DNA of 64,000 bases from an uncultured Roseobacter sp. (GTDB lineage Bacteria > Pseudomonadota > Alphaproteobacteria > Rhodobacterales > Rhodobacteraceae). The DNA lies in assembly GCF_947496515.1 (NCBI RefSeq), contig NZ_CANMDB010000003.1:186001-250000 (forward strand). Reading direction: 5' to 3'. Position numbers and translations under genes: made by a program. The notes under the pieces were generated by a model, which worked only from the letters and a program-made list of their open reading frames with translations, did no database searches and was not told the origin of the DNA. This document shows, in pieces, positions 1-64,000 of the stretch (positions are counted from its first letter, which is position 1; every line of letters begins with the position of its first letter).

Positions 1-175
1 GAGCTTTCTCAGCCCGCCGTTCGGTCCTGCGGCCTTCTACCTGAAATCCGTCGCACCGCCGCACATCAGCCTGACGGACATTTTCAAGGGGTTCCTGCCC
101 TTCATCGGCATCCAACTCTGCGCGCTGTCGGTGCTGTTGATCTGGCCGCCCATTGTGTCCATCCTCTTGCCGTAG
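1..175 (+). CDS. TRAP transporter large permease, C-terminal end (partial)
   Basis: This is the 3' end of a gene that begins before the window, read in the frame starting at base 2. The visible 57 residues start SFLSPPFGPAAFYLKSVAPP and end in a hydrophobic helix (LSVLLIWPPIVSILLP), which matches the C-terminus of DctM-type TRAP permeases. Such proteins form the membrane channel for uptake of an organic acid caught by a periplasmic binding protein. It ends 9 bp before uxaA, and the AGGAGG ribosome site of uxaA overlaps its stop, so the two are co-transcribed. A hexuronate substrate is inferred from the neighbours only. Confidence 0.8.
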   Translation, partial: SFLSPPFGPAAFYLKSVAPPHISLTDIFKGFLPFIGIQLCALSVLLIWPPIVSILLP

Positions 176-184
176 GAGGTCCTG

Positions 185-1696
185 ATGGACACCGTTCGCC
201 TCGATGCGTCAGACAATGTGGTCACCGCCACGCGCCCCCTTGAGGTGGGCGTGCTGGTCGAGGACGCGGTGAGTACCCGCGCGCTGATCCCCTCGGGGCA
301 CAAGGTTGCCACCTATCCGATGGCGCCGGGCGCGCCGGTGCGCAAATACGCGCAGATCATCGGTTACGCGTCCCAGCCGATTGCTGCGGGCGATCACGTG
401 CATACCCATAACGTGGAGTTCCGCGCGACAGATGCGGCCTATGAGTTCTGCACCGATCTGCGGCCCGTCACAGCCGTGGCAGAGGCCGCGCGCGACAGCT
501 TCATGGGGTACCGCCGGGCAAACGGTCAGGTGGGCACGCGCAACTATGTGGCCATTGTGACGTCCGTGAACTGCTCTGCTACCGCCGCGCGGCGGATCGC
601 GGCTCATTTCACGCCGGAGGTCATGGCCGCCTATCCCAATGTGGACGGTGTGGTGGCCTTTGTGCACGGCACCGGCTGCGGCATGGCGGACAATGGCGAC
701 GGGTTCGAGGCGCTCCAGCGGGTGATGTGGGGCTACGCGCGCCATCCCAATCACGCGGGCGTGCTGATGGTCGGTCTGGGCTGCGAGATCAACCAGATCG
801 ACTGGCTGCTGGAGGCCTACGGGCTGGAGCAGGGACCAACCTTTCAGGTGATGAACATTCAGAACGTCGCGGGGTTGCGCCGCACGGTTGAGTTGGGGAT
901 CGAGAAGGTTGCCGCCATGCTGCCTCTGGCCAATGAGGCCGTGCGCGAGGCCTGCCCCGCCTCCGAGCTCAAGGTCGCGTTGCAATGCGGTGGCTCTGAC
1001 GCGTGGTCGGGGATCACGGCGAACCCCGCACTTGGCCACGCCTGCGATCTTCTGGCCGCACAGGGCGGCACCGGGGTGCTGGCCGAGACGCCCGAGATCT
1101 ACGGCGCCGAGCATCTGCTGACCCGTCGCGCGCACGACCGCGCCACGGGTAAAAAGCTGCTGGATCTGATCGAATGGTGGGAGGATTACACCACCCGCAA
1201 CCGCGGCTCCATGGACAACAACCCCAGCCCCGGCAACAAGGCCGGCGGGCTGACAACGATTTTGGAAAAATCGTTGGGCGCAGCGGCCAAGGGCGGCACC
1301 TCGCCCCTTACCGGGGTTTACAGGTACGCCGAGCCGGTCACCGCCCGCGGCTTCACCTTTATGGACAGCCCCGGTTATGATCCTGCCAGTGTCACCGGGC
1401 AGATCGCGGGCGGCTGCAATCTGGTGTGCTTTACCACCGGGCGCGGCTCTGCCTTCGGGTCCAAGCCAGCCCCGACGATCAAGATCGCCACCAATTCCGC
1501 CATGGCGGCGCGGATGTCCGAGGACATGGACATCGACGCCGGTACCATCCTCACCGGGGGCGTGACGGTGGAGGAGAAGGGCCGCGAAATCTACGAGACG
1601 TTCCTGCGCGTGGCCTCGGGCGAGATGAGCAAATCCGAAGCACAGGGTCTGGGGGATCACGAGTTCGTACCCTGGCAAATCGGCGCAGTGATGTGA
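185..1696 (+). CDS. uxaA: UxaA-family altronate dehydratase
   Basis: A 503-residue protein, close to the usual length of altronate dehydratase, which converts D-altronate to 2-keto-3-deoxygluconate and water. Residues about 1-90 form the SAF-like N-terminal domain (GVLVEDAVSTRALIPSGHKVA) and the rest is the GarD/UxaA core, with GTRNYVAIVTSVNCSAT, the cysteine-containing FVHGTGCGMADNGDGF and VGLGCEINQ. AGGAGG lies 6 bp before the ATG. It follows the TRAP permease and is in one unit with genes through kdgK, whose product phosphorylates the dehydratase product. A related sugar-acid dehydratase such as galactarate dehydratase is possible, but kdgK and uxaC nearby favour altronate. Confidence 0.85.
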   Translation: MDTVRLDASDNVVTATRPLEVGVLVEDAVSTRALIPSGHKVATYPMAPGAPVRKYAQIIGYASQPIAAGDHVHTHNVEFRATDAAYEFCTDLRPVTAVAEAARDSFMGYRRANGQVGTRNYVAIVTSVNCSATAARRIAAHFTPEVMAAYPNVDGVVAFVHGTGCGMADNGDGFEALQRVMWGYARHPNHAGVLMVGLGCEINQIDWLLEAYGLEQGPTFQVMNIQNVAGLRRTVELGIEKVAAMLPLANEAVREACPASELKVALQCGGSDAWSGITANPALGHACDLLAAQGGTGVLAETPEIYGAEHLLTRRAHDRATGKKLLDLIEWWEDYTTRNRGSMDNNPSPGNKAGGLTTILEKSLGAAAKGGTSPLTGVYRYAEPVTARGFTFMDSPGYDPASVTGQIAGGCNLVCFTTGRGSAFGSKPAPTIKIATNSAMAARMSEDMDIDAGTILTGGVTVEEKGREIYETFLRVASGEMSKSEAQGLGDHEFVPWQIGAVM

Positions 1697-1729
1697 GCCT
1701 GAATCCTGTCCCAGAAAATACGCCGGGTC

Positions 1730-2749
1730 ATGGCTGAACGGCCGCGCATTCTGATTGTCGGCGGCGGGCTGATCGGCATCCGTCATCTGGAGGCAGTGGC
1801 CGCCCACCCGGGCTGCACCCTCGCGGGGCTGGTGGACCCTGATCCCACCATCGCAGCGGACGCGCCCCGTTTCGCCGATATGGATGAGGTCACGGGCCCG
1901 GTGGATGGCGTCATCATCGCGACCCCCACGCAGCTCCATGCCCAGCACGGCGCGCAGGCCGCGGCACGCGGGTGGCACATGCTGATCGAAAAACCTGTGG
2001 CGGGCGATCTAGCGGGCGCCCGGATGCTGAGGGAGGCCGTTCAACGGGCGGGCGTCGCGGCGCTGGTCGGTCATCACCGGCGCTACCACGCGCCCGTGCA
2101 GCAGCTCAAATCCCTGCTCGCTGCGGGCACCATCGGTCAGCCGCTCACAGCGAGCCTCATCTGGGCCATGCGCAAACCCGACGCTTATTTTGACGGGAAC
2201 TGGCGCACCGCGGGCGGCAGCCCGGTGATGATCAACCTCGTGCATGACATCGACCTTCTGCGCTTTACCTTGGGCGAGATCGCCGAGGCCGTCGCCCTGC
2301 CGGGGCCCAGCCTGCGCGGCGCAGGCAGGATCGAAAGCGGCGCCGTTGCCCTGCGGTTCGAGACAGGTGCCACCGCCACCATCAGCTTTGCCGATACCGC
2401 ACCCTCGCCCTGGGGGTTCGAGGCTGGCACCGGCGAGAACCCTAACATCGGCACCACCGGGCAGGACATGCTGTGGATCACCGGCACCCAAGGCGCGATC
2501 AGCTTTCCGTCCCTGACGCTGTGGTCGGGGACCGAGTGGGGCCAGCCCGCCACGCGCGTCCCGCTTGACCGGCAGGAGAACCCCCAGACCCCGCTGGCTG
2601 CACAGCTCGATCACTTCCTGCAGGTGATGAACGGCGCCCCGCCGCTGATCTCTGTCGCCGACGCCATCCGCACGCTGGAAACAGCGCTAGAGATCGAAAC
2701 CCAACTGAGGGGCGTCAGACCCCGTCTTCGTGAAAGGACACATGCATGA
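1730..2749 (+). CDS. Gfo/Idh/MocA family oxidoreductase
   Basis: A 339-residue NAD(P)-dependent sugar or sugar-acid dehydrogenase-like protein. The N-terminal Rossmann motif is ILIVGGGLIGIRHLEAV. The family's EKP motif (MLIEKPVAGDLAGA) lies near residue 87, and NLVHDIDLLRFTLGEI carries the conserved His/Asp region of the C-terminal domain. The stop overlaps the start of the next gene in an ATGA, so the two are probably translationally coupled. Its place between altronate dehydratase and KDG kinase suggests oxidation of a sugar acid or lactone, but the substrate cannot be read from sequence. Confidence 0.8.
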   Translation: MAERPRILIVGGGLIGIRHLEAVAAHPGCTLAGLVDPDPTIAADAPRFADMDEVTGPVDGVIIATPTQLHAQHGAQAAARGWHMLIEKPVAGDLAGARMLREAVQRAGVAALVGHHRRYHAPVQQLKSLLAAGTIGQPLTASLIWAMRKPDAYFDGNWRTAGGSPVMINLVHDIDLLRFTLGEIAEAVALPGPSLRGAGRIESGAVALRFETGATATISFADTAPSPWGFEAGTGENPNIGTTGQDMLWITGTQGAISFPSLTLWSGTEWGQPATRVPLDRQENPQTPLAAQLDHFLQVMNGAPPLISVADAIRTLETALEIETQLRGVRPRLRERTHA

Positions 2750-3633
2750 GCAAGCCCGCAATCGGATTCATCGGCCTCGGCCTCATGGGCGCCGCCATGG
2801 TCAACCGGCTGATCGACCAGGGATATGCGCTGACCATCACCGCCAACCGCTCCCGCCCTAATATCGACGCTGCGGTGGCGCGGGGGGCGGCAGAGGTCGA
2901 GACCGCCCGCGATGTGGCGGCGGCCAGCGATGTGGTGATGCTCTGCATGGATACCTCCGACAGCGTGGAGGCGCGCATGCGCGGTGACGCGGGCGTCATC
3001 GCCGGTCTGAGGCCGGGCGCCACGGTGATCGACTTCGGTACCTCCTTGCCCGCCAGCACCAAAGCGCTGGGCGCAGAGGTCGCCGCGGCAGGCGGCACCT
3101 ACCTCGACGCGCCACTGGGGCGCACGCCGAGCCATGCCAAGGACGGGCTGCTCAACATCATGACCGCGGGCGACAAGGCCGCCTTTGACCGGGTCGAGCC
3201 GGTGCTGCAGGATCTTGGCGAGAACGTCTTTCATCTGGGCGCGCTGGGCTCGGGTCACACGATCAAGCTGATCAACAACTTCTTTGCCATGACCACCGCC
3301 AACGCCATGGCCGAGGCCTTTGCCATGGCCGATGTGGCGGGGATCGAACGCCAGAAAGTCTATGACGTCATGTCCGCAGGCCCGCTGCATTCCGGGATGA
3401 TGGATTTCGTATCGGCCTACGCGCTGCGGGGCGACCCGAACCAGCTGGCCTTTGCGGTCAAGAACGCCGCCAAGGACGTGGGCTATTACGGGCGCATGGC
3501 AGAGGAGGCGGGCGTGCAGAGCATCATGTCCAAATGCGCGCTCGCAGCACTGCGCGACGCGACAGAGACTGGTCACGCCGACAAGATGGTGCCCGAAATG
3601 ACAGAGTATTACGCCACCAAGTTCAAACCCTGA
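2746..3633 (+). CDS. NAD(P)-dependent 3-hydroxyacid dehydrogenase (HIBADH/GarR family)
   Basis: A 295-residue beta-hydroxyacid dehydrogenase. It has the glycine-rich nucleotide motif GFIGLGLMGAAM at the N-terminus, the substrate-binding segment DAPLGRTPSHAKDGLLNIM, and the catalytic lysine K174 in GSGHTIKLINNF. The family includes 3-hydroxyisobutyrate dehydrogenase, tartronate semialdehyde reductase and 6-phosphogluconate dehydrogenase-like enzymes. It overlaps the upstream Gfo/Idh gene by 4 bp and ends 1 bp before the EamA gene. In a hexuronate cluster a GarR-like tartronate semialdehyde reductase is plausible, but no matching aldolase is in the window, so the substrate stays open. Confidence 0.8.
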   Translation: MSKPAIGFIGLGLMGAAMVNRLIDQGYALTITANRSRPNIDAAVARGAAEVETARDVAAASDVVMLCMDTSDSVEARMRGDAGVIAGLRPGATVIDFGTSLPASTKALGAEVAAAGGTYLDAPLGRTPSHAKDGLLNIMTAGDKAAFDRVEPVLQDLGENVFHLGALGSGHTIKLINNFFAMTTANAMAEAFAMADVAGIERQKVYDVMSAGPLHSGMMDFVSAYALRGDPNQLAFAVKNAAKDVGYYGRMAEEAGVQSIMSKCALAALRDATETGHADKMVPEMTEYYATKFKP

Positions 3634-3634
3634 C

Positions 3635-4516
3635 ATGGCGGTCGCCGCCGGACTGATCGAGGACCGTCCCCGACTCGGCATCCTGCTGATGCTGGGGGCC
3701 TGGGCTCTGTTCGCGGTGGTCGATACCAGTGCGAAATGGCTGGTGCTGATGGCGTTTCCGGCCTTTCAGCTCGCGTTTATGCGCTATGCGGGGCATTTCG
3801 TGATCTCCACCGCCCTGATCGCCCGCGGCGGTATCACCCGCGACCGGTTCCAGACGCAGCGGCCCGGGCTGGTGGTGCTGCGGGCGCTTTTGCTGATCCT
3901 GGCGACGCTGTCGAACTTCTACGCGCTGAATTTCCTGCCGCTGACGGTGACGGCGGCGATCATGTTCTCCAGCCCGGTCATCGTGTGCTTTCTGTCCTAC
4001 GCGGTGCTCAAGGAACCGGTCGGTCCCTGGCGCTGGGGCGCGATCCTCTTGGGCTTTGTCGGCGTGCTGATCGTGATCCGGCCGCTGGGGGCGGGGTTCC
4101 ACTGGGCCATGGGGCTCGCGCTCTTCAACGCGGCCAGTCTGGCGCTTTACTCCCTGATCACACGGCAACTGGCGGGCGTGGTGGCGACAGAGACGATGCA
4201 GTTCTACATGGGGGTGCTGGGCACCGCGATCCTGGCACCCATGGCGGTCTGGACCTGGGTCTGGCCGCAGAGCGGGCTGGAATGGGTGCTGCTGATCGGC
4301 CTCGGTGTGCTGGGCTGGGCTGGGCACCAGATGCTGACCATCGCACACCGCTTCAGTTCCGCCAATACGCTGATGCCCTACATGTATTCGCTGATGGTCT
4401 ATCTCACGATCCTGAGTTACTTCGTCTTTGATCACCTGCCCGATGTCTGGACCGTCCTGGGCACGATCATCATTGTGGCCTCGGGCCTCATCATCTGGAA
4501 AAGGGAACAACGGTAA
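3635..4516 (+). CDS. EamA-family DMT-superfamily transporter
   Basis: A 293-residue integral membrane protein with about ten hydrophobic segments in two EamA repeats. Each repeat holds the usual metabolite-exporter style (ILLMLGAWALFAVVDTSAKW in the first; FNAASLALYSLITRQLAG opening the second). It acts in the inner membrane. Its stop TAA shares a base with the ATG of kdgK, so it lies inside the hexuronate transcript. It could move a sugar acid or a pathway by-product. Direction and substrate are not visible. Confidence 0.8.
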   Translation: MAVAAGLIEDRPRLGILLMLGAWALFAVVDTSAKWLVLMAFPAFQLAFMRYAGHFVISTALIARGGITRDRFQTQRPGLVVLRALLLILATLSNFYALNFLPLTVTAAIMFSSPVIVCFLSYAVLKEPVGPWRWGAILLGFVGVLIVIRPLGAGFHWAMGLALFNAASLALYSLITRQLAGVVATETMQFYMGVLGTAILAPMAVWTWVWPQSGLEWVLLIGLGVLGWAGHQMLTIAHRFSSANTLMPYMYSLMVYLTILSYFVFDHLPDVWTVLGTIIIVASGLIIWKREQR

Positions 4517-5376
4517 TGCGTGTGGCCTGCATCGGCGAAGCGATGATCGAACTGACCCAGCAAGGCGGCGCGGCCCATCTGGGCGTGGCGGGCGATACGC
4601 TTAACACGGCGATCTATCTCAAGCGCAGCGCGCCGGAGCTTGAGGTGGAGTACATCACCTGTCTGGGGGACGATCCCTTTTCCGGCCAGATCTGCGATTT
4701 CATCGGTGCACAGGGTATCGGCTGCGACGGGATCCGGACGATTGCCGGTGGCACGCCCGGCCTCTACGCCATCACCACGGAAGCGGGCGAACGGTCCTTT
4801 ACCTACTGGCGCAACCAGTCCGCCGCCCGGCAGATGTTTCAGGATGAGGCCGGGTTTGAGGTGCTGAAGGACTATGACCTCCTGTACCTCTCTGGCATCA
4901 CCATGGCGATCCTGCCGCCGTCGGTACGGGCCGGATTTCTGGACTGGCTGGGGCAGGGCGACGCGCGGCTGGCCTATGACAGCAACTACCGCCCCCGGCT
5001 GTGGGACAGCGCCGACGCCGCCCGCGCGGTGACCGATGCGCTCTGGTCCCGCTGTGACATTGCCTTGCCGTCTGTCGATGACGAGATGGCGCTTTTTGAG
5101 CAGGACGCCGCCGCTGTTACCGCGCGACTCCGCGCCTACGGCTGTCGCGGCGCGCTGAAACGCGGGGCGGAGGGGCCGCTTTCGCTCGGTTCGGACGTGG
5201 TGCAGAGCTATGCTCCGGCCCCCCGCATCGTCGATACCACCGCCGCCGGTGACAGCTTCAACGGCGGCTACCTGGCCGCTCTTCTGACCGGTGGTGATCA
5301 AGCGGCGGCCTTGCGTGCAGGCCACGACTGTGCGGCGCGCGTGGTGCAATTCCCGGGCGCCATCATCCCGGTGTAA
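4516..5376 (+). CDS. kdgK: PfkB-family sugar kinase, probable 2-keto-3-deoxygluconate kinase
   Basis: A 286-residue ribokinase/PfkB-family kinase. It starts MRVACIGEAMIELTQ, and the C-terminal ATP/anion-hole motif DTTAAGDSFNGGYLAALL carries the catalytic base D246. It would phosphorylate 2-keto-3-deoxygluconate, the product of altronate dehydratase, to KDPG for the Entner-Doudoroff aldolase (not in the window). It is the last + strand gene of the cluster, its start overlaps the previous stop (TAATG), and it faces the minus-strand reductase and uxaC genes. The family is certain; KDG as substrate rests partly on context. Confidence 0.82.
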   Translation: MRVACIGEAMIELTQQGGAAHLGVAGDTLNTAIYLKRSAPELEVEYITCLGDDPFSGQICDFIGAQGIGCDGIRTIAGGTPGLYAITTEAGERSFTYWRNQSAARQMFQDEAGFEVLKDYDLLYLSGITMAILPPSVRAGFLDWLGQGDARLAYDSNYRPRLWDSADAARAVTDALWSRCDIALPSVDDEMALFEQDAAAVTARLRAYGCRGALKRGAEGPLSLGSDVVQSYAPAPRIVDTTAAGDSFNGGYLAALLTGGDQAAALRAGHDCAARVVQFPGAIIPV

Positions 5377-5424
5377 GGGAGAGGGGGCAAGCCGCCTCCC
5401 CTCCATCGAGGAGGGTCGGCGGCT

Positions 5425-5441
5425 GTCCGGCGATGCCGGAC
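5425..5441. terminator. Hairpin between convergent kdgK and reductase genes
   Basis: Arms GTCCGGC and GCCGGAC form a perfect 7-bp stem around a 3-nt loop, in the 79-bp convergent gap. A second short inverted repeat (CCCTCC/GGAGGG around ATCGA) lies just upstream. There is no T-tract, so a terminator role is an inference from position. Confidence 0.4.
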
Positions 5442-5455
5442 GGGACATCTGCGCC

Positions 5456-6664
5456 CTAGTCTCGTGCCAGATCAGCCGCACCGATCACTCCGAGCAAGGC
5501 GCTGTCCGGCGCGCCCGCGGTGATGAGCCGCGTGATCTCTTCGTGCCGTGGATCCTCCAGCGGTTGCTCCGCCGCCACCTCCGCCCTGCAAAACCCGAGC
5601 CACGCCTCCAGCGCCGCGTGCAGCGCGGAGGCGTCCTTGCCCGAGGCCACGAGCTCGCGCAGAGGCGCCACAATCCGGTGGGGCAGCTTCTGGCTGCCAT
5701 CCATCGCGATCTGGCGGAGCTTATGCGCCAGATGCGGGTTCTCGAACCGCTGCATCAGCGCCCGGGCATAGCCTGCCGCCGCGTCCTGCATCTCTGCGGG
5801 CAGCGTCTGCGCTGTCTGCGTCATCAGCGCGTCCACCCGCCCGCGCAGATCCGCGTCGCCTACTGCCTCATGCACATGCGCATGACCCGCAAGCGTCCCC
5901 GCGTAGGCCAGCAGCGAATGCGCCCCGTTCAGCATCCGCAGCTTGCGCATCTCGTAGGGCGCCACATCCGGCACGATCTGCACCCCCGGCCAGTCGGGCC
6001 GCGGCCCGGCGAAAGCGTCCTCGATCACCCACTCGCGAAAGGGCTCCGTGGCCACGGCCATCGGGCAGCCTGTCTCGGCCCGCAGCGCGTCCGTGGTCGC
6101 AGGTGTGATCCGGTCCACCATGGCGGAGGGGAAGCCGATGAACCCGCCCAAGGGGGGCAGCCCCGCCGCCTCACCGAAGGCCGCCACCGCCGCCCCCAGC
6201 CTGGCGCCGTTGCCCGCCAGATTGTCACAACTGAGCACGGTGACAGGCGCGCGGCGCGCGGCCAGCCCACGGGCCAGATACCCGATCACCGTGCGCGGCG
6301 CGCCACCCGCCAGATCCGCCACAATGGCCGCATCGTCCAGATCGAGCCGTCCGTCGCCGCCCAGATGATAGCCTTTCTCCGTCACCGTCAGGGTGATCAC
6401 CGCCACCTCCGGATCCGCGATCCGCGCCAGCACCGCGCCCGGATCCTCCGGTGCCACCAGCACCTCGTCAAAAACCCCGATCCGCCGGACCCCGCGACCC
6501 TGAACCGCCAGCGCGTACTTATGTCCCGCCGCGCGCAACCCATCACGCACGGCAGCGCTCCGCAGGCTCACCCCGGTGATGCGCCAGCCGCCCGCGTCCG
6601 CCGTATACTCCGCCAGATGCGCCCGGGCGAAATTCCCCACCCCGATGTGCAGGATCCGTCCCAT
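5456..6664 (-). CDS. Mannitol-dehydrogenase-family oxidoreductase, probable tagaturonate/fructuronate reductase
   Basis: A 402-residue protein when started at the ATG that overlaps the uxaC stop (ATGA). A longer frame exists upstream but lies inside uxaC. It starts MGRILHIGVGNFARAHLAEYT, the Rossmann motif of the polyol/hexuronate dehydrogenase family, and keeps the family signature around VTVLSCDNLAGNGARL. The family reduces tagaturonate to altronate or fructuronate to mannonate with NADH. Because the cluster holds altronate dehydratase and no mannonate dehydratase is seen, tagaturonate reductase activity is inferred. It is shorter than E. coli UxaB/UxuB (about 480 residues), so a mannitol-type substrate is not excluded. 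Confidence 0.75.
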   Translation of the reverse strand: MGRILHIGVGNFARAHLAEYTADAGGWRITGVSLRSAAVRDGLRAAGHKYALAVQGRGVRRIGVFDEVLVAPEDPGAVLARIADPEVAVITLTVTEKGYHLGGDGRLDLDDAAIVADLAGGAPRTVIGYLARGLAARRAPVTVLSCDNLAGNGARLGAAVAAFGEAAGLPPLGGFIGFPSAMVDRITPATTDALRAETGCPMAVATEPFREWVIEDAFAGPRPDWPGVQIVPDVAPYEMRKLRMLNGAHSLLAYAGTLAGHAHVHEAVGDADLRGRVDALMTQTAQTLPAEMQDAAAGYARALMQRFENPHLAHKLRQIAMDGSQKLPHRIVAPLRELVASGKDASALHAALEAWLGFCRAEVAAEQPLEDPRHEEITRLITAGAPDSALLGVIGAADLARD

Positions 6665-8025
6665 CAGCTGTCCAGCCTGTAGGTCTCGCGCGCCAGATCC
6701 ACCGCCAGGCGCCGCGCCAGCCTCCGCGCGTCGGCGAGACCAAAGGCACTCGCGCCAACCTGCGTCGCCAGATGCGCCGCCACCCCGCGCCGCCACATGT
6801 CATGGCGCGCGGGGATCGACAGAAAGGCCCGTGTGTCGTCGTTGAACCCCGCCAGATTGGCGTAGCCCGCCGTCTCCACCACCCGGTCGAAATACCGCGC
6901 GATGCCCGCGGCACTGTCGTGAAACCACCACGGCGGCCCGATCCGCAGGCAGGGCCAGTGTCCGGCCATCGGCGCCAGCTCGCGCCCGTAGGTACTCTCA
7001 TCCAGCGTAAAGAGGATCAGCCGAAAGGCGCCCGCGTTGCCCACCCGGTTCAGCAACGGCTCCAGCCCGCGCACCCAATCCGTGGCCACCGGCATGTCCG
7101 CCCCCACATCGCGGCCAAAGCGCGCCAGCAGCGCCGCGTTGGTGTTGCGCCTGCTGCCTGCGTGCAGCTGCATGACCAACCCGTCCTCCACCGACATCTG
7201 CGCCATCTCCACCAGCATGTGACCGTGAAACGCCCGCGCCTCCGCCGCGCTGGCGGCACCTGCCCGCACCCGGGCGTACAGCGCCGCGGGATCCTCCAAC
7301 CAGACGGTCTGCGGTACCTCGATGGCATGATCCGTGGCGGTGGCCTCGCAGGATTTGAAGAAAGCCCGCCGCTGCCGCAACGCCGCCAGATAGCCGTCGA
7401 ACCGGGACACATCCTCGCCGGTCAGCGCGCCCATCCGGTCGACCTCGGTGACAAACTCCGCACCAGCGGCATCCAGCACCGCGTCAGGGCGAAACGTCGG
7501 GATCACGCGGCCGGGCCAACCGCTGTCGGCAATGGCGCGATGCGCCGAAAGATTATCCAGGGCACTGTCGGTCGTGGCCAGCACCTCAATGCCGAAGCGA
7601 TCAAAGAGCGCGCGAGGCCGGAACCCCGGCTCCGCCAGCCTTGCGGCGATCTGGTCATAGACGGCGTCCGCCGTCGCCTCGGACACCGGCGTGTCGATCC
7701 CCAGCGTCTCGCGCAGCACGTAGCTGATCCAGAAGCGTGTCGGCGTGCCGAGGAACATATCCCAATGCCGTGCGAACAGCCGAAAGACCGCGCGTGGATC
7801 CGTATCGGCCCCGGGCGCCCCGACCCCCAGATCCGCCAGATCGACGCCCTGCGAATGGAGCATCCGGAAAACGTAGTGATCCGGCACCACCAAAAGCTGC
7901 GCCGGATCGGGAAAGGCCGCATCCTCCGCAAACCACACCGGATCGCAATGGCCATGGGGCGATACGATGGGCAGCCCCCGGATCTCGTCATAAAGCGTGC
8001 CGGCCGTGCCTGTCAGTTCCCGCAT
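6664..8025 (-). CDS. uxaC: Glucuronate/galacturonate isomerase (uronate isomerase)
   Basis: A 453-residue uronate isomerase of the amidohydrolase superfamily, converting D-galacturonate to tagaturonate and D-glucuronate to fructuronate. It shows the N-terminal metal-binding SPHGHCDP, then FRMLHSQGVDL, FWISYVLRETLGI and the late QLHAGSRRNTN segment. The start at 8025 is preferred over an upstream in-frame start because AGGGAG lies a few bases before this ATG and the protein then begins MRELTG. It leads the two-gene minus-strand unit with the reductase (4-bp overlap). Confidence 0.9.
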   Translation of the reverse strand: MRELTGTAGTLYDEIRGLPIVSPHGHCDPVWFAEDAAFPDPAQLLVVPDHYVFRMLHSQGVDLADLGVGAPGADTDPRAVFRLFARHWDMFLGTPTRFWISYVLRETLGIDTPVSEATADAVYDQIAARLAEPGFRPRALFDRFGIEVLATTDSALDNLSAHRAIADSGWPGRVIPTFRPDAVLDAAGAEFVTEVDRMGALTGEDVSRFDGYLAALRQRRAFFKSCEATATDHAIEVPQTVWLEDPAALYARVRAGAASAAEARAFHGHMLVEMAQMSVEDGLVMQLHAGSRRNTNAALLARFGRDVGADMPVATDWVRGLEPLLNRVGNAGAFRLILFTLDESTYGRELAPMAGHWPCLRIGPPWWFHDSAAGIARYFDRVVETAGYANLAGFNDDTRAFLSIPARHDMWRRGVAAHLATQVGASAFGLADARRLARRLAVDLARETYRLDS

Positions 8026-8195
8026 TGTTATCTCCCTGCCCGGCCTTGATGCCGGTTGGCCTTGGGGCAAAGCCCGTCGTGACATACCGCATCCTTACCC
8101 CAGGGGCCAAGGCGCGGAAATCGGTGATCTCAGCCAGCATGCGGTATTCAGTTTTTCCCAGACAGCAGGTGGCGCGCCCCCGGCCACCGGGCCGG

Positions 8196-8247
8196 GCAGC
8201 CCCCGCCCCCCCTCGATGGGGGGAAAGGGGGCTTCCCCCCGGGCTGC
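8196..8247. repeat. Very GC-rich nested hairpin in the uxaC upstream region
   Basis: Outer arms GCAGCCC (8196-8202) and GGGCTGC (8241-8247) enclose runs of C and G that pair around a CTCGATG turn. It lies in the 442-bp gap between rmuC and uxaC, which otherwise has no credible gene. The G-run/AAAG/C-run pattern recalls the tails of the elements at 44234-44300 and 48383-48449, so it may be a diverged relative. Confidence 0.45.
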
Positions 8248-8340
8248 TCCCGGCAAACGCCCGGACCGCACGGTGGTGCCAAGGATCCGGTCACACTCCC
8301 GACCGCACGCTGCTTTAACCCGCCAAATACCGCCCCGGAC

Positions 8341-8437
8341 ACCGACGCAATACCGACGTGATACCGACACGATACAGATCCCCGTATCGCCCTGCGGCGA
8401 CACGTTTACTGGTCGATTCGCACCTCTGCGGGGATCT
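8341..8437. repeat. Composite element with three 11-bp tandem repeats (downstream of rmuC)
   Basis: Three tandem 11-mers (accgacgcaat, accgacgtgat, accgacacgat) occupy 8341-8373. They are followed by an inverted repeat AGATCCCCG (8376-8384)/CGGGGATCT (8429-8437). The same arrangement, with related 11-mers and a GATTCGC motif, occurs at 53544-53640. Both copies lie just after the stop of a minus-strand gene. The period of 11 is not a multiple of three, so this is not a coding repeat. Confidence 0.65.
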
Positions 8438-8467
8438 CGCTCAAAAGATGTTGCGCGCACGGTGGCT

Positions 8468-9703
8468 TTACGGCTTGGGGCGGCTCAGGGTCACGGCGGC
8501 TTCTTCCTCGGGCGAGAGCTCCGCGAAATCGAAACTGTCGAGCCGCGCGGCCCGCTTGCCCGCCCGTTCCGCGGCGGTGCCGATCCCGTCGAGATCCTCG
8601 CGCGCCTGCCGGAAATGGGTGTCGAGCTTGCCCACGCGGGTCACCACCAGTTCCACATCCCGGTGCAGCTGCTTCAGCGTCTTGCGGATGGCACCCGCCT
8701 GCTCGCGCATCCGTGCGTCCTTGAGGATCGCGCGCATGGTGTTCAGCGTCGCCATGCAGGTGGTGGGCGAGACGATCCAGACCCGCGCATCAAAACCGCG
8801 GCGCACCAGCTCGGGAAAGTTCGCGTGCAGCTCCGCATAGACCGCCTCGGAGGGCAGGAACATCAGCGCACCATCCGCCGTCTCACCGTCGAGGATATAT
8901 TTCTCTGATATATCAGTGATATGCTTGATCACGGCTGTCTTCATCTGCGCCACGGCCTGCTTCAGATCCGCATCCGTTTTGGCGCGTCGCAGCGCCTCAT
9001 AGGCCTCCAGCGGGAACTTGCTGTCGATCACGATCGGCCCGGGTGGATTGGGCAGATGGATGAGGCAATCGGCACGCTTGCCGTTGCTCAGCGTCGGCTG
9101 CCAGGTGTAGCTGTCGGGTGGCAGCGCCTTGGCCAGGATGTCGCGCAACTGGATCTCGCCAAAGGCCCCGCGGGTCTGCTTGTTGCTCAGAATATCCTGC
9201 AGCGACAGCACATCGCCCGAGAGTTTGGTGATATTGTCCTGCGCCCGGTCGATGGTCGCCAGCCGCTCCTGCAACTGCGTGAGGCTGGTGGTCGTCTTGG
9301 CGGAGGAGCCGTGCAGCGCTTCCTTGACCCGCTCCTGCATCTCCGCCAGCGACCGGGCAGAGCGTAACGCATTGTCAGACAAGCGTTCCTGCATCTGCTG
9401 CTGCACCGTTGCCAACCGGCTCTCCACCGTCTGGATCACCTGCGTCTGGGCATTGGCCTGCGTGTCTGAAACCGTCTGCAAGCCGCCCCTGAGCTGTGCC
9501 TGCCCGTCTCCAAGGTGTTGTATTTGTTGAGCTAACAGCCCCATCTGCTGCGCCAGCGGCCCGACGCTCGCCGCACTGCGGGATGCCGCGCGCACAGCCC
9601 AGACCAGCAGCAGGAGGATCAGCGCCAACACGCCCATGAGCGCCAGCGCGGCGATCACCAAAGGGTCGCTCAGCGCATAGGTTTGTCCGGCAATTTCAAT
9701 CAT
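8468..9703 (-). CDS. rmuC: DNA recombination protein RmuC
   Basis: A 411-residue protein with an N-terminal membrane anchor ([19 protein letters not shown]), then a coiled coil of about residues 45-150 rich in Q/E/L, then the RmuC nuclease-fold domain with [19 protein letters not shown] and [21 protein letters not shown]. RmuC is a putative endonuclease that limits inversions and short-repeat rearrangements. The chosen ATG overlaps the mutL stop (ATGA); an earlier in-frame start lies inside mutL. Coupling to mutL fits a shared genome-stability role, but the biochemical activity is not established for the family. Confidence 0.88.
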
Positions 9704-11520
9704 GTGCGTCCAAAGAGCCGTTCGATGTCCTGCAGCTTCAGCTCCACATAAGTGGGCCGCCCGTGGTTGCACTGGCCCGAATGCGGCGTCGCCTCCATCT
9801 CGCGCAGCAGGGCGTTCATCTCCTCCGCGCGCATCCAGCGGCCAGAGCGGATGGACCCATGGCAGGCCACCCGGCTCAGGATCGCCTCGATCCGCATCTG
9901 CAGCGTGGAAGAGGCCTCCTGCTCCGTCAGCTCATCGAGGATGTCGAGAACCAGCGCCCGCGCGTCCACCGTGCCCAGAATGGCCGGTGTTTCCCGGACC
10001 GCGATGGCCGTGCCGCCAAAGGGTTCGATGGTCAGGCCAAAGCCCGCCAGCGTGTCGGCCATATCCATCAGCCGCGCACTGTCACCGGCGGAAAGGTCAA
10101 TGATTTCAGGGATCAACAGCGCCTGCCGCGCGACGCCATTCTCCGCCATCTGGCGTTTCAGCTTCTCGTAGACGAGCCGTTCGTGGGCCGCATGCTGGTC
10201 CACGATCACCATGCCGGTTGCGGTCTGGGCGATGATGTAATTCTCATGTACCTGACCGCGGGCGGTGCCCAGCGGGTGGTCTGTTTCGGGCTCGGCCTCT
10301 ACCACGGTTTCCGGCGTCTCGACCCGGCCAAAGACGTCGTTGATCTCTGCAAAACCAGTGTGTTGCGTCGGGCGGCGTTCCATCTGGTAGACCCGCGCCC
10401 CTACCGGTTCCGGCGTGAAGGCCCCGAGTGTTGCCCCCGCCACGGTCGTGGACGCGCGGTGCCCGGCGTTCGCCAGCGCGTGCCGCAGCGCCGAGACGAT
10501 CAGACCGCGCGCGACACCGGGATCGCGAAACCGGACCTCGGATTTGGCAGGGTGCACGTTCACATCCACCAGCGTCGGGTCGCAGTCCAGAAACAGCGCC
10601 GCCGCCGGGTGCCGGTCCCGGCTGAGGAAATCCGCATAGGCCCCACGCAGCGCGCCCACCAGCAGCTTGTCCCGCACCGGGCGCCCGTTGACAAAGAGGT
10701 ACTGCGCCACCGCCGAGCCGCGCGAATAGGTGGGAAGTGCGGCAAAGCCCGTCAGGTGCAGCCCCTCGCGCGTCGCGTCGATGGGCAGCGCGTTCTCGGC
10801 AAATTCATGGCCCAGCACGCGGGCGAGCCTGCCGCTGAGCGCGTCAAAAAGATCTCCCTGCTCCGCCTCTGCCCGGAAAATCACCCGGCCCGCGCCGTCG
10901 CCCGAAACATCGCGCAGGGTAAAGCGCACGAAGGGCTCCGCCATGGCCAGCCGTTTGACCACATCGCCGATGGCCTGCGCCTCGGCCCGGTCGCTGCGCA
11001 TGAATTTCAGCCGCGCGGGCGTGGCGTAGAAGAGATCGCGCAGGGTGACCGTGGTGCCGGTATTGCACGCGGCCGGGCGCGGCGTGCCCATGTCGCCGCC
11101 CAGCACAGACAGCTCAACCCCGCTGCTGCCTTGCGCGCGGGTGGCGAGGGTCAACCGACCCACGGCCCCTAAGGACGGCAGCGCCTCGCCGCGAAACCCG
11201 AAGGTGTGGATATCGAGAAGATCCGTGCCCGCCGTCTTGGAGGTCGCGTGGCGGGACAGCGCCAGGGGCAACTCCTCCGGCGTCATGCCGCAGCCATCGT
11301 CCTGCACCCGGATCAGCGTCTTGCCCCCGTCGGCGTAGTCCACCGTGATATGACGCGCGCCGGCGTCCAGCGCGTTCTCCACCAGTTCCTTGACCGCAGA
11401 GGCGGGCCGTTCGACCACTTCACCCGCCGCGATGCGGTTGATTGCGGCTTCGTCCAGCTGACGTATGGTGGGGCGGTCGCCGTCAGAGTTGGGGCTTATA
11501 TTGGGGCTGAAGGAGTTCAT
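9700..11520 (-). CDS. mutL: DNA mismatch repair endonuclease MutL
   Basis: A 606-residue MutL. The GHKL ATPase domain has [28 protein letters not shown] and DDGCGM, then [13 protein letters not shown]. The C-terminal dimerisation domain contains [12 protein letters not shown], an exact DQHA(X)2E(X)4E metal-binding endonuclease motif. This marks a MutH-independent nicking MutL, unlike the E. coli protein. A NHGRPT segment near the C-terminus corresponds to the usual (C)PHGRP motif. Translation is coupled to rmuC downstream by a 4-bp overlap. It starts 53 bp from the end of puuD. Confidence 0.95.
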
Positions 11521-11572
11521 ACCCCTAAGTGTAGCATGACCTTCGTCGATTCTGAAACCGCATTCGTCGGGC

Positions 11573-12793
11573 TTAGCGGTCTTGTGCTGCGAGATACCAG
11601 GCGACGATCTGCGCGCGTTCTTCTTCGGCCAGATAGGTGATGTTGCCCGGCGGCATCGCGTGGCTCAGCCCCGATTGCAGGTAGATGGCGCGGGCCGACT
11701 GGGCGATGTGGTATTCGGTGTCGAGCCGGACGCCCTTGGGCGCCCAGAGCAGCCCATCCCACACAGGCTCTGCCGCGTGGCACATGGAGCAGCGGCCCAG
11801 GACGATGTCATGGACATCCCCGAAACCGGGGGCTTCGGCAAAGCGCAGGGCGGCACCCCGGAGGGCCTGCGGCGTCTCTTGCCGCATGGGGGCGGTGGAA
11901 AGCCACATGATCGCAATGAAGATCAGCGTTGTCACAGCCCAGGTCCAGTGCGGATTGCCTGTGCGGGCGTGCAGGCTGTTGAAATAGTGCCGGATCGTGA
12001 CGCCCATCAGGAAGACGAGGCTGGCGATGATCCAGGTATGCTCGGTCGCGAAGGCCAGCGGGTAGTGGTTGCTGAGCATCAGAAAGATCACCGGCAGTGT
12101 GAGGTAGTTGTTGTGGGTGCTGCGCTGCTTGGCGATCAGCCCGTATTTCGCGTCCGGCATGCGGCCCGCGATCAGGTCGGCGACGACGATCTTCTGGTTG
12201 GGAATGATGATCATGAAGACATTGGCGCTCATGATCGTGGCGGTGAAGGCGCCCAGGTGCAACATCGCGGCGCGGCCCGAGAAGACGGAGGCGTAGAACC
12301 ACGACATCGCCACCAATACGCCGAAGAGGGCGATCATTAGGGTGGTCTGGTTGGCGTTGACGAAGACGCGGCAGAGGGTGGTGTAGGCGAGCCAGCCAAA
12401 CGCGAGTGAGGCGAGCGAGATGCCGATGGCCTGCCAGGCGGCGAGCTCCGCGATGCCGGGGTCGATCAGGTAGAATTCCGCGCCAAGGTAGTAGACGAGG
12501 ACCAGCAGGATGAAGCCGCTGATCCAGGTCCAGTAGCTTTGCCATTTGTGCCAGATCAGCCCGTCGGGCATGTGTTCGGGCGCGACGAGGTATTTCTGGA
12601 TATGGTAGAAGCCGCCGCCGTGGACCTGCCATTCCTCTCCGTCCGCGCCGCTGGCGAGGTTGCGGTCCCGGTGCAGGCCGAGATCCAGCGCGATGAAGTA
12701 GAAGGACGACCCGATCCACGCGATGGCTGTGATGACATGCAGCCAGCGGACCGCGAACTCGATCCACGCGCCCATGGCTGCGAGGTCATACAT
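11573..12793 (-). CDS. puuD: Membrane-bound cytochrome-c urate oxidase PuuD
   Basis: A 406-residue protein with about eight transmembrane helices (DUF989 fold, starting [29 protein letters not shown]) and a C-terminal periplasmic cytochrome c domain. That domain holds the haem motif CSMCH at 335-339 and the likely axial Met380 in SHAMPPGN. PuuD proteins oxidise urate to 5-hydroxyisourate and pass electrons to the respiratory chain instead of making peroxide. It is the last gene of the minus-strand purine unit, after the NCS2 permease. The start is uncertain because no clear ribosome site precedes it; MGAW six codons in is an alternative. Confidence 0.9.
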
Positions 12794-12835
12794 CGGGGGG
12801 CTGCATCATGCTGGCGTGCCGCGGGTCGAGATCAT

Positions 12836-12871
12836 GGGAGCCTTCGGCGAGAGTTTATTTGGCAAGATGAG
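12836..12871 (-). repeat. TTTCAYCTTGCC-type dispersed element, short copy
   Basis: Read on the minus strand it contains TCATCTTGCC, then AAACTC, then GGCTCC. It sits in the 84-bp gap between the NCS2 permease stop and puuD. Related copies are at 44234-44300, 45806-45843 and 48383-48449. This copy lacks the long GC hairpin tail. Confidence 0.55.
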
Positions 12872-12877
12872 AGAGCA

Positions 12878-14197
12878 TTATATCTCCTCGGGCAGTGCGA
12901 GGTTGAGAGTGATGGCGATGAGCGCCGTGGGGGCCACGGCGGATGTGGCCAGTGTGCCAACCACACCTGGCAGATACTGGACCGCCGATGGCACCAGGTT
13001 CAAGCCCAATCCGGCGGTGAGGGAGACGGCGATGATCACCATGTTGCGGCGGTTCATGTCGACTTCGCTGAGCACATTCAGACCGGCGGCGGCAACCATG
13101 CCGAACATGACGATCACCCCACCGCCCAGTACGGGCAGCGGCATGGAGGCGATGACGGCACCGATCTTGGGGGCAAGGCCGCAGAGGATGAGGATCAGCG
13201 CCCCGATGGTGACGACATGGCGGCTCATGATGCCGGTCATGCCGACGATGCCCACATTCTGGCTGAAGGAGGTGTTGGGCAGCCCGCCGAAGACGCCCGC
13301 GATGGCGGTGCCGAGGCCATCCGCGTAGGTTGCGCCCGCAATCTCGGCATCGGTGGCTTCTCGGCCTGCGCCTGCCTTGGTGGTCGCGGAGGCGTCGCCG
13401 ACGGTTTCGATGGCCGAGACGATGGAGACGAGGGTGACGGCGATCACCGCGCCCAGCGAGAATTCGAACCCGTAGGGCAGAGGGGTGACGCTGGTGATCC
13501 AGCTGGCATTGGCTACGGCGGAGAAATTCACCATGCCGAAAGCAAGCGCCAGAAGGTATCCCGCGATCAGGCCGATCAGGATTGCCGCGTTGCTGAGGGT
13601 CCCCTTGGTGAAGAACTTGAGGATCAGGGCGACGATGACGACGCTAAGCGCCACGGACCAGTGCATGAGAGAGCCGAAGCTTTCCGCTTCCATCTGGAAC
13701 GGGGCTGCCCCGCCCGCGGCGTATTTGATCGCCACCGGGATCAGGTAGAGCCCGATGGCGAGGATCACCAGCCCGGTGATTAGGGGCGGGAAGAGCCAGC
13801 GCAGATGTTTGATAAAGGCGCCCAGCACGAAGTGGATGCCACCCGCGATGATGCAGGCGCTGAGCGCGACACCCATGCCTTGCGTCGCGGCGACGCCCGC
13901 CAGAACGCCAACGAAGGCAAAGCTGGTGCCTTGCATGATCGGCAGTCTTGCGCCCACTGGGCCGATGCCCACCGTTTGAAAGAGCGTCGCCACCCCCGCA
14001 AAGAGCATTGCCATCTGGATCAGGTAGATCTGCTCGGCCCCGCCGAAGGCGAGACCGGCGGCACCCGCGACGATGATCGACGGCGTCACATTCGAGGCGA
14101 ACATCGCCAGCACGTGTTGTAGCCCCAGCGGGACAGCCTGGGCCAAGGGGGGTGTTTCATCGGGGTCTGCGTAGATCGATGTGCTCATGTCGGTCAT
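12878..14197 (-). CDS. NCS2 nucleobase:cation symporter, probable urate/xanthine permease
   Basis: A 439-residue inner-membrane permease with about 12-14 helices. It carries the NCS2/NAT signature QNVGIVGMTG and the helix-1 region PLGLQHVLAMFASNVTPSIIV. The family imports xanthine, uric acid or uracil with protons or sodium. Its place between ureidoglycolate lyase and urate oxidase makes urate or xanthine the likely cargo. The ATG at 14197 is chosen because AGGGA lies 8 bp upstream; MSTS three codons later is an alternative. It starts 31 bp after allA. Confidence 0.85.
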   Translation of the reverse strand: MTDMSTSIYADPDETPPLAQAVPLGLQHVLAMFASNVTPSIIVAGAAGLAFGGAEQIYLIQMAMLFAGVATLFQTVGIGPVGARLPIMQGTSFAFVGVLAGVAATQGMGVALSACIIAGGIHFVLGAFIKHLRWLFPPLITGLVILAIGLYLIPVAIKYAAGGAAPFQMEAESFGSLMHWSVALSVVIVALILKFFTKGTLSNAAILIGLIAGYLLALAFGMVNFSAVANASWITSVTPLPYGFEFSLGAVIAVTLVSIVSAIETVGDASATTKAGAGREATDAEIAGATYADGLGTAIAGVFGGLPNTSFSQNVGIVGMTGIMSRHVVTIGALILILCGLAPKIGAVIASMPLPVLGGGVIVMFGMVAAAGLNVLSEVDMNRRNMVIIAVSLTAGLGLNLVPSAVQYLPGVVGTLATSAVAPTALIAITLNLALPEEI

Positions 14198-14228
14198 CTG
14201 TTCTATCCCTGTCGCATGGTTTTTTGCC

Positions 14229-14717
14229 TTATGAAACCACGTCGTAGGGCGGATCAAGCAAAACCTCTCGCAGGTTGGGCGTGGGGCCAATTCGATCGAT
14301 AACTGCAAAAATTCCGGGCGTTGAGAGGGGGGTCAGCACCCCGTGCCAGATGCCGGGGTGCAGGTTGATACCCTGATAGGGGGCGGCCAGGAAGGCCCGC
14401 GGCGTGCCCGGGATGCCGTCTGCGTCCGGGGCGACGGTGACCAGAAAGGGTGCGGCGTGCATCGGGATAAAGGCCTGGCTGCCGTCGGGGTGTTGTTCCA
14501 GCAGGTCGAGACGGTAGGGAAGCGCGCGCGGCTCTGCGTGAAAGAGGCTGATGCCTGCGCGGCCGTCCGGTCCAAAGTCCAGCCGGGCCCGATCGTGAAA
14601 CCGCCCGCACATCCCGGCATTGATCATCTTGTCCGGTGCGCCCTCGCACTCAAGCACCTCACCGAAGGGCGCGAAGGCGTCGGCTGTCAGGGGTTGGGCG
14701 TGGATCTGTCGGCTCAC
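14229..14717 (-). CDS. allA: Ureidoglycolate lyase
   Basis: A 162-residue AllA-type cupin. It begins (V/M)SRQIHAQPLTADAFAPFGEVLEC and has the late active-site segment GINLHPGIWHGVLTPL. It splits (S)-ureidoglycolate to glyoxylate and urea. The start is a GTG whose GTGA overlaps the stop of the upstream gene, which gives the normal family length and implies translational coupling. Longer in-frame starts would lie inside the neighbour. Together with the aminohydrolase it forms the tail of ureide breakdown; the glyoxylate carboligase route is not in the window. Confidence 0.88.
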   Translation of the reverse strand: MSRQIHAQPLTADAFAPFGEVLECEGAPDKMINAGMCGRFHDRARLDFGPDGRAGISLFHAEPRALPYRLDLLEQHPDGSQAFIPMHAAPFLVTVAPDADGIPGTPRAFLAAPYQGINLHPGIWHGVLTPLSTPGIFAVIDRIGPTPNLREVLLDPPYDVVS

Positions 14718-15523
14718 AGGCGCATATGACGGTTCACGTCCTTGTAGAGCAGATAGCGAAATGGCTCTGATCCGGTGGCGATACAGGCCTGCGGACAGAA
14801 GGCGCGCAGCCACAGGAAATCCCCCGGGCCGACGCTGACCCAATCGGTGTTCAGCAGATACTCCGCCGTGCCCTGCAGCACGTAAAGCCCATGCTCCATC
14901 ACATGGGTTTCGGCAAAGGGGATGCGCCCGCCGGGCTGGAAGTTCACCAGATTGACGTGGAAGTCATACTCCAGATTCAAGGGATCCATGAAGCGTTGGG
15001 TTGACCAAAGATCGCCACAATCGGGCATCGGGATCGCGGGGACATCTTGTTCATGCGTGACGAAGGCTTCGGGCACGTTGATGCCGGGGGCGGGTTCGAA
15101 CTTCTTGCGGATCCAGTGAAACCGGCAGGGTGCCTCGTGTGGGTTGAACAGGGTCCAGACCGCTGCGGGTGGCAGGTAGACATAGCTGCCGGGGCGCAGA
15201 TCATAGGTGTCCTGACCCAGTGTCAGACGCGCCTGACCGTCGGCGATAAAGATCATCGCCTGCGCGTCCTTGTCCGGTTCAGGGTCGTTGCTGCCGCCTT
15301 CGGGGTCCAGCTCCACCGCGTATTGCGCAAAGGTCTCGGCAAACCCGCTGAGCGGTCGGGCCAGGACCCAGACCCGGGTGTTCTGCCAGCCGGGTAGAAA
15401 ACTGGTAACAATATCGCGCTGTGTGCAGGCGGGGATCACCGCGTAGCTTTCGGTGAAGACCGCGGTGCTTTCGGGGTTCTGGCTTTGATCCGGCAGACCG
15501 CCGGGGGGGAAGGCATAGCTCAT
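14714..15523 (-). CDS. (S)-ureidoglycine aminohydrolase (double cupin)
   Basis: A 269-residue bicupin that hydrolyses (S)-ureidoglycine to (S)-ureidoglycolate and ammonia using a metal, probably manganese. The first cupin includes AQAMIFIADGQARLTLG and LRPGSYVYLPPAAVW. The second has PFAETHVMEHGLYVLQGTAEYLL, which supplies the metal-binding His/Glu residues, and VGPGDFLWLRAFCPQACIA. Such genes are often labelled bifunctional allantoicase, but the fold is that of the aminohydrolase. It overlaps its upstream partner by ATGA and allA by GTGA. Confidence 0.88.
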   Translation of the reverse strand: MSYAFPPGGLPDQSQNPESTAVFTESYAVIPACTQRDIVTSFLPGWQNTRVWVLARPLSGFAETFAQYAVELDPEGGSNDPEPDKDAQAMIFIADGQARLTLGQDTYDLRPGSYVYLPPAAVWTLFNPHEAPCRFHWIRKKFEPAPGINVPEAFVTHEQDVPAIPMPDCGDLWSTQRFMDPLNLEYDFHVNLVNFQPGGRIPFAETHVMEHGLYVLQGTAEYLLNTDWVSVGPGDFLWLRAFCPQACIATGSEPFRYLLYKDVNRHMRL

Positions 15524-16932
15524 GACATCGCCTCTAGCCGCAGGGCGGCGATACGTTCCACCTGACGGCAGGCCTCCTCCCGCTCGGTGGCGGTGTCATG
15601 GTCCAGCCGGGTGCGGAAGGCGCGCAGAATGCCCGGTTTATCGTGGTCTTTCACGGCGATGATGAAGGGAAAGCCGTGTTTGGTCACGTAAGCGGTGTTG
15701 AGCTGCTCGAACTCGGACCGTTCGGCATCCGTCAGCGCGTCCAGTCCGGCGCTGGCCTGCTCGGCGGTGCTGTCGGGGGTCAGGCGCTTGGCCGAAGCGA
15801 GCTTGCCTGCCAGATCGGGGTGCGCGCGCAGCACGCCGAGGCGCTCTTCGGCAGAGGCGCTGCGGAAGACACGGGCGAGGGCGGAATGCAGCCCGATGGC
15901 ACTGTCATGGGCAGGGCCAAGCTCCAGATCGAAGGCCCGTTCCGCGATCCAGGGCGAATGCTCAAAGATGCCGCCGAAGCGCGCGACGAAATCCGGGCGG
16001 TTGAGCGTCGAGGGGCGCAGGCGGTCAACGGGCGGATGGGTCTTGGCCCAATGCTCTGCGATCTCGATCCGGCGGGGGCACCAGACCCCCTCAAACTCTT
16101 GGATGTAGTCGATAAACCGGCGCAGTGCCTGTACGCGACCGGGTCGTCCGATCAGGCGGCAGTGTAACCCGATGGACATCATCTTGGCCGATCCCGCAGC
16201 CCCTTCGGCATAGAGCGCATCGAAAGTGTCGCGCAGATAGGCAAAGAACTGATCGCCCGCGTTGAACCCTTGCGGCGTGGCAAAGCGCATGTCGTTGCAG
16301 TCGAGCGTGTAGGGGATAATCAGCTGGTCACGTCCGTCGATGCGGCTCCAGTAGGGCAGATCGTCGTCATAGGTATCCGAGATATAGTCGAACTGGCCCG
16401 TGCGCGCGGCGAGTGCGACGGTGTTGACCGAACAGCGCCCGGTGTACCAGCCGCGCGGGGCGGCGCCTGTCACTTCTGTGTGCAGCCGCACGGCTTCGGC
16501 CATATCCGCGGTTTCCTCGGCCTCGCTGTGGTCCTTGTAGTCGATCCATTTCAGCCCGTGGCTGGCAATCTCCCAGCCTGCCGCGCGCATGGCGTGAACC
16601 TGTTCGGGTGCGCGGGCCAGCGCTGTGGCGACCCCGTAGATGGTCAGGGGGATGCGCGCTTCGGTGAACAGACGGTGCAGCCGCCAGAACCCGGCGCGCG
16701 CACCGTAGTCGTAGATCGATTCCATGTTCCAGTGCCGCTGCCCGGGCCACGGGGCGGCGCCCACGATCTCCGACAGAAATGCCTCCGATGCCGCATCGCC
16801 GTGCAGCAGGCAGTTCTCGCCGCCTTCTTCGTAGTTGAGGACGAATTGCACGGCGATCCGCGCGCCCCCGGGCCAGGCAGCATCGGGTGGGGTGGCGCCG
16901 TAACCTGTGAAATCCCGGGGGTAGCGTGTCAC
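15520..16932 (-). CDS. Fused allantoinase (PuuE) and OHCU decarboxylase (UraD)
   Basis: A 470-residue two-domain enzyme. Residues about 1-300 are a PuuE-type allantoinase of the polysaccharide deacetylase fold (VQFVLNYEEGGENCLLHGD, WEIASHGLKWIDY, GWYTGRCSVNT). Residues about 308-470 are 2-oxo-4-hydroxy-4-carboxy-5-ureidoimidazoline decarboxylase, with FEHSPWIAERAF, the catalytic H371 in LRAHPDLAGKLA, and TAYVTKHGFPFIIAVK. The fusion joins formation of (S)-allantoin to its hydrolysis to allantoate. The start is GTG with GGAG 8 bp upstream. It is the first gene of the minus-strand purine unit and diverges from hydroxyisourate hydrolase. Fusions of this kind are known in related bacteria. Confidence 0.9.
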   Translation of the reverse strand: MTRYPRDFTGYGATPPDAAWPGGARIAVQFVLNYEEGGENCLLHGDAASEAFLSEIVGAAPWPGQRHWNMESIYDYGARAGFWRLHRLFTEARIPLTIYGVATALARAPEQVHAMRAAGWEIASHGLKWIDYKDHSEAEETADMAEAVRLHTEVTGAAPRGWYTGRCSVNTVALAARTGQFDYISDTYDDDLPYWSRIDGRDQLIIPYTLDCNDMRFATPQGFNAGDQFFAYLRDTFDALYAEGAAGSAKMMSIGLHCRLIGRPGRVQALRRFIDYIQEFEGVWCPRRIEIAEHWAKTHPPVDRLRPSTLNRPDFVARFGGIFEHSPWIAERAFDLELGPAHDSAIGLHSALARVFRSASAEERLGVLRAHPDLAGKLASAKRLTPDSTAEQASAGLDALTDAERSEFEQLNTAYVTKHGFPFIIAVKDHDKPGILRAFRTRLDHDTATEREEACRQVERIAALRLEAMS

Positions 16933-17039
16933 GTGGGTGTCTCCATGGTGGTTGGGCGCATTGAATACCCACTGGCGGTCCGTTGCAATTCGGAACTGGG
17001 GCGGGCAGGGTCAGGGTGGACCGGACGCACGGAGGCACC

Positions 17040-17399
17040 ATGGCCGAGGGCTATCTGACGACACATGTTCTCGACACCGCGCGCGGCTGTCCGGCGGCGG
17101 GGGTGCGCATTCGTCTCTACCGCATGGAGGAGGCCGGGCCGGAGGCGCTTGCCGATGCGGTGACGAATGCCGACGGCCGCACGGATGCGCCGATCCTAGG
17201 TCAAGAGGATTTCCGCACGGGCATCTACGAACTGGTGTTCGAGGCCGGATCCTATCTGAAGGCCAGCGGTGCTGCGGTCGCGGGCCCGCTCTTTCTGGAC
17301 AGCATCCCCATTCGCTTTGGCATCACGGATGCGCAGAACCATTATCACGTGCCGCTATTGCTCTCGCCCTTTGGGTATTCCACCTACCGGGGCAGCTAG
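17040..17399 (+). CDS. uraH: 5-hydroxyisourate hydrolase (transthyretin-like)
   Basis: A 119-residue transthyretin-related hydrolase, the step between urate oxidase and OHCU decarboxylase. It starts [19 protein letters not shown] (conserved HVLD region), has [19 protein letters not shown] at the end, and finishes with the diagnostic YRGS tetrapeptide. GGAGG lies 4 bp before the ATG, which decides against a longer frame from 16983. It is divergent from the fused allantoinase gene across a 107-bp gap that probably holds both promoters. A hairpin follows the stop directly. Confidence 0.93.
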
Positions 17400-17401
17400 G
17401 C

Positions 17402-17422
17402 CAAGAACGTTCAACGTTCTTG
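17402..17422. repeat. Perfect 21-bp inverted repeat after uraH
   Basis: Arms CAAGAACGTT and AACGTTCTTG around a single C, beginning 3 bp after the uraH stop. A further CAACGTTG follows at 17424-17431. Position suits a terminator for uraH, but there is no T-tract, and it also lies 55 bp before deoC. It belongs to the covariant hairpin family found at 20949, 36848 and 44063. Confidence 0.6.
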
Positions 17423-17476
17423 CCAACGTTGCACACCCGTGCCACCCTCTGCGCCCACAATAGCGGTAGGATCGCG

Positions 17477-18481
17477 ATGCCAGCCCAGACGACCCACACG
17501 CCCGCAGCGACGCAGACCGCGCAACTGCCGCAGATCCATGAGCCGCGCAATCCCGGCATGCCGCTCGATCTCGACTGGGTGCGCGCGCTGCAGGCCAATA
17601 CTTCGGCCATCGAACGCCGTGCGGCCAGCCTGCCCGCCCGCCGATCTGTCAAGAAAGCGCATCAGGCGGCTTGGCTTTTGCGCGCTGTCACCTGCATCGA
17701 CCTCACCACCCTTTCGGGCGACGATACGGAGGCGCGGGTGTTGCGGCTTTGCGCCAAGGCGCGTCAGCCTGTGGCGCGTGCCGTGCTCGACGCGCTCGGC
17801 ATGGGTCCGATCACCACCGGCGCGGTCTGTGTCTATCACGAGATGATCCCCGCGGCGGCGCGGGCCTTGGAAGGCACGGGCATCCCTGTGGCTGCCGTCA
17901 GTACGGGCTTTCCTGCGGGCTTGTCACCGCTGCACCTGCGCATCGCGGAGATCGAGGAAAGCGTGAAGGCCGGCGCGGCAGAAATCGACATCGTCATCTC
18001 CCGACGCCATGTGCTGTCCGGTGACTGGCACGCGCTCTACGAAGAGATGCAGGCGTTCCGCGCGGCCTGCGGCGAGGCGCATGTGAAGGCGATCCTGGCG
18101 ACGGGAGAGCTGGGGTCTCTGCGCAATGTGGCGCGCGCCTCGCAGATCTGCATGATGGCGGGGGCGGATTTCATCAAGACCTCCACCGGCAAGGAGAGCG
18201 TGAACGCGACGCTGCCGGTGACGCTGGTGATGATCCGCGCCATCCGGGATTATTACGCGCGGACGGGGTTCCGGGTGGGATACAAGCCCGCAGGCGGGAT
18301 TTCCAAGGCGAAGGATGCGATCACCTATCTGGCCATGATCAAGGAAGAACTGGGCGATCGCTGGCTCAGGCCCGATCTTTTCCGCTTTGGTGCATCCTCG
18401 CTGCTGACCGACATTGAGCGGCAGCTGGAGCACCACGTGACGGGCCATTACTCTGCCGGATACCGCCATGCGATGGGCTGA
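17477..18481 (+). CDS. deoC: Deoxyribose-phosphate aldolase
   Basis: A 334-residue class I aldolase cleaving 2-deoxyribose-5-phosphate to glyceraldehyde-3-phosphate and acetaldehyde. The Schiff-base lysine is K234 in DFIKTSTGKESVN, and the second active-site lysine lies in VGYKPAGGISK. It is longer than E. coli DeoC (259 residues) because of an N-terminal extension of about 70 residues, as in eukaryote-like members. The ATG at 17477 is chosen; the frame is open far upstream but runs across uraH and the hairpin. The next gene, an aldehyde dehydrogenase, starts 39 bp downstream, so acetaldehyde oxidation may be coupled. Confidence 0.92.
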   Translation: MPAQTTHTPAATQTAQLPQIHEPRNPGMPLDLDWVRALQANTSAIERRAASLPARRSVKKAHQAAWLLRAVTCIDLTTLSGDDTEARVLRLCAKARQPVARAVLDALGMGPITTGAVCVYHEMIPAAARALEGTGIPVAAVSTGFPAGLSPLHLRIAEIEESVKAGAAEIDIVISRRHVLSGDWHALYEEMQAFRAACGEAHVKAILATGELGSLRNVARASQICMMAGADFIKTSTGKESVNATLPVTLVMIRAIRDYYARTGFRVGYKPAGGISKAKDAITYLAMIKEELGDRWLRPDLFRFGASSLLTDIERQLEHHVTGHYSAGYRHAMG

Positions 18482-18520
18482 GCAGGTGGCGGGATACGCA
18501 ATCTCAGAAAGGGTGATGCC

Positions 18521-20863
18521 ATGACAATCGCCGAGCTGTTCGAGACGATGGAATATGGTCCCGCGCCCGAGGCGGCGGGCGAGGCAATCGCCTGGCTGGA
18601 GGCGCGGGGTCGCTGCTTTGGTCACTTCATTGACGGTGCCTTTACCGAGCCGGGCGCAGGGTTCGAGAGCCGTAACCCCGCCACTGGCGATGTTCTGGCG
18701 ACGCTGACGCAAGGGGCGCAGGCGGACGTCGATGCCGCGGTCAAAGCCGCCCGTAAGGCGCAGTCCAAGTGGGAGAGCCTGGGCGGCCCCGGCAGAGCGC
18801 GCATCCTCTACGCGCTGGCCCGGCTCCTGCAGAAACACAGTCGCCTCTTCGCCGTTCTGGAAACGCTGGACAATGGCAAGCCGATCCGGGAAAGCCGCGA
18901 CATCGACGTCCCCCTGGCGCAACGGCATTTCTACTACCACGCCGGTATGGCGCAGCTGATGCCCGAGGCGCTGCAAGACCACGAGGCTCTGGGCGTTTGT
19001 GGTCAGATCATCCCGTGGAACTTTCCGCTGCTGATGCTGGCGTGGAAGATCGCGCCCGCGCTCGCCATGGGCAACACGGTGGTGCTGAAACCAGCCGAGT
19101 ATACCTCGCTCACGGCGCTGCTTTTTGCAGAGATCTGTCGTGATGCGGGCCTGCCTGCGGGGGTGGTCAACATTGTGACGGGTCATGGCAGCACGGGCGA
19201 GATGGTCGTGGGCGCGGAGGTGGACAAGATCGCCTTTACAGGCTCCACCGCCGTGGGCCGCCGCATCCGCGAGGCCACGGCGGGCAGCGGCAAGGCGCTG
19301 ACGTTGGAGCTGGGTGGAAAATCCCCCTACATCGTGTTTGACGATGCCGATCTGGATTCGGCCGTCGAGGGGCTGGTGGATGCGATCTGGTTCAACCAGG
19401 GTCAGGTCTGCTGTGCGGGATCACGGCTGTTGGTGCAGGAACCCGTGGCGGAGCTTTTCTACACCAAGTTGCGCGCGCGGATGGACAAGCTGCGTGTCGG
19501 CGATCCTCTGGACAAGAGCATTGATGTGGGAGCAATCGTTGATCCGGTGCAGCTGCGCGCAATCGCGGAGGCGGTTGAAGCGAACACCGCCGGGCAGACC
19601 CATGTGGCGGCGACCCCGCTGCCGGGTGAGGGCTGTTTTTACCCGCCGACGCTGATCACCGGTTTGAGCCCTGCCGATCCGCTCATGCAGGAGGAGATCT
19701 TTGGCCCCGTCCTCGTCGCCACCACCTTCCGAACGCCGGAGGAGGCGGTCAGCCTGGCCAACAATACCCGCTACGGTCTGGCCGCCACCGTGTGGAGCGA
19801 GAACATCAACCTTGCGCTTGATATCGCCCCGAAGCTTGCCTGCGGCATTGTCTGGGTGAACGGGACAAACATGATGGACGCCGCCGCGGGCTTCGGCGGG
19901 GTCAAGGACAGCGGCTTTGGCAGGGAAGGCGGGTGGGAAGGGCTCAGTGCCTATACCCGTCCGAAGCGCCGGCGCATGGTGCTCAAGACATCTCCACCGA
20001 TGCAGGGCGATGGTGCCCCGGCGGATGTGATCGACCGGACGGCCAAGCTCTATATCGGGGGCAAACAGGCCCGGCCCGACGGCGGATATTCCGCGCCGGT
20101 CTGGGGCAAGTCGGGCGTGCGTCTGGGCGAGGCCTCTCTGGCCAACCGCAAGGATCTGCGCAATGCGGTGGAGGCGGCGCAGGCTGCCCGTGGCTGGTCC
20201 GGAACAACGGGGCATTTGCGCGCGCAGATCCTCTATTATCTGGCCGAGAACTTGGCAGCGCGTGCCGACGGTTTTGCAGGGCGCATCGACCAGATGGTGG
20301 GCGGCAAACGCGGTGCGCGCGAGGTGGAAACCGCAATAGACCGGCTCTTTACCTATGCTGCCTGGGCGGACAAATACGATGGGCAGGTGCACGGTGTGCC
20401 GATCCGCGGCGTGGCGCTGGCGATGAAGGAGCCCGTGGGCGTGATCGCCGCCATCTGCCCCGACGATGCACCGCTGTTGGGTCTCATCTCTTGCATGGCA
20501 CCCGCTATCGCCATGGGCAACCGCGTGATCGTCAGCGCGTCTGAGCCTTTCCCGCTGGCGGCCACGGATTTCATCCAGGTGCTGGAGACGTCGGACATTC
20601 CAGCGGGGGTGGTCAACATCCTTACTGGACCGCACGCCGATGTGGCACCGCATATGGCGGGCCATATGGACATCGATGCGGTGTGGTGCTTTGGCACAGA
20701 AGCTCTGAGCGCCCAGATCGAACGCGCCAGTGCGGCCAACCTGAAACGCACGTGGGTCAACAACGGCATGGCCCGCGACTGGATGGGACCTGCCGGACAG
20801 GGTCAGGAGTTTCTGCAGGCCGCAACCGAGGTCAAGAACATCTGGGTGCCCTACGGCGAATGA
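18521..20863 (+). CDS. ALDH16-type two-domain aldehyde dehydrogenase
   Basis: A 780-residue protein with two aldehyde dehydrogenase units in tandem. The first (about 30-490) has IIPWNFPLLMLAWKIAPALAMGN, TLELGGKSPYIVFDDADLDS and NQGQVCCAGSRL with C297/C298, so a catalytic cysteine is present. The second (about 515-780) repeats the fold (PVGVIAAICPDDAPLLG) but shows no cysteine loop and is shorter. This is the ALDH16 layout, in which the second unit is a non-catalytic dimerisation domain. The substrate is undefined for the family. Adjacency to deoC suggests acetaldehyde or a deoxyribose-derived aldehyde. AAAGGGTG precedes the ATG. Confidence 0.88.
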   Translation: MTIAELFETMEYGPAPEAAGEAIAWLEARGRCFGHFIDGAFTEPGAGFESRNPATGDVLATLTQGAQADVDAAVKAARKAQSKWESLGGPGRARILYALARLLQKHSRLFAVLETLDNGKPIRESRDIDVPLAQRHFYYHAGMAQLMPEALQDHEALGVCGQIIPWNFPLLMLAWKIAPALAMGNTVVLKPAEYTSLTALLFAEICRDAGLPAGVVNIVTGHGSTGEMVVGAEVDKIAFTGSTAVGRRIREATAGSGKALTLELGGKSPYIVFDDADLDSAVEGLVDAIWFNQGQVCCAGSRLLVQEPVAELFYTKLRARMDKLRVGDPLDKSIDVGAIVDPVQLRAIAEAVEANTAGQTHVAATPLPGEGCFYPPTLITGLSPADPLMQEEIFGPVLVATTFRTPEEAVSLANNTRYGLAATVWSENINLALDIAPKLACGIVWVNGTNMMDAAAGFGGVKDSGFGREGGWEGLSAYTRPKRRRMVLKTSPPMQGDGAPADVIDRTAKLYIGGKQARPDGGYSAPVWGKSGVRLGEASLANRKDLRNAVEAAQAARGWSGTTGHLRAQILYYLAENLAARADGFAGRIDQMVGGKRGAREVETAIDRLFTYAAWADKYDGQVHGVPIRGVALAMKEPVGVIAAICPDDAPLLGLISCMAPAIAMGNRVIVSASEPFPLAATDFIQVLETSDIPAGVVNILTGPHADVAPHMAGHMDIDAVWCFGTEALSAQIERASAANLKRTWVNNGMARDWMGPAGQGQEFLQAATEVKNIWVPYGE

Positions 20864-20948
20864 CCTGAAGGGTTCAGGCAACCGCCGCCTGACCTTGTTT
20901 CGGCGGCGATGCCCGGGCCGCAGTGCCTGCAGTTTCAATTGGCGGTGG

Positions 20949-20970
20949 CAAGCGTTTTCGAAAACGCTTG
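20949..20970. repeat. Perfect 22-bp palindrome between convergent genes
   Basis: Arms CAAGCGTTTTC and GAAAACGCTTG with no spacer, followed by GGGCGCCCGG. It lies in the 203-bp gap between the ALDH16 stop and the convergent protease gene; nothing else is seen in that gap. It is a member of the covariant hairpin family described in the findings, and a bidirectional terminator is the simplest role. Confidence 0.65.
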
Positions 20971-21066
20971 GGCGCCCGGCCACAGAGGGAGTGCGTTGGA
21001 GTGGGGGCTGTTCCCCGCGATGCGGTAAGTACTTAAGCGCTAGATCTGACGTGTCCCGACGGCCGG

Positions 21067-22386
21067 CTAGTTTCCTGGGCTGGTCTCCAGACCTTCGGGC
21101 TGGCCCACCACAACGAAATGCAACCCGTCCGGGTCCAGCAACTCATCCGCGACCCGGGTCACGTCTTCCAGCGTGACCGCCTCGACCCGGTCGTTCCGGG
21201 TCGCGATGTAGTCGATGGGTAGGCCCAGCATCTGCATGCCCACCATGATCCGCGCAATGGGGCCATTGCCGTCGAACCGCAGTGGATACGCGCCGGTGAT
21301 GTAGGTCTTGGCGTCCTGCAATTCGGCTTCGGACACACCCTCTGCCGCTGCCTTTTCCCATTCGTCCCGAATGACCGTGATGGCTTCCGCGATGCGGTCA
21401 TTGGCGGAGCTGATAGAGCCTAGGTAAACCTCCGCCAGATCCTTGGCCGCCAGATAGGAATAGACGCCGTAGGTCAGGCCGCGCTTGGCGCGCACCTCGT
21501 CCATCAGACGGCTCTCGAACGATCCGCCGCCCAGCACGTGGTTCAGGACCAGCGCGGTGAAGTAATCGGGATCGTCCTGCGCGATGCCGCCGTGACCAAA
21601 GATCGCCACCGATTGCGGCGTTTCGAAAGGCACCACGGTGGTGCCGGGTGGGATGTCGACCTCGATGCGGGGCGGCATCGGTGCACCTTCCGCGGGCAGA
21701 CCGGCCAGCAGCTCGTCCATCAACGCGGCCAGCTGCTCGGGTGTGATATCCCCCACGGCACCGATATAGATCCGGTCCCGGGCCAGAACCGCCCGGTGGG
21801 CGTCCAGCAGATCCGCGCGGGTCAGTGCTGTCACGCTGTCTTCGGTTCCGTTCAGCGAGGTGGCATAGGGGTGGTCGCCAAAGGCGATCTGATCGAAGGC
21901 GCGGGAGGCGAGCTCATTGGGATCCTTTGCGTCAGACCGGATCCCTGACAGCACCTGTTCACGTACCCGGTCGATGGCCTCCGCGTCGAACCGCGGTTCC
22001 TTCAAGGCCGCGCGCAGCAGATCCACCGACGCTTCCTTGTTTTCGGTGAGAAACCGGGCGGAGACAGAGAGCGCATCATCGCCGACGTCAAAGCTGAAGG
22101 ACGAGGCCAGCGCCTCGGTCGCCCGGGCAAATCCGCGGGCATCCATATCGGCGGCCCCTTCCTCCAGCAAAGCCGTCATCAGGTTGATGGCCCCGCGTTT
22201 GCCGGGTGCATCGAGCGAGGCACCGCCGCGAAAGCGGATCTCAAGGGCTACGAAAGGGATCGAATGATCCTCCACCAGCCAGGCGGTCAACCCGCTGTCA
22301 GAGGTGACTTCCTGGATGTCTACCTCGGCCCGAGCGGGCAGGCTGACCAGTAAAACGGCGCAGATCGTGCTCAGAAAACGGATCAT
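21067..22386 (-). CDS. M16 peptidase-like protein lacking the zinc motif
   Basis: A 439-residue secreted protein (signal peptide ending near ARA, residue 20) with two M16 domains. The HxxEH zinc motif expected near residue 70 is replaced by NLMTALLEEG, so it should be inactive. The C-terminal substrate-binding segment RAKRGLTYGVYSYL is kept. Inactive M16 proteins pair with active ones, and its start overlaps the stop of the active partner by ATGA, supporting a periplasmic heteromeric protease or chaperone. Confidence 0.87.
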   Translation of the reverse strand: MIRFLSTICAVLLVSLPARAEVDIQEVTSDSGLTAWLVEDHSIPFVALEIRFRGGASLDAPGKRGAINLMTALLEEGAADMDARGFARATEALASSFSFDVGDDALSVSARFLTENKEASVDLLRAALKEPRFDAEAIDRVREQVLSGIRSDAKDPNELASRAFDQIAFGDHPYATSLNGTEDSVTALTRADLLDAHRAVLARDRIYIGAVGDITPEQLAALMDELLAGLPAEGAPMPPRIEVDIPPGTTVVPFETPQSVAIFGHGGIAQDDPDYFTALVLNHVLGGGSFESRLMDEVRAKRGLTYGVYSYLAAKDLAEVYLGSISSANDRIAEAITVIRDEWEKAAAEGVSEAELQDAKTYITGAYPLRFDGNGPIARIMVGMQMLGLPIDYIATRNDRVEAVTLEDVTRVADELLDPDGLHFVVVGQPEGLETSPGN

Positions 22387-23717
22387 TGGGTCACCTCCTC
22401 CCGCATCAGCCAGCCGGTGACAGAGGCGCGCCTGTCCAGCACATCCCGCGCGGCGGCGACAATATCTTCCTCGGTCACGGCCGCCAGAATATCGGGCCAG
22501 GCCTGCACGTCCTCTACCGTCAGCCCGGAGGCGAGCGCCGCCCCATAGCGATTGGCAATCCGGTCCACGTCATCGCGGGCGTAGATCTGATCGGCGCGGA
22601 TCTGCATCTTGATCCGGTCCAGTTGCTCCGCATCCACACCGTCAGTCAGGAACTGCGCGACGGCCGCATCCATGGCGTCCTCGGCTTCCTGCAGGCTGAC
22701 GCCCGGGCGTGGCACGACGATCAGGTTGAACGTCGTATCATCCAGCGACATGCCCCGGTAGAACGCCGCAGTATAGGTGGCAATCTGAGTGTCGAACTGC
22801 AGGGCATCCGCCAGATAGGACGTCGTCCCGCCGCCCAGCACCTCCGCCAGAATGGTCAGGGCAGCGGCGGCCTCCTGATCGCCCGCGTCCCGCTCTGGCG
22901 CGAGATACGACCGGCGCACGTAGGGCTGTGCCACCCGCGCATCGCGAAAGATCAACCGGCGCTCCGCCGTTTGCGGTGGCTCTTCGGTGCGCAGGCGCTC
23001 CGGCAGGTCTGGATTGGCCGGGATGACACCGTAGTATGTCTCCGCCAGGGCGCGCACCGCGTCAGGTTCCACATCGCCGGAGACGACGAGGATCGCGTTG
23101 TTGGGCGAATAGTATGTCTCGTAAAAGCCCATCACGTCGTCCATGTCCAGCGTCTCCATTTCGTGCATCCAGCCGATGATGGGGACCGCGTAACGATGGT
23201 TGAGATATTGTGCGGCGGAGACCTGCTCGCCAAAGAGCGCGTTGGGGTTGTTCTCCGTGCGCTGGTTGCGTTCCTCGATGATCACGCCGCGTTCGGTGCG
23301 GATGTTCTCGTCGGTCAGGCGGATGTTGCGCATCCGGTCCGATTCCATGGACATCATCAGTTCCAGACGGTCGGCGGCCACGCGCTGGAAATAGGCGGTG
23401 TAATCGTAAGATGTGAACGCATTGTCCTGCCCGCCGTTGCGCGCCACCGTGGCCGATAGCTCTCCCTCTTCGAGCGTTTCGGTCGCCTTGAACAGCAGAT
23501 GCTCAAGAAAATGCGCCACACCGGAGGATCCCTTGGGCTCATCGGCGGAGCCTGCACGGTACCAGACCATATGCTGCACGACAGGCGCGCGGTGATCCTC
23601 GACCACCACGACCTGCATGCCATTGTCGAGGGTGAAGCTGGTCACGGCTTCCTCCTCCGCGGCCAGTGTGAGCGGCAGCAGCAGAAGCGAGGCGACAAGC
23701 GCGAAAGATCGGATCAT
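22383..23717 (-). CDS. M16 family zinc metallopeptidase, active subunit
   Basis: A 444-residue pitrilysin-family protease with signal peptide (MIRSFALVASLLLLPLTLAAE) and the inverted zinc motif HFLEH in GVAHFLEHLLFKAT. The downstream glutamate lies in TERGVIIEERNQRTENNP. It probably degrades peptides in the periplasm together with the inactive homologue encoded next to it (4-bp overlap). Natural substrate unknown. The cluster with DUF3035 lipoprotein, lspA and purH reads in one direction, separated from the lipoprotein gene by 115 bp without a recognisable gene. Confidence 0.9.
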   Translation of the reverse strand: MIRSFALVASLLLLPLTLAAEEEAVTSFTLDNGMQVVVVEDHRAPVVQHMVWYRAGSADEPKGSSGVAHFLEHLLFKATETLEEGELSATVARNGGQDNAFTSYDYTAYFQRVAADRLELMMSMESDRMRNIRLTDENIRTERGVIIEERNQRTENNPNALFGEQVSAAQYLNHRYAVPIIGWMHEMETLDMDDVMGFYETYYSPNNAILVVSGDVEPDAVRALAETYYGVIPANPDLPERLRTEEPPQTAERRLIFRDARVAQPYVRRSYLAPERDAGDQEAAAALTILAEVLGGGTTSYLADALQFDTQIATYTAAFYRGMSLDDTTFNLIVVPRPGVSLQEAEDAMDAAVAQFLTDGVDAEQLDRIKMQIRADQIYARDDVDRIANRYGAALASGLTVEDVQAWPDILAAVTEEDIVAAARDVLDRRASVTGWLMREEVTQ

Positions 23718-23832
23718 GACAGGTCCTTTGTTGACGGGCGGTTCAACACCTTAGGCGAGGAGATACGTCCCCGCGGCCCGCGTTCAAGGCGCGCTGTCAC
23801 GAATGTGAGGGACATGGCCCCCGCCGCCAGGT

Positions 23833-24330
23833 TCAGCCGGGCGGGAAACTTGGGGTCCGCGCGCCCGCCCTGCGCCAGCGCGCGGCCTCTGCCCGCGCGT
23901 CCAGAGCCTGACGCCGGTAGGCCCGCAGATAGAGATCTTCGGGGAAGAGCCGGAACTGAGTCAGTCGTGACTGACGGCGGCGGAACTCCGCATCCGACTC
24001 GGCCAGCGTCTGGCGGATGTTGGGGGTAATGCCAAAGCGGTTGGCGGCATTGACCAGCGCGCCATCGGTCGCCGGGACCGCCGTGCCCGTGGAGGGGCGT
24101 CCGCCCAAGGCAATCACCGCATCATCCAGCGGATTGTTATCCGTCAGATTGGCCTGCCCGGGCGTGGGCGAGGGCAGCGTGCGCAGGTCATCGGGCGTTT
24201 GCAGCGGCGCTTTGGGTTCGATTGCGAACTCATCCGGCCCGCGCGTGTTGGAGCGCAAGTCCCGCAGGCCCTGGTTCGCACAGGCGGACAGGCAGGCGGT
24301 GATCAGGATGAGGGCCAGTATCCGGCGCAT
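23833..24330 (-). CDS. DUF3035 outer-membrane lipoprotein (BamF-like)
   Basis: A 165-residue lipoprotein: the signal peptide [17 protein letters not shown] has a lipobox LSAC with the lipidated cysteine at C17. The mature start contains [17 protein letters not shown], the conserved motif of DUF3035, a family described in alphaproteobacteria as an accessory (BamF) of the beta-barrel assembly machine. The rest is charged and poorly conserved. It lies 51 bp after lspA, whose enzyme would process its signal peptide, in the same direction. BamF membership is by recognition, not proof of function. Confidence 0.75.
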
Positions 24331-24381
24331 GTCAGGTCTCCTCGCGATTGTTGCGTTGATAGCGCGAGCCGCCGGGCAATG

Positions 24382-24867
24382 TCACTGGCCTTTTTTGCGG
24401 GTGCTGCCGGGGTCCGGCGCGAGAAACACCAGCCCGATGGCGCCCGCAAAGATGAACACATCCGCCAGGTTGAACACAAAGGGGTTGTCGATCCCGCAGC
24501 AGGACATGTTGAGGAAATCGAGCACATAGCCGTAGAGCACCCGATCGAGCACATTGGCCAGCGCGCCGCCGATGAGCAGCCCCGCACCCGCCAGCGCCCA
24601 AGGTCCGGGCTGCTGTCGCCGCACCCAGATCAGCACGCCGGTGCAGATCGCCAGTGCCAGCAGGATGAGGATCCAGCGGCTGGCTTCCGATCCGTCCGAG
24701 AAGAGACCAAAGTTGATGCCCCGGTTCTCGCCGTAGCGAAAGTTCAGCACCGGTGGCAGCACGTCGATGGCGCGGATCCGGGCCAGCTCCATCGTGTGGA
24801 TCACCAGATACTTGCTCAGCTGGTCAAGCACAAAGGCCGCGAGGGCCGTCAGGGCGAGGATGCGCAT
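24382..24867 (-). CDS. lspA: Lipoprotein signal peptidase (signal peptidase II)
   Basis: A 161-residue inner-membrane aspartyl protease with four hydrophobic segments that removes signal peptides from diacylglyceryl-modified prolipoproteins. The catalytic aspartates are D108 in GALANVLDR and D136 in [11 protein letters not shown]. An N-terminal LDQLSKYLV is typical. It follows purH by 17 bp and precedes a lipoprotein gene. Length is normal for the family. Confidence 0.94.
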
Positions 24868-24884
24868 GGTCTCGGTCCCTCGCG

Positions 24885-26471
24885 TCAGTGGCGGAAATGC
24901 CGCATGCCGGTCAACACCATGGCAAGCCCCAGGTCATCTGCCGCGGCGATGACGTCATCGTCCCGCATTGAGCCACCCGGCTGGATGAGCGCCGTCGCCC
25001 CTGCCTCGGCGGCGGTGATCAGCCCGTCCGCGAAGGGAAAGAAGGCATCGGACGCCACGACAGATCCTTGGGTCAGGGGGCTGGGCAGTCCCATGGCCTC
25101 GGCCATGTCCTGCGCCTTGCGCGCGGCGATCCGGGTGCTGTCCACCCGGCTCATCTGTCCGGCACCCACGCCCACGGTAGCACCGTCCTTGACGTAGATG
25201 ATGGCGTTGGACTTGACGTGTTTCGCAACCGTCCAGGCGAACAGCAGATCGGCCATTTCCTGCTCGGAGGGCGCGCGTTTCGTGACGATCTTCAGATCAT
25301 CGGGCGACAGGGCGCCCACGTCCTTGTCCTGCACGAGATACCCCCCCGACACCTGCCGGACGGCAAGACCGGGAGCTGTGGGATCAGCGAGACCGTCCGT
25401 GGTCAGGAGCCGCAGGTTCTTCTTCGCGGCGAAGACCGCGCGCGCGGTCTTGTCGGCGCCCGGGGCCACCACCACCTCGGTAAAGATCTGCGTGATCGCC
25501 TCTGCGGTCGGGCCATCGAGCGGTTGGTTCAGCGCAATGATCCCCCCGAAGGCGGAGGTGCGGTCGCAGTCGAAGGCGCGGGTGTAGGCCTCCTGCAGGG
25601 TCGCACCGCGCGCCACGCCGCAGGGGTTGGCGTGTTTTATGATGGCGCAAGCCGGCCCGTCCGCGGGATCGAATGCACTCACCAGCTCAAAGGCCGCATC
25701 GGTGTCGTTGATGTTGTTATAGCTCAGATCCTTGCCCTGATGCTGCTGTGCCGTGGCCACGCCCGCGCCTTGCGTGCCATCCCTGTAAAAGGCCGCGGCC
25801 TGGTGGGGGTTTTCGCCGTAGCGCAGTTTTTGCACGAGCGCGCCGCTGAAACTGCGCCGCCGGGGGGTGCCGCCTGCTTTACCGGCCATCCAGGTGCTGA
25901 CAGCGCTGTCGTAGGCTGCCGTGCGGGCGTAGGCCGTCTGGGCCAGCCGCTGCCGCAGCGCATAGGTCGTCTGACCGTCCTGCGCGTCGAGCTCCGTTAG
26001 CACGGTGTCGTAGTCCTCCACATCCACCACCACCGTGACAAAGCCGTGGTTCTTGGCCGCCGAACGGATCATCGCCGGCCCGCCGATGTCGATGTTCTCG
26101 ATCACCTCGTCGTAGGCGGCCCCCTGGGCCACCGTCTGCTCGAACGGGTAGAGGTTCACCACAACCAGGTCGATGGCGCCGATGCCGTGGGCCTCCATGG
26201 CGGCTACATGGGCGTCATTGTCCCGCAGCGCGAGCAGCCCGCCGTGCACCACCGGATGCAGCGTCTTGACGCGCCCGTCCATCATCTCGGGAAAGCCCGT
26301 CACCTCCGAGACATCGCACACCTCAAGCCCCGCCTCGCGCAGCGTCGTTGCCGTCCCCCCGGTCGAGAGAAGCTCGACCCCCCGCGCGGCCAGGGCGGTG
26401 GCGAAATCCACCAGTCCGGTTTTGTCGGATACGGAAAGCAGCGCACGGCGCAACGGGGCAAGGTCGGTCAT
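24885..26471 (-). CDS. purH: Bifunctional AICAR transformylase/IMP cyclohydrolase
   Basis: A 528-residue enzyme for the last two steps of IMP synthesis. Residues 1-200 form the MGS-like IMP cyclohydrolase domain ([48 protein letters not shown]). The rest is the formyltransferase with the catalytic [11 protein letters not shown]. The ATG at 26471 gives the standard N-terminus [19 protein letters not shown]; the frame extends upstream into the heparinase-like gene, so the longer start is rejected. It follows that gene by 13 bp and is followed by lspA. Confidence 0.95.
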
Positions 26472-26484
26472 AATGCGGGGTCCC

Positions 26485-28236
26485 TCAGGGTTCGTCGATA
26501 GGCTCGGATGCGCCGGGGCCCAGATCACGCAGGCCGCTTGCGGTTTCCTGCGCCTTGGACAGCGACCAGCGGACACGCGTGGCGTATGACATAGCCTTGC
26601 CGGAAAGGACAATCTGATTTGTGGCCCGCGGTTTCAGCCGCCCGGTCTCCAGATAGACCGACGCCTGCAGGCTCAGCGTTTGGGCACCGTCGTGGCGAAA
26701 CACCCAGACCTCACCGCTCTTGAGCGCCAGCGAGACCGCCGCACCGCCCAGATCGAGCGTCGCGTCCACCTCCGGATGGAGATGAAAGCGCACATCGAAC
26801 GCCAGCCCCTGCAGCTTGGCCGCATCAAGGGCGAGATCAAAGCGGTTCTGCTCCCGTTCGCTCAGCGCCAGCAGCATGTCCTCGCCCGCGATGGCGCGCC
26901 CGTCAAAGGTCATCTCCAGCGTGCGCGCATGGGTCAGACCGTGGGTCGCGGCAAAGCCGTCGTGCCCGCCCTGAAACCGCAGACCGTCGCTCACATGGCC
27001 GATCTCCAGCGGGACCTTTGCGGGCCCTTCGATCAGCCGCTCCGTCCCCGTCGCCGGATCCGCATCGCCCAGCCGGGCGCTGGAGTAGCCCTGCAGCGAC
27101 AGGGTGGAATGGGAGGGGGTGGCACGTCCGGCACGCCGCCATTCCGGCCCAAACGCCCGGCCCGAGCCGCAGTTGACCAGCACGGGCCGCCTGCCGGAGG
27201 TCAGCTCCAGCGCGAGGGTTGAGGCATGGGCGTTGTGGGACGCGGCCCCCTGCGGTGGCGGGCTTGCGTCGACAATCACGCTTGTGCGTCCTGCAGACAG
27301 CCGCGCAAAGCCCATCGACAGCCCTTCGGACGCGCGCGGTCGGATCCTGGCCTGCGCCAGCGCCTGATCGAGCCAGCCGTCCCGGCCGCGCCCGCCCCCG
27401 TGAAATCGCGCCAGACCACCATCGGCGTGCCGCAGGCTGCGCAGGGTAGGCGCGATCCGCGCGATGGCCTGCAGATGGGCCGGGGGGGTCGAGCGGCCCG
27501 CATCTGACAGCGCCGCCGCCGCCCATGTCAGCAGGATGAAAACGTCCAGAAGCTCCTCTGGATTGCGGGTGGGCAGACCACCCTGAGCGTCGATCTGGCT
27601 CTGACATTCCTGCGCCAGCGCGCGCACCGCCGGGTCTGCCATGGCCTCCATCCCCTCCAGCGAGAGGCTCGCGTGGATCAACCCGGTGAGCGCTTCGAAC
27701 CGCGGCAGGCCGCTCGCCGCACCGTGCCAGCGCCGGGCGAGGAAATGGGTCTGCCGGTGCAGGCTGCCGTAGAAGAGATCACTGTCCGGTGCATCATGCC
27801 CGCGCAGCAGAAAGAGCGCGTGATTGATCCAGCGGATAAGCCGCCGACCGGTCAGATCCGGGGTCCAGCCCGGCCCCCGGCCGCGGCCATAGCGGTCGAT
27901 CCAGCTCCAGAGCCAGCGTTGTGCCGTGGCCCGCGCAGGCCCGTCGCCCACCGCGGCCAGATCGTCTAGCCAGGCAAACCCCTGCATCTCCCGTGCGTAG
28001 GCTTCGGTCGGCGCGGGCAGATCCCAGATGTCGGTGTCCGCGTGCTCCAGCAGGTGGCCCGCAAAGAGAAAGTTGCCCGCCAGCAACTGCCGCCCCCGCG
28101 CGAAACTGCCGATGGTGCGCGGCTCGGGCGAGGAGACGAACCCAACCGGTCGCGCCCGCATCCTGCCCGCCCGCGCGGCGTGCCAGCGGTTCAGGAACTG
28201 CACCTTGCGTTCGGAAAAACGACGGGTTGCGGACAT
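26485..28236 (-). CDS. Heparinase II/III-family protein
   Basis: A 583-residue protein with the alpha/alpha-toroid N-terminal part (about 80-320, for example [20 protein letters not shown] and [10 protein letters not shown]) and a C-terminal beta-sandwich with [26 protein letters not shown]. The family includes polysaccharide lyases, but members in this position, between rsmB and purH, are encoded in the cytoplasmic housekeeping run and show no obvious signal peptide. Substrate unknown; an exopolysaccharide or envelope role is only a guess. It lies 85 bp after rsmB. Confidence 0.82.
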
Positions 28237-28321
28237 CTCGGGCTACTCTGCCAGGGCACGCTCTGACGGCGCGTGCGCGCATGTTAGCCCGTGTCCGGGC
28301 CCAAGTCACCGGCTATGTGGC

Positions 28322-29593
28322 TCAGCCCGCCTTGCGCAGAGCGGCCATGTAAAAGCCATCCATTCCGCCCCGGTCCGCCCAGTAGTCGGGCCGCAGGCGC
28401 AGGCCGCCCTCTTCCGTCTGCCACCCGGGCTCGACCCCGGGCAAGGCGGTGGCCTCCCGCGCTACCGTCATGTCGCCGTGCCGTTCCAGAGCTGCCTCCA
28501 CCTGCACTTCGCCTTCGTCGGGGAGCAAAGAGCAGGTGCAAAAGACCATCCGACCGCCGGGCGCCAGCAACCCCCATGCGTGGTCGATCAGGGTTTCCTG
28601 CAGGTCAATCAGTGCGCCGAACTCCGACCCGTCCTTGGCGTGGGGGAGATCCGCATGCCGCCGGATGGTGCCGGTGGCAGAGCAGGGTGCGTCCAGCAGG
28701 ATCGCGTCGTAGCTGCCCTGATGTGCCCGCGCATCGCGCACCACCAGCTCGGCGGCGAGACCCGTGCGCGCGAGGTTATCCGTCACCCGCGCCATCCGCG
28801 TCTCGGAGCTGTCCACGGCGGTGACTGCCGCACCGCTGGCGGCCAGCTGCATGGTCTTGCCGCCGGGTGCCGCGCAGAGGTCCAGCACCCGTTCGCCGGG
28901 CTGTGGTGCCAACATCTGCACAGGCCAGGCAGCGGCGGCGTCCTGCACCCACCAGTCGCCCGTGTCAAAGCCCGGCATGGTGGAGACCTGCCCGGCGTCC
29001 CGCACCCGCACGGTGCCATTGGGCAGCAGCTGCCCGCCCGTCGCCGCTGCCACCGCCGCCGCATCGCCGCGTGCCGTGAGATCGAGCGGTGCGCCCGCGA
29101 AATGCGCGGCTTCCATGGCGGTCATGGCGTCAGCGCCCCATGCCTCCACCAGCGGGCCGCGCAGCCATTTGGGCAGCCGCGGCGCGCGCAGGGCCTGCCA
29201 GGCCTCGGGGCCATCGGCGGCGATCTTGCGGAGTACCGCGTTTGTCAGACCCTTGAGGTGACCCAACCGCTTGTGCCGCGCCACCAGCTCCACCATCGCG
29301 TTGACGACACCGTGGGCCGCGGCGCCGTGACACAGCTCCATCGTGCCGACCCGCAGCGCGTTGCGCACGGTCAGCGGCGGGTATTTCGACAGATGCTTTT
29401 GCAAAAGCCTGTCCGCGCGCTCCAGACCGCGCAATGTGTCTTGCGCCAGCCGCGCCGCCCGCGCGCGCTCCGCGGGCTCCAGCTTGTCCAGCGCGCCCGC
29501 AGCCATCAGTTCGGACATCAGCCGTCCTTCGCCCAGGATCTGGTCGAGCAGGTAGACCGCGCTCCGGCGGGCGGGAAGACCGATATCTGACAT
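28322..29593 (-). CDS. rsmB: 16S rRNA (cytosine-C5)-methyltransferase RsmB
   Basis: A 423-residue protein with an N-terminal NusB-like RNA-binding domain (about 1-140) and a SAM-dependent Rossmann methyltransferase domain. Visible motifs are VLDLCAAPGGKTMQLA (SAM binding), DAPCSATGTIRRHADL (motif IV) and VFCTCSLLPDEGE (motif VI, nucleophilic cysteine). It methylates one cytosine of 16S rRNA, C967 by E. coli numbering. First gene of the minus-strand run through the M16 proteases. It diverges from the DUF1674 gene. Confidence 0.93.
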   Translation of the reverse strand: MSDIGLPARRSAVYLLDQILGEGRLMSELMAAGALDKLEPAERARAARLAQDTLRGLERADRLLQKHLSKYPPLTVRNALRVGTMELCHGAAAHGVVNAMVELVARHKRLGHLKGLTNAVLRKIAADGPEAWQALRAPRLPKWLRGPLVEAWGADAMTAMEAAHFAGAPLDLTARGDAAAVAAATGGQLLPNGTVRVRDAGQVSTMPGFDTGDWWVQDAAAAWPVQMLAPQPGERVLDLCAAPGGKTMQLAASGAAVTAVDSSETRMARVTDNLARTGLAAELVVRDARAHQGSYDAILLDAPCSATGTIRRHADLPHAKDGSEFGALIDLQETLIDHAWGLLAPGGRMVFCTCSLLPDEGEVQVEAALERHGDMTVAREATALPGVEPGWQTEEGGLRLRPDYWADRGGMDGFYMAALRKAG

Positions 29594-29671
29594 GGGAGAC
29601 TCCTCAGGCGTGCTGGTGGGTTGTCTGCGTCAGCGCGCGGCGTATATCAAGGCCAAGCAGCGAGGATATCG

Positions 29672-29968
29672 ATGATGACCGACAGATCGACAGCCAAGAC
29701 GACCGCTGGCAAACCGCCTGTCCCCGGCCCGGATGTGCCCGGCGATCCAACGCCGGCGCCAAAACCCATTCCCGACACGCCGGGTCAGCCGACACCAGAA
29801 CCAACGCCGGATCTGCCCCCTGCCGCACAGCGCGCGCTGGCGGAAGCGGAAGAACGCCGCCGCGCCGCCGCTGCACTGGAGTTGCCGCCGGAGCTGGGTG
29901 GTCGCGACGGGCCGGAGCCCGTGCGCTACGGGGATTGGGAAAAGAAGGGTCTCGCGATCGACTTTTGA
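29672..29968 (+). CDS. DUF1674 protein, SDHAF4-type succinate dehydrogenase assembly factor
   Basis: A 98-residue protein whose C-terminus GRDGPEPVRYGDWEKKGLAIDF is the DUF1674 signature. In mitochondria and alphaproteobacteria this family binds flavinated SdhA and helps assemble succinate dehydrogenase. The N-terminal part is a proline-rich low-complexity linker (PTPAPKPIPDTPGQPTPEPTPDLP). The ATG at 29672 is chosen because GAGG lies 6 bp upstream; the ATG at 29675 is equally possible. It stands alone, divergent from rsmB, with no sdh gene nearby. Confidence 0.85.
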   Translation: MMTDRSTAKTTAGKPPVPGPDVPGDPTPAPKPIPDTPGQPTPEPTPDLPPAAQRALAEAEERRRAAAALELPPELGGRDGPEPVRYGDWEKKGLAIDF

Positions 29969-29978
29969 TCCCTCGGCA

Positions 29979-30029
29979 ATTGAAACGCGCGCACGTCAGC
30001 CACGGGCGCGCGCTGCACCGTCTTTCAAT
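29979..30029. terminator. Inverted repeat between convergent genes
   Basis: ATTGAAA (29979-29985) and TTTCAAT (30023-30029) enclose a GCGCGC/GCGCGC pairing, in the 76-bp gap between the convergent DUF1674 gene and the secreted-protein gene. A bidirectional terminator is likely from position; there is no long T-tract. Confidence 0.4.
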
Positions 30030-30044
30030 CCGGCACCGCTTTGC

Positions 30045-30401
30045 CTAGCGCAGACGAAACTCCGCCGACCGCCCGGCACCTTTGTCAGAGGTAAAGCGGA
30101 TCCAGTTGTCCTGAATTTCCACGGCCTGACAGTTGTACCCAAGCGGATCACCGCCCCAGAAGAGATCACGACAGAAATAGCCGCCTTCCCAGGTCCAGTT
30201 GCCGGTCACGGGCCATGCCGCCCCGGTGCCTGAGATTTCGCCTTCCTGAGACACTTCGAGCTTTACCAGCGGGCGCCGAAGCTCCTTGCCGGTGATCGCC
30301 TCCAGAAACGCTTCTTCGCTGTCAACTTTCGTGAATTCCGCCGCTGCGGATGTCCCGAGCGAGGCCGCGGCAACGGCCAGAATACCGACATACTTGCGCA
30401 T
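30045..30401 (-). CDS. Small secreted protein of unknown function
   Basis: A 118-residue protein with a clear Sec signal peptide (MRKYVGILAVAAASLGTSAAAE, cleavage near residue 21). The mature part has GTGAAWPVTGNWTWEGGYFCRDLFWGG and CQAVEIQDNWIRFTSDKGAGRSAEFRLR, with two cysteines that could form a disulfide. I recognise the pattern as a small alphaproteobacterial exported family sometimes mislabelled dihydrodipicolinate reductase because it lies beside dapB, as here (dapB ends 89 bp upstream). No catalytic motif is visible. Confidence 0.75.
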   Translation of the reverse strand: MRKYVGILAVAAASLGTSAAAEFTKVDSEEAFLEAITGKELRRPLVKLEVSQEGEISGTGAAWPVTGNWTWEGGYFCRDLFWGGDPLGYNCQAVEIQDNWIRFTSDKGAGRSAEFRLR

Positions 30402-30490
30402 TTATCCTGCTCCTCGCAGATGAGGTTACGAAACAGATACGCACGAACCGCCGCTTTGGTTCAAAATGTCGCGGGCTTCTTCCGAAATGG

Positions 30491-31309
30491 TTAACGTGGC
30501 TTGAGCCCCAGAACATCAAGCATGTCGTAGGCGCCCGGCGCACGCCCGGCGCTCCAGAGCGCTGCCTTGATTGCCCCTCGGGCGAAGACCGACCGGTCCG
30601 AGGCCACATGCCGCAGGACAATCCGCTCGCCGTCCGCCGCGAACATCACGTCATGCTCGCCAACGATGTCGCCGCCTCTGATAGCGGCAAAGCCGATCTG
30701 GCCCCGGCTGCGCGCCCCGGTAATGCCGTCACGGGCCCGGTCCGAGACATCGGCCAATTCCACCCCGCGCCCGGCCGCCGCTGCTTCGCCCAGCATCAGC
30801 GCCGTGCCGGAGGGCACGTCCACCTTGCGGTTGTGGTGCGCCTCGATCACTTCGATGTCGTAATCCTCATCCAGCGCCGCTGCGACCTGCCGGGTCAGCT
30901 GCACCAGCAGGTTCACGCCGAGGCTCATATTGCCCGCGCGCACGATGACCGTGTGCGCCGCAGGCTTGGCCAGCTGGGCGATCTCGTCGTCGGACATGCC
31001 CGTGGTGCCAATCACATGCGCCACCCCCGCGTCGGCTGCGGCCTGCGCCGTGGCGATCGTCGCAAGCGGCGCGGTAAAGTCGATGACCGCGTCCGCCTCC
31101 TGCAAGGCAGCCGTAATATCGTCGGTCACCAGAACGCCGTCGCCCTCGCGGCCCAGCACCTCGCCCAGATCACGGCCGATCCACCCGTGCCCGGCCCGCT
31201 CCACCGCGCCACTCAGCGTCACGCGGTCCGAGGTGCCGATGGTCTCTACCAGCATCCGGCCCATCCGGCCCGACACCCCTGTCACCACGATTTTCATGGG
31301 CGCGCTCAT
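30491..31309 (-). CDS. dapB: 4-hydroxy-tetrahydrodipicolinate reductase
   Basis: A 272-residue enzyme reducing HTPA to tetrahydrodipicolinate in lysine and diaminopimelate synthesis. The N-terminal nucleotide motif is [17 protein letters not shown], and the substrate motif is [18 protein letters not shown] with the catalytic His pair and Lys. The ATG at 31309 has AGGAG a few bases upstream and is preferred over the internal MKIVV start. It is divergent from rbfA across 87 bp. Confidence 0.95.
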
Positions 31310-31396
31310 TGCCTGCTCCTGCCTGTCATTGCCGGGCCTTGCTTATCGTGACAGCCCGCGCTTGGCAAAGCCCCGGCAACCGCTTAGATGAGATCC

Positions 31397-31819
31397 ATGG
31401 CTAGGAACAAGTTTCACGATGGGCCCGGCCCTTCGCAGCGTCAGCTTCGGGTGGGCGAACTGATCCGGCGCGCCCTGTCGGATGTGCTGGCGCGTGGCGA
31501 TGTCCACGATCCGGAGCTCAACCGGATGTCCATCACCGTGGGCGAGGTGCGCACGTCGCCCGATCTGCGCATCGCCACGGCCTACGTGCTGCCGTTGGGC
31601 GGGCGCGGTCAGGAGGACGTCATCGCGCTGCTGGCGCGCAACAAGGGCGAGCTGCGCCGCGTCATCTCGCGCAAGCTGGCGCTGAAATTCGCACCCGATC
31701 TGCGGTTTCAGCTGGACCGCACCTTTGACCGGATGGACGAAACCCGCGAGATGCTCAGCCGTGCGGACGTTCGGCGCGACACCAATGCAGACCCAGCGGA
31801 GGAGCGCGAGCCGGAATGA
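31397..31819 (+). CDS. rbfA: 30S ribosome-binding factor A
   Basis: A 140-residue KH-fold protein that helps mature the 5' end of 16S rRNA and adapts cells to cold. The conserved start is [35 protein letters not shown], and [16 protein letters not shown] closes the core. An ATG at 31388 three codons earlier is possible; the chosen one gives the familiar MA(R/K)NKF beginning. It overlaps the next gene by ATGA. In most bacteria it follows infB and precedes truB, a relation kept here apart from one inserted gene. Confidence 0.9.
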
Positions 31820-32556
31820 TCCGCGCGGCACTTACGGTTCTTGCCGCCGCTCTGATCGCCGAGCGGGCCCAGGCGGTGGAGTGTGGGCCGATCACCTTCG
31901 ACGATGCGCGCTACACCATCTGCGAAGTGACCCCCGCCACCGAGACGCTGGAGCTGTTTCTCTACGATGACACGGGTGCTCCGATGGGGCAGTTCTCCAC
32001 CATCAACCGGGCCCTCGATGCCGAAGGGCGCGCCTTGGTCTTTGCCATGAATGCGGGCATGTATCACGACAACCGCGCGCCCGTCGGGCACTACGTCGAG
32101 GACGGGCAGGAGATCATGCGCGTCATCGAAAGCGCCGGACCGGGTAATTTTGGCCTGTTGCCCAACGGTGTCTTTTGCGTGCGCGAGGGCCGGGCCGATG
32201 TGTTCGAGACTGGCGCTTTCGTTGCCGCAGATCCCGCCTGCGATCACGCGACACAGTCGGGCCCGATGCTGGTGATCGACGGCGCACTGCATCCGCGGTT
32301 CCTGCCCGACGGCACCTCCAAATTCATCCGCAACGGGGTGGGTACCTCCGCCGACGGGCAGCGCGTGGTCTTTGCCATCTCCGACGACCCGGTGAATTTC
32401 CACAGTTTCGGGCGGCTGTTCCGCGATCATCTGGGGCTGTCCAACGCGCTTTATTTCGATGGCAAGGTCTCAAGACTCTATGCGCCGTCACTGGGGCGCA
32501 GCGATTTCGGGTTCAGCCTCGGGCCGATCATCGGCGTGACAGGTCCGCTGGAATAA
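31816..32556 (+). CDS. Phosphodiester glycosidase (NAGPA/DUF2233) family protein
   Basis: A 246-residue exported protein with a signal peptide ([20 protein letters not shown]). It shows the family motifs [16 protein letters not shown] and [12 protein letters not shown], then [12 protein letters not shown] and the [17 protein letters not shown] segment. Homologues remove N-acetylglucosamine from phosphodiesters (mammalian uncovering enzyme) or act on exopolysaccharide or cell-wall glycans. It is inserted between rbfA and truB, translationally coupled to rbfA, so its expression should follow ribosome-assembly genes. Substrate not known. Confidence 0.85.
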
Positions 32557-32622
32557 CGCCCGCAGGGGTTGCGCCGGGCGCGCAGCCATCCTAGGGCGCG
32601 CGGAGCGGATACAGGGGATACC

Positions 32623-33546
32623 ATGGGACGCAGGCGTCAGGGCAGGGACATTTCGGGATGGTTGGTCGTGGACAAGCCCGCTGGCATGACCTCGACCGCT
32701 GTGGTGGGCAAGGTCCGCTGGGCTTTTGACGCCAAGAAGGCAGGGCACGCAGGGACGCTGGATCCCGACGCCACGGGCGTGCTGGCCGTTGCCCTCGGCG
32801 AGGCGACCAAGACGGTGCCCTACGTGACAGATGCGCTCAAGGCCTATGAGTTTACCGTGGGGCTGGGGCAGGCGACCAACACCGATGATGCCGAAGGCGA
32901 GGTGATCGCGCAGAGTGCGGCGCGCCCGACCGAAGAGGAGATCAAGGCAGCGCTGAGCGCCTTTGTCGGCGATATCGAACAGGTGCCGCCGCAGTTCTCC
33001 GCCGTCAAGATCGACGGGGAACGTGCATACAAACGCGCCCGCGACGGCGAAACCATGGAGATCGCGGCAAGGCCCCTTTACGTGGAAAGCCTGTTGCTGA
33101 CCGACATGCCCGATGCCGATCATGTGACGTTGGAGCTGACTTGCGGCAAGGGCGGCTACGTCCGGTCCATCGCCCGCGATCTGGGCGCCGCCCTGGGCTG
33201 TCATGGCCACGTGCGTGCGCTGCGCCGCATCTGGTCAGGCCCCTTCGATGCCGAAGACGGTCTGACCATCGAACAGATTGAGGCTCTTGCCCGCACGCCG
33301 GAACTCGACGCCGCTCTGCGCCCCGTTGAAGAGGCTCTGCAGTCGCTGCCGCAGGTGCGTGCCACGGCGGAAGGGGCCACCCGGCTGCGCAACGGCAATC
33401 CGGGCATGGTACTGGCCCCGGATGTGCCCTACGGAACCGAAGCATGGGCCTCCTTTGAGGGGCGCGCGCTGGCCATCGGCCGGTACAAATCGGGTGAGCT
33501 GCATCCGACCCGGGTGCTCAACATCTCGGCTGTCCCGGCGTCCTAA
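32623..33546 (+). CDS. truB: tRNA pseudouridine(55) synthase
   Basis: A 307-residue enzyme making pseudouridine 55 in the T-loop of tRNAs. The catalytic D47 lies in [16 protein letters not shown], preceded by [14 protein letters not shown]; the TruB-specific [21 protein letters not shown] and [13 protein letters not shown] follow. The ATG at 32623, after CAGGGGATACC, gives the usual N-terminus; the frame is open upstream but starts inside a non-coding gap. The next conserved operon member, rpsO, is displaced 2.2 kb downstream. Confidence 0.94.
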
Positions 33547-33782
33547 GGGCCGGACCACGGTTCGCAGAGCGAGCACGCAACATCAGACAAGGCCAGAGAA
33601 GCTGCTTTCACAGCGGTGATTCCGGCGAATCGGCGGGTTTTGCTATCTGGTACCGCGCCAGAATAGGAACCGAGTAGTTCCAAATGTTTCACTTTGTCGT
33701 ATTGCTCGCGTCGATGTCAGCGGATCGGGCGGTTTGTTACAGGGTTTGTTACGGGATTTGGCCTCTGGGTAAGCCCTGCGTG

Positions 33783-33810
33783 AGGTCGGTGCACAACGGT
33801 ACACCGACCT
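33783..33810. promoter_or_regulatory. 9-bp perfect inverted repeat upstream of a membrane protein gene
   Basis: Arms AGGTCGGTG and CACCGACCT around a 10-nt spacer, 50 bp before the ATG at 33860. The surrounding 313-bp gap after truB holds no credible gene. A near direct repeat TTTGTTAC(A/G)GG occurs at about 33732-33755. Operator or leader hairpin are both possible. Confidence 0.45.
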
Positions 33811-33859
33811 GCCATATCTCTCTCAGACATCACAGAACAGCCAATATGGAGAGAACGAC

Positions 33860-34348
33860 ATGAAACGCACGATCCTGACCATGCTGACCGCCGGTGCCTT
33901 TGCCACAATCGCCTTTGATACCTTCGGCCAGGCGCTCAGCCCGCTCTTCGGGTACGCAAAACTGGCCCCCGTCGGCCTTGCCGGTGCCACGCTGAAGTCC
34001 GTCTTCGGGGCGTCGCCCTCCGGTGCGGCCTACCTGCTGCACACGCTGACGGGTCTGTTATTCTACGTCGTTGGCTACTACGCCATCGCCCGCCCGGTGC
34101 AGCGCGCCATTCTGCCGCAACTTCCGTGGGGCGTTACGGCGACCGTTTATGGCGCCGCCCTGTGGGTCTTTGCCCTCTACATCATGGCGCATCTGGTCGC
34201 CGGGATGCCTGCCTTCCTCGGCTTCACCGGGATCACCTGGGTCGCGCTCTGGGGTCATATCGTCTACGCGTTGGTTGCCGCCGCTGTGTTGGAACTGCGT
34301 GGTGAGGTGATGGATCTGCCCGCCCGCACCCGCACTGTCGCTGCCTGA
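33860..34348 (+). CDS. Four-helix integral membrane protein of unknown function
   Basis: A 162-residue protein with four hydrophobic segments, beginning MKRTILTMLTAGAFATIAFDTFGQALSP and including LHTLTGLLFYVVGYYAIARPV and WVFALYIMAHLVAGMPAFLGF. GGAGAG lies 6 bp before the ATG, so translation is well supported. No motif identifies a transported substrate or enzyme activity. It is the first of three genes placed between truB and rpsO and has its own upstream inverted repeat, so it may be transcribed apart from truB. Confidence 0.75.
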   Translation: MKRTILTMLTAGAFATIAFDTFGQALSPLFGYAKLAPVGLAGATLKSVFGASPSGAAYLLHTLTGLLFYVVGYYAIARPVQRAILPQLPWGVTATVYGAALWVFALYIMAHLVAGMPAFLGFTGITWVALWGHIVYALVAAAVLELRGEVMDLPARTRTVAA

Positions 34349-34472
34349 GCGCCGTCAGATCTCATCCCTGGGCCGTCCTGTCGCGGGGCGGCCCTTTGCT
34401 GTTGTACCGACGGTTTTGTCATTGACCCTGTGGCGCGATGGGACGATGCCCGGCGGAAAGAGGGACAGCCAC

Positions 34473-35009
34473 GTGCCATCATCTGCTTTGATCACCCGCA
34501 ACCATGACACCGGCCAATGCCGGTCAGAGGCTGTGTATTCCGACTGTGGTAACTACCGCTACAGTCTGAGCCGGGTCTGGGCGCCCCGCGGCCCACGGGT
34601 GAACTTTGTCATGCTGAACCCCTCCAAAGCCGATGAGTTACGCAATGATCCGACGGTCGAGCGATGCGAGCGGCGCGCCCGTATGCTGGGGTTTGGCGGC
34701 TTTGAGGTCACCAACATCTTTGCCTGGCGCGACACCGATCCCAATGCAATGCGCCGTGCGGCGGAGCCGGTGGGCCCTCAAAACGACGCGGTAATGCTGC
34801 GCGCCGCTGCCGCTGCCGATCAGGTCATCGCCGCCTGGGGGGTGCACGGTGCGCATCGGGGCCGGGGCCCGGCGGTTGCCGCACAGCTTAGGGCGGCGGG
34901 GGTCGCGCTGTGTCATCTGGGGCTGTCCAAGGGCGGTCACCCGCGCCATCCGCTCTACGTGCCCTACGCACGGGCGCCGGTGCATTGGTCTGCGGTGGCC
35001 ACCGATTAA
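34473..35009 (+). CDS. DUF1643 domain-containing protein
   Basis: A 178-residue protein containing the DUF1643 pattern: CGNYRYSLSRVW, VNFVMLNPSKADELRNDPTVERCERRARMLGFGGFEVTNIFAWR, and a later VIAAWGVHGAHRGRG. The family is widespread, short and often on mobile or phage-like DNA; its function is unknown, though the conserved polar residues suggest an enzyme or nucleic-acid role. The GTG at 34473 is chosen because AGGGA lies 7 bp upstream; TTG at 34488 or ATG at 34446 are alternatives. It lies between truB and rpsO. Confidence 0.8.
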   Translation: MPSSALITRNHDTGQCRSEAVYSDCGNYRYSLSRVWAPRGPRVNFVMLNPSKADELRNDPTVERCERRARMLGFGGFEVTNIFAWRDTDPNAMRRAAEPVGPQNDAVMLRAAAAADQVIAAWGVHGAHRGRGPAVAAQLRAAGVALCHLGLSKGGHPRHPLYVPYARAPVHWSAVATD

Positions 35010-35072
35010 CGATCCGGTGAGGTTTTGGCTCTAGCTTTTCGCCAGACGTCACCGCGCGAAAAGGCAAATACC

Positions 35073-35597
35073 ATGCCCCATCAGGCCGGATCGGACCCTC
35101 AGACAACGCCCGGGCTGGTAGCGGGCGACATCGACGGGGTCCTGTCGGAGATCAAGGCGCATAGTGCCGCCGCCGGTTCGCTGCTGAACGCCGCGCCCTG
35201 GGCCATACGTCCCCGTCGTGGACCGGCAGCGCCCCTGAGACTGCGAGAAGCACTGGCCTTGCCGCCGCGCCCTACGCCTCGGGAAGAGCACGTGGACAGA
35301 CCAGCCCCGGATAGGGAGCAACCGCTCGCTGATTGGATCGCGGCGCGCGCGGGGGCAGAGGAGATCCCCTACGATGCAGCGACCGAGGGGCTGGTGCTGG
35401 TGTGGGACGACAGCGCGCCTTCTGCCGATCCGCCTCAGATTACCCTGTCGCCCGTGCCCGGCCAGCCTGAAAGGGTGCGAATCGCCCTGAACGGTGAGGC
35501 CGTGGCCGAAATACCGGATGCGGCGGATCTGCGCGCCGAGGACATCGTGCTTCTGCCGCTCAGCAAAGCCGTGTCTGTGGGGCTCGAAGAGGTCTGA
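35073..35597 (+). CDS. Hypothetical protein with a small acidic beta domain
   Basis: A 174-residue protein that I cannot assign to a named family. The first 100 residues are low in structure and rich in P, A and R. Residues about 115-174 look like a compact beta domain (LVLVWDDSAPSADPPQITLSP, VRIALNGEAVAEIPDAADL, EDIVLLPLS). That pattern resembles modules I have seen next to RTX repeats in Rhodobacterales proteins, but here it stands alone without glycine-rich repeats. No signal peptide is seen. The ribosome site is weak (AAGG). Confidence 0.6.
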   Translation: MPHQAGSDPQTTPGLVAGDIDGVLSEIKAHSAAAGSLLNAAPWAIRPRRGPAAPLRLREALALPPRPTPREEHVDRPAPDREQPLADWIAARAGAEEIPYDAATEGLVLVWDDSAPSADPPQITLSPVPGQPERVRIALNGEAVAEIPDAADLRAEDIVLLPLSKAVSVGLEEV

Positions 35598-35643
35598 ACC
35601 ACCAATCGCCGGTTCTGCGATTGTGGTGCAAACACCATTTGCA
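35598..35643 (+). terminator. Hairpin directly after the hypothetical gene
   Basis: ACCACCAATCGC (35598-35609) pairs with GCGATTGTGGT (from 35617) in an 11-bp stem with one bulged C, and a short GCAAA/TTTGC repeat follows. It begins at the stop codon and lies 130 bp before rpsO, so it may separate rpsO transcription from the inserted genes. There is no T-run. Confidence 0.5.
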
Positions 35644-35776
35644 TTTCGCGCCGCGCGCGCCTATACGCGCCCATCGCCCGAAACTCGCATGAGCTTCGGG
35701 ACCCCCTCCACGGGCCTGTGCTGGACGACATCCCGGCCTGCGCCTTGACCGAAACACAGATGAACAGGAGCCCCCG

Positions 35777-36046
35777 ATGTCGATTACTGCCGAAGAAAAA
35801 TCCCGCGTGATGAAGGAATACGGAACCAAGGAAGGCGACACAGGCTCGCCCGAGGTTCAGGTTGCCATTCTCAGCTCGCGGATCGCGACCCTGACCGAGC
35901 ACTTCAAGACCCACAAGAAAGACAACCACGGTCGCCGCGGTCTGCTCAAGATGGTGGCGACACGCCGTAAGCTGCTCGACTACGTCAAGAACAAGGATGA
36001 GGACCGCTACAAGGATCTCATCAAGCGCCTCGGCCTGCGCCGCTGA
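35777..36046 (+). CDS. rpsO: 30S ribosomal protein S15
   Basis: An 89-residue S15, exactly the usual length, binding the central domain of 16S rRNA. The conserved stretches are [36 protein letters not shown] in the N-terminal half, [19 protein letters not shown], and the C-terminal RLGLRR. AGGAG lies 8 bp before the ATG. A terminator-like hairpin follows and pnp comes 1.5 kb later. In E. coli the rpsO-pnp pair is adjacent and autoregulated; here two extra genes separate them. Confidence 0.97.
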
Positions 36047-36069
36047 GCCAACGTGCATTAGCACCCAGC

Positions 36070-36124
36070 ATCGGGGAGACGGATTCAAACGGCGCGCTAC
36101 GGCGTCGCCGCTCTCCCCGGTTTT
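36070..36124 (+). terminator. Terminator-like hairpin after rpsO
   Basis: CGGGGAGACGG pairs with CCGCTCTCCCCG (one bulge), with an inner GGCG/CGCC pairing, followed by GGTTTTGG. It starts 24 bp after the rpsO stop and probably ends most rpsO transcripts before the lipoprotein gene. Confidence 0.65.
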
Positions 36125-36159
36125 GGATCTTTCCTCCGCGCCATCTCGGTCGGTCCTAA

Positions 36160-36699
36160 GTGAAACAGCTAGCTCTTCTTTCGATATGTACCGCCGTGAT
36201 GGTTGGCTGCGGTAGCACGGATACGAGCCGGAATAAGAAATCCGTCGAATTCGGCGACGGAACCGTGACGTTCTACGACTTCCGTGATGTAAGTGCTCTG
36301 CATCGTAGCGCATTTCCAATGCCTGCCGGTGAAAGCATCTATATGTTTAACTTCACCGGACCTCGGGCGACCATTACAACGTCCGACGGCACGGTCGTCA
36401 AATACACGGGCAGCTACGCGGAAAGCTGCGGCAAAGGTCTGGATCCCGAACAATACCAAAACAAGGCGCTTTTCAGCGAGTGCTTCAACAAGATCCAGAG
36501 CGCTCAGAAGCGGCTTGATCGTTCGTCACGACCGGGGTTTGAGCAGCTCATTGCTCTTGGGGAGCGGGCTGTCAAAGCGGAAGGCTCCTGTACATGGACA
36601 GGGTACGATCGCCAATTGGACCGACAGTTCCGCTCCGTAGGTGCTCTGGCCCGGAGCGATGACCAACGAGTGTTCTTTGCGCGCTTGCGCTGCCAATAG
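36160..36699 (+). CDS. Hypothetical lipoprotein of foreign composition
   Basis: A 179-residue protein starting at a GTG, with signal peptide KQLALLSICTAVMVGC and a likely lipidated C17. The mature part begins with a Ser/Thr/Lys-rich linker and has four further cysteines (ESCGKG, SECFNK, GSCTWTG, RLRCQ), so disulfides are possible if it is periplasmic. I do not recognise the family. Base composition is visibly lower in G+C than the neighbours: the 60 bases 36181-36240 hold 32 G+C. With its place between rpsO and pnp this suggests recent acquisition. Confidence 0.6.
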   Translation: MKQLALLSICTAVMVGCGSTDTSRNKKSVEFGDGTVTFYDFRDVSALHRSAFPMPAGESIYMFNFTGPRATITTSDGTVVKYTGSYAESCGKGLDPEQYQNKALFSECFNKIQSAQKRLDRSSRPGFEQLIALGERAVKAEGSCTWTGYDRQLDRQFRSVGALARSDDQRVFFARLRCQ

Positions 36700-36847
36700 A
36701 GCGCCCGCCATGGCCCACCTCAGAGTGTCAGCGATCTTCTGAGGGGTCCTTGTGCGAGCGAGGTCGCTCCGCACGTGCGTACTGATCTTCACGGTCCACG
36801 GTCTCTTTTCGTCCACCCTATCCCGTCCGACGGTACCAACGGCGCTC

Positions 36848-36867
36848 AACCGCGTTGGAACGCGGTT
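36848..36867. repeat. 20-bp inverted repeat (9-bp arms)
   Basis: Arms AACCGCGTT and AACGCGGTT around GG, in the 243-bp gap between the lipoprotein and channel genes. TTTTCCCCGCCC follows. It is a member of the covariant hairpin family; the copy at 44063 shares the CCCCGC context. Nothing else was recognised in this gap. Confidence 0.6.
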
Positions 36868-36942
36868 TTCCCCGCCCGACCGTTGGACATCGGATCGCGC
36901 GCTGCTTAGATCAGACCAGTGCGCGCAGTATCAGGAAAGCCC

Positions 36943-37383
36943 ATGCCCGTTCTATTGCAGATCGCCTTCGGCAGCATCGTCCTGCTGGTCTCGGCGGCGC
37001 TCCACCTGCTGGTCATCGCGCGGCTGGTTCGTCACCTGCGCCAGCACGACCACTTTGCGCCGACACGCCCGACACGTCACCAGCTCACGGGCGCCTGCAT
37101 CCTGTTTTTGCTGCTCGTGGCGTCGCATACCGCCCAGATCTATATTGCCGCCTTCGGGCTCTGGCTGATCGGGGCGTTGAGCGGTTATGAGGCGCCCATC
37201 TACTATGCGCTCGTCACCTACACGACCGTGGGCTACGGCGATCTTGTCCTCAGCCCGGACCACCGCATCGCGGGGGCCATGATCTCTTTCACCGGCATCC
37301 TGATGTTCGGCATGACCACGGCCTTTGTCGTCGGTCTGCTGACCCAGATCTTGGGCGAGCCGACCCCCCGCAGGCGCGACTAG
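36943..37383 (+). CDS. Ion_trans_2 potassium channel-family protein
   Basis: A 146-residue inner-membrane protein with three hydrophobic helices and a pore loop. The selectivity filter TVGYGD lies in YYALVTYTTVGYGDLVLSPDH, after helix VASHTAQIYIAAFGLWLIGAL and before AMISFTGILMFGMTTAFVVGLL. The filter is that of K+-selective tetrameric channels. No RCK or cyclic-nucleotide domain follows, so gating is unknown. The ATG at 36943 has AGGAAAG just upstream; a start at 36919 is less likely. It lies 172 bp before pnp. Confidence 0.85.
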   Translation: MPVLLQIAFGSIVLLVSAALHLLVIARLVRHLRQHDHFAPTRPTRHQLTGACILFLLLVASHTAQIYIAAFGLWLIGALSGYEAPIYYALVTYTTVGYGDLVLSPDHRIAGAMISFTGILMFGMTTAFVVGLLTQILGEPTPRRRD

Positions 37384-37502
37384 ACGCCCCGCCGACCCCC
37401 TCTTTTCATGGCCCCCACTCTCGTGTAGGTACGCGCAATCTGACAACAGGCGCCCGGACCTCAGCGCCAGACGAAACCGTTGTCCAGGACGATACCGAGG
37501 TC

Positions 37503-37539
37503 AGGGGGAATACGCCCCCTATGCAATGGCCCGCGGGCC
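37503..37539 (+). promoter_or_regulatory. Twin hairpins in the pnp leader
   Basis: AGGGGG/CCCCCT with a 6-nt loop (37503-37520) and the 12-bp palindrome GGCCCGCGGGCC (37528-37539) lie just before the GAGGAA ribosome site of pnp. In enterobacteria a leader stem is cut by RNase III so that PNPase can repress its own message. A similar role here is inferred from position only. Confidence 0.5.
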
Positions 37540-37555
37540 TATTTGAGGAACCTAG

Positions 37556-39691
<2,136 letters not shown>

Positions 39692-39711
39692 CCTGCTCCG
39701 GCTGAGCTGAC

Positions 39712-39749
39712 AAAGCGCCCGTTGCCAGCAATGGCGGCGGGCGTTTTCC
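39712..39749 (+). terminator. Rho-independent terminator of pnp
   Basis: GCGCCCG pairs with CGGGCGT around an inner GCCAGCAATGGC hairpin, followed by TTTTCC, 20 bp after the pnp stop. Confidence 0.75.
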
Positions 39750-39853
39750 GTGACGCACCACGGCACGGAGCAGTTGCATAAGACGTCCACCAGGTGCTAT
39801 TGCCGCGATCTGTCATATAACTGACGTGATTTTGTTACGCTGGCGCCATTCTA

Positions 39854-40699
39854 ATGTTGCACGTTTACCCATCGGGCCTGCAGGGCCTTCCGACCGATAC
39901 CGCCCCGGATGGCAGCATCGCATATTGGCGCGAACAGGATAGCCGAAACCCGGATCTGCTGAAGGCTCAGGCGGATTTTGCCCATCCTGAGCTGCAACCC
40001 AATCAAAAGCTTCTGAAAAAGGCGCGCCAACGGTTCATCTTTCGTCACACGACCGAGACGGGCGCAGTGGTCATCAAGCTCTTTCCGCTCAGCTTCATCG
40101 GGTCGCGGCTGCGGCATCGCAAATACGCCTACCGTGAATTCGTGAACATGATCGAAGCGCAGAAAATGGGCCTGCCGACGCCGGACGCCATCGCCTTTCT
40201 GGAAAAGCGCAAGACCGGTCTGGTAAATTGCTCCGGCCTCATCCAGCAAAGCCTGACCGATCACACGGATCTGCTGCGGCTCTACCGCGACGGCGCGATG
40301 CGCTATGACGAGGTCGCGCGTCTGGGTCAGGAGACGATCCTGCGGTTCTACAATGCGGGCGTCAACCACTGCGATCTGCGCGACGAGAACATCATGCTCA
40401 ACCCCGAAACGGGCGATCTGCGGGTGATCGACTGGCAATACGCCGTCTTTATGGAACCACGCGCCCCCTGGCTGCTGGAGCATCTGGCAGCGTTCTTCAT
40501 CCGGCTGGCCCCCGATGAGGAGCACGCGACACTGCTGGAGGGCTGGCTCGCGGATCTGCACAGCAAGGGCGGGCATCCTGAGCCGCTGCCGCTTTTCCGC
40601 GCGCGGGTCACGGCGCTGATCGCGGCACACACCCGGATGCGCAACCGCCTCGTGCTCCAGCCCATCAAACTGGAAGAAGGCGCTGCCGCAACGTCATAG
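39854..40699 (+). CDS. Kdo/LPS kinase-like protein kinase-fold protein
   Basis: A 281-residue protein of the lipopolysaccharide kinase (WaaP/KdkA/InaA-like) fold. The catalytic loop is NHCDLRDENIML with D174, and the metal-binding aspartate lies in LRVIDWQYA. The upstream lysine region is TGAVVIKLFPLS. Such kinases phosphorylate Kdo or heptose in the LPS core. The N-terminal part (YPSGLQGLPTDTAPDGSIAYWREQDSRN) is not diagnostic. It stands alone between pnp and the SGNH hydrolase gene, so the sugar acceptor is not defined. Confidence 0.75.
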   Translation: MLHVYPSGLQGLPTDTAPDGSIAYWREQDSRNPDLLKAQADFAHPELQPNQKLLKKARQRFIFRHTTETGAVVIKLFPLSFIGSRLRHRKYAYREFVNMIEAQKMGLPTPDAIAFLEKRKTGLVNCSGLIQQSLTDHTDLLRLYRDGAMRYDEVARLGQETILRFYNAGVNHCDLRDENIMLNPETGDLRVIDWQYAVFMEPRAPWLLEHLAAFFIRLAPDEEHATLLEGWLADLHSKGGHPEPLPLFRARVTALIAAHTRMRNRLVLQPIKLEEGAAATS

Positions 40700-40768
40700 A
40701 CGGATTGCTTTGGCCATACGCCCCCGCGCCTCTAGGCTGAGGCCGGTATTCAGTGGGGGAATCACCAT

Positions 40769-41767
40769 ATGACCAAGCGATATCTGGCTTTGATCCTGGC
40801 CGCCGGGCTGGCGAGTGCCGCGCAGGGCAGTACGCTGTCGTCCGAGTTTTCGAGCTATTACGCCTTTGGTGACAGTCTCAGCGACGATGGCAAGGCACCC
40901 GCGCTGCCCGCGCCCAGCGTCGGCGGGCGGTTTTCCAACGGGCCTGTCTATGCGGAGATCATCGGCGATGTCTTTACCGCGGCCCGGCTGCCCGAGTTCA
41001 ACTTTGCTTTCGGCGGGGCGACCGCCGGTGACCTGAACGACAATGACCTGGTGACACCGCCCGCGCTCTCCGTGCCCTTCGGTACCTTCGGGCGGCAGGT
41101 GAATACCTTTCTGACGTCGGGTGCCGCGGTTGTCGCCGGTGACACGCCACTGGTCTCCGTTCTCTTCGGCGCCAATGATTTCCTGCAGAACGCGAGTGAG
41201 GCGGATTTCAACCCGGTCGCCGTTGCCCGCAAGGTGGTGGAGAACATCAAGGAGATCTCCAAGATCGCCAACTTTGACAATTTCCTCGTCTTCAACCTGC
41301 CGGATTTCAGCTTGATCCCGGCATCGAGCGGCCTCTCGGACGTCGAGCGCGCCGCGTTGCGGGGCGGCACACAGCTCTTCAACGCCACGTTGGCGGCAGA
41401 GCTTGCCGCTCTTCGGGCGGTAGACGATCCCAGTTTGAAATTTGAGATCTTCGATCTGTTCGGCGAGTTCAATCGCCTGCTGGCTCAGGCGGGCGATCTG
41501 AACCTGCGGCTCGACGGGATCTGCACGCCGCGCATTGTGGATCCGACGGATTTTAACATCTGTCCGACCGCGGAGGTGGCGGACGCCTTCTTCTTTGTGG
41601 ACGGGGTGCACCCCAACCGGATTGTACACGCTGAGATCGCAGAGACGGTGATTGCCGGTCTCGATGGTCTGCCAACGCCGGTCCCGCTGCCCGCAGCGCT
41701 GCCATTCCTGCTGATGGGGTTGGGCGGCTTCGGTCTGGTCGCGGCGCGCCGCAGCCGCAAGGTCTGA
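40769..41767 (+). CDS. Secreted SGNH/GDSL hydrolase with VPLPA-CTERM anchor
   Basis: A 332-residue esterase/lipase-like protein. After the signal peptide (MTKRYLALILAAGLASAAQG) comes the nucleophile block FGDSLSDDG with S36, FGANDFLQN (block III), and DGVHPN with D278 and H281. The C-terminus is VPLPAALPFLLMGLGG, then a helix, then ARRSRKV, a VPLPA-CTERM sorting signal of the PEP-CTERM type, which implies processing by an exosortase-like protease encoded elsewhere. A bidirectional terminator follows. Substrate unknown. Confidence 0.88.
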   Translation: MTKRYLALILAAGLASAAQGSTLSSEFSSYYAFGDSLSDDGKAPALPAPSVGGRFSNGPVYAEIIGDVFTAARLPEFNFAFGGATAGDLNDNDLVTPPALSVPFGTFGRQVNTFLTSGAAVVAGDTPLVSVLFGANDFLQNASEADFNPVAVARKVVENIKEISKIANFDNFLVFNLPDFSLIPASSGLSDVERAALRGGTQLFNATLAAELAALRAVDDPSLKFEIFDLFGEFNRLLAQAGDLNLRLDGICTPRIVDPTDFNICPTAEVADAFFFVDGVHPNRIVHAEIAETVIAGLDGLPTPVPLPAALPFLLMGLGGFGLVAARRSRKV

Positions 41768-41770
41768 TGT

Positions 41771-41806
41771 AAAAAAAAGCCCCGGGGTCCAATCCCCGGG
41801 GCGTTT
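41771..41806. terminator. Strong bidirectional terminator
   Basis: GCCCCGGGG pairs with CCCCGGGGC around a 6-nt loop, with GTTT on the + side and eight As (T-tract for the minus strand) on the other. It serves the convergent hydrolase and peroxiredoxin genes. Confidence 0.9.
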
Positions 41807-41826
41807 CGCAGCCGCTGGCGCAGGCC

Positions 41827-42480
41827 TTATTGAGGCGCTTTGGTGGTGCGCAGATACGGCAGGATCTTGGTGAACTCGCCGAATTTGGCCTTGGCATCCT
41901 CATCCGACACGGTGGCGGGGATGATCACGTCATCGCCCACGTTCCAGTTCGCCGGTGTCGCCACGCCCTTGCCGGTGGACATCTGCAACCCGTCGAGCGC
42001 GCGCAGCACCTCGGCAAAGTTGCGCCCCACGGTCATCGGATAGGTCATCGACAGCTTCAGCTGCTTATCCGGCCCGATGATGAAAACGGACCGCACGGTT
42101 GCGCTGTCCGCAGGTGTCCGACCGTCGGGCAGATAGGCTTCGGCTGGCAGCATGTCGAACGCCTTGGAAACCTCCAGCCCGTCATCGGCGATGATCGGAA
42201 ATCCCGCCTTGGCGCCGCCAAAGGTCTCGATATCGCCTTTCCATTTCTTGTGGTCCTCCACGCCATCGACGCTGACGCCGATCACCTTGGTACCGCGTTT
42301 CTCCCATTCCTCGGCCAATTGTGCCACAGCGCCGAATTCGGTGGTGCAGACAGGGGTGAAATCCTTGGGGTGCGAAAACAGGATGGCCCAGCTGTCACCG
42401 ATCCAGTCATGCAGCTGGATCGTGCCATGGTCGGTCTCGACGGTGAGGTTCGGAATGGTGTCGTTAATGCGCAAGCCCAT
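41827..42480 (-). CDS. 1-Cys peroxiredoxin (Prx6 type)
   Basis: A 217-residue AhpC/TSA-family peroxidase with the peroxidatic C45 in FTPVCTTEFG, and the Prx6-type C-terminal domain with SMTYPMTVGRNFAEVLR. No resolving cysteine is visible, so an external reductant such as glutathione is likely. It removes hydrogen peroxide and organic peroxides in the cytoplasm. It is divergent from the aldehyde dehydrogenase gene across 134 bp. Confidence 0.92.
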   Translation of the reverse strand: MGLRINDTIPNLTVETDHGTIQLHDWIGDSWAILFSHPKDFTPVCTTEFGAVAQLAEEWEKRGTKVIGVSVDGVEDHKKWKGDIETFGGAKAGFPIIADDGLEVSKAFDMLPAEAYLPDGRTPADSATVRSVFIIGPDKQLKLSMTYPMTVGRNFAEVLRALDGLQMSTGKGVATPANWNVGDDVIIPATVSDEDAKAKFGEFTKILPYLRTTKAPQ

Positions 42481-42614
42481 GGTGTCCTCCGGTGCAATGC
42501 TTGGTGACTCGCTGTTAACCTAATCGCTTCGCGCCCGGGTTTCATCCCCTCACTTGCGGACAGATCCCCGGGGTGACAGGGTGCCCCCAATCTCGCACAG
42601 GAAGGATCAATCGC

Positions 42615-44042
42615 ATGCTGGAAAAACGTGATTTCTATATCGGTGGCGGGTGGACTGCCCCCGCCACGCCCAAGGATTTCGCCGTGATCGACCCATCGAC
42701 AGAGGAGCAATGCGCCGTCATCTCGCTCGGGGATCAGGCTGATACGGATGCCGCAGTGGCCGCCGCCCGCGGCTCTTTCGATGGCTGGTCGCAGACGTCG
42801 CGCGGGGAACGTGAGGCGCTTTTGCGCAAGCTTCTGGCGATCTACGAGGACCGCGCCGAAGAGATGGCCCAGGCCATGTCGCTGGAGATGGGCGCGCCCA
42901 TCGAGCTGTCGCGCGCGCAGCAGGTGGGTGCGGGCAGCTGGCATATGAAAGGGTTCCTCAAGGCCTTCGAGACCTTCAGCTTCGAGCGGGATTTCACCGC
43001 GACCGAGAAAACCCTGCTGGAGCCTATCGGTGTCTGCGCACTGATCACCCCGTGGAACTGGCCGATGAACCAGATCGTGCTCAAGGTGATCCCGGCGCTG
43101 GCCACCGGCTGCACAGTGGTGCTGAAACCCTCCGAAGTCGCACCGCTCTCGGGGCATCTTTTCGCGGAGTTCGTGCATGAGGCGGGGTTCCCCGCGGGCG
43201 TCTTCAACCTGGTGAACGGCGATGGTGCGGGCGTGGGCAGCCAGCTTTCCGCGCATCCGGGCGTCGACATGGTCAGCTTCACCGGCTCCACCCGCGCTGG
43301 CATCGCGATTTCCAAGGCCGCCGCCGATACGCTCAAGCGCGTCAGCCTTGAGCTTGGCGGGAAGGGGGCCAATATCATCTTCGACGACGCGCACCCCAAA
43401 GCGGCAAAACAGGGGGCGATCCGGTGCTTCCGTAACTCCGGCCAGTCGTGCAACGCGCCGACCCGCATGCTGGTGCACCGGTCGCGGTACGACGAGGCCG
43501 TGGCGACCGCCGCCGAGGTGGCGGAGGCGACCCACGTGGGGCCAGCGTCCGAAGAGGGTAAGCACATCGGTCCCGTGGTCTCCGAAGCACAGTTCGACAA
43601 GATCCAGAAGCTGATCGAGACCGGCATGGGCGAGGCGCGGCTGGTGGCGGGGGGCCTGGGCCGACCCGACGGGCTCAACCGGGGCTACTATGTGAAACCC
43701 ACGGTCTTCGCCGATGTGACCAACGACATGACCATCGCGCGCGAGGAGATCTTCGGCCCCGTCCTGTCGATCATTCCCTTCGATGAGGAGGCCGAGGCCA
43801 TCGCCATCGCCAATGACACCCCCTACGGGCTGACCAACTACATCCAGACCGAAGACGATGACAAGCGCCGCCGGGTCGCCCGACAGCTACGCTCCGGTAT
43901 GGTGGAGACAAACGGCCAGGGGTTCGCCCAAGGCTCGCCTTTCGGCGGGTACAAACAGTCGGGCAACGGTCGCGAAGGCGGTACGTATGGTCTGGAAGAG
44001 TTCCTGGAGGTCAAGGCTGTCTCCGGCTGGGCCGCGGAATAG
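42615..44042 (+). CDS. NAD(P)-dependent aldehyde dehydrogenase
   Basis: A 475-residue single-domain ALDH. The catalytic cysteine is C279 in NSGQSCNAPTRM; the general base lies in LELGGKGANIIFDD; the cofactor site shows LITPWNWPMNQIVLKVIPALATG. The start at 42615 follows AGGAAGGA and gives MLEKRDFYIGGGW; a GTG 14 codons upstream is rejected. Substrate unknown; the SCNAPTR loop is common in broad-range ALDHs. A 20-bp hairpin follows 20 bp after the stop. Confidence 0.88.
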   Translation: MLEKRDFYIGGGWTAPATPKDFAVIDPSTEEQCAVISLGDQADTDAAVAAARGSFDGWSQTSRGEREALLRKLLAIYEDRAEEMAQAMSLEMGAPIELSRAQQVGAGSWHMKGFLKAFETFSFERDFTATEKTLLEPIGVCALITPWNWPMNQIVLKVIPALATGCTVVLKPSEVAPLSGHLFAEFVHEAGFPAGVFNLVNGDGAGVGSQLSAHPGVDMVSFTGSTRAGIAISKAAADTLKRVSLELGGKGANIIFDDAHPKAAKQGAIRCFRNSGQSCNAPTRMLVHRSRYDEAVATAAEVAEATHVGPASEEGKHIGPVVSEAQFDKIQKLIETGMGEARLVAGGLGRPDGLNRGYYVKPTVFADVTNDMTIAREEIFGPVLSIIPFDEEAEAIAIANDTPYGLTNYIQTEDDDKRRRVARQLRSGMVETNGQGFAQGSPFGGYKQSGNGREGGTYGLEEFLEVKAVSGWAAE

Positions 44043-44062
44043 GCAGATGGGTCCGGGGCGCC

Positions 44063-44082
44063 AACCCGCTTGAAAGCGGGTT
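44063..44082. repeat. 20-bp inverted repeat after the aldehyde dehydrogenase
   Basis: Arms AACCCGCTT and AAGCGGGTT around GA. GGGGCGCC precedes it and CCCCGCGCCC follows. It is a member of the covariant hairpin family; read on the minus strand it ends in GGCGCC like the copy at 20949. It probably terminates the dehydrogenase transcript. Confidence 0.6.
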
Positions 44083-44233
44083 CCCCGCGCCCTTGATCAA
44101 CGGTGGGAGTACAGGCGTACGACTGTCACACTGCGCCCGCGCCGGATGGGGTCACACGGCCCCCGCTCGCTCCAAGCGAAACGTCCTGCACCTCCGGCCC
44201 CGCTACACAGCACGCACGCCCTGTTCGCCCGTC

Positions 44234-44300
44234 TTTCACCTTGCCAGAAAACTCTGGGGGGAGGAGCCGATAGTGCTCCGGGGGGGAAAGCCCCCCTTCC
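44234..44300 (+). repeat. TTTCAYCTTGCC-type element with GC hairpin tail
   Basis: Starts TTTCACCTTGCC, then AAAACTCTGGGGGGAGGAGC, then a GCTCC arm and a GGGGGG-AAAG-CCCCCC hairpin. It is near-identical in order and length to the inverse copy at 48383-48449. It lies in the 323-bp convergent gap between the aldehyde dehydrogenase and the L,D-transpeptidase, which has no gene. Confidence 0.7.
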
Positions 44301-44365
44301 ATCCTTATCGCCCCCGCGCTCCGGGCGCCTTAGGGGTCGCCGAACCGGCTAAACAAACCCCTGTC

Positions 44366-44953
44366 TCAGAGATCCGCTGGATAGAGCACAACCCGGCTGT
44401 TCATCGGCACCCGATCGTAGAGATCGATCATCTGATCGTTGATCAGCCGCGCGCAGCCATTCGACACCCGCTGAGCGATGGTTCGAGGGTCATTGGTCCC
44501 GTGCACCCGCAGGAACGTGTCCCCCTTGCCGGGCTGAAAGAGATAGAGACCCCGTGAACCCAGTGGGTTATTCAGCCCCCCCGGCAGACCGTCGGCATAT
44601 TTCTCGTAAACTTCCGGCTCCCGCTCGATCATCCCCGGCGTGGGCGTCCAACTGGGCCATTCCTTCTTGGCGCCCACGTAGAATTCACCGGATTCGTACA
44701 GACCCCGGCGCCCAATCCCCACGGTGTAGCGGATCGCCTTCTGGTCCGGCAGCGTCCAGTAGAGCGCGAATTGCGCCGGATCCACGTGGATCTCGTAGGG
44801 TGCAAAGTCGTTCTTGATCCGCACCTCGCGCGGCAGGAATTCCTCCGGCATGTTGTAATCTGGCAAAACCGGCGGCACCGCGGCCCCCGCGCGCCCTGCA
44901 CCAATGGTCACCAACGCCGCACCCGACGCTGCGATAAACTCTCTGCGTTTCAC
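44366..44953 (-). CDS. L,D-transpeptidase (YkuD family), Tat-exported
   Basis: A 195-residue enzyme that forms 3-3 peptidoglycan crosslinks or attaches proteins to the wall. The YkuD motif is HGTN followed by VSNGCARL, with H151 and nucleophile C167. The N-terminus MKRREFIAASGAALVTIG is a twin-arginine signal, so it is exported folded. The start is a GTG at 44953: GAGGGAAG lies 5 bp upstream, a better site than that of the GTG at 44977. A possible promoter region of 136 bp separates it from the pseudouridine synthase gene. Confidence 0.88.
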   Translation of the reverse strand: MKRREFIAASGAALVTIGAGRAGAAVPPVLPDYNMPEEFLPREVRIKNDFAPYEIHVDPAQFALYWTLPDQKAIRYTVGIGRRGLYESGEFYVGAKKEWPSWTPTPGMIEREPEVYEKYADGLPGGLNNPLGSRGLYLFQPGKGDTFLRVHGTNDPRTIAQRVSNGCARLINDQMIDLYDRVPMNSRVVLYPADL

Positions 44954-45089
44954 AATTCTTCCCTCACTCCAAAACACTCACCGTCACCACGGCTCGAGGG
45001 TATATCACAATATCTTTCGATTTGGTTCCCTGCTCCGCAGATAACGGGACCGTGAAATGCCAGGCCCACCTGCCCTGAAACCGGGTCGA

Positions 45090-45737
45090 TCAGAAGGGTG
45101 CCGGTGCCCGCACCTTTGTGGAACGGCCGCCCTGGGGGTGCTTGAACCGCAACTCCTCGCTGTGCAGCATCAACCGCGGATACGCGCGCGCGGGCCCCGT
45201 GGCGTAGAACGGATCACCCAGAATGGGATGGCCGAGGCTGAGCATATGGACCCGCAGCTGATGGCTGCGCCCCGTATGCGGATACAGGCGCAGCCGGGCC
45301 GTATCACCCTCGTCTTTCAGCACACGCCAGTCGGTTTGCGCGGGTTTGCCGGTCTCGTGATCGACCTTCTGACGCGGGCGGTTTGGCCAGTCCACGATCA
45401 GCGGCAGATCCACGGTGCCCGTCTTCTCGACCGGAACACCCCAGACCCGCGCCACATAGGTCTTGCGGGTCATGCGCTTTTCGAACTGCAACCCCAGATG
45501 CCGCTGCGCATGAGGGGTCAGGGCAAAGATCATCACGCCCGACGTGTCACGATCCAGCCTGTGCACCAGCAGCGCGTCGGGAAAGGCCGCCTGCACCCGC
45601 GCCAGCAGACAATCGGCCAGATGAGCCCCTTTGCCGGGCACCGACAAGAGCCCCGCCGGTTTATCCACCAGCAGAACCTCCGCATCCTCGTGCAAAACCA
45701 CCAGCGGGTCCCCCGGCGGATTGTAATCGCTGTCCAT
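45090..45737 (-). CDS. RluA-family RNA pseudouridine synthase
   Basis: A 215-residue synthase with the catalytic motif HRLDRDTSGVMIF and the partner segments VDKPAGLLSVPGKG and PHTGRSHQLRVHMLSLGHPILGD. There is no S4 domain, and the length fits the RluA (23S U746/tRNA U32) subgroup. The ATG at 45737 is chosen over an upstream TTG. It is the last gene before the flavoprotein cluster in the same direction. Confidence 0.87.
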   Translation of the reverse strand: MDSDYNPPGDPLVVLHEDAEVLLVDKPAGLLSVPGKGAHLADCLLARVQAAFPDALLVHRLDRDTSGVMIFALTPHAQRHLGLQFEKRMTRKTYVARVWGVPVEKTGTVDLPLIVDWPNRPRQKVDHETGKPAQTDWRVLKDEGDTARLRLYPHTGRSHQLRVHMLSLGHPILGDPFYATGPARAYPRLMLHSEELRFKHPQGGRSTKVRAPAPF

Positions 45738-45805
45738 CCCGCCTGCTCGCAAATCGCACGCCGCCTTTCAACCCCTCCCGGGGTCTCAGAGCGCAGCCGA
45801 TGCTC

Positions 45806-45843
45806 TTTCATCTTGCCCGGAAAACTCCCGCCGGAGGCTCCCC
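45806..45843 (+). repeat. TTTCAYCTTGCC-type dispersed element, short copy
   Basis: TTTCATCTTGCC, then GGAAAACTC, then GGAGGCTCCCC, in the 149-bp gap between the flavoprotein stop and the pseudouridine synthase start. It lacks the long hairpin tail of the copies at 44234 and 48383. Confidence 0.6.
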
Positions 45844-45886
45844 AAACAATCCGCACGCGCTACCGGCAGCCACGTCTACGCTGACC

Positions 45887-48334
45887 TCAGACCTTCACCC
45901 GTTCGGATTTCGGGTCATACATGGGCCGCAAGGATGCCTCGGCCGCCACCCGCGTGCCCGCCACGTCGATCTCGTAGCTCGATGCGAGCACCTCCGCCGC
46001 CGTTTCGCCCTTGCAGGGCACATAGCCCAGACCCATCGCGCCGCCCAACGTATGGCCGTAAGCGCCGGAGGCCAGATAGCCCACCAGTTCGCCGTCCCGC
46101 AGCACCGGCTCGTTATGATAGAGCAGCGGCTCGGGATCCGTCAGCCTGAACTGCACCAACCGCCGCTCCAGCCCCGTCTCCTTCTTGCGCAAGACCGCAT
46201 CGCGCCCGATGAAATCGGGCTTGTCGGTCTTGACCGCAAAGCCCAAGCCCGCCTCCAGCACGTGATCCTCGCAGGTGATGTCATGCCCGAAATGACGGAA
46301 GCCCTTCTCCATCCGGCAGCTGTCCATCATGTGCATACCGCAGAGCTTCAGGTTCAGATCCGCGCCCGCCTCGATCAGGGTCTCGCATACATGGGCGGCC
46401 ATCTCGGAGGACACATAGACCTCCCAGCCAAGCTCTCCCACGTAGGTCACCCGGTGCACACGCGCGAGACCATGGCCGATCTCGATCTCCTGGGCGGTAC
46501 CGAAAGGATTGACATCATTGGAAAAATCATTGGGAGATACCAGGTTCAGCAGATCGCGTGAGCTGGGACCCATGACCGCCAGCACCGCCTCGCTCGCGGT
46601 CATGTTGGTGATCACCACGTTGAAATCACCCACCTGACGGCGCATCCACGTCTCATCCGCCAGCCGTGTGGCCGCCGGCGTCACCACGAGAAAGGCAGTC
46701 TCGCTGACCCGTGTCACGGTCACATCCGCCTCGATCCCGCCCATGGGGTTCAGGAACTGGGTATAGGTGATCTTGCCCACCGGTACGTCATATTGCCCGC
46801 CGCCCACATGGTTCATGAAGGCAACGGCGTCGCGCCCCTCCACCCGGATCTTGCCGAAGGAGGACATGTCATACATGCCCACGTTGTTGCGGATGGCGGT
46901 GTGTTCTTCGGCGATGTTGTTGAAAAAGCTCTGCCGTTTCCAGCTGTACTCATATTCCGGCGTCTGGGTCGGTTTGGCGATCCAGTTGGGCCGCTCCCAG
47001 CCCGCGAACTCACCCATGACCGCACCGCGGTCGAGGAACTGCCAGTAGACCGGCGAGCGGCGGATCTTGCGCGCGGTCTCCTTCTGCCGAAAGGGGAAGT
47101 GGTCCTTGTAGAGCAGCCCCAGCGATTCCGTCGCGCGTTCGTAAAGATATTTCTTGTTGCCCTGAAAGGGCTCCATCCGGCTGATGTCCACGTCACCCAG
47201 ATCGAACGGCTTTTGTCCGTCTTCCATCCACTGCGCCAGCGCCATGCCAGCGCCACCGGCGGACTGGATCCCGATGGAGTTGAAGCCCGCCGCGACCCAG
47301 AAGTTATCAAGCTCTGGCGCAAGGCCGAGGTGGTAGGCATCGTCGGGCGTGAAACTTTCGGGACCGTTGAAGAACGTGTGGATCCCCGCTTCGGCTAGCA
47401 TCGGCATCCGTTCCACCGCATCGGCCAGGATGGGCTCGAAGTGGTCGAAGTCCTCCGGCAGCTGATCGAATTCGAAATCCGCAGGGATGCCTGCCGTGCC
47501 CCAGGGCTTGGCGTTGGGCTCAAAGGCGCCCAGCAGCATCTTGCCCGCGTCTTCCTTGTAATAGGCGCATTCGTCGGGCACGCGGAGCACGGGCAGTTGG
47601 GTGAGCCCCGCAATCGCCTCGGTGACGATGTAGAAGTGTTCGCAGGCGTGCAGCGGGACGTTGACGCCCGCCATGCGGCCGACTTCATGGGCCCACATGC
47701 CGCCGCAGTTCACCACCATATCGGCAGTGATATGGCCGCGCGCCTCACCCTGTTCCCAGTCGACGCCGGTGACGCGGCGGCCGTCACGGACGATGCGGGT
47801 CGCTTTGGTGCGCTCGAGGATGGTAGCACCGCGCTGCCGCGCGCCCTTGGCCAGTGCCAGCGCGATGTTGGCAGGATCGCCCTGACCGTCCTTGTCGAGA
47901 TAGACAGCACCGGTGACGCCGTCGATGTTGAGATGCTCGTAGCGTGCCTTGACCTCGGTGGGCGAGATCTCCTCGACCTCCACGCCGAAGGCGCGGGCCA
48001 TGGCGGCCTGGCGCAGGATCTCCTCGCGGCGCTCTTCGGTGAGCGCCACGGTGATCGAGCCGCAGCGCTTGAAGCCGGTTGCCACACCGGTTTCCGCCTC
48101 CAGATTGCCGTAGAGTTCCTGGGAGTAGCGCGCGAGTTTGGTCATATTGGCGGTGGCGCGCAGCTGTGCGATCAGGCCTGCGGCATGCCATGTGGTGCCC
48201 GACGTGAGCTGTTTCCGCTCCAGCAGGACGACGTCTTTCCAGCCCAGTTTGGTCAGGTGGTAGGCTGTGGAACAGCCGATGACGCCACCGCCGATAATGA
48301 CGACGCGGGCGTGGGCGGGCGGTGTGTTAGACAT
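45887..48334 (-). CDS. FAD-dependent dimethylglycine/sarcosine dehydrogenase-like protein (copy 1)
   Basis: An 815-residue four-domain flavoprotein: DAO oxidoreductase domain (about 1-370; VVIIGGGVIGCSTAYHLTKLG), FAO_M domain (to about 425), then GcvT and GcvT_C folate-binding domains to the end. TSGTTWHAAGL matches the segment where dimethylglycine dehydrogenase binds FAD covalently through histidine. The enzyme would oxidatively demethylate an N-methyl amino acid and give the methyl group to tetrahydrofolate. It follows a homocysteine methyltransferase and a paralogue in the same direction. The exact N-methyl substrate is unknown. Confidence 0.85.
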   Translation of the reverse strand: MSNTPPAHARVVIIGGGVIGCSTAYHLTKLGWKDVVLLERKQLTSGTTWHAAGLIAQLRATANMTKLARYSQELYGNLEAETGVATGFKRCGSITVALTEERREEILRQAAMARAFGVEVEEISPTEVKARYEHLNIDGVTGAVYLDKDGQGDPANIALALAKGARQRGATILERTKATRIVRDGRRVTGVDWEQGEARGHITADMVVNCGGMWAHEVGRMAGVNVPLHACEHFYIVTEAIAGLTQLPVLRVPDECAYYKEDAGKMLLGAFEPNAKPWGTAGIPADFEFDQLPEDFDHFEPILADAVERMPMLAEAGIHTFFNGPESFTPDDAYHLGLAPELDNFWVAAGFNSIGIQSAGGAGMALAQWMEDGQKPFDLGDVDISRMEPFQGNKKYLYERATESLGLLYKDHFPFRQKETARKIRRSPVYWQFLDRGAVMGEFAGWERPNWIAKPTQTPEYEYSWKRQSFFNNIAEEHTAIRNNVGMYDMSSFGKIRVEGRDAVAFMNHVGGGQYDVPVGKITYTQFLNPMGGIEADVTVTRVSETAFLVVTPAATRLADETWMRRQVGDFNVVITNMTASEAVLAVMGPSSRDLLNLVSPNDFSNDVNPFGTAQEIEIGHGLARVHRVTYVGELGWEVYVSSEMAAHVCETLIEAGADLNLKLCGMHMMDSCRMEKGFRHFGHDITCEDHVLEAGLGFAVKTDKPDFIGRDAVLRKKETGLERRLVQFRLTDPEPLLYHNEPVLRDGELVGYLASGAYGHTLGGAMGLGYVPCKGETAAEVLASSYEIDVAGTRVAAEASLRPMYDPKSERVKV

Positions 48335-48382
48335 GGGGCAGATCCCTTACGGTATGGGGCTTTCGGAGGCTGAGACAGAGGA

Positions 48383-48449
48383 GGTTGGGGGCTTTGCCCC
48401 CCGGAGCCGTGCCGGCTCCTCCCCCCAGAGTTTTTTCGGCAAGGTGAAA
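48383..48449 (-). repeat. TTTCAYCTTGCC-type element with GC hairpin tail
   Basis: On the minus strand it reads TTTCACCTTGCC, then AAAAAACTCTGGGGGGAGGA, then GGAGCCG/CGGCTCC and GGGGGGC-AAA-GCCCCC hairpins. It closely matches the copy at 44234-44300. It sits in the 123-bp gap between the homocysteine methyltransferase stop and the copy-1 flavoprotein start. Confidence 0.7.
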
Positions 48450-48457
48450 CATGAGCG

Positions 48458-49348
48458 TCAGACCACGTCGTGACCGACGGCAGTCAGCCGGTGGTGAAGT
48501 TCGGCGATATGGGCGGGGCTGACTTCGCAGCAGCCGCCGACGATGGTGGCACCGAGGCCGACCCATTGCATGACGTAGCCTGCATAGGCGCGCGGGCCCA
48601 TGTCCTTGCGGGTCTCGAGGCTGGCCACGGTGGCGGTGGTCGACAGAAAGGCATCGGTGATCTGCACAAAGGCGTTGCCGTAGGCACCAAAGGGTTTGTC
48701 CAGCGCCGACAGGATGGGCAGCCCCTGGGTAATCGCCTCAGGGGCGGAGCAATTGAGCAGGACAGCGTCGGCGTCTTTAGCGACATCCAGTGCGTCCTGC
48801 AGCGGCTCGCCAGAGCGCAGCCGGGTGCCGTCATCGTCCCTGAGGGTGAGGGACAGCCAGACCGGAAGATCGGTGTAGCGCGCGGCGGCGAGCGCGTCGC
48901 GGGCGTGGGCGACAGAGGCGACCGTTTCCAGAAGGAGCAGGTCGCAGCCCGGCGCCAGTGTCGTTGCGACCTCGGCCAGAAGCGGTACCGCGATCTCCGT
49001 ACCGGGGTGCAGGTCGGGGCGGTAGCTGCCCCGGAGCGGGCCGATGCTGCCGGCGATGCGGCCCCGGCCGTGGGCGCTCTGCGCTGCCCTGGCCTCTGCC
49101 AGGGCGGCGGCGTGCAGATCCGCGAATTTGCCGGAGAGCGCCGTCCCCTCCAGCCGGTCGTGATGGATGCTGTAGCTGTTGGTGGTGGCGACGGTCGCCC
49201 CGGCGGCGAAGAACTCCGCGTGCACGCTTTCCACCATACCGGGGTGATCCGCCATCACCTGCGTCGACCACAGCGGTGTCGGCTGATTGCCGGCGCGGCG
49301 GATCAGTTCCTGGCCCATGCCCCCGTCCAGAAGCGTGATTTGTGTCAC
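48458..49348 (-). CDS. Homocysteine S-methyltransferase family protein
   Basis: A 296-residue Zn-dependent methyltransferase of the BHMT/MmuM fold. It begins (V/M)TQITLLDGGMGQELIRRAG; the zinc ligands are the cysteine in LLNCSAPEAI and the pair in VGGCCEVSP. It transfers a methyl group from betaine, S-methylmethionine or a similar donor to homocysteine to make methionine. The start is a GTG overlapping the stop of the upstream flavoprotein gene (GTGA). Between two dimethylglycine-dehydrogenase-like genes, betaine as donor would supply dimethylglycine to them; this is inference. Confidence 0.85.
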   Translation of the reverse strand: MTQITLLDGGMGQELIRRAGNQPTPLWSTQVMADHPGMVESVHAEFFAAGATVATTNSYSIHHDRLEGTALSGKFADLHAAALAEARAAQSAHGRGRIAGSIGPLRGSYRPDLHPGTEIAVPLLAEVATTLAPGCDLLLLETVASVAHARDALAAARYTDLPVWLSLTLRDDDGTRLRSGEPLQDALDVAKDADAVLLNCSAPEAITQGLPILSALDKPFGAYGNAFVQITDAFLSTTATVASLETRKDMGPRAYAGYVMQWVGLGATIVGGCCEVSPAHIAELHHRLTAVGHDVV

Positions 49349-51795
49349 GCACGGATCCTTTCGTTTTCCGGATCCCAGAGCGGGTGGTCGGGCTGCACGG
49401 TGGCGCGGCGGCGGGTGCCGTAGATCTCCACTTCGATCTCCGTGCCCGGCTCGGTGAGGTCGGTGCGCAGCATGCCGAGCGCGATGGATTTATTCACCCG
49501 GTAGCCCCAGTCTCCGCTCGTCGTTTCGCCCACCACTTCGTCGCCTTTGAAGATCGGCGACATATAGGGCGCGTCCTGATCGCCCGCGTCGACCACCAGT
49601 GTGACGAACTGCTTTTTGACGCCCTGCTGCTTTTCATTGAGCAGTGCCGCCTTGCCGATGAAATCCTGCGGCTTGTCGAACCGGATGAAGCGTTCCATCC
49701 CGCCTTCGAGCAGGGAGTAATCGGTCGAGAGATCGCCCTTCCAGCTGCGGTAGCCTTTTTCCACCCGCATGGAGTTCAGCGCGAACATCCCGAAGGGGGC
49801 AGCCCCCGCGTCGCGCAGCGCGCTGTAGACCGCGGCGCTGTCCTCGAACGAGGTATGCACCTCCCAGCCCAGTTCCCCGGCAAAGGAGATGCGGAAGAGC
49901 TTGACGGGTTTGCCCGCGACGGTGGCCTCTTGGATGGTCAGCCAGCCAGTGGAAAGGTCCCCATCGGTGAGCCCTGCGAGCATCTCGCGCGATTTGGGGC
50001 CGGTGAGCAGGTGGGTCGACCAGTCGCCGGTGATATCGGTGAGGGTCAGCGTGCCATCCGCGGGCAGGCGGCTTTGCAGGAATTCGAAATCGTGCCATTG
50101 CGCCACGGCCGCCGTCATCAGCCAGAAATCATCCTCGCCCCAGCGGATGATGGTGACCTCGGTGACGATCTTGCCGCGGCTGTCGGTGAAGTAGCCGAGG
50201 TTCATGCGGCCCGCCTTGGGCAGCGCCCCCGCGATCTGGCCGCGCAGCCATTCTGCCGCCCCCGCGCCCTGCAGCGTGTAGCGCGAGAACCCGGGCATAT
50301 CGAGCACGCCAGCGCCGTCGCGCACGGCCTCGACCTCTTCTTTCACGCGCACGGACCAGGGGCCATTGCGGTCCCATGTCTCGGTCGCTTCCTCGGAGGT
50401 ATCATCGCCCTCCTTGGCGAACCAGTTGGCGCGTTCCCAGCCGTTGTAGGCCCCCATCTGCGCCCCGTCGGCCATAAGTCGCGCGTGGTTTGGCGAAAGC
50501 TTCTTGCCGCGCCCGGCGGGCCATTCGTGATGCGGGAAATGCATGGCGTATTCGTGCCCGTAGGTTTCCAGCGCTTTCGCGAGGCAGTAGTCATGGTCGG
50601 CGTAATCAGTGTAGCGGCGCGGATCGACGGCCCACATGTCACGCTCCGTCTCGCCGTGGACGATCCATTCGCTGAGCACTTTGCCCGCGCCGCCGCCCTG
50701 CACGATCCCGAAGGTAAAGGCATGGGCTTCGAATGCGTCCGGCACCCCCGGCATCGGGCCGATCAGCGGCAGGCCATCGGGGGCGTAGGGAATGGGCCCG
50801 TTGATGTTGCGCCCCACGCCAGCCTCGCCCAGCAGCGGCAGACGGCCCATGGCATCCTCGATGTACCACTCCAACCGCTCCAGATCATCGGGGTAAAGCT
50901 GGAAGGAGAAATCCTCCGGCATCGGATCTTCCGGCGTGACCCAATGCGCCTTGCAGTTTCGCTCGTAGGGGCCAAGGTTCAGACCATTCTTGTCCTGCCG
51001 CAGGTAGTAGGAGCTATCGACGTCGCGGATCATCGGCATCTTGCGCCCGTGCTCCTTGGTCCAGGCAGCGAGCGCAGGGATCTCTTCGGTCAGGAAATAC
51101 TGGTGGCTCATCACCACTATGGGCACGTCGCGCCCGCCGAAGGGTTTGAACCATTCACCCACGCGGCCCGCGTAGTAACCGGCGGCATTCACCACCTTTT
51201 CGCAGCGGATGTCGCCCTTGTCGGTGTGCACCACCCATTCGTCGCCATCGCGGCTGACGCCCGTTGCGGGACAGAAGCGTTCTATCCGCGCGCCCAGATC
51301 GCGCGCGCCCTTGGCCAGCGCCTGGGTCAGCTGCGCGGGGTCGATATCACCATCTAGCGGATCCCAGAGGCCACCGGCCAGCTCATGGGTTTCGATGAAG
51401 GGGTTATGCTCTTTCAGCTCTTCGGGCGTGCAGATGTCCATCTGCAGACCCTGGGTGCGGGCTTGCGAGGCGACGTGCTCGAACTCCATCATGCGTTCTT
51501 TGGTATGCGCCAGCCGGATCGCCCCGGTGACGTGGTAATTCATCGGGTAGTCCACATCCTCCGCCAGCGTCCGGTACATCGCCAGCGAATAGCGCTGCAT
51601 GTTCATGACCGCCCAGTTGGGGGCGAAGTTCGGGCAGTTCCCCGCGGCGTGCCAGGTGGAGCCTGCCGTCAGTTCGTTCTTTTCCAGCAGAACGCAATCG
51701 GTCCAGCCTTCCTTTGCCAGGTGGTAAAGCGTCGAGACCCCCACCACACCGCCGCCGATGATGACCACGCGGGCTGTTGTCGGAAAATCTGCCAT
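49345..51795 (-). CDS. FAD-dependent dimethylglycine/sarcosine dehydrogenase-like protein (copy 2)
   Basis: An 816-residue paralogue of the copy-1 flavoprotein with the same order: DAO domain (VVIIGGGVVGVSTLYHLAKEG, with TAGSTWHAAGNCPNF at the presumed covalent flavin site), FAO_M, GcvT and GcvT_C (FRISFAGELGWEVHTSFEDS; NKSIALGMLRTDLTEPGTEI). The active-site context after WHAAG differs from copy 1 (NCPNF versus LIAQL), so the two probably act on different N-methyl substrates, for example dimethylglycine and sarcosine. It is coupled to the methyltransferase by 4 bp. Confidence 0.85.
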   Translation of the reverse strand: MADFPTTARVVIIGGGVVGVSTLYHLAKEGWTDCVLLEKNELTAGSTWHAAGNCPNFAPNWAVMNMQRYSLAMYRTLAEDVDYPMNYHVTGAIRLAHTKERMMEFEHVASQARTQGLQMDICTPEELKEHNPFIETHELAGGLWDPLDGDIDPAQLTQALAKGARDLGARIERFCPATGVSRDGDEWVVHTDKGDIRCEKVVNAAGYYAGRVGEWFKPFGGRDVPIVVMSHQYFLTEEIPALAAWTKEHGRKMPMIRDVDSSYYLRQDKNGLNLGPYERNCKAHWVTPEDPMPEDFSFQLYPDDLERLEWYIEDAMGRLPLLGEAGVGRNINGPIPYAPDGLPLIGPMPGVPDAFEAHAFTFGIVQGGGAGKVLSEWIVHGETERDMWAVDPRRYTDYADHDYCLAKALETYGHEYAMHFPHHEWPAGRGKKLSPNHARLMADGAQMGAYNGWERANWFAKEGDDTSEEATETWDRNGPWSVRVKEEVEAVRDGAGVLDMPGFSRYTLQGAGAAEWLRGQIAGALPKAGRMNLGYFTDSRGKIVTEVTIIRWGEDDFWLMTAAVAQWHDFEFLQSRLPADGTLTLTDITGDWSTHLLTGPKSREMLAGLTDGDLSTGWLTIQEATVAGKPVKLFRISFAGELGWEVHTSFEDSAAVYSALRDAGAAPFGMFALNSMRVEKGYRSWKGDLSTDYSLLEGGMERFIRFDKPQDFIGKAALLNEKQQGVKKQFVTLVVDAGDQDAPYMSPIFKGDEVVGETTSGDWGYRVNKSIALGMLRTDLTEPGTEIEVEIYGTRRRATVQPDHPLWDPENERIRA

Positions 51796-51807
51796 TCTTA
51801 GTGCTCC

Positions 51808-52191
51808 CTATTGATCGTGTTGCGGAAGATCATCCGCGATGTCGTAGTAGTCGCCCTTGTCGGCGACAAAGATGTGTTTTTCGGTTGTGATGCCCGTGGG
51901 CGCATCAAGCGTGCCGGACATGACCGACACCGCACCCTTGTCATCCACGTGCCGCCAGAACATCGAGGATCCGCATTTGTTGCAGAACCCCCGGAAGGCG
52001 CCCGGTGACGACTGATACCAGGTCAGCGTATCGTCCTTTGTGACGGTCAGCTGCTCGGGGCCCACCTGCGTGGCCGAGACATAGTGGCCGCTCGTCTTGC
52101 GGCATTGCTGGCAGTGGCAGGCGACCGAGTTCCGCAAGGCCCCCGAGAGGCGATAGGCGGTCCCGCCGCACAGGCAGCTTCCCTCGACCAT
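51808..52191 (-). CDS. GFA (glutathione-dependent formaldehyde-activating) family protein
   Basis: A 127-residue zinc-binding protein with CXCG (GSCLCGGTAYR), ACHCQQCRKTSG and CNKCGSSMFW, the cysteine sets of the GFA/CENP-V fold. Some members act with glutathione on formaldehyde, but most have no proven activity. The ATG at 52191 overlaps the LysE gene stop (ATGA). Formaldehyde is a by-product of N-demethylation, so nearness to the flavoprotein cluster (12 bp) is suggestive only. Confidence 0.82.
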   Translation of the reverse strand: MVEGSCLCGGTAYRLSGALRNSVACHCQQCRKTSGHYVSATQVGPEQLTVTKDDTLTWYQSSPGAFRGFCNKCGSSMFWRHVDDKGAVSVMSGTLDAPTGITTEKHIFVADKGDYYDIADDLPQHDQ

Positions 52192-52811
52192 CACGCTCTC
52201 CCCGGTGTGGCGGCGGTGCCCAGAGCGACGCCGTAGATCACGAAACAGGCCGCCAGAATCCGCCGCACCCAGGTGTTGAAGACAGCCCCCAGAGCGGCCC
52301 GGCCCAACCCTGCGCCCAACAGCGTGAACCCGGTGTAGCTGAGCGCGGTGATGCACAGCGCCGTGGGCATGATCACGGTCATCTGGCTCCAGATCGGGAC
52401 ATCCGGCTGCACGAATTGCGAAAAGGCGGCAAGGTAGCCCGCAACGCTCTTGGGGTTGATTGTGGCGACGGCGAGCGCATGCAGATAGACCGAGCGCGCA
52501 GGCCGGTCATTCACGCTCACGGGCCTCCTGGCCAGGATCCAGCCGCGCACCCCGAGATAGATCAGAAACGCCGCCCCCACCAGCTTGGCGATCTCGAACC
52601 CCAGCGGCGAGGCGGCGATGAGCGCGGTGATCCCAAGGGCCGACAGCAGCAGAAAGAGCGTCGCCTGCGTGAGGATCGCCAGCACGCCCACCAGGGCGCG
52701 CGGCAGGGGCAGATGCATCCCGTTGGTGATGCAGTTGACCGCATTTGGCCCCGGCGTCGTGACAAAGATCACCCAGAACAGGGCGAATATGCTCCAGGCT
52801 TCAAAGCTCAT
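52191..52811 (-). CDS. LysE-family amino-acid exporter
   Basis: A 206-residue inner-membrane protein with about six helices. It starts MSFEAWSIFALFWVIFVTTPGPNAVNCITNG, containing the family's TPGPN motif, and has the NPKSV motif in ATINPKSVAGYLAAF. LysE/RhtB proteins export basic amino acids, homoserine or related compounds. Its ATG follows directly on the stop of the regulator gene (TAGATG), and it overlaps the GFA gene by 4 bp, so it is part of a three-gene operon controlled by that regulator. Confidence 0.88.
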   Translation of the reverse strand: MSFEAWSIFALFWVIFVTTPGPNAVNCITNGMHLPLPRALVGVLAILTQATLFLLLSALGITALIAASPLGFEIAKLVGAAFLIYLGVRGWILARRPVSVNDRPARSVYLHALAVATINPKSVAGYLAAFSQFVQPDVPIWSQMTVIMPTALCITALSYTGFTLLGAGLGRAALGAVFNTWVRRILAACFVIYGVALGTAATPGRA

Positions 52812-53384
52812 CTAATACACCGGCGGTGCGATGACCCAGATGGCAATCGCTGGGTCAGGGTAGGGGTTCGCCCAGCGGAACGCCTCGCCGCGGATGCGGA
52901 AGCTGTCACCGGGGGTGATGGTATGGGTGACGCCCGCGATTTCCAGATCCAGCTTGCCGGAAACGAGATAGCCCACCTCCTGCGTCGGGCGGGTGACCGC
53001 TTCGGTGATGCGGCTGCGCGGCTGAAAGGTCGAATGCACCATCTCGAAGTCATCGGTCAGATCGGGGGAGAGCAGCTCTTCGACCAGCCCCGCTACGGTG
53101 TCGCCAATCTGCCGCCGGGCGCTGTGCCGCACCACATAGCCCGCCTCTTCCGCAGGCGCTGCGGCGTGCCGAAACAGGATCGAGACGGAGACCTCGAGTG
53201 CCGCCGCGATCTGCCGCAGATCGGTGATGGAGGGGGTGGATTTGTCCCGCTCCACCTGGCTCAACCATCCCACGGAGCGGCGAAGGGTCTGGGCAAGCTC
53301 CGCCAGCGTCAGCCCACGCGCCTTGCGCAGGGCGCGCAGGTCGGCGCCCAAGGTGTCTGGTTGGGAGGGTAAATCGTGTCGCAT
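52812..53384 (-). CDS. XRE-family transcriptional regulator with cupin domain
   Basis: A 190-residue regulator: an N-terminal helix-turn-helix (GADLRALRKARGLTLAELAQTLRRSVGWLSQVERDK, about 14-50) and a C-terminal cupin (SGKLDLEIAGVTHTITPGDSFRIRG) that probably senses a small ligand, in the style of PuuR/MqsA-type regulators. The ATG at 53384 is preferred to in-frame starts up to 53459 because these would overlap the inverted repeats at 53413-53455. It leads the LysE-GFA operon and probably represses itself. Confidence 0.87.
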   Translation of the reverse strand: MRHDLPSQPDTLGADLRALRKARGLTLAELAQTLRRSVGWLSQVERDKSTPSITDLRQIAAALEVSVSILFRHAAAPAEEAGYVVRHSARRQIGDTVAGLVEELLSPDLTDDFEMVHSTFQPRSRITEAVTRPTQEVGYLVSGKLDLEIAGVTHTITPGDSFRIRGEAFRWANPYPDPAIAIWVIAPPVY

Positions 53385-53412
53385 CGGACTCTGTGAAAAT
53401 TCTCTGACTTCC

Positions 53413-53455
53413 TTCACGTTAACACTTGGCCGTGAAAAAATGCAAATATTTTTCA
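53413..53455. promoter_or_regulatory. Paired inverted repeats, probable operator of the XRE regulator
   Basis: TGAAAAA (53433-53439) and TTTTTCA (53449-53455) form a 7-bp inverted repeat with a 9-bp spacer. TTCACG (53413-53418) and CGTGAA (53431-53436) form a second, overlapping one. They lie 29-71 bp before the regulator ATG in an AT-rich stretch, where an autoregulatory operator is expected. Confidence 0.55.
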
Positions 53456-53543
53456 TCACTCGGCGGGCTGTGCCGCGCAGTTTTGCCAGCGTATTGAGCA
53501 GCCACCGCCCGCCGCATTAACCGCGACCCCGCCCGTGTCGATT

Positions 53544-53640
53544 ACCGACACGACACCGACGTAATACCGACGTTGTACCGACGCGATGCCGACAGAGGTT
53601 TTTGCCTCAAAAACAGGGGTTAACGGGTGATTCGCCCGCT
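53544..53640. repeat. Composite element with four to five 11-bp tandem repeats (downstream of fRMsr gene)
   Basis: Units accgacacgac, accgacgtaat, accgacgttgt and accgacgcgat fill 53544-53587, followed by a decayed fifth. Then come a GTTTTTG/CAAAAAC hairpin (53598-53614), GTTAAC and GATTCGC. It is the counterpart of 8341-8437. The gap from 53385 to 53644 holds no gene. Confidence 0.7.
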
Positions 53641-53644
53641 TTGC

Positions 53645-54100
53645 TCACAGGCGGTCGAAGACGCGGCCCAGAATCTCCGTCAGCGCTACCGCATCCTCGT
53701 CGGTAAAGGCGTCAGGCTGATCACTGTCCAGATCGAACACCGCGATGATCTCTCCCGCCCCATTGCGCACGGGCAGCACCAACTCCGACCGGGTGGAACT
53801 GGCACAGGCGATATGTCTGGGAAAGGCATCGACATCCGCAACCAGCTGAACCTCACCGGTGCGCGCCGCCGCTCCGCAGACGCCTCTGTCAAAGGGAATC
53901 ACCAGACAGCCGTGCCCGCCCTGATACGGTCCGATCTTGAGCAGCTGCGGTTCGGTCACCCGGTAAAATCCGGTCCAGTCAAACCGGCCGTCGGCGTGGT
54001 GCACTTCGCAGGCCACCGTCGCCATGAGAGCGATCGCGTCGGTCTCCCCCTCGGTCAGCGCGTGGATGGTTTTGGCCAGGTTCGCGTAGTCGGCGCGCAT
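53645..54100 (-). CDS. Free methionine-(R)-sulfoxide reductase (GAF domain)
   Basis: A 151-residue single GAF-domain enzyme that reduces free methionine-R-sulfoxide. Three cysteines, C65 (GGHGC), C75 (DRGVCG) and C99 (RHIACA), have spacings of 10 and 24, the same as C84/C94/C118 of E. coli YebR/MsrC, so the full catalytic and resolving set is kept. The family segments FDWTGFYRV and SELVLPVRNGAGEIIAVFDLDS are present. It lies 6 bp after the thiolase stop in the same direction. Confidence 0.88.
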   Translation of the reverse strand: MRADYANLAKTIHALTEGETDAIALMATVACEVHHADGRFDWTGFYRVTEPQLLKIGPYQGGHGCLVIPFDRGVCGAAARTGEVQLVADVDAFPRHIACASSTRSELVLPVRNGAGEIIAVFDLDSDQPDAFTDEDAVALTEILGRVFDRL

Positions 54101-54106
54101 GACGGC

Positions 54107-55264
54107 TCAGGCCCGCTCGATCGCCAGCGCCGTGCCTTCGCCGCCGCCGATGCAGATGGCTGCCACACCGCGCTTCAACCCGCGTTTTTCCAGCGCATTC
54201 AATAGGGTAACGATGATCCGCGCGCCCGACGCCCCGATCGGATGACCCAAGGCACAGGCCCCTCCGTTCACGTTCACCCGCGCGTGGTCGATGCCCATTT
54301 CCCGCATGAAGGCGAGCGGCACCACCGCAAAGGCTTCGTTCACCTCCCACAGATCGACGCTGTTCTTGTCCCAGCCGATCCGGTCCAGCAGCTTCTGCGC
54401 GGCGGGCACCGGTGCCGTGGTGAAAAGCCCGGGCGCCTGCGCGTGACTGGCGTGGCCGATGACCCGCGCACGGGCGTCGCCGGTGCCCTCGGCGCTCAGC
54501 ACCAGCGCCGCCGCACCGTCCGAGATCGAGGAGGCATTGGCCGCGGTCACCGTGCCCCCCTCACGAAAGGCCGGCTTTAGCTGCGGGATCTTGTCGGGGC
54601 GCGCGGTGCCCGGCTGCTCGTCGGCGCTGACGGTGGTGGTACCCTTGCGCGTGGCAATCTCCAGCGGGGTGATCTCGCGATCAAAGCCGCCGCTCTCCTG
54701 CGCCTTCAGCGCGCGCGACAGGGAGGCCAAGGCATAGTCATCCTGGATGTCCCGGGTAAACTGATAGGTCTCGGCGCAGTCCTCGGCAAAGGTCCCCATC
54801 AGACGTCCCTTGTCATAGGCGTCCTCCAACCCATCCAGGAACATGTGATCAATCACCTGACCGTGCCCGATCCGCGCACCACCGCGCATTTTTGGCAATA
54901 GATACGGGGCGTTGGTCATGCTCTCCATACCGCCCGCCACCACAGTGTCCGACTGCCCGAGGGCGATCTGATCAAAGGCGATCATCGCCGCCTTCATGCC
55001 CGATCCGCACATCTTGTTGAGCGTGGTGGCCGGGACCTCTTCGCCCAGACCCGCCCGGAAACCGGCCTGCCGCGCGGGGGCCTGGCCCTGACCTGCGGGT
55101 AGCACACAGCCCATGATCAGCTCGTCCACAGCGGGTGCATTTGCCTGAGCCACCGCAGCGGCAATTGCCGCGCCGCCCAGGTCCGCCGCGCTCAACGAGC
55201 CGAGCGCGCCCTGAAACCCGCCCATCGGTGTGCGTGAAGCCCCCGTGATCACAACCTGCCGCAT
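54107..55264 (-). CDS. Acetyl-CoA C-acyltransferase (thiolase)
   Basis: A 385-residue thiolase. The nucleophile C86 is in LNKMCGSGM, then NEAFAVV, the [16 protein letters not shown] motif, and the second cysteine in AICIGGGEG. It condenses two acetyl-CoA or cleaves 3-ketoacyl-CoA. There is no partner reductase, PHB synthase or beta-oxidation gene nearby, so the direction is open. It precedes the fRMsr gene by 6 bp and diverges from the STAS gene across 79 bp. Confidence 0.93.
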
Positions 55265-55343
55265 GGCGTCGACCCTCCCTCTTCAAGACTTTCGTAAGAC
55301 TTGCCGCGTACACTCTGCGGCACGCGCGTCAAGAGGCCATATT

Positions 55344-55682
55344 ATGCGACTCTCCACCAAGAAAGAACAGCAGTTGTGCATCGTTTCGGTCGAAGAGCCG
55401 CGCATCGATGCGGCCAGCGCGCTGAGGTTCAAGGACGCCATGCGCCAGCAGACAGGCGAGATGGATGGGCACGTCGTGCTCGACCTCAGCGCGGTGCAAT
55501 TCATTGATTCGAGCGGGCTCGGCGCGATCGTCGCGGCGCTCAAGAACATTGGTAACGACCGTCAGATGGCCGTCGCGGGGCTGACGCCCGCCGTTGCGCG
55601 GGTGTTTCAGCTGACGCGGATGGATACGGTTTTTGCCATCTTTTCCACCCTGGACGGTGCCGTCAACGAACTGCGGGCCTGA
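55344..55682 (+). CDS. STAS-domain anti-sigma-factor antagonist
   Basis: A 112-residue single STAS domain of the SpoIIAA/RsbV type. The phosphorylatable serine lies in FIDSSGLGAIVAAL (S56/S57). The start at 55344 has AGAGG 7 bp upstream; the frame is open further but non-coding. It is followed 31 bp later by the cognate-looking anti-sigma kinase gene, so the two form a partner-switch pair. No sigma factor gene is adjacent. Confidence 0.88.
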   Translation: MRLSTKKEQQLCIVSVEEPRIDAASALRFKDAMRQQTGEMDGHVVLDLSAVQFIDSSGLGAIVAALKNIGNDRQMAVAGLTPAVARVFQLTRMDTVFAIFSTLDGAVNELRA

Positions 55683-55713
55683 CCGCGGCACAGCGCTGGA
55701 AAGACCCTGATCA

Positions 55714-56178
55714 ATGCAGCTTTTCCCGTCCTTTGAGCTGCTGATCGAAGCCGAGCCTCTCGCCGTGCGAGACGGCTTAGCCAAAATCCTCGCCGCCCTG
55801 GACCCGCTTGCTTTGAACGTCGAGGATGCCGCCACTGTCGAACTGGTTCTGGCAGAGGTGCTCAACAACGTGTCCGAGCATGCCTACCGGGATAAGAATA
55901 GCGCGCCCCCCATCCATGTGCTTTGCCAGCCGGAGCGTCGCGGCCTGCAGTTTACCGTGACAGACCATGGCCATCCGTTTCCCGATGCCGCACTTCCCGG
56001 GGACGAACCGGCTGCCCTTGACGTAGAGCGCGCTGCCCTGCCCGAAGGTGGTTTTGGATGGTCAATGATCCACGCGCTGGCCCGGGACATCCGCTACCGC
56101 CGCAAGGCGTCCACAAACGAGCTGACCTTGTGCCTGCCTATGAAAGTGGCTTCGGCGATCAAGGATGCGTCGTCATAG
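55714..56178 (+). CDS. RsbW-like anti-sigma factor / serine kinase
   Basis: A 154-residue HATPase_c protein of the anti-sigma type. The N-box is VELVLAEVLNNVSEHAY (N51/N52), the G1 box FTVTDHGHPFP and the G2 box EGGFGWSMIHALA. It would phosphorylate the upstream STAS protein and bind a sigma factor or other target when the STAS protein is inactive. The target is not identified. The reading frame continues 71 codons past its amber stop without another stop (see the following feature). Confidence 0.85.
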   Translation: MQLFPSFELLIEAEPLAVRDGLAKILAALDPLALNVEDAATVELVLAEVLNNVSEHAYRDKNSAPPIHVLCQPERRGLQFTVTDHGHPFPDAALPGDEPAALDVERAALPEGGFGWSMIHALARDIRYRRKASTNELTLCLPMKVASAIKDASS

Positions 56179-56394
56179 CAGGTTCGCTGCCGCCCGGATG
56201 AGGCACCGGTTGCCCCCTTTTCCGGAAGGGGAAAGGCGCAGGTCGAGTACCGCTTCTTTCCGACCCATCACCCACTCTTTTGCTGGCGCGTCACCAAAGG
56301 CGGCCGCCCTAAGCGAGTTGGGCTGATCGCGATAAACCTTACACCACCGCATCTGGACGCATTGGTTGATGATCTAGCGCGCCAACTGGCGTAG
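56179..56394 (+). pseudogene. Open 71-codon stretch after the RsbW-like stop, possible gene remnant
   Basis: In the same frame as the preceding gene, immediately after its TAG, 71 codons are open to a second TAG at 56392. The protein-like part is KAQVEYRFFPTHHPLF, then KGGRPKRVGLIAINL and a charged helix DALVDDLARQLA. There is no good start. It may be a remnant of another small gene or a read-through tail. It fills about half of the 517-bp gap before ggt; the remainder shows nothing recognisable. Confidence 0.3.
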
Positions 56395-56695
56395 GGTCGG
56401 CACAAGCCGAAGTATCAAGGCCGCCTGCACCTGCAGTGGCGGAAGCTGGTTGACCGCAGTCCGCGAAAAGACCGCCACAATCGTGCCACAATTTGCCCAG
56501 AAACTGCCTTATTCACACCATAATTGCGCCGTTTTCTCCCGTCATAAGAGAAAGGTAGCTGTTTTTCTGGCTTCCCTCGACGTCGCGCTTAATTGCCCCC
56601 ACCCAGTGCGCGGCGTCGAGGACTTTACCGGGCATCCCATGGACATTGCAGCGCAGACGACTACTCTCCGGCCAACACCGCCGAGGGGGAGATCT

Positions 56696-58270
56696 ATGCG
56701 TGACTTTCATTTTCCGGGCCGCTCGCCCGTGCTGGCCACCAACGGCATGTGCGCCACCTCGCACCCCCTCGGGGCCAAGACCGCCATCGACATTCTGGAA
56801 CGCGGCGGCAATGCGATGGATGCGGCCATCGCAGGCGCAGTGGTTCTGGGCATTTGCGAACCGCAAATGACCGGGATTGGCGGCGATTGTTTTGTTCTTT
56901 GGCACGACGGAGATGGCGATGTTCAGGCGCTGAACGGATCCGGCAGGGCCCCCGCAGCGTCCGATGCCGCCGGTCTCCGCGCAGCGGGGCTTTCGGCTGT
57001 ACCCGTGGACAGTGCGCATGCGGTGACCGTTCCCGGCGCCATCGACGCTTTCTGCCATCTATCTCAAACAGTTGGTAAAATCGGGCTGGAGGCCATCCTG
57101 GCCCCGGCGATCGCGGCGGCGGAAAACGGCGTGCCCGTTGCCGCGCGTGCCGCCTTTGACTGGGCGCAGGACGGCGCTGTGCTGCAAGGGGTCGCGCGTG
57201 ATCACTACCTGATCGGGGGGCAGGCGCCCAAAAGCGGCCAGATCTTCCGCGCACCGGGGCAGGCGGAGGTGTTGCGCCGCGTGGCCGAACAGGGGCGCGA
57301 CGCCTTCTACACCGGTGAGATCGCCGAGGACATGATCCGCGCGCTAACCGCGTCGGGGGGATGTCATACGCCGGAGGATTTCGCCAAGGTCGCCGCCACG
57401 CCGACCACGCCTGTCGCGGGCACCTACCGGGACATCGAAGTGGTCGAGCATCCGCCCAACAGTCACGGCGCGACGGCGCTGCTGATGATGAATATCCTGT
57501 CTCATTTCGACATTGCAGGTATGGACCCGCTGGGAGCGGCGCGCGCCCACATCGAGGCAGAGGCCGCCAAGCTCGCCTATGACGCCCGGAACCGGTTCAT
57601 TGCCGATGCGGATCACACTACGCGGCTGGAGCATATGCTGAGCCCCGACACGGCGCAGAAACTCGCCGCGCTGATTGACCCGCAGCGGGCCATGCCCAAC
57701 GCCAAGACCCTTTCGGAGAGCGTGCACAAGGACACGATCTATATCACCGTGGTGGATCGCGACGGCATGTCCGTCTCGCTGATCTACTCGATTTTCCACG
57801 GTTTCGGCTCAGGGATCGCGTCCGAGAAATACGGCATCCTGTTGCAGAACCGCGGTGCCGGCTTCACGCTGGAGCAAGGCCACCCGAACGAGCTTGGCCC
57901 CGGCAAACGGCCCTTGCACACGATCATCCCCGGCATGGTGCGCAAAGACGGCAGGATCATCATGCCGTTCGGGGTCATGGGCGGCGCGTATCAGCCAAAC
58001 GGTCATGCGCGATTTGCGTCCAACATCACAGATTTTGGTCTCGACCCGCAGGCCGCGATCGACATGCCGCGGGCCTTCTCGGACCAGGGCGATATGAAGG
58101 TCGAGCGGGGCTATTCCGACGCGGTCCGCCAAGAACTCGTGGAGATGGGGCACCGTGTGAGCATCCCGGAGGTACCCATCGGCGGCGCGCAGGCCATTCT
58201 CATCCGTGACGACGGCGTGCTCGAAGGGGCCAGTGACCCACGCAAGGACGGCTGCGCGCTCGGCTACTGA
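56696..58270 (+). CDS. Gamma-glutamyltransferase family protein
   Basis: A 524-residue Ntn-hydrolase precursor. The autoprocessing nucleophile is T347 in KDTIYITVVDRDG, preceding SVSLIYSIFHGFGSG; NMCATSHPLGAKTAIDIL-like and GGNAMDAAIAGAVVLGICEPQMTGIGGD segments mark the large subunit. The TTH of classical enzymes is TIY here. It would cleave glutathione or gamma-glutamyl compounds. GAGGGGGAG lies 4 bp before the ATG at 56696, so the 82 upstream in-frame codons are not used. No signal peptide is seen, unusual for a periplasmic GGT. Confidence 0.85.
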   Translation: MRDFHFPGRSPVLATNGMCATSHPLGAKTAIDILERGGNAMDAAIAGAVVLGICEPQMTGIGGDCFVLWHDGDGDVQALNGSGRAPAASDAAGLRAAGLSAVPVDSAHAVTVPGAIDAFCHLSQTVGKIGLEAILAPAIAAAENGVPVAARAAFDWAQDGAVLQGVARDHYLIGGQAPKSGQIFRAPGQAEVLRRVAEQGRDAFYTGEIAEDMIRALTASGGCHTPEDFAKVAATPTTPVAGTYRDIEVVEHPPNSHGATALLMMNILSHFDIAGMDPLGAARAHIEAEAAKLAYDARNRFIADADHTTRLEHMLSPDTAQKLAALIDPQRAMPNAKTLSESVHKDTIYITVVDRDGMSVSLIYSIFHGFGSGIASEKYGILLQNRGAGFTLEQGHPNELGPGKRPLHTIIPGMVRKDGRIIMPFGVMGGAYQPNGHARFASNITDFGLDPQAAIDMPRAFSDQGDMKVERGYSDAVRQELVEMGHRVSIPEVPIGGAQAILIRDDGVLEGASDPRKDGCALGY

Positions 58271-58272
58271 GC

Positions 58273-58599
58273 TTAGTTTAGCTGGAAGTGCAGCGGATAG
58301 GTGCCGTCCTGAAACGGTCCGAACAGATCCGGAATATCCGGGTGATCCACCGGCTCGCCGGAGTAATCCGCGATCAGGTTCTGCTCCGACACATAGGCCA
58401 CGTAATAGCTCTGCTCATTCTCGGCGAGCAGGTGGTAGTAGGGCTGCTCCTTGGCCGGGCGGCTGTCCTCGGGAATCGCCTCATACCACTCGTCCGTATT
58501 GGCGAATTCCGGGTCGACGTCGAAGATGACACCACGAAAAGGGTGCTTCTTGTGACGGACCACTTGGCCAAGGTGATATTTCGCGCGTGTTCTGAGCAT
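58273..58599 (-). CDS. hspQ: Heat-shock/hemimethylated-DNA-binding protein HspQ
   Basis: A 108-residue YccV/HspQ-fold protein. It starts MLRTRAKYHLGQVVRHKKHPFRGVIFDVDPEF and has the family segments PYYHLLAENEQSYYVAYVSEQNL and LFGPFQDGTYPLHFQLN. In E. coli it is an adaptor that tunes Lon proteolysis. It converges on the gamma-glutamyltransferase gene with a 2-bp gap. The ATG at 58599 is chosen over a TTG three codons upstream. Confidence 0.9.
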   Translation of the reverse strand: MLRTRAKYHLGQVVRHKKHPFRGVIFDVDPEFANTDEWYEAIPEDSRPAKEQPYYHLLAENEQSYYVAYVSEQNLIADYSGEPVDHPDIPDLFGPFQDGTYPLHFQLN

Positions 58600-58830
58600 G
58601 TCAATCAAGCTGTGTAGACATCGACCGTAGCTGGTTCAAGGGCGATTTGTCCAATCACGGGCTGGGTCGGGACCGAAACAGTCTGTGAACTGCCCACCGA
58701 CAGTGCGCCTGCGGACATCTTCCCGCCGGATGGTCGGGCGTCCGGCCCGGGCCGGTGCAAAACGTGATTTCCCGAAGGCGCATTTTCCGTTAGTATGCCC
58801 ATCAGAAAAACATAAAAAAGCGAGAGGCAG

Positions 58831-59415
58831 ATGAGCAGAACTCTTCGCGCACTGATGTTGGTTGTCCTGGTAGCCTCTTGTGGGGGCGGTCAGGGCACGG
58901 CACCGCGACAACTGGATGACGCGTGCCGGATCGCCGACGAGCGCCCGGACTACATCAAGGCATTCCAGCGAACCGAACGAAAATGGGGTGTGCCCGTACA
59001 CGTTCAGATGGCGACGATCCATCAGGAGAGCAAGTTTATCTCCAACGCGCGGACGCCCTACCGTTATGCGTTGGGCGTCATTCCTATGGGGCGTCAGTCC
59101 AGTGCCTATGGATATGCGCAGGCTCTGGATGGCACGTGGGAAGACTACAAAAAAGCAACCGGCAAGCGGTTTGCCCGCCGTGACCGGATCCGCGATGCGT
59201 CGGATTTCATGGGTTGGTACATGAACATCAGCCAGTCGCGCAACGGCATCCCGCTGACGGACACCCGCAACCAGTATTTGGCCTATCACGAAGGGCACAC
59301 CGGCTACGCGCGTGGCAGCTACAATCGTAAGTCCTGGCTGCTCGGTGTCGCCAATAAGGTCGATGCCCGTGCTGACGTGTACCAGACCCAGCTGGCGACC
59401 TGCAGGCTGCGGTAA
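58831..59415 (+). CDS. Lipoprotein with lytic-transglycosylase (SLT-like) domain
   Basis: A 194-residue lipoprotein: signal peptide MSRTLRALMLVVLVASC with lipidated C17, then a lysozyme-like domain with the probable catalytic E66 in MATIHQESKFISNARTP, and AYGYAQALDGTWEDYKKATGKR and YLAYHEGHTGYARGSY further on. It should cleave peptidoglycan from the outer membrane or periplasm. AGAGGCAG lies 5 bp before the ATG. It converges with lolA across 6 bp. The 231 bp between hspQ and this gene hold no convincing gene. Confidence 0.85.
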   Translation: MSRTLRALMLVVLVASCGGGQGTAPRQLDDACRIADERPDYIKAFQRTERKWGVPVHVQMATIHQESKFISNARTPYRYALGVIPMGRQSSAYGYAQALDGTWEDYKKATGKRFARRDRIRDASDFMGWYMNISQSRNGIPLTDTRNQYLAYHEGHTGYARGSYNRKSWLLGVANKVDARADVYQTQLATCRLR

Positions 59416-59421
59416 CGCGGC

Positions 59422-60024
59422 TTAACGATCCCGGTCGCGCACCGCCAATTGCGGGTCAAAGAGCCTGTTGGCGAGGCTCATGCCCGTCTCCATCGCGCCG
59501 AGCGTGACGGTCGTCTGTCCGCCATTGGCGTCGTTGATCACCCATTTGCGCAGAGCCGTTGGCGATGCGGTAAAGCTCATCTCGATGGTGCCGTATTCCG
59601 GATTATTCGGATCCTGTGCGGTGACGACCGTTGCAGTGCCGTCGAAATCATGGCCGACGACCATCCGCGCCTGCTGCAGGTTGACCTGACGCGCCAGGAT
59701 CAGCGACAGCGGCGTCCGCCGCAGCGGGTATGTTTCCGGCGCCTGGTTCGACTTGCCGTCGAGGATGTAGACGGCATTGGCGCTGGCCAGTACCAGCGCC
59801 TGCTCGGGCGGATCATACTCGAACCGCATCCGGCCCGGGCGGCTGATATAGAGATTTCCCGAACTGATAGAACCATCGTCGTTGATCTGCGTAAAAGCAG
59901 CTTTGGCCGTCTTCAGACTGTTCAGGTAGCTGGAGATCTCCGTCAGTGGCAGTTTCTCCGCCGCAGCGGGCAAGGCTGTTGCAACGCTCAGGGCGAGGCT
60001 CAGAAGAACCGCAGACAGACGCAT
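59422..60024 (-). CDS. lolA: Outer-membrane lipoprotein carrier protein LolA
   Basis: A 200-residue periplasmic chaperone that carries lipoproteins from LolCDE to the outer membrane. It has the signal peptide MRLSAVLLSLALSVATALPAAAE and the LolA pattern SYLNSLKTAKAAFTQINDDGS, GNLYISRPGRMRFEYDPPE, and VINDANGGQTTVTL. The ATG at 60024 with GAAGGAA upstream is preferred over a GTG two codons earlier. In the same window as lspA and several lipoproteins but not in an operon with them. Confidence 0.9.
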   Translation of the reverse strand: MRLSAVLLSLALSVATALPAAAEKLPLTEISSYLNSLKTAKAAFTQINDDGSISSGNLYISRPGRMRFEYDPPEQALVLASANAVYILDGKSNQAPETYPLRRTPLSLILARQVNLQQARMVVGHDFDGTATVVTAQDPNNPEYGTIEMSFTASPTALRKWVINDANGGQTTVTLGAMETGMSLANRLFDPQLAVRDRDR

Positions 60025-60252
60025 GATCACATTCCTTCGTATTGGCTACGTTGATGCATATAGGGTCTGCGCGCCGCTATGCGATAACACCCGGCGGAAA
60101 ACCGGTCACAGTGATGCGAGCGGGGCGCACCGACCTTCCCTGCCGAGGGTCGTCGGCAGGTCCAAGGGTGCGGGGTAAGCGCGCAGATACATGTGGCGCA
60201 CCCGCTGGGGGTTTCTGGCGGCAGGCGCGGTGATTGGTCGTTAGGAAATATA

Positions 60253-60266
60253 ATTACCTAGGTAAT
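60253..60266. promoter_or_regulatory. 14-bp palindrome upstream of the RTX gene
   Basis: ATTACCT/AGGTAAT is a perfect palindrome in the AT-rich half of the 425-bp gap between lolA and the RTX gene. It is about 185 bp before the RTX start. A regulator site is possible; nothing else identifies it. Confidence 0.4.
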
Positions 60267-60352
60267 AAAAAATCTGAACCCTCCTAAGATGTTGATTTAA
60301 GTCGAAACTACGTCTTCTGTGATCACGTTGGCGACGCCGTATCGGCGCTGAT

Positions 60353-60368
60353 TTCACACTTGTGTGAA
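60353..60368. promoter_or_regulatory. Inverted repeat near the RTX gene promoter
   Basis: TTCACAC and GTGTGAA around TT, 82 bp before the RTX start. The half-site resembles CRP/FNR-family TGTGA boxes, but the spacing is much tighter, so assignment to a regulator is not made. Confidence 0.4.
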
Positions 60369-60449
60369 CCAAATTGTTGACCGAATCGACACAGCGGTCA
60401 CAAATCTTAACCATTGTTAGCAACGTATTTTCAAAAAAGGATTAGCGCT

Positions 60450-63400
60450 ATGGCGACGCCAACAGAGTGGCTCAATGAATTTCAAGTGAACACCGGGGCA
60501 GCTGCGACGGGTGGTCAATCCAACCCCCAGATCATCGGGTTGAACAACGGGGGGTTTGTTGTCGCCTGGGTCGAGGCAAGCAGCGGTACGATCGCTGAGC
60601 CTCCCGCAGGGCAAGATATTGTCGCCAAGGTGTTCGATGCCGAAGGCAATGTGGTCAAGGACAGCTTCCGGCTCAACGTCTTTGGCAACGCCGATGACGA
60701 GCGCGATTTCGATCTTGTGGCGACCCATGACGGGTTCGCGATGGCCTACGTGAAAGACTACATCTCGGCCACCAACCAGACGCAGATCCTCTATGAACGG
60801 TTCGACTTTGAAGGCGTTCGTCAGGTAGGGGCAGGCACCGCAGGCAGCCTGGCGCTGGAAAATGTGGCGGCGGACTTTCTGTCTGATCCGCAGATCGCCG
60901 CCAATCTGATCGCCAGCAATGACGATCTTTATGTGGCCTACGAGGATGATGTGGGCACGGATACCGACATCAGCGCCCGGATCATCGACCAGAATGGCGC
61001 GCTTGGCGCGGAGTTTGGCTCGGCCCAGAACAGTCCTGATTTTGACCGTTTGGGCGATGTCACCGTGCTCAGCAACGGCAATTTCGTCACCGCCTATCTG
61101 GAGGACGACGCAGGCACCACAAGTGTCGAGTTCACGATCCGCACTGAAACAGGTGCCACCGTCGGAGTAAACGCGCGCTTTCTGGCGTCGGAAGGCTCTG
61201 AGGTGAATGTCTCCGCCCTTGAGGGCGGCGGATTTGTCGCGGCCTATGTGTTCAACGGCGATGTGCTCTTTCGCACATTCGATAACGCTGGAGCCCTGCA
61301 GGACAGCGGCACCGTCGCCAGCGGCACCAACAGCCAAAATGAGGTCGTGGTGCAAGGCCTGCCCGATGGCGGGTTTGTGGTGGCTTGGGATGACGACACC
61401 TCCGGCGACCTTTTTGCGCGGCGCTACAATGCTGATGGCACGTCGAACGGCAGTCAGTTCACAGTCGAGAACGCCGCTACCACCCAGATTGACATCGGCG
61501 TTACGGGCGACGGACGCATTCTTTTCACCTGGGTCGCCAATGACGGGCTTGGCGAGATCTTCGCCTCGGTGTGGGATCCGCGCGACAGTGTGATCGATCC
61601 CAGTGACTATGACGTGGAAAAGGCGCATGTGCTGAACTCCGACGTGATCACCACCGGCCTGGGCGGCTCGACCGTTCTGGCGGGCTTCGGCTCCAAGACC
61701 GTGTTCGGTCAGGGCGGCAATGACATCATCAATGCCTCTTCAGGCGGCGGTGAGTACTTCGGCGGCGGCGGTAATGATATCATCTTCGCCAGCAACACAG
61801 CGTTTGAAACGCTCGATGGCGGTGCCGGAATCGACACGCTAAACACGACGCTGTTCAACGGCACCTACGAGATTGACCTCGAAACCGGCGTCACGAACTT
61901 CGCGCCGGAAAGCTTCGTCAACTTCGAGAATGTCATTACCGGCAACGGTGATACGACGGTCAAAGGGACAGCTGGTAACAACATCATCACCACGGGCAGC
62001 GGCAACGACACGGTGAATGGCGGGGGCGGCAACGATACGATCAATACCGGTCTTGGGAATGATACGATCGACGGCGATGCCGGTAACGACACGATCAATG
62101 CCGGTGGAGGCGACGATACCATCAACGGTGGCACGGGCAACGACACGATCTTTGCCGGGTCCGGCAATGACACGGTCACCGCAAGCTCCGGGACCGATAC
62201 AGTGTTTGGCGGCCTGGGCAACGACACGCTGTTCTCGTCCGGTGTCGATACGATCTTTGGCGAGGAGGGCAACGACACGATCCATGCAGCCAATGGTTTG
62301 CCGGAAACCCTGGATGGCGGCACTGGTGTCGATACGCTCATCACAACTTCCTTCGGTGGCAACTACGTCGTCGATCTGCGCACGGGCCTCACCAACTTCG
62401 GCGGTGAGCTCTTTACGAACTTCGAGAATATCACCTCCGGCGCGGGCAATGACGAACTCTTTGGGTTCGCGGCCGACAATGTCATGAATGGCGGTGCGGG
62501 CAACGACAGGATCCTTGCCTTCAACGGCAATGACACACTGATCGGTGGCCTCGGTGACGACACGCTGAACGGCGGTGAGGGTAACGACAACATCTCCGGC
62601 GGTGACGGCAAGGACACGGTCTTTGGCCAGCAGGGCAACGACGTGATCAATGGCGGGGCCGATGAAGACCAGCTCTTCGGCGAGGACGGCAATGACACCA
62701 TCAACGGCGGCGAGGGCGATGACACCATCGGCGGCGCCAACGGCAGTGATAACATCGACGGTGATGGCGGCAATGACGAGATCTTCGGCGGCGAGGGCAA
62801 TGACACCGTGCGCGGTGGCACCGGCAATGACCGGCTCTTCGGCAACGGCGGCAACGATTTCGTCGATGGTGAGGACGGCGACGACCAGATCTTCGGCGAG
62901 ACCGGGGCCGACACGCTTCTGGGCGGCGACGGCGCGGACGAGATCAACGGCGGCGGCGGCAACGACTTCATGAACGGCGAGAATGGCAACGACCGGATGT
63001 TCGGTGGCTCGAACGACGACGCGATGTTCGGCGGGTCGGGCAACGACCTGATGGACGGTCAACAGCAGGACGACGACCTGTTCGGTCAGACGGGCAATGA
63101 CACGATGTTCGGCGGCGACGGCTTTGATCTTCTCGATGGCGGGTCGGGCAATGACACGCTCTTTGGCGGCAATCAGGGCGACACGCTGCGCGGCGGCGCT
63201 GGCACCGACTTCATGGACGGTGGTGCCGGATTCGATACCTTCGACTTCAATGCGGTGTCGGAATCAGCCTTCGGGTCCGCTGACACGATCTCGGGCTTTG
63301 ACGGTGCGGGTGCGCCGGGCGGAGACGTTATTGATGTCTCTGGCATTGATGCCAACACCACCGCCGGTGGTAACCAGGCCTTCACTTTCCTCGGTGCTGT

Positions 63401-63578
63401 GACAAGCGCCGTGGGTCTTGGCTTTGGTGCAGGCGCGCTCTGGGTGCAGGAGTTCGGTGGTCAGACCCGGCTCTACGGTGAGGTGAACGGCGACGGTGTG
63501 ATCGACTTCGAAGTGCGCATCAACGATGGCCCGGGCACCGTCGCGGGCGATTACACATTGGATGAGTTCCTGCTGTAA
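60450..63578 (+). CDS. Large RTX calcium-binding secreted protein
   Basis: A 1042-residue protein for type I secretion. Residues 1-400 hold about seven repeats of a beta-propeller type (GGFVVAWVEA, GFAMAYVKDY, DDLYVAYEDD, GNFVTAYLED, GGFVAAYVFN, GGFVVAWDDD, RILFTWVAND). Residues about 415-930 contain some 40 glycine/aspartate nonapeptides (GGxGNDTxx) that bind Ca2+ and fold outside the cell. The C-terminus, about 110 residues ending GDYTLDEFLL, is the secretion signal. AAGGA lies 8 bp before the ATG; an upstream TTG start is rejected. No transporter gene is adjacent. An adhesin or surface role is possible. Confidence 0.9.
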   Translation: MATPTEWLNEFQVNTGAAATGGQSNPQIIGLNNGGFVVAWVEASSGTIAEPPAGQDIVAKVFDAEGNVVKDSFRLNVFGNADDERDFDLVATHDGFAMAYVKDYISATNQTQILYERFDFEGVRQVGAGTAGSLALENVAADFLSDPQIAANLIASNDDLYVAYEDDVGTDTDISARIIDQNGALGAEFGSAQNSPDFDRLGDVTVLSNGNFVTAYLEDDAGTTSVEFTIRTETGATVGVNARFLASEGSEVNVSALEGGGFVAAYVFNGDVLFRTFDNAGALQDSGTVASGTNSQNEVVVQGLPDGGFVVAWDDDTSGDLFARRYNADGTSNGSQFTVENAATTQIDIGVTGDGRILFTWVANDGLGEIFASVWDPRDSVIDPSDYDVEKAHVLNSDVITTGLGGSTVLAGFGSKTVFGQGGNDIINASSGGGEYFGGGGNDIIFASNTAFETLDGGAGIDTLNTTLFNGTYEIDLETGVTNFAPESFVNFENVITGNGDTTVKGTAGNNIITTGSGNDTVNGGGGNDTINTGLGNDTIDGDAGNDTINAGGGDDTINGGTGNDTIFAGSGNDTVTASSGTDTVFGGLGNDTLFSSGVDTIFGEEGNDTIHAANGLPETLDGGTGVDTLITTSFGGNYVVDLRTGLTNFGGELFTNFENITSGAGNDELFGFAADNVMNGGAGNDRILAFNGNDTLIGGLGDDTLNGGEGNDNISGGDGKDTVFGQQGNDVINGGADEDQLFGEDGNDTINGGEGDDTIGGANGSDNIDGDGGNDEIFGGEGNDTVRGGTGNDRLFGNGGNDFVDGEDGDDQIFGETGADTLLGGDGADEINGGGGNDFMNGENGNDRMFGGSNDDAMFGGSGNDLMDGQQQDDDLFGQTGNDTMFGGDGFDLLDGGSGNDTLFGGNQGDTLRGGAGTDFMDGGAGFDTFDFNAVSESAFGSADTISGFDGAGAPGGDVIDVSGIDANTTAGGNQAFTFLGAVTSAVGLGFGAGALWVQEFGGQTRLYGEVNGDGVIDFEVRINDGPGTVAGDYTLDEFLL

Positions 63579-63603
63579 ACGCCGCACCTGCTGAAAAAAT
63601 AGA

Positions 63604-63640
63604 GCCGCCGCATGGTCTGTGCCATGCGGCGGCTTTTTTT
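63604..63640 (+). terminator. Rho-independent terminator of the RTX gene
   Basis: GCCGCCGCATGG pairs with CCATGCGGCGGC (short loop), followed directly by seven Ts, 25 bp after the stop. A textbook terminator. Confidence 0.95.
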
Positions 63641-63663
63641 CGGCTGGAGAGGCGCGGGCGGTG

Positions 63664-64000
63664 TCAGCCCTTCATCGCGTCCCAAAAGCTCTTCACGGAC
63701 GAAAAGAAGCTGGAGGATTCCGGGTTGTTGTTCTCCGAAAGATCCTCGAACTCTGCCAGCAGCTCTTTTTGCCGTGTCGTCAGGTTCACAGGTGTCTCAA
63801 CCGCCAGTTCAATGAACATGTCGCCCGAGCCACCGCCGCGGAGGGCGGGCATGCCTTTGCCCCGAAGCCGCATCTGGCGCCCCGATTGGCTGCCCGGCGG
63901 GATCTGAACCCGGCCGCGACCCCCGTCGATGGTGGGCACCTCGATGGATCCGCCCAGAGCGGCCTTGGCCATCGACACCGGCACCCGGCAAAAGAGGTTG
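63664..64000 (-). CDS. dnaJ: Chaperone DnaJ, C-terminal part (partial)
   Basis: The last 111 residues of DnaJ, running off the window edge. The DnaJ C-terminal domain segment NLFCRVPVSMAKAALGG, then EVPTIDGGRGRVQIPPGSQSG and MRLRGKGMPALRGGGSGDMFIELAVETP are diagnostic. The tail NPESSSFFSSVKSFWDAMKG is typical of alphaproteobacterial DnaJ. It works with DnaK and GrpE in protein folding; dnaK probably lies beyond the edge. It converges with the RTX gene. Confidence 0.95.
   Translation of the reverse strand, partial: NLFCRVPVSMAKAALGGSIEVPTIDGGRGRVQIPPGSQSGRQMRLRGKGMPALRGGGSGDMFIELAVETPVNLTTRQKELLAEFEDLSENNNPESSSFFSSVKSFWDAMKG

Follow-up and report, generated by a model that had tools for sequence, protein, structure and literature searches.

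What keeps a set of short palindromes alike in shape when their letters differ? The question is raised by four inverted repeats dispersed over a 64,000-nucleotide stretch of an uncultured Roseobacter sp. genome (hereafter the window), for which the original prediction had tentatively proposed an unlisted class of terminator or mRNA 3' end. At 17402, 20949, 36848 and 44063, positions and arms were found exactly as claimed (Table 1), all four repeats are intergenic by the called genes, and at least two lie right after a stop codon (17402 by 2 bp and 44063 by 20 bp). A T-tract is indeed absent after all four, though the repeat at 36848 runs into GGTTTTCC; GGCGCC adjoins 20949 on the forward strand and 44063 on the reverse strand, and GAGCGCC adjoins 36848 on the reverse strand, as had also been noted. 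No Rfam match was obtained within the window. The four palindromes are members of one class of 20–22 bp, nearly loopless and perfect, with the plan AA-N5-TT-(CG/GC)-AA-N5-TT. Two in-gene look-alikes had been omitted from the earlier list, as had two ordinary terminators with T-tracts (41779 and 63603), and the look-alike in purH may be a chance product.

Table 1. Palindromes, in-gene look-alikes and other features of the window (R1, covariance model).
Feature	Positions	Strand	Sequence	Arms and centre	Form	R1 score	Setting
Palindrome	17402-17422	.	CAAGAACGTT-C-AACGTTCTTG	10-bp arms, 1-nt centre	single	19.9 bits (E 0.003), outside training set	starts 2 bp past stop of HIUase/transthyretin-family gene (17016-17399 +); ends 54 bp upstream of deoC (17477-18481 +)
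Palindrome	20949-20970	.	CAAGCGTTTTCGAAAACGCTTG	11-bp arms, loopless (0-nt centre)	single	32.6 bits, part of training set	convergent gap between aldehyde dehydrogenase-family gene (18521-20863 +) and M16-peptidase-family gene (21067-22386 -)
Palindrome	36848-36867	.	AACCGCGTT-GG-AACGCGGTT	9-bp arms, 2-nt centre	single	26.3 bits, part of training set	tandem gap: 148 bp past weak ORF without Pfam match (36199-36699 +); 75 bp upstream of gene with ion-channel domain (36943-37383 +)
Palindrome	44063-44082	.	AACCCGCTT-GA-AAGCGGGTT	9-bp arms, 2-nt centre	single	24.5 bits, part of training set	begins 20 bp past stop of aldehyde dehydrogenase-family gene (42615-44042 +); gap convergent with YkuD-domain gene (44366-44953 -)
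Look-alike, membership uncertain	1254-1276	.	CAACGATTTTGGAAAAATCGTTG			20.3 bits	within ORF 185-1696, inside the span of its C-terminal match to the galactarate/altronate dehydratase domain
Look-alike	25432-25451	.	AAGACCGCGCGCGCGGTCTT			20.4 bits	within purH (24885-26471 -)
Ordinary G+C-rich hairpin with T-tract (terminator)	41779-41802						convergent gap of 59 bp
Ordinary G+C-rich hairpin with T-tract (terminator)	63603-63634						convergent gap of 85 bp
Large protein	60450-63578	+					matches calcium-binding repeat and RTX-type models, below curated cut-offs

Shared plan and differing stems

Perfect palindromes (stem of at least 9, loop of 0–3) were counted in the gaps between genes over 864 kb of the same genome (the window and 40 stretches of 20 kb) and compared with first-order Markov copies of the same gaps. 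Convergent gaps hold 18 against 0.80 expected, tandem gaps 20 against 1.55 and divergent gaps 3 against 0.50, while two same-genus samples of 200 kb each contain 0 and 0, 3 and 1, and 0 and 1, respectively. Regarding the plan itself, a gapless alignment of 33 own-genome copies, left from 37 training candidates after four had been removed by eye as off-plan, has A3, T10, T11, A14, A15 and T22 conserved at 90% or more, with variable segments between them. Odd-centred copies such as the one at 17402 were excluded from the covariance model, yet this copy was detected by it. In a search that leaves the centre open, CG (120) and GC (42) together make up 162 of 181 T-NN-A centres, where composition predicts 47%. 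The stems are diverse, with 17 different 6-nt arms among 29 copies of the own genome, and stem sets seem genome-specific (GACTT/GAGTT in G233, A/T-rich in G153, GGCGC in G181), for which mutation bias could be an alternative source.

Around the palindromes, the outer positions 1–9 of 29 own-genome copies are 79–95% G+C, and within 60 nt of these copies GCGCCC is found 13 times against 3.0 expected. GGCGCC was rejected as a fixed tail or motif, being merely part of these G+C-rich flanks. An outer stem was rejected as well: individual folds had looked convincing, but the flanks of 100 clusters (-19.58) proved to pair no better than swapped flanks (-19.23, sd 0.42).

That every base change in one arm is matched in the other had been put forward as a sign of selection on structure. 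Matched changes in these repeats are circular evidence, because the repeats were found as palindromes, and the pairing was hence scored in patterns that do not require it. Among 40 own intergenic windows of the form A-N6-TT-NN-AA-N6-T, 29 have all six free pairs matched, one has five and ten have 0–3; over all rich-genome samples the counts are 170 with six, 6 with five, 6 with four and 34 with fewer, five of the six one-mismatch windows being of wobble type. In two same-genus controls, the same windows gave 0, 1 and 0 sites with six, five and four pairs and 19 with fewer. A second pattern, AAGNNNNTTCGAANNNNCTT, fixes 12 letters, not pairing, and leaves four free pairs to be scored. It occurs 82 times in nine other rich genomes, outside those sampled, and among the 73 of these sites that were listed, 68 have all four pairs matched, 4 have one mismatch and 1 is unrelated, against a mean of 3.7 fully matched sites (maximum 12) after shuffling of partners in 2000 runs. 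As many as 28 different arms are found among the 68 fully matched sites listed. The reversed pattern is absent from all nine rich genomes, and seven class-free genomes hold two sites of AAGNNNNTTCGAANNNNCTT, both imperfect. These nine genomes had been picked as rich by the covariance model, which selects for the presence of copies, not for the absence of intermediates.

Further support comes from an alignment of 13 arrays, in which three of the four palindromes are paired in 351 of 351 cells, a perfection that is partly by choice, because the arrays were picked as strings of palindromes. Both-sided changes affect 15 of 27 pairs and 32 cells in this alignment, and no one-sided (G-U) change occurs. 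The fourth palindrome, P3, was excluded from this count, its position being wrong in 4 rows of the automatic alignment; inspection by eye shows it to be perfect in 13 of 13 arrays. In a scan of viral contigs by a pairing-blind pattern, five contigs had chance matches, none of them perfect, and a sixth held a true array. The claim of matched changes thus stands in tests that do not require pairing, with the correction that "every" is too strong, as a few single mismatches exist (6 vs 170 and 4 vs 68). That the copies form one class with differing, covarying stems is supported, and in the covariance-model search proposed as a check, copy numbers proved patchy across genomes.

Arrays and distribution among relatives

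In the relatives G067 and G077, up to four palindromes follow one another with spacers of 1–5 nt. The G067 arrays keep one palindrome order, in both orientations, each palindrome having its own stem, and the arrays of four in G077 are likewise in set order. Single palindromes account for 57 of the 99 clusters flanked by genes; of the others, 17 have two palindromes, 9 have three and 16 have four. Palindromes lying 78–176 bp apart in the same gap often have like stems, since 15 of 26 such pairs differ at 0–1 of 6 free positions (18% elsewhere), with the range set after viewing the list and the pairs hand-counted. The interiors of eight two-palindrome elements of G077 are mostly unrelated DNA (z below 2 for 24 of the 28 comparisons made). 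Pairs whose two palindromes differ by one compensated base pair and enclose unrelated DNA are, for example, L137:9760-9915, L141:9516-9658 and L139:9186-9359 in G077 and L009:15709-15901 in the own genome. With regard to pairing at a set distance the picture is mixed, as many other palindromes are single. A four-palindrome array was also seen on an IMG/VR contig (L236:8539-8632), just past a terminase large-subunit gene and before a portal gene, in a phage-like or gene-transfer-agent-like cluster. One G067 array, compared with plasmids and phages by BLAST, gave no match, and a search of five array-bearing loci with Rfam returned a tRNA only.

The distribution of the class is uneven. Counts of covariance-model rows, which cover both strands and are lower bounds, amount to at least 118 in the own genome, at least 126 in G020 and 13 in G039, and 18 congeners of the own genome have 0–3 weak rows each in a scan at E up to 1. 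At E <= 0.01, rows are present in 60 and absent from 235 of 295 genomes of the family, and 20 genomes reach 16 rows or more. The same pattern is found around G077, with at least 151 rows against 0, 0, 0, 0 and 3 in its five congeners. One array gap of G077 corresponds, by eye, to a short palindrome-free gap of about 19 bp in two congeners and about 57 bp in a third, these being the three in which the opposing neighbour gene was recognisable; the comparison covers a single locus, between divergent species (83–86% protein identity) rather than a clean strain pair. Orthologous HIUase loci in congeners contain one palindrome-like repeat (L075) and none in the others, and no same-genus relative of G067 for an orthologous-site comparison was present among 41 genomes. 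A search of the own genome for 16S rRNA gave none, and the family was named from HIUase relatives, of which 22 of 30 named ones were placed in Rhodobacteraceae by their titles; the bacterial family in question is thus probably Rhodobacteraceae. Sampling was unbiased for G000, G020, G002, G011 and 20 stretches of G067, while model matches guided the choice of the G077 stretches, of the other 11 of 31 G067 regions and of the stretches from ten further genomes.

Position relative to genes and competing explanations

With genes called by a home-made codon-usage script (stops sure, starts approximate), the 99 clusters having genes on both sides fall 56 times in tandem, 40 times in convergent and 3 times in divergent gaps, in agreement with the claim that the class lies mostly downstream of genes. 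Stops border 96 of the 99, the nearest at a median of 21.5 nt, and 41 of the 56 tandem clusters are closer to the stop than to the start. T-tract terminators in five of the same samples lie at a median of 25 nt past the stop (n = 47, with 23 at 20–30 nt), and as the two distances are close, position alone is compatible with a 3'-end role. Such a downstream bias would suit T-tract-less bidirectional terminators or mRNA 3'-end stabilisers, in which the transcript would form a hairpin and the two-fold symmetry would serve both convergent genes. It would also suit them that the gaps of 28 checkable own-genome copies contain no T-tract terminator and that short hairpin clusters without a U-tract have, in the accessible text of one study, been proposed as terminators (PMC8355165). 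Within convergent gaps, however, the clusters show no preferred place between the two stops (their relative distance averages 0.46 in 15 own gaps, KS p 0.81, and 0.47 in 17 gaps elsewhere, KS p 0.96), an even spread which, compared with the 25-nt median of T-tract terminators, speaks against a 3'-end role. In tandem gaps they lean stopward (0.37 in 8 own gaps, p 0.23; 0.33 in 35 others, p 0.0015) and avoid the start side. Of the 81 own convergent gaps that reach 30 bp, just 16 hold a palindrome, and T-tract terminators are found in 0 of these 16 and 6 of the 65 others (p 0.59), too few cases for power. Beyond the TT that ends the stem, no T-tract directly follows the hairpin in 29 own-genome copies with flanks.

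Several results weigh against an unlisted terminator class as the best reading: the even convergent spread, the absence of the class from 18 congeners together with its patchiness over the family, and the 32 both-sided against 0 one-sided changes in the arrays, since selection on an RNA helix would let G-U pairs pass. The array lying between the terminase and portal genes is also hard to place under this explanation, which we consider unlikely.

Quite improbable, in our view, is that the palindromes are neutral and were perfected by mutation alone. Template switching at quasipalindromes, which copies arm onto arm without selection or mobility, is known to make imperfect inverted repeats perfect (PMC7202029, accessible text) and may be the source of equal arms without selection; the rarity of intermediates noted above fits such a process, as does the scarcity of SbcD, which passed its cut-off in no more than 1 of the 42 family genomes examined, so that hairpin cleavage may be weak. 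This account nevertheless leaves unexplained the fixed AA/TT beside freely varying positions, the ordered arrays, and the presence of the class in one species and its absence from congeners; class-free species are also without SbcD, and template switching would not symmetrise an unpaired centre. Loss of SbcCD as a permissive cause was rejected, the family being without it regardless of the class. That the palindromes are targets of a dimeric DNA-binding or nucleoid protein reading the A/T positions and the centre is very improbable, despite the two-fold symmetric centre and a spacing of about one helical turn between the conserved A/T positions, as a dimer ignoring the N5 segment gives no reason for its palindromy, one reading it would not accept 28 different arms among 68 sites, and divergent, promoter-bearing gaps are nearly copy-free.

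A palindromic DNA element family as the favoured reading

We favour, by a slight balance of probability, a lineage-specific family of palindromic DNA elements whose expansion took place independently in certain lineages of a single bacterial family. Its units are nearly loopless perfect palindromes of 20–24 bp, single or in arrays of two to four. The direct basis for this reading consists of the fixed A/T positions with a variable but matched 5–6-bp segment, the symmetric centre, the missing intermediates, the set-order arrays in two relatives, the patchiness, the avoidance of promoters and the even convergent spread. Such a unit might spread and be recognised as a folded single strand or cruciform, in which case shape rather than letters would be kept. 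The arms would be equalised by the spreading process itself or by template-switch copying of one arm, and the copies surviving today would be those tolerated outside genes and promoters.

Since no mobilising enzyme was found, we infer, rather than observe, that the palindromes are probably mobile. The Y1 (PF01797/RAYT) transposase, encoded in 2 of the 17 rich genomes and in 4 of 14 others, is absent from the remaining 15 rich genomes, the own genome included, and was consequently rejected as the mover. No transposition event or target-site duplication was seen at the palindromes, the duplication having been looked for unsystematically, and stems shared at 78–176 bp with unrelated DNA between fit simple insertion poorly. 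The fuller proposal is of a new bacterial class of mobile palindromes conserved as a folded DNA shape and not as a sequence, whose arms change only together, which spreads by an enzyme or by replication itself, and which expanded independently in many genera; to this we give credence somewhat short of an even chance.

The nearest known kinds are REP/REPIN elements and mitochondrial hairpin elements, and the palindromes fall outside both definitions. With REP/REPIN (RAYT/Y1) they share being short, intergenic, numerous per genome, patchy and sometimes two per unit. REPs, however, share sequence within a genome, whereas the palindromes have differing stems, with only a common shape and A/T positions, and the Y1 transposase is missing from most of the genomes rich in them. 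MITEs are likewise small, non-coding, dispersed and present in many copies, but in the palindromes no shared interior, no terminal inverted repeats beyond themselves and no target-site duplication were seen. Unlike Rho-independent terminators, they have neither a T-tract nor a set position after the stop in convergent gaps. Intrinsic terminators without a U-tract are called I-shaped terminators. To judge from the accessible text on U-tract-less terminators and hairpin clusters (PMC8355165), the likeness lies in hairpins past stops, several in a row, while the palindromes differ in being nearly loopless, symmetric, evenly placed in convergent gaps and missing in congeners. Mitochondrial repetitive hairpin elements, double-hairpin elements and yeast GC clusters are described, in the text available, as dispersed and intergenic, with counts that vary between close species and a mobility that is unknown or debated (PMC2800124). 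Dispersal and uneven numbers in close species are thus common to both, but these elements are organellar and the palindromes bacterial, the accessible text makes no mention of compensated stems, and homology is not claimed. In a survey of 118,019 genomes, perfect inverted repeats peak after stops in Bacteria (PMC13155455); the accessible part of this account does not contain the palindrome class, and the portions of open-access literature searched gave no description of it.

If the favoured reading is true, these lineages offer a natural experiment in palindrome evolution, with hundreds of palindromes whose arms co-change and rich species beside class-free relatives. Two questions would become testable: whether perfect palindromes persist through selection on the folded strand or because one arm serves as template for the other, and what mobilises elements alike in shape rather than in sequence. 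It would also be a warning that arm covariation alone does not prove a functional RNA.

Finally, a sister type of hairpin was seen in G318 (L185:5267-5365 and L186:1432-1540), with conserved G-ACG-C / G-CGT-C centres and differing stems. Its oriented loop could separate a strand-specific from a DNA-level function. Two hairpins in one orientation are followed by two in the opposite one over about 100 bp, and in the G318 sample ACG/CGT loops occur in 7 of 11 looped intergenic hairpins.
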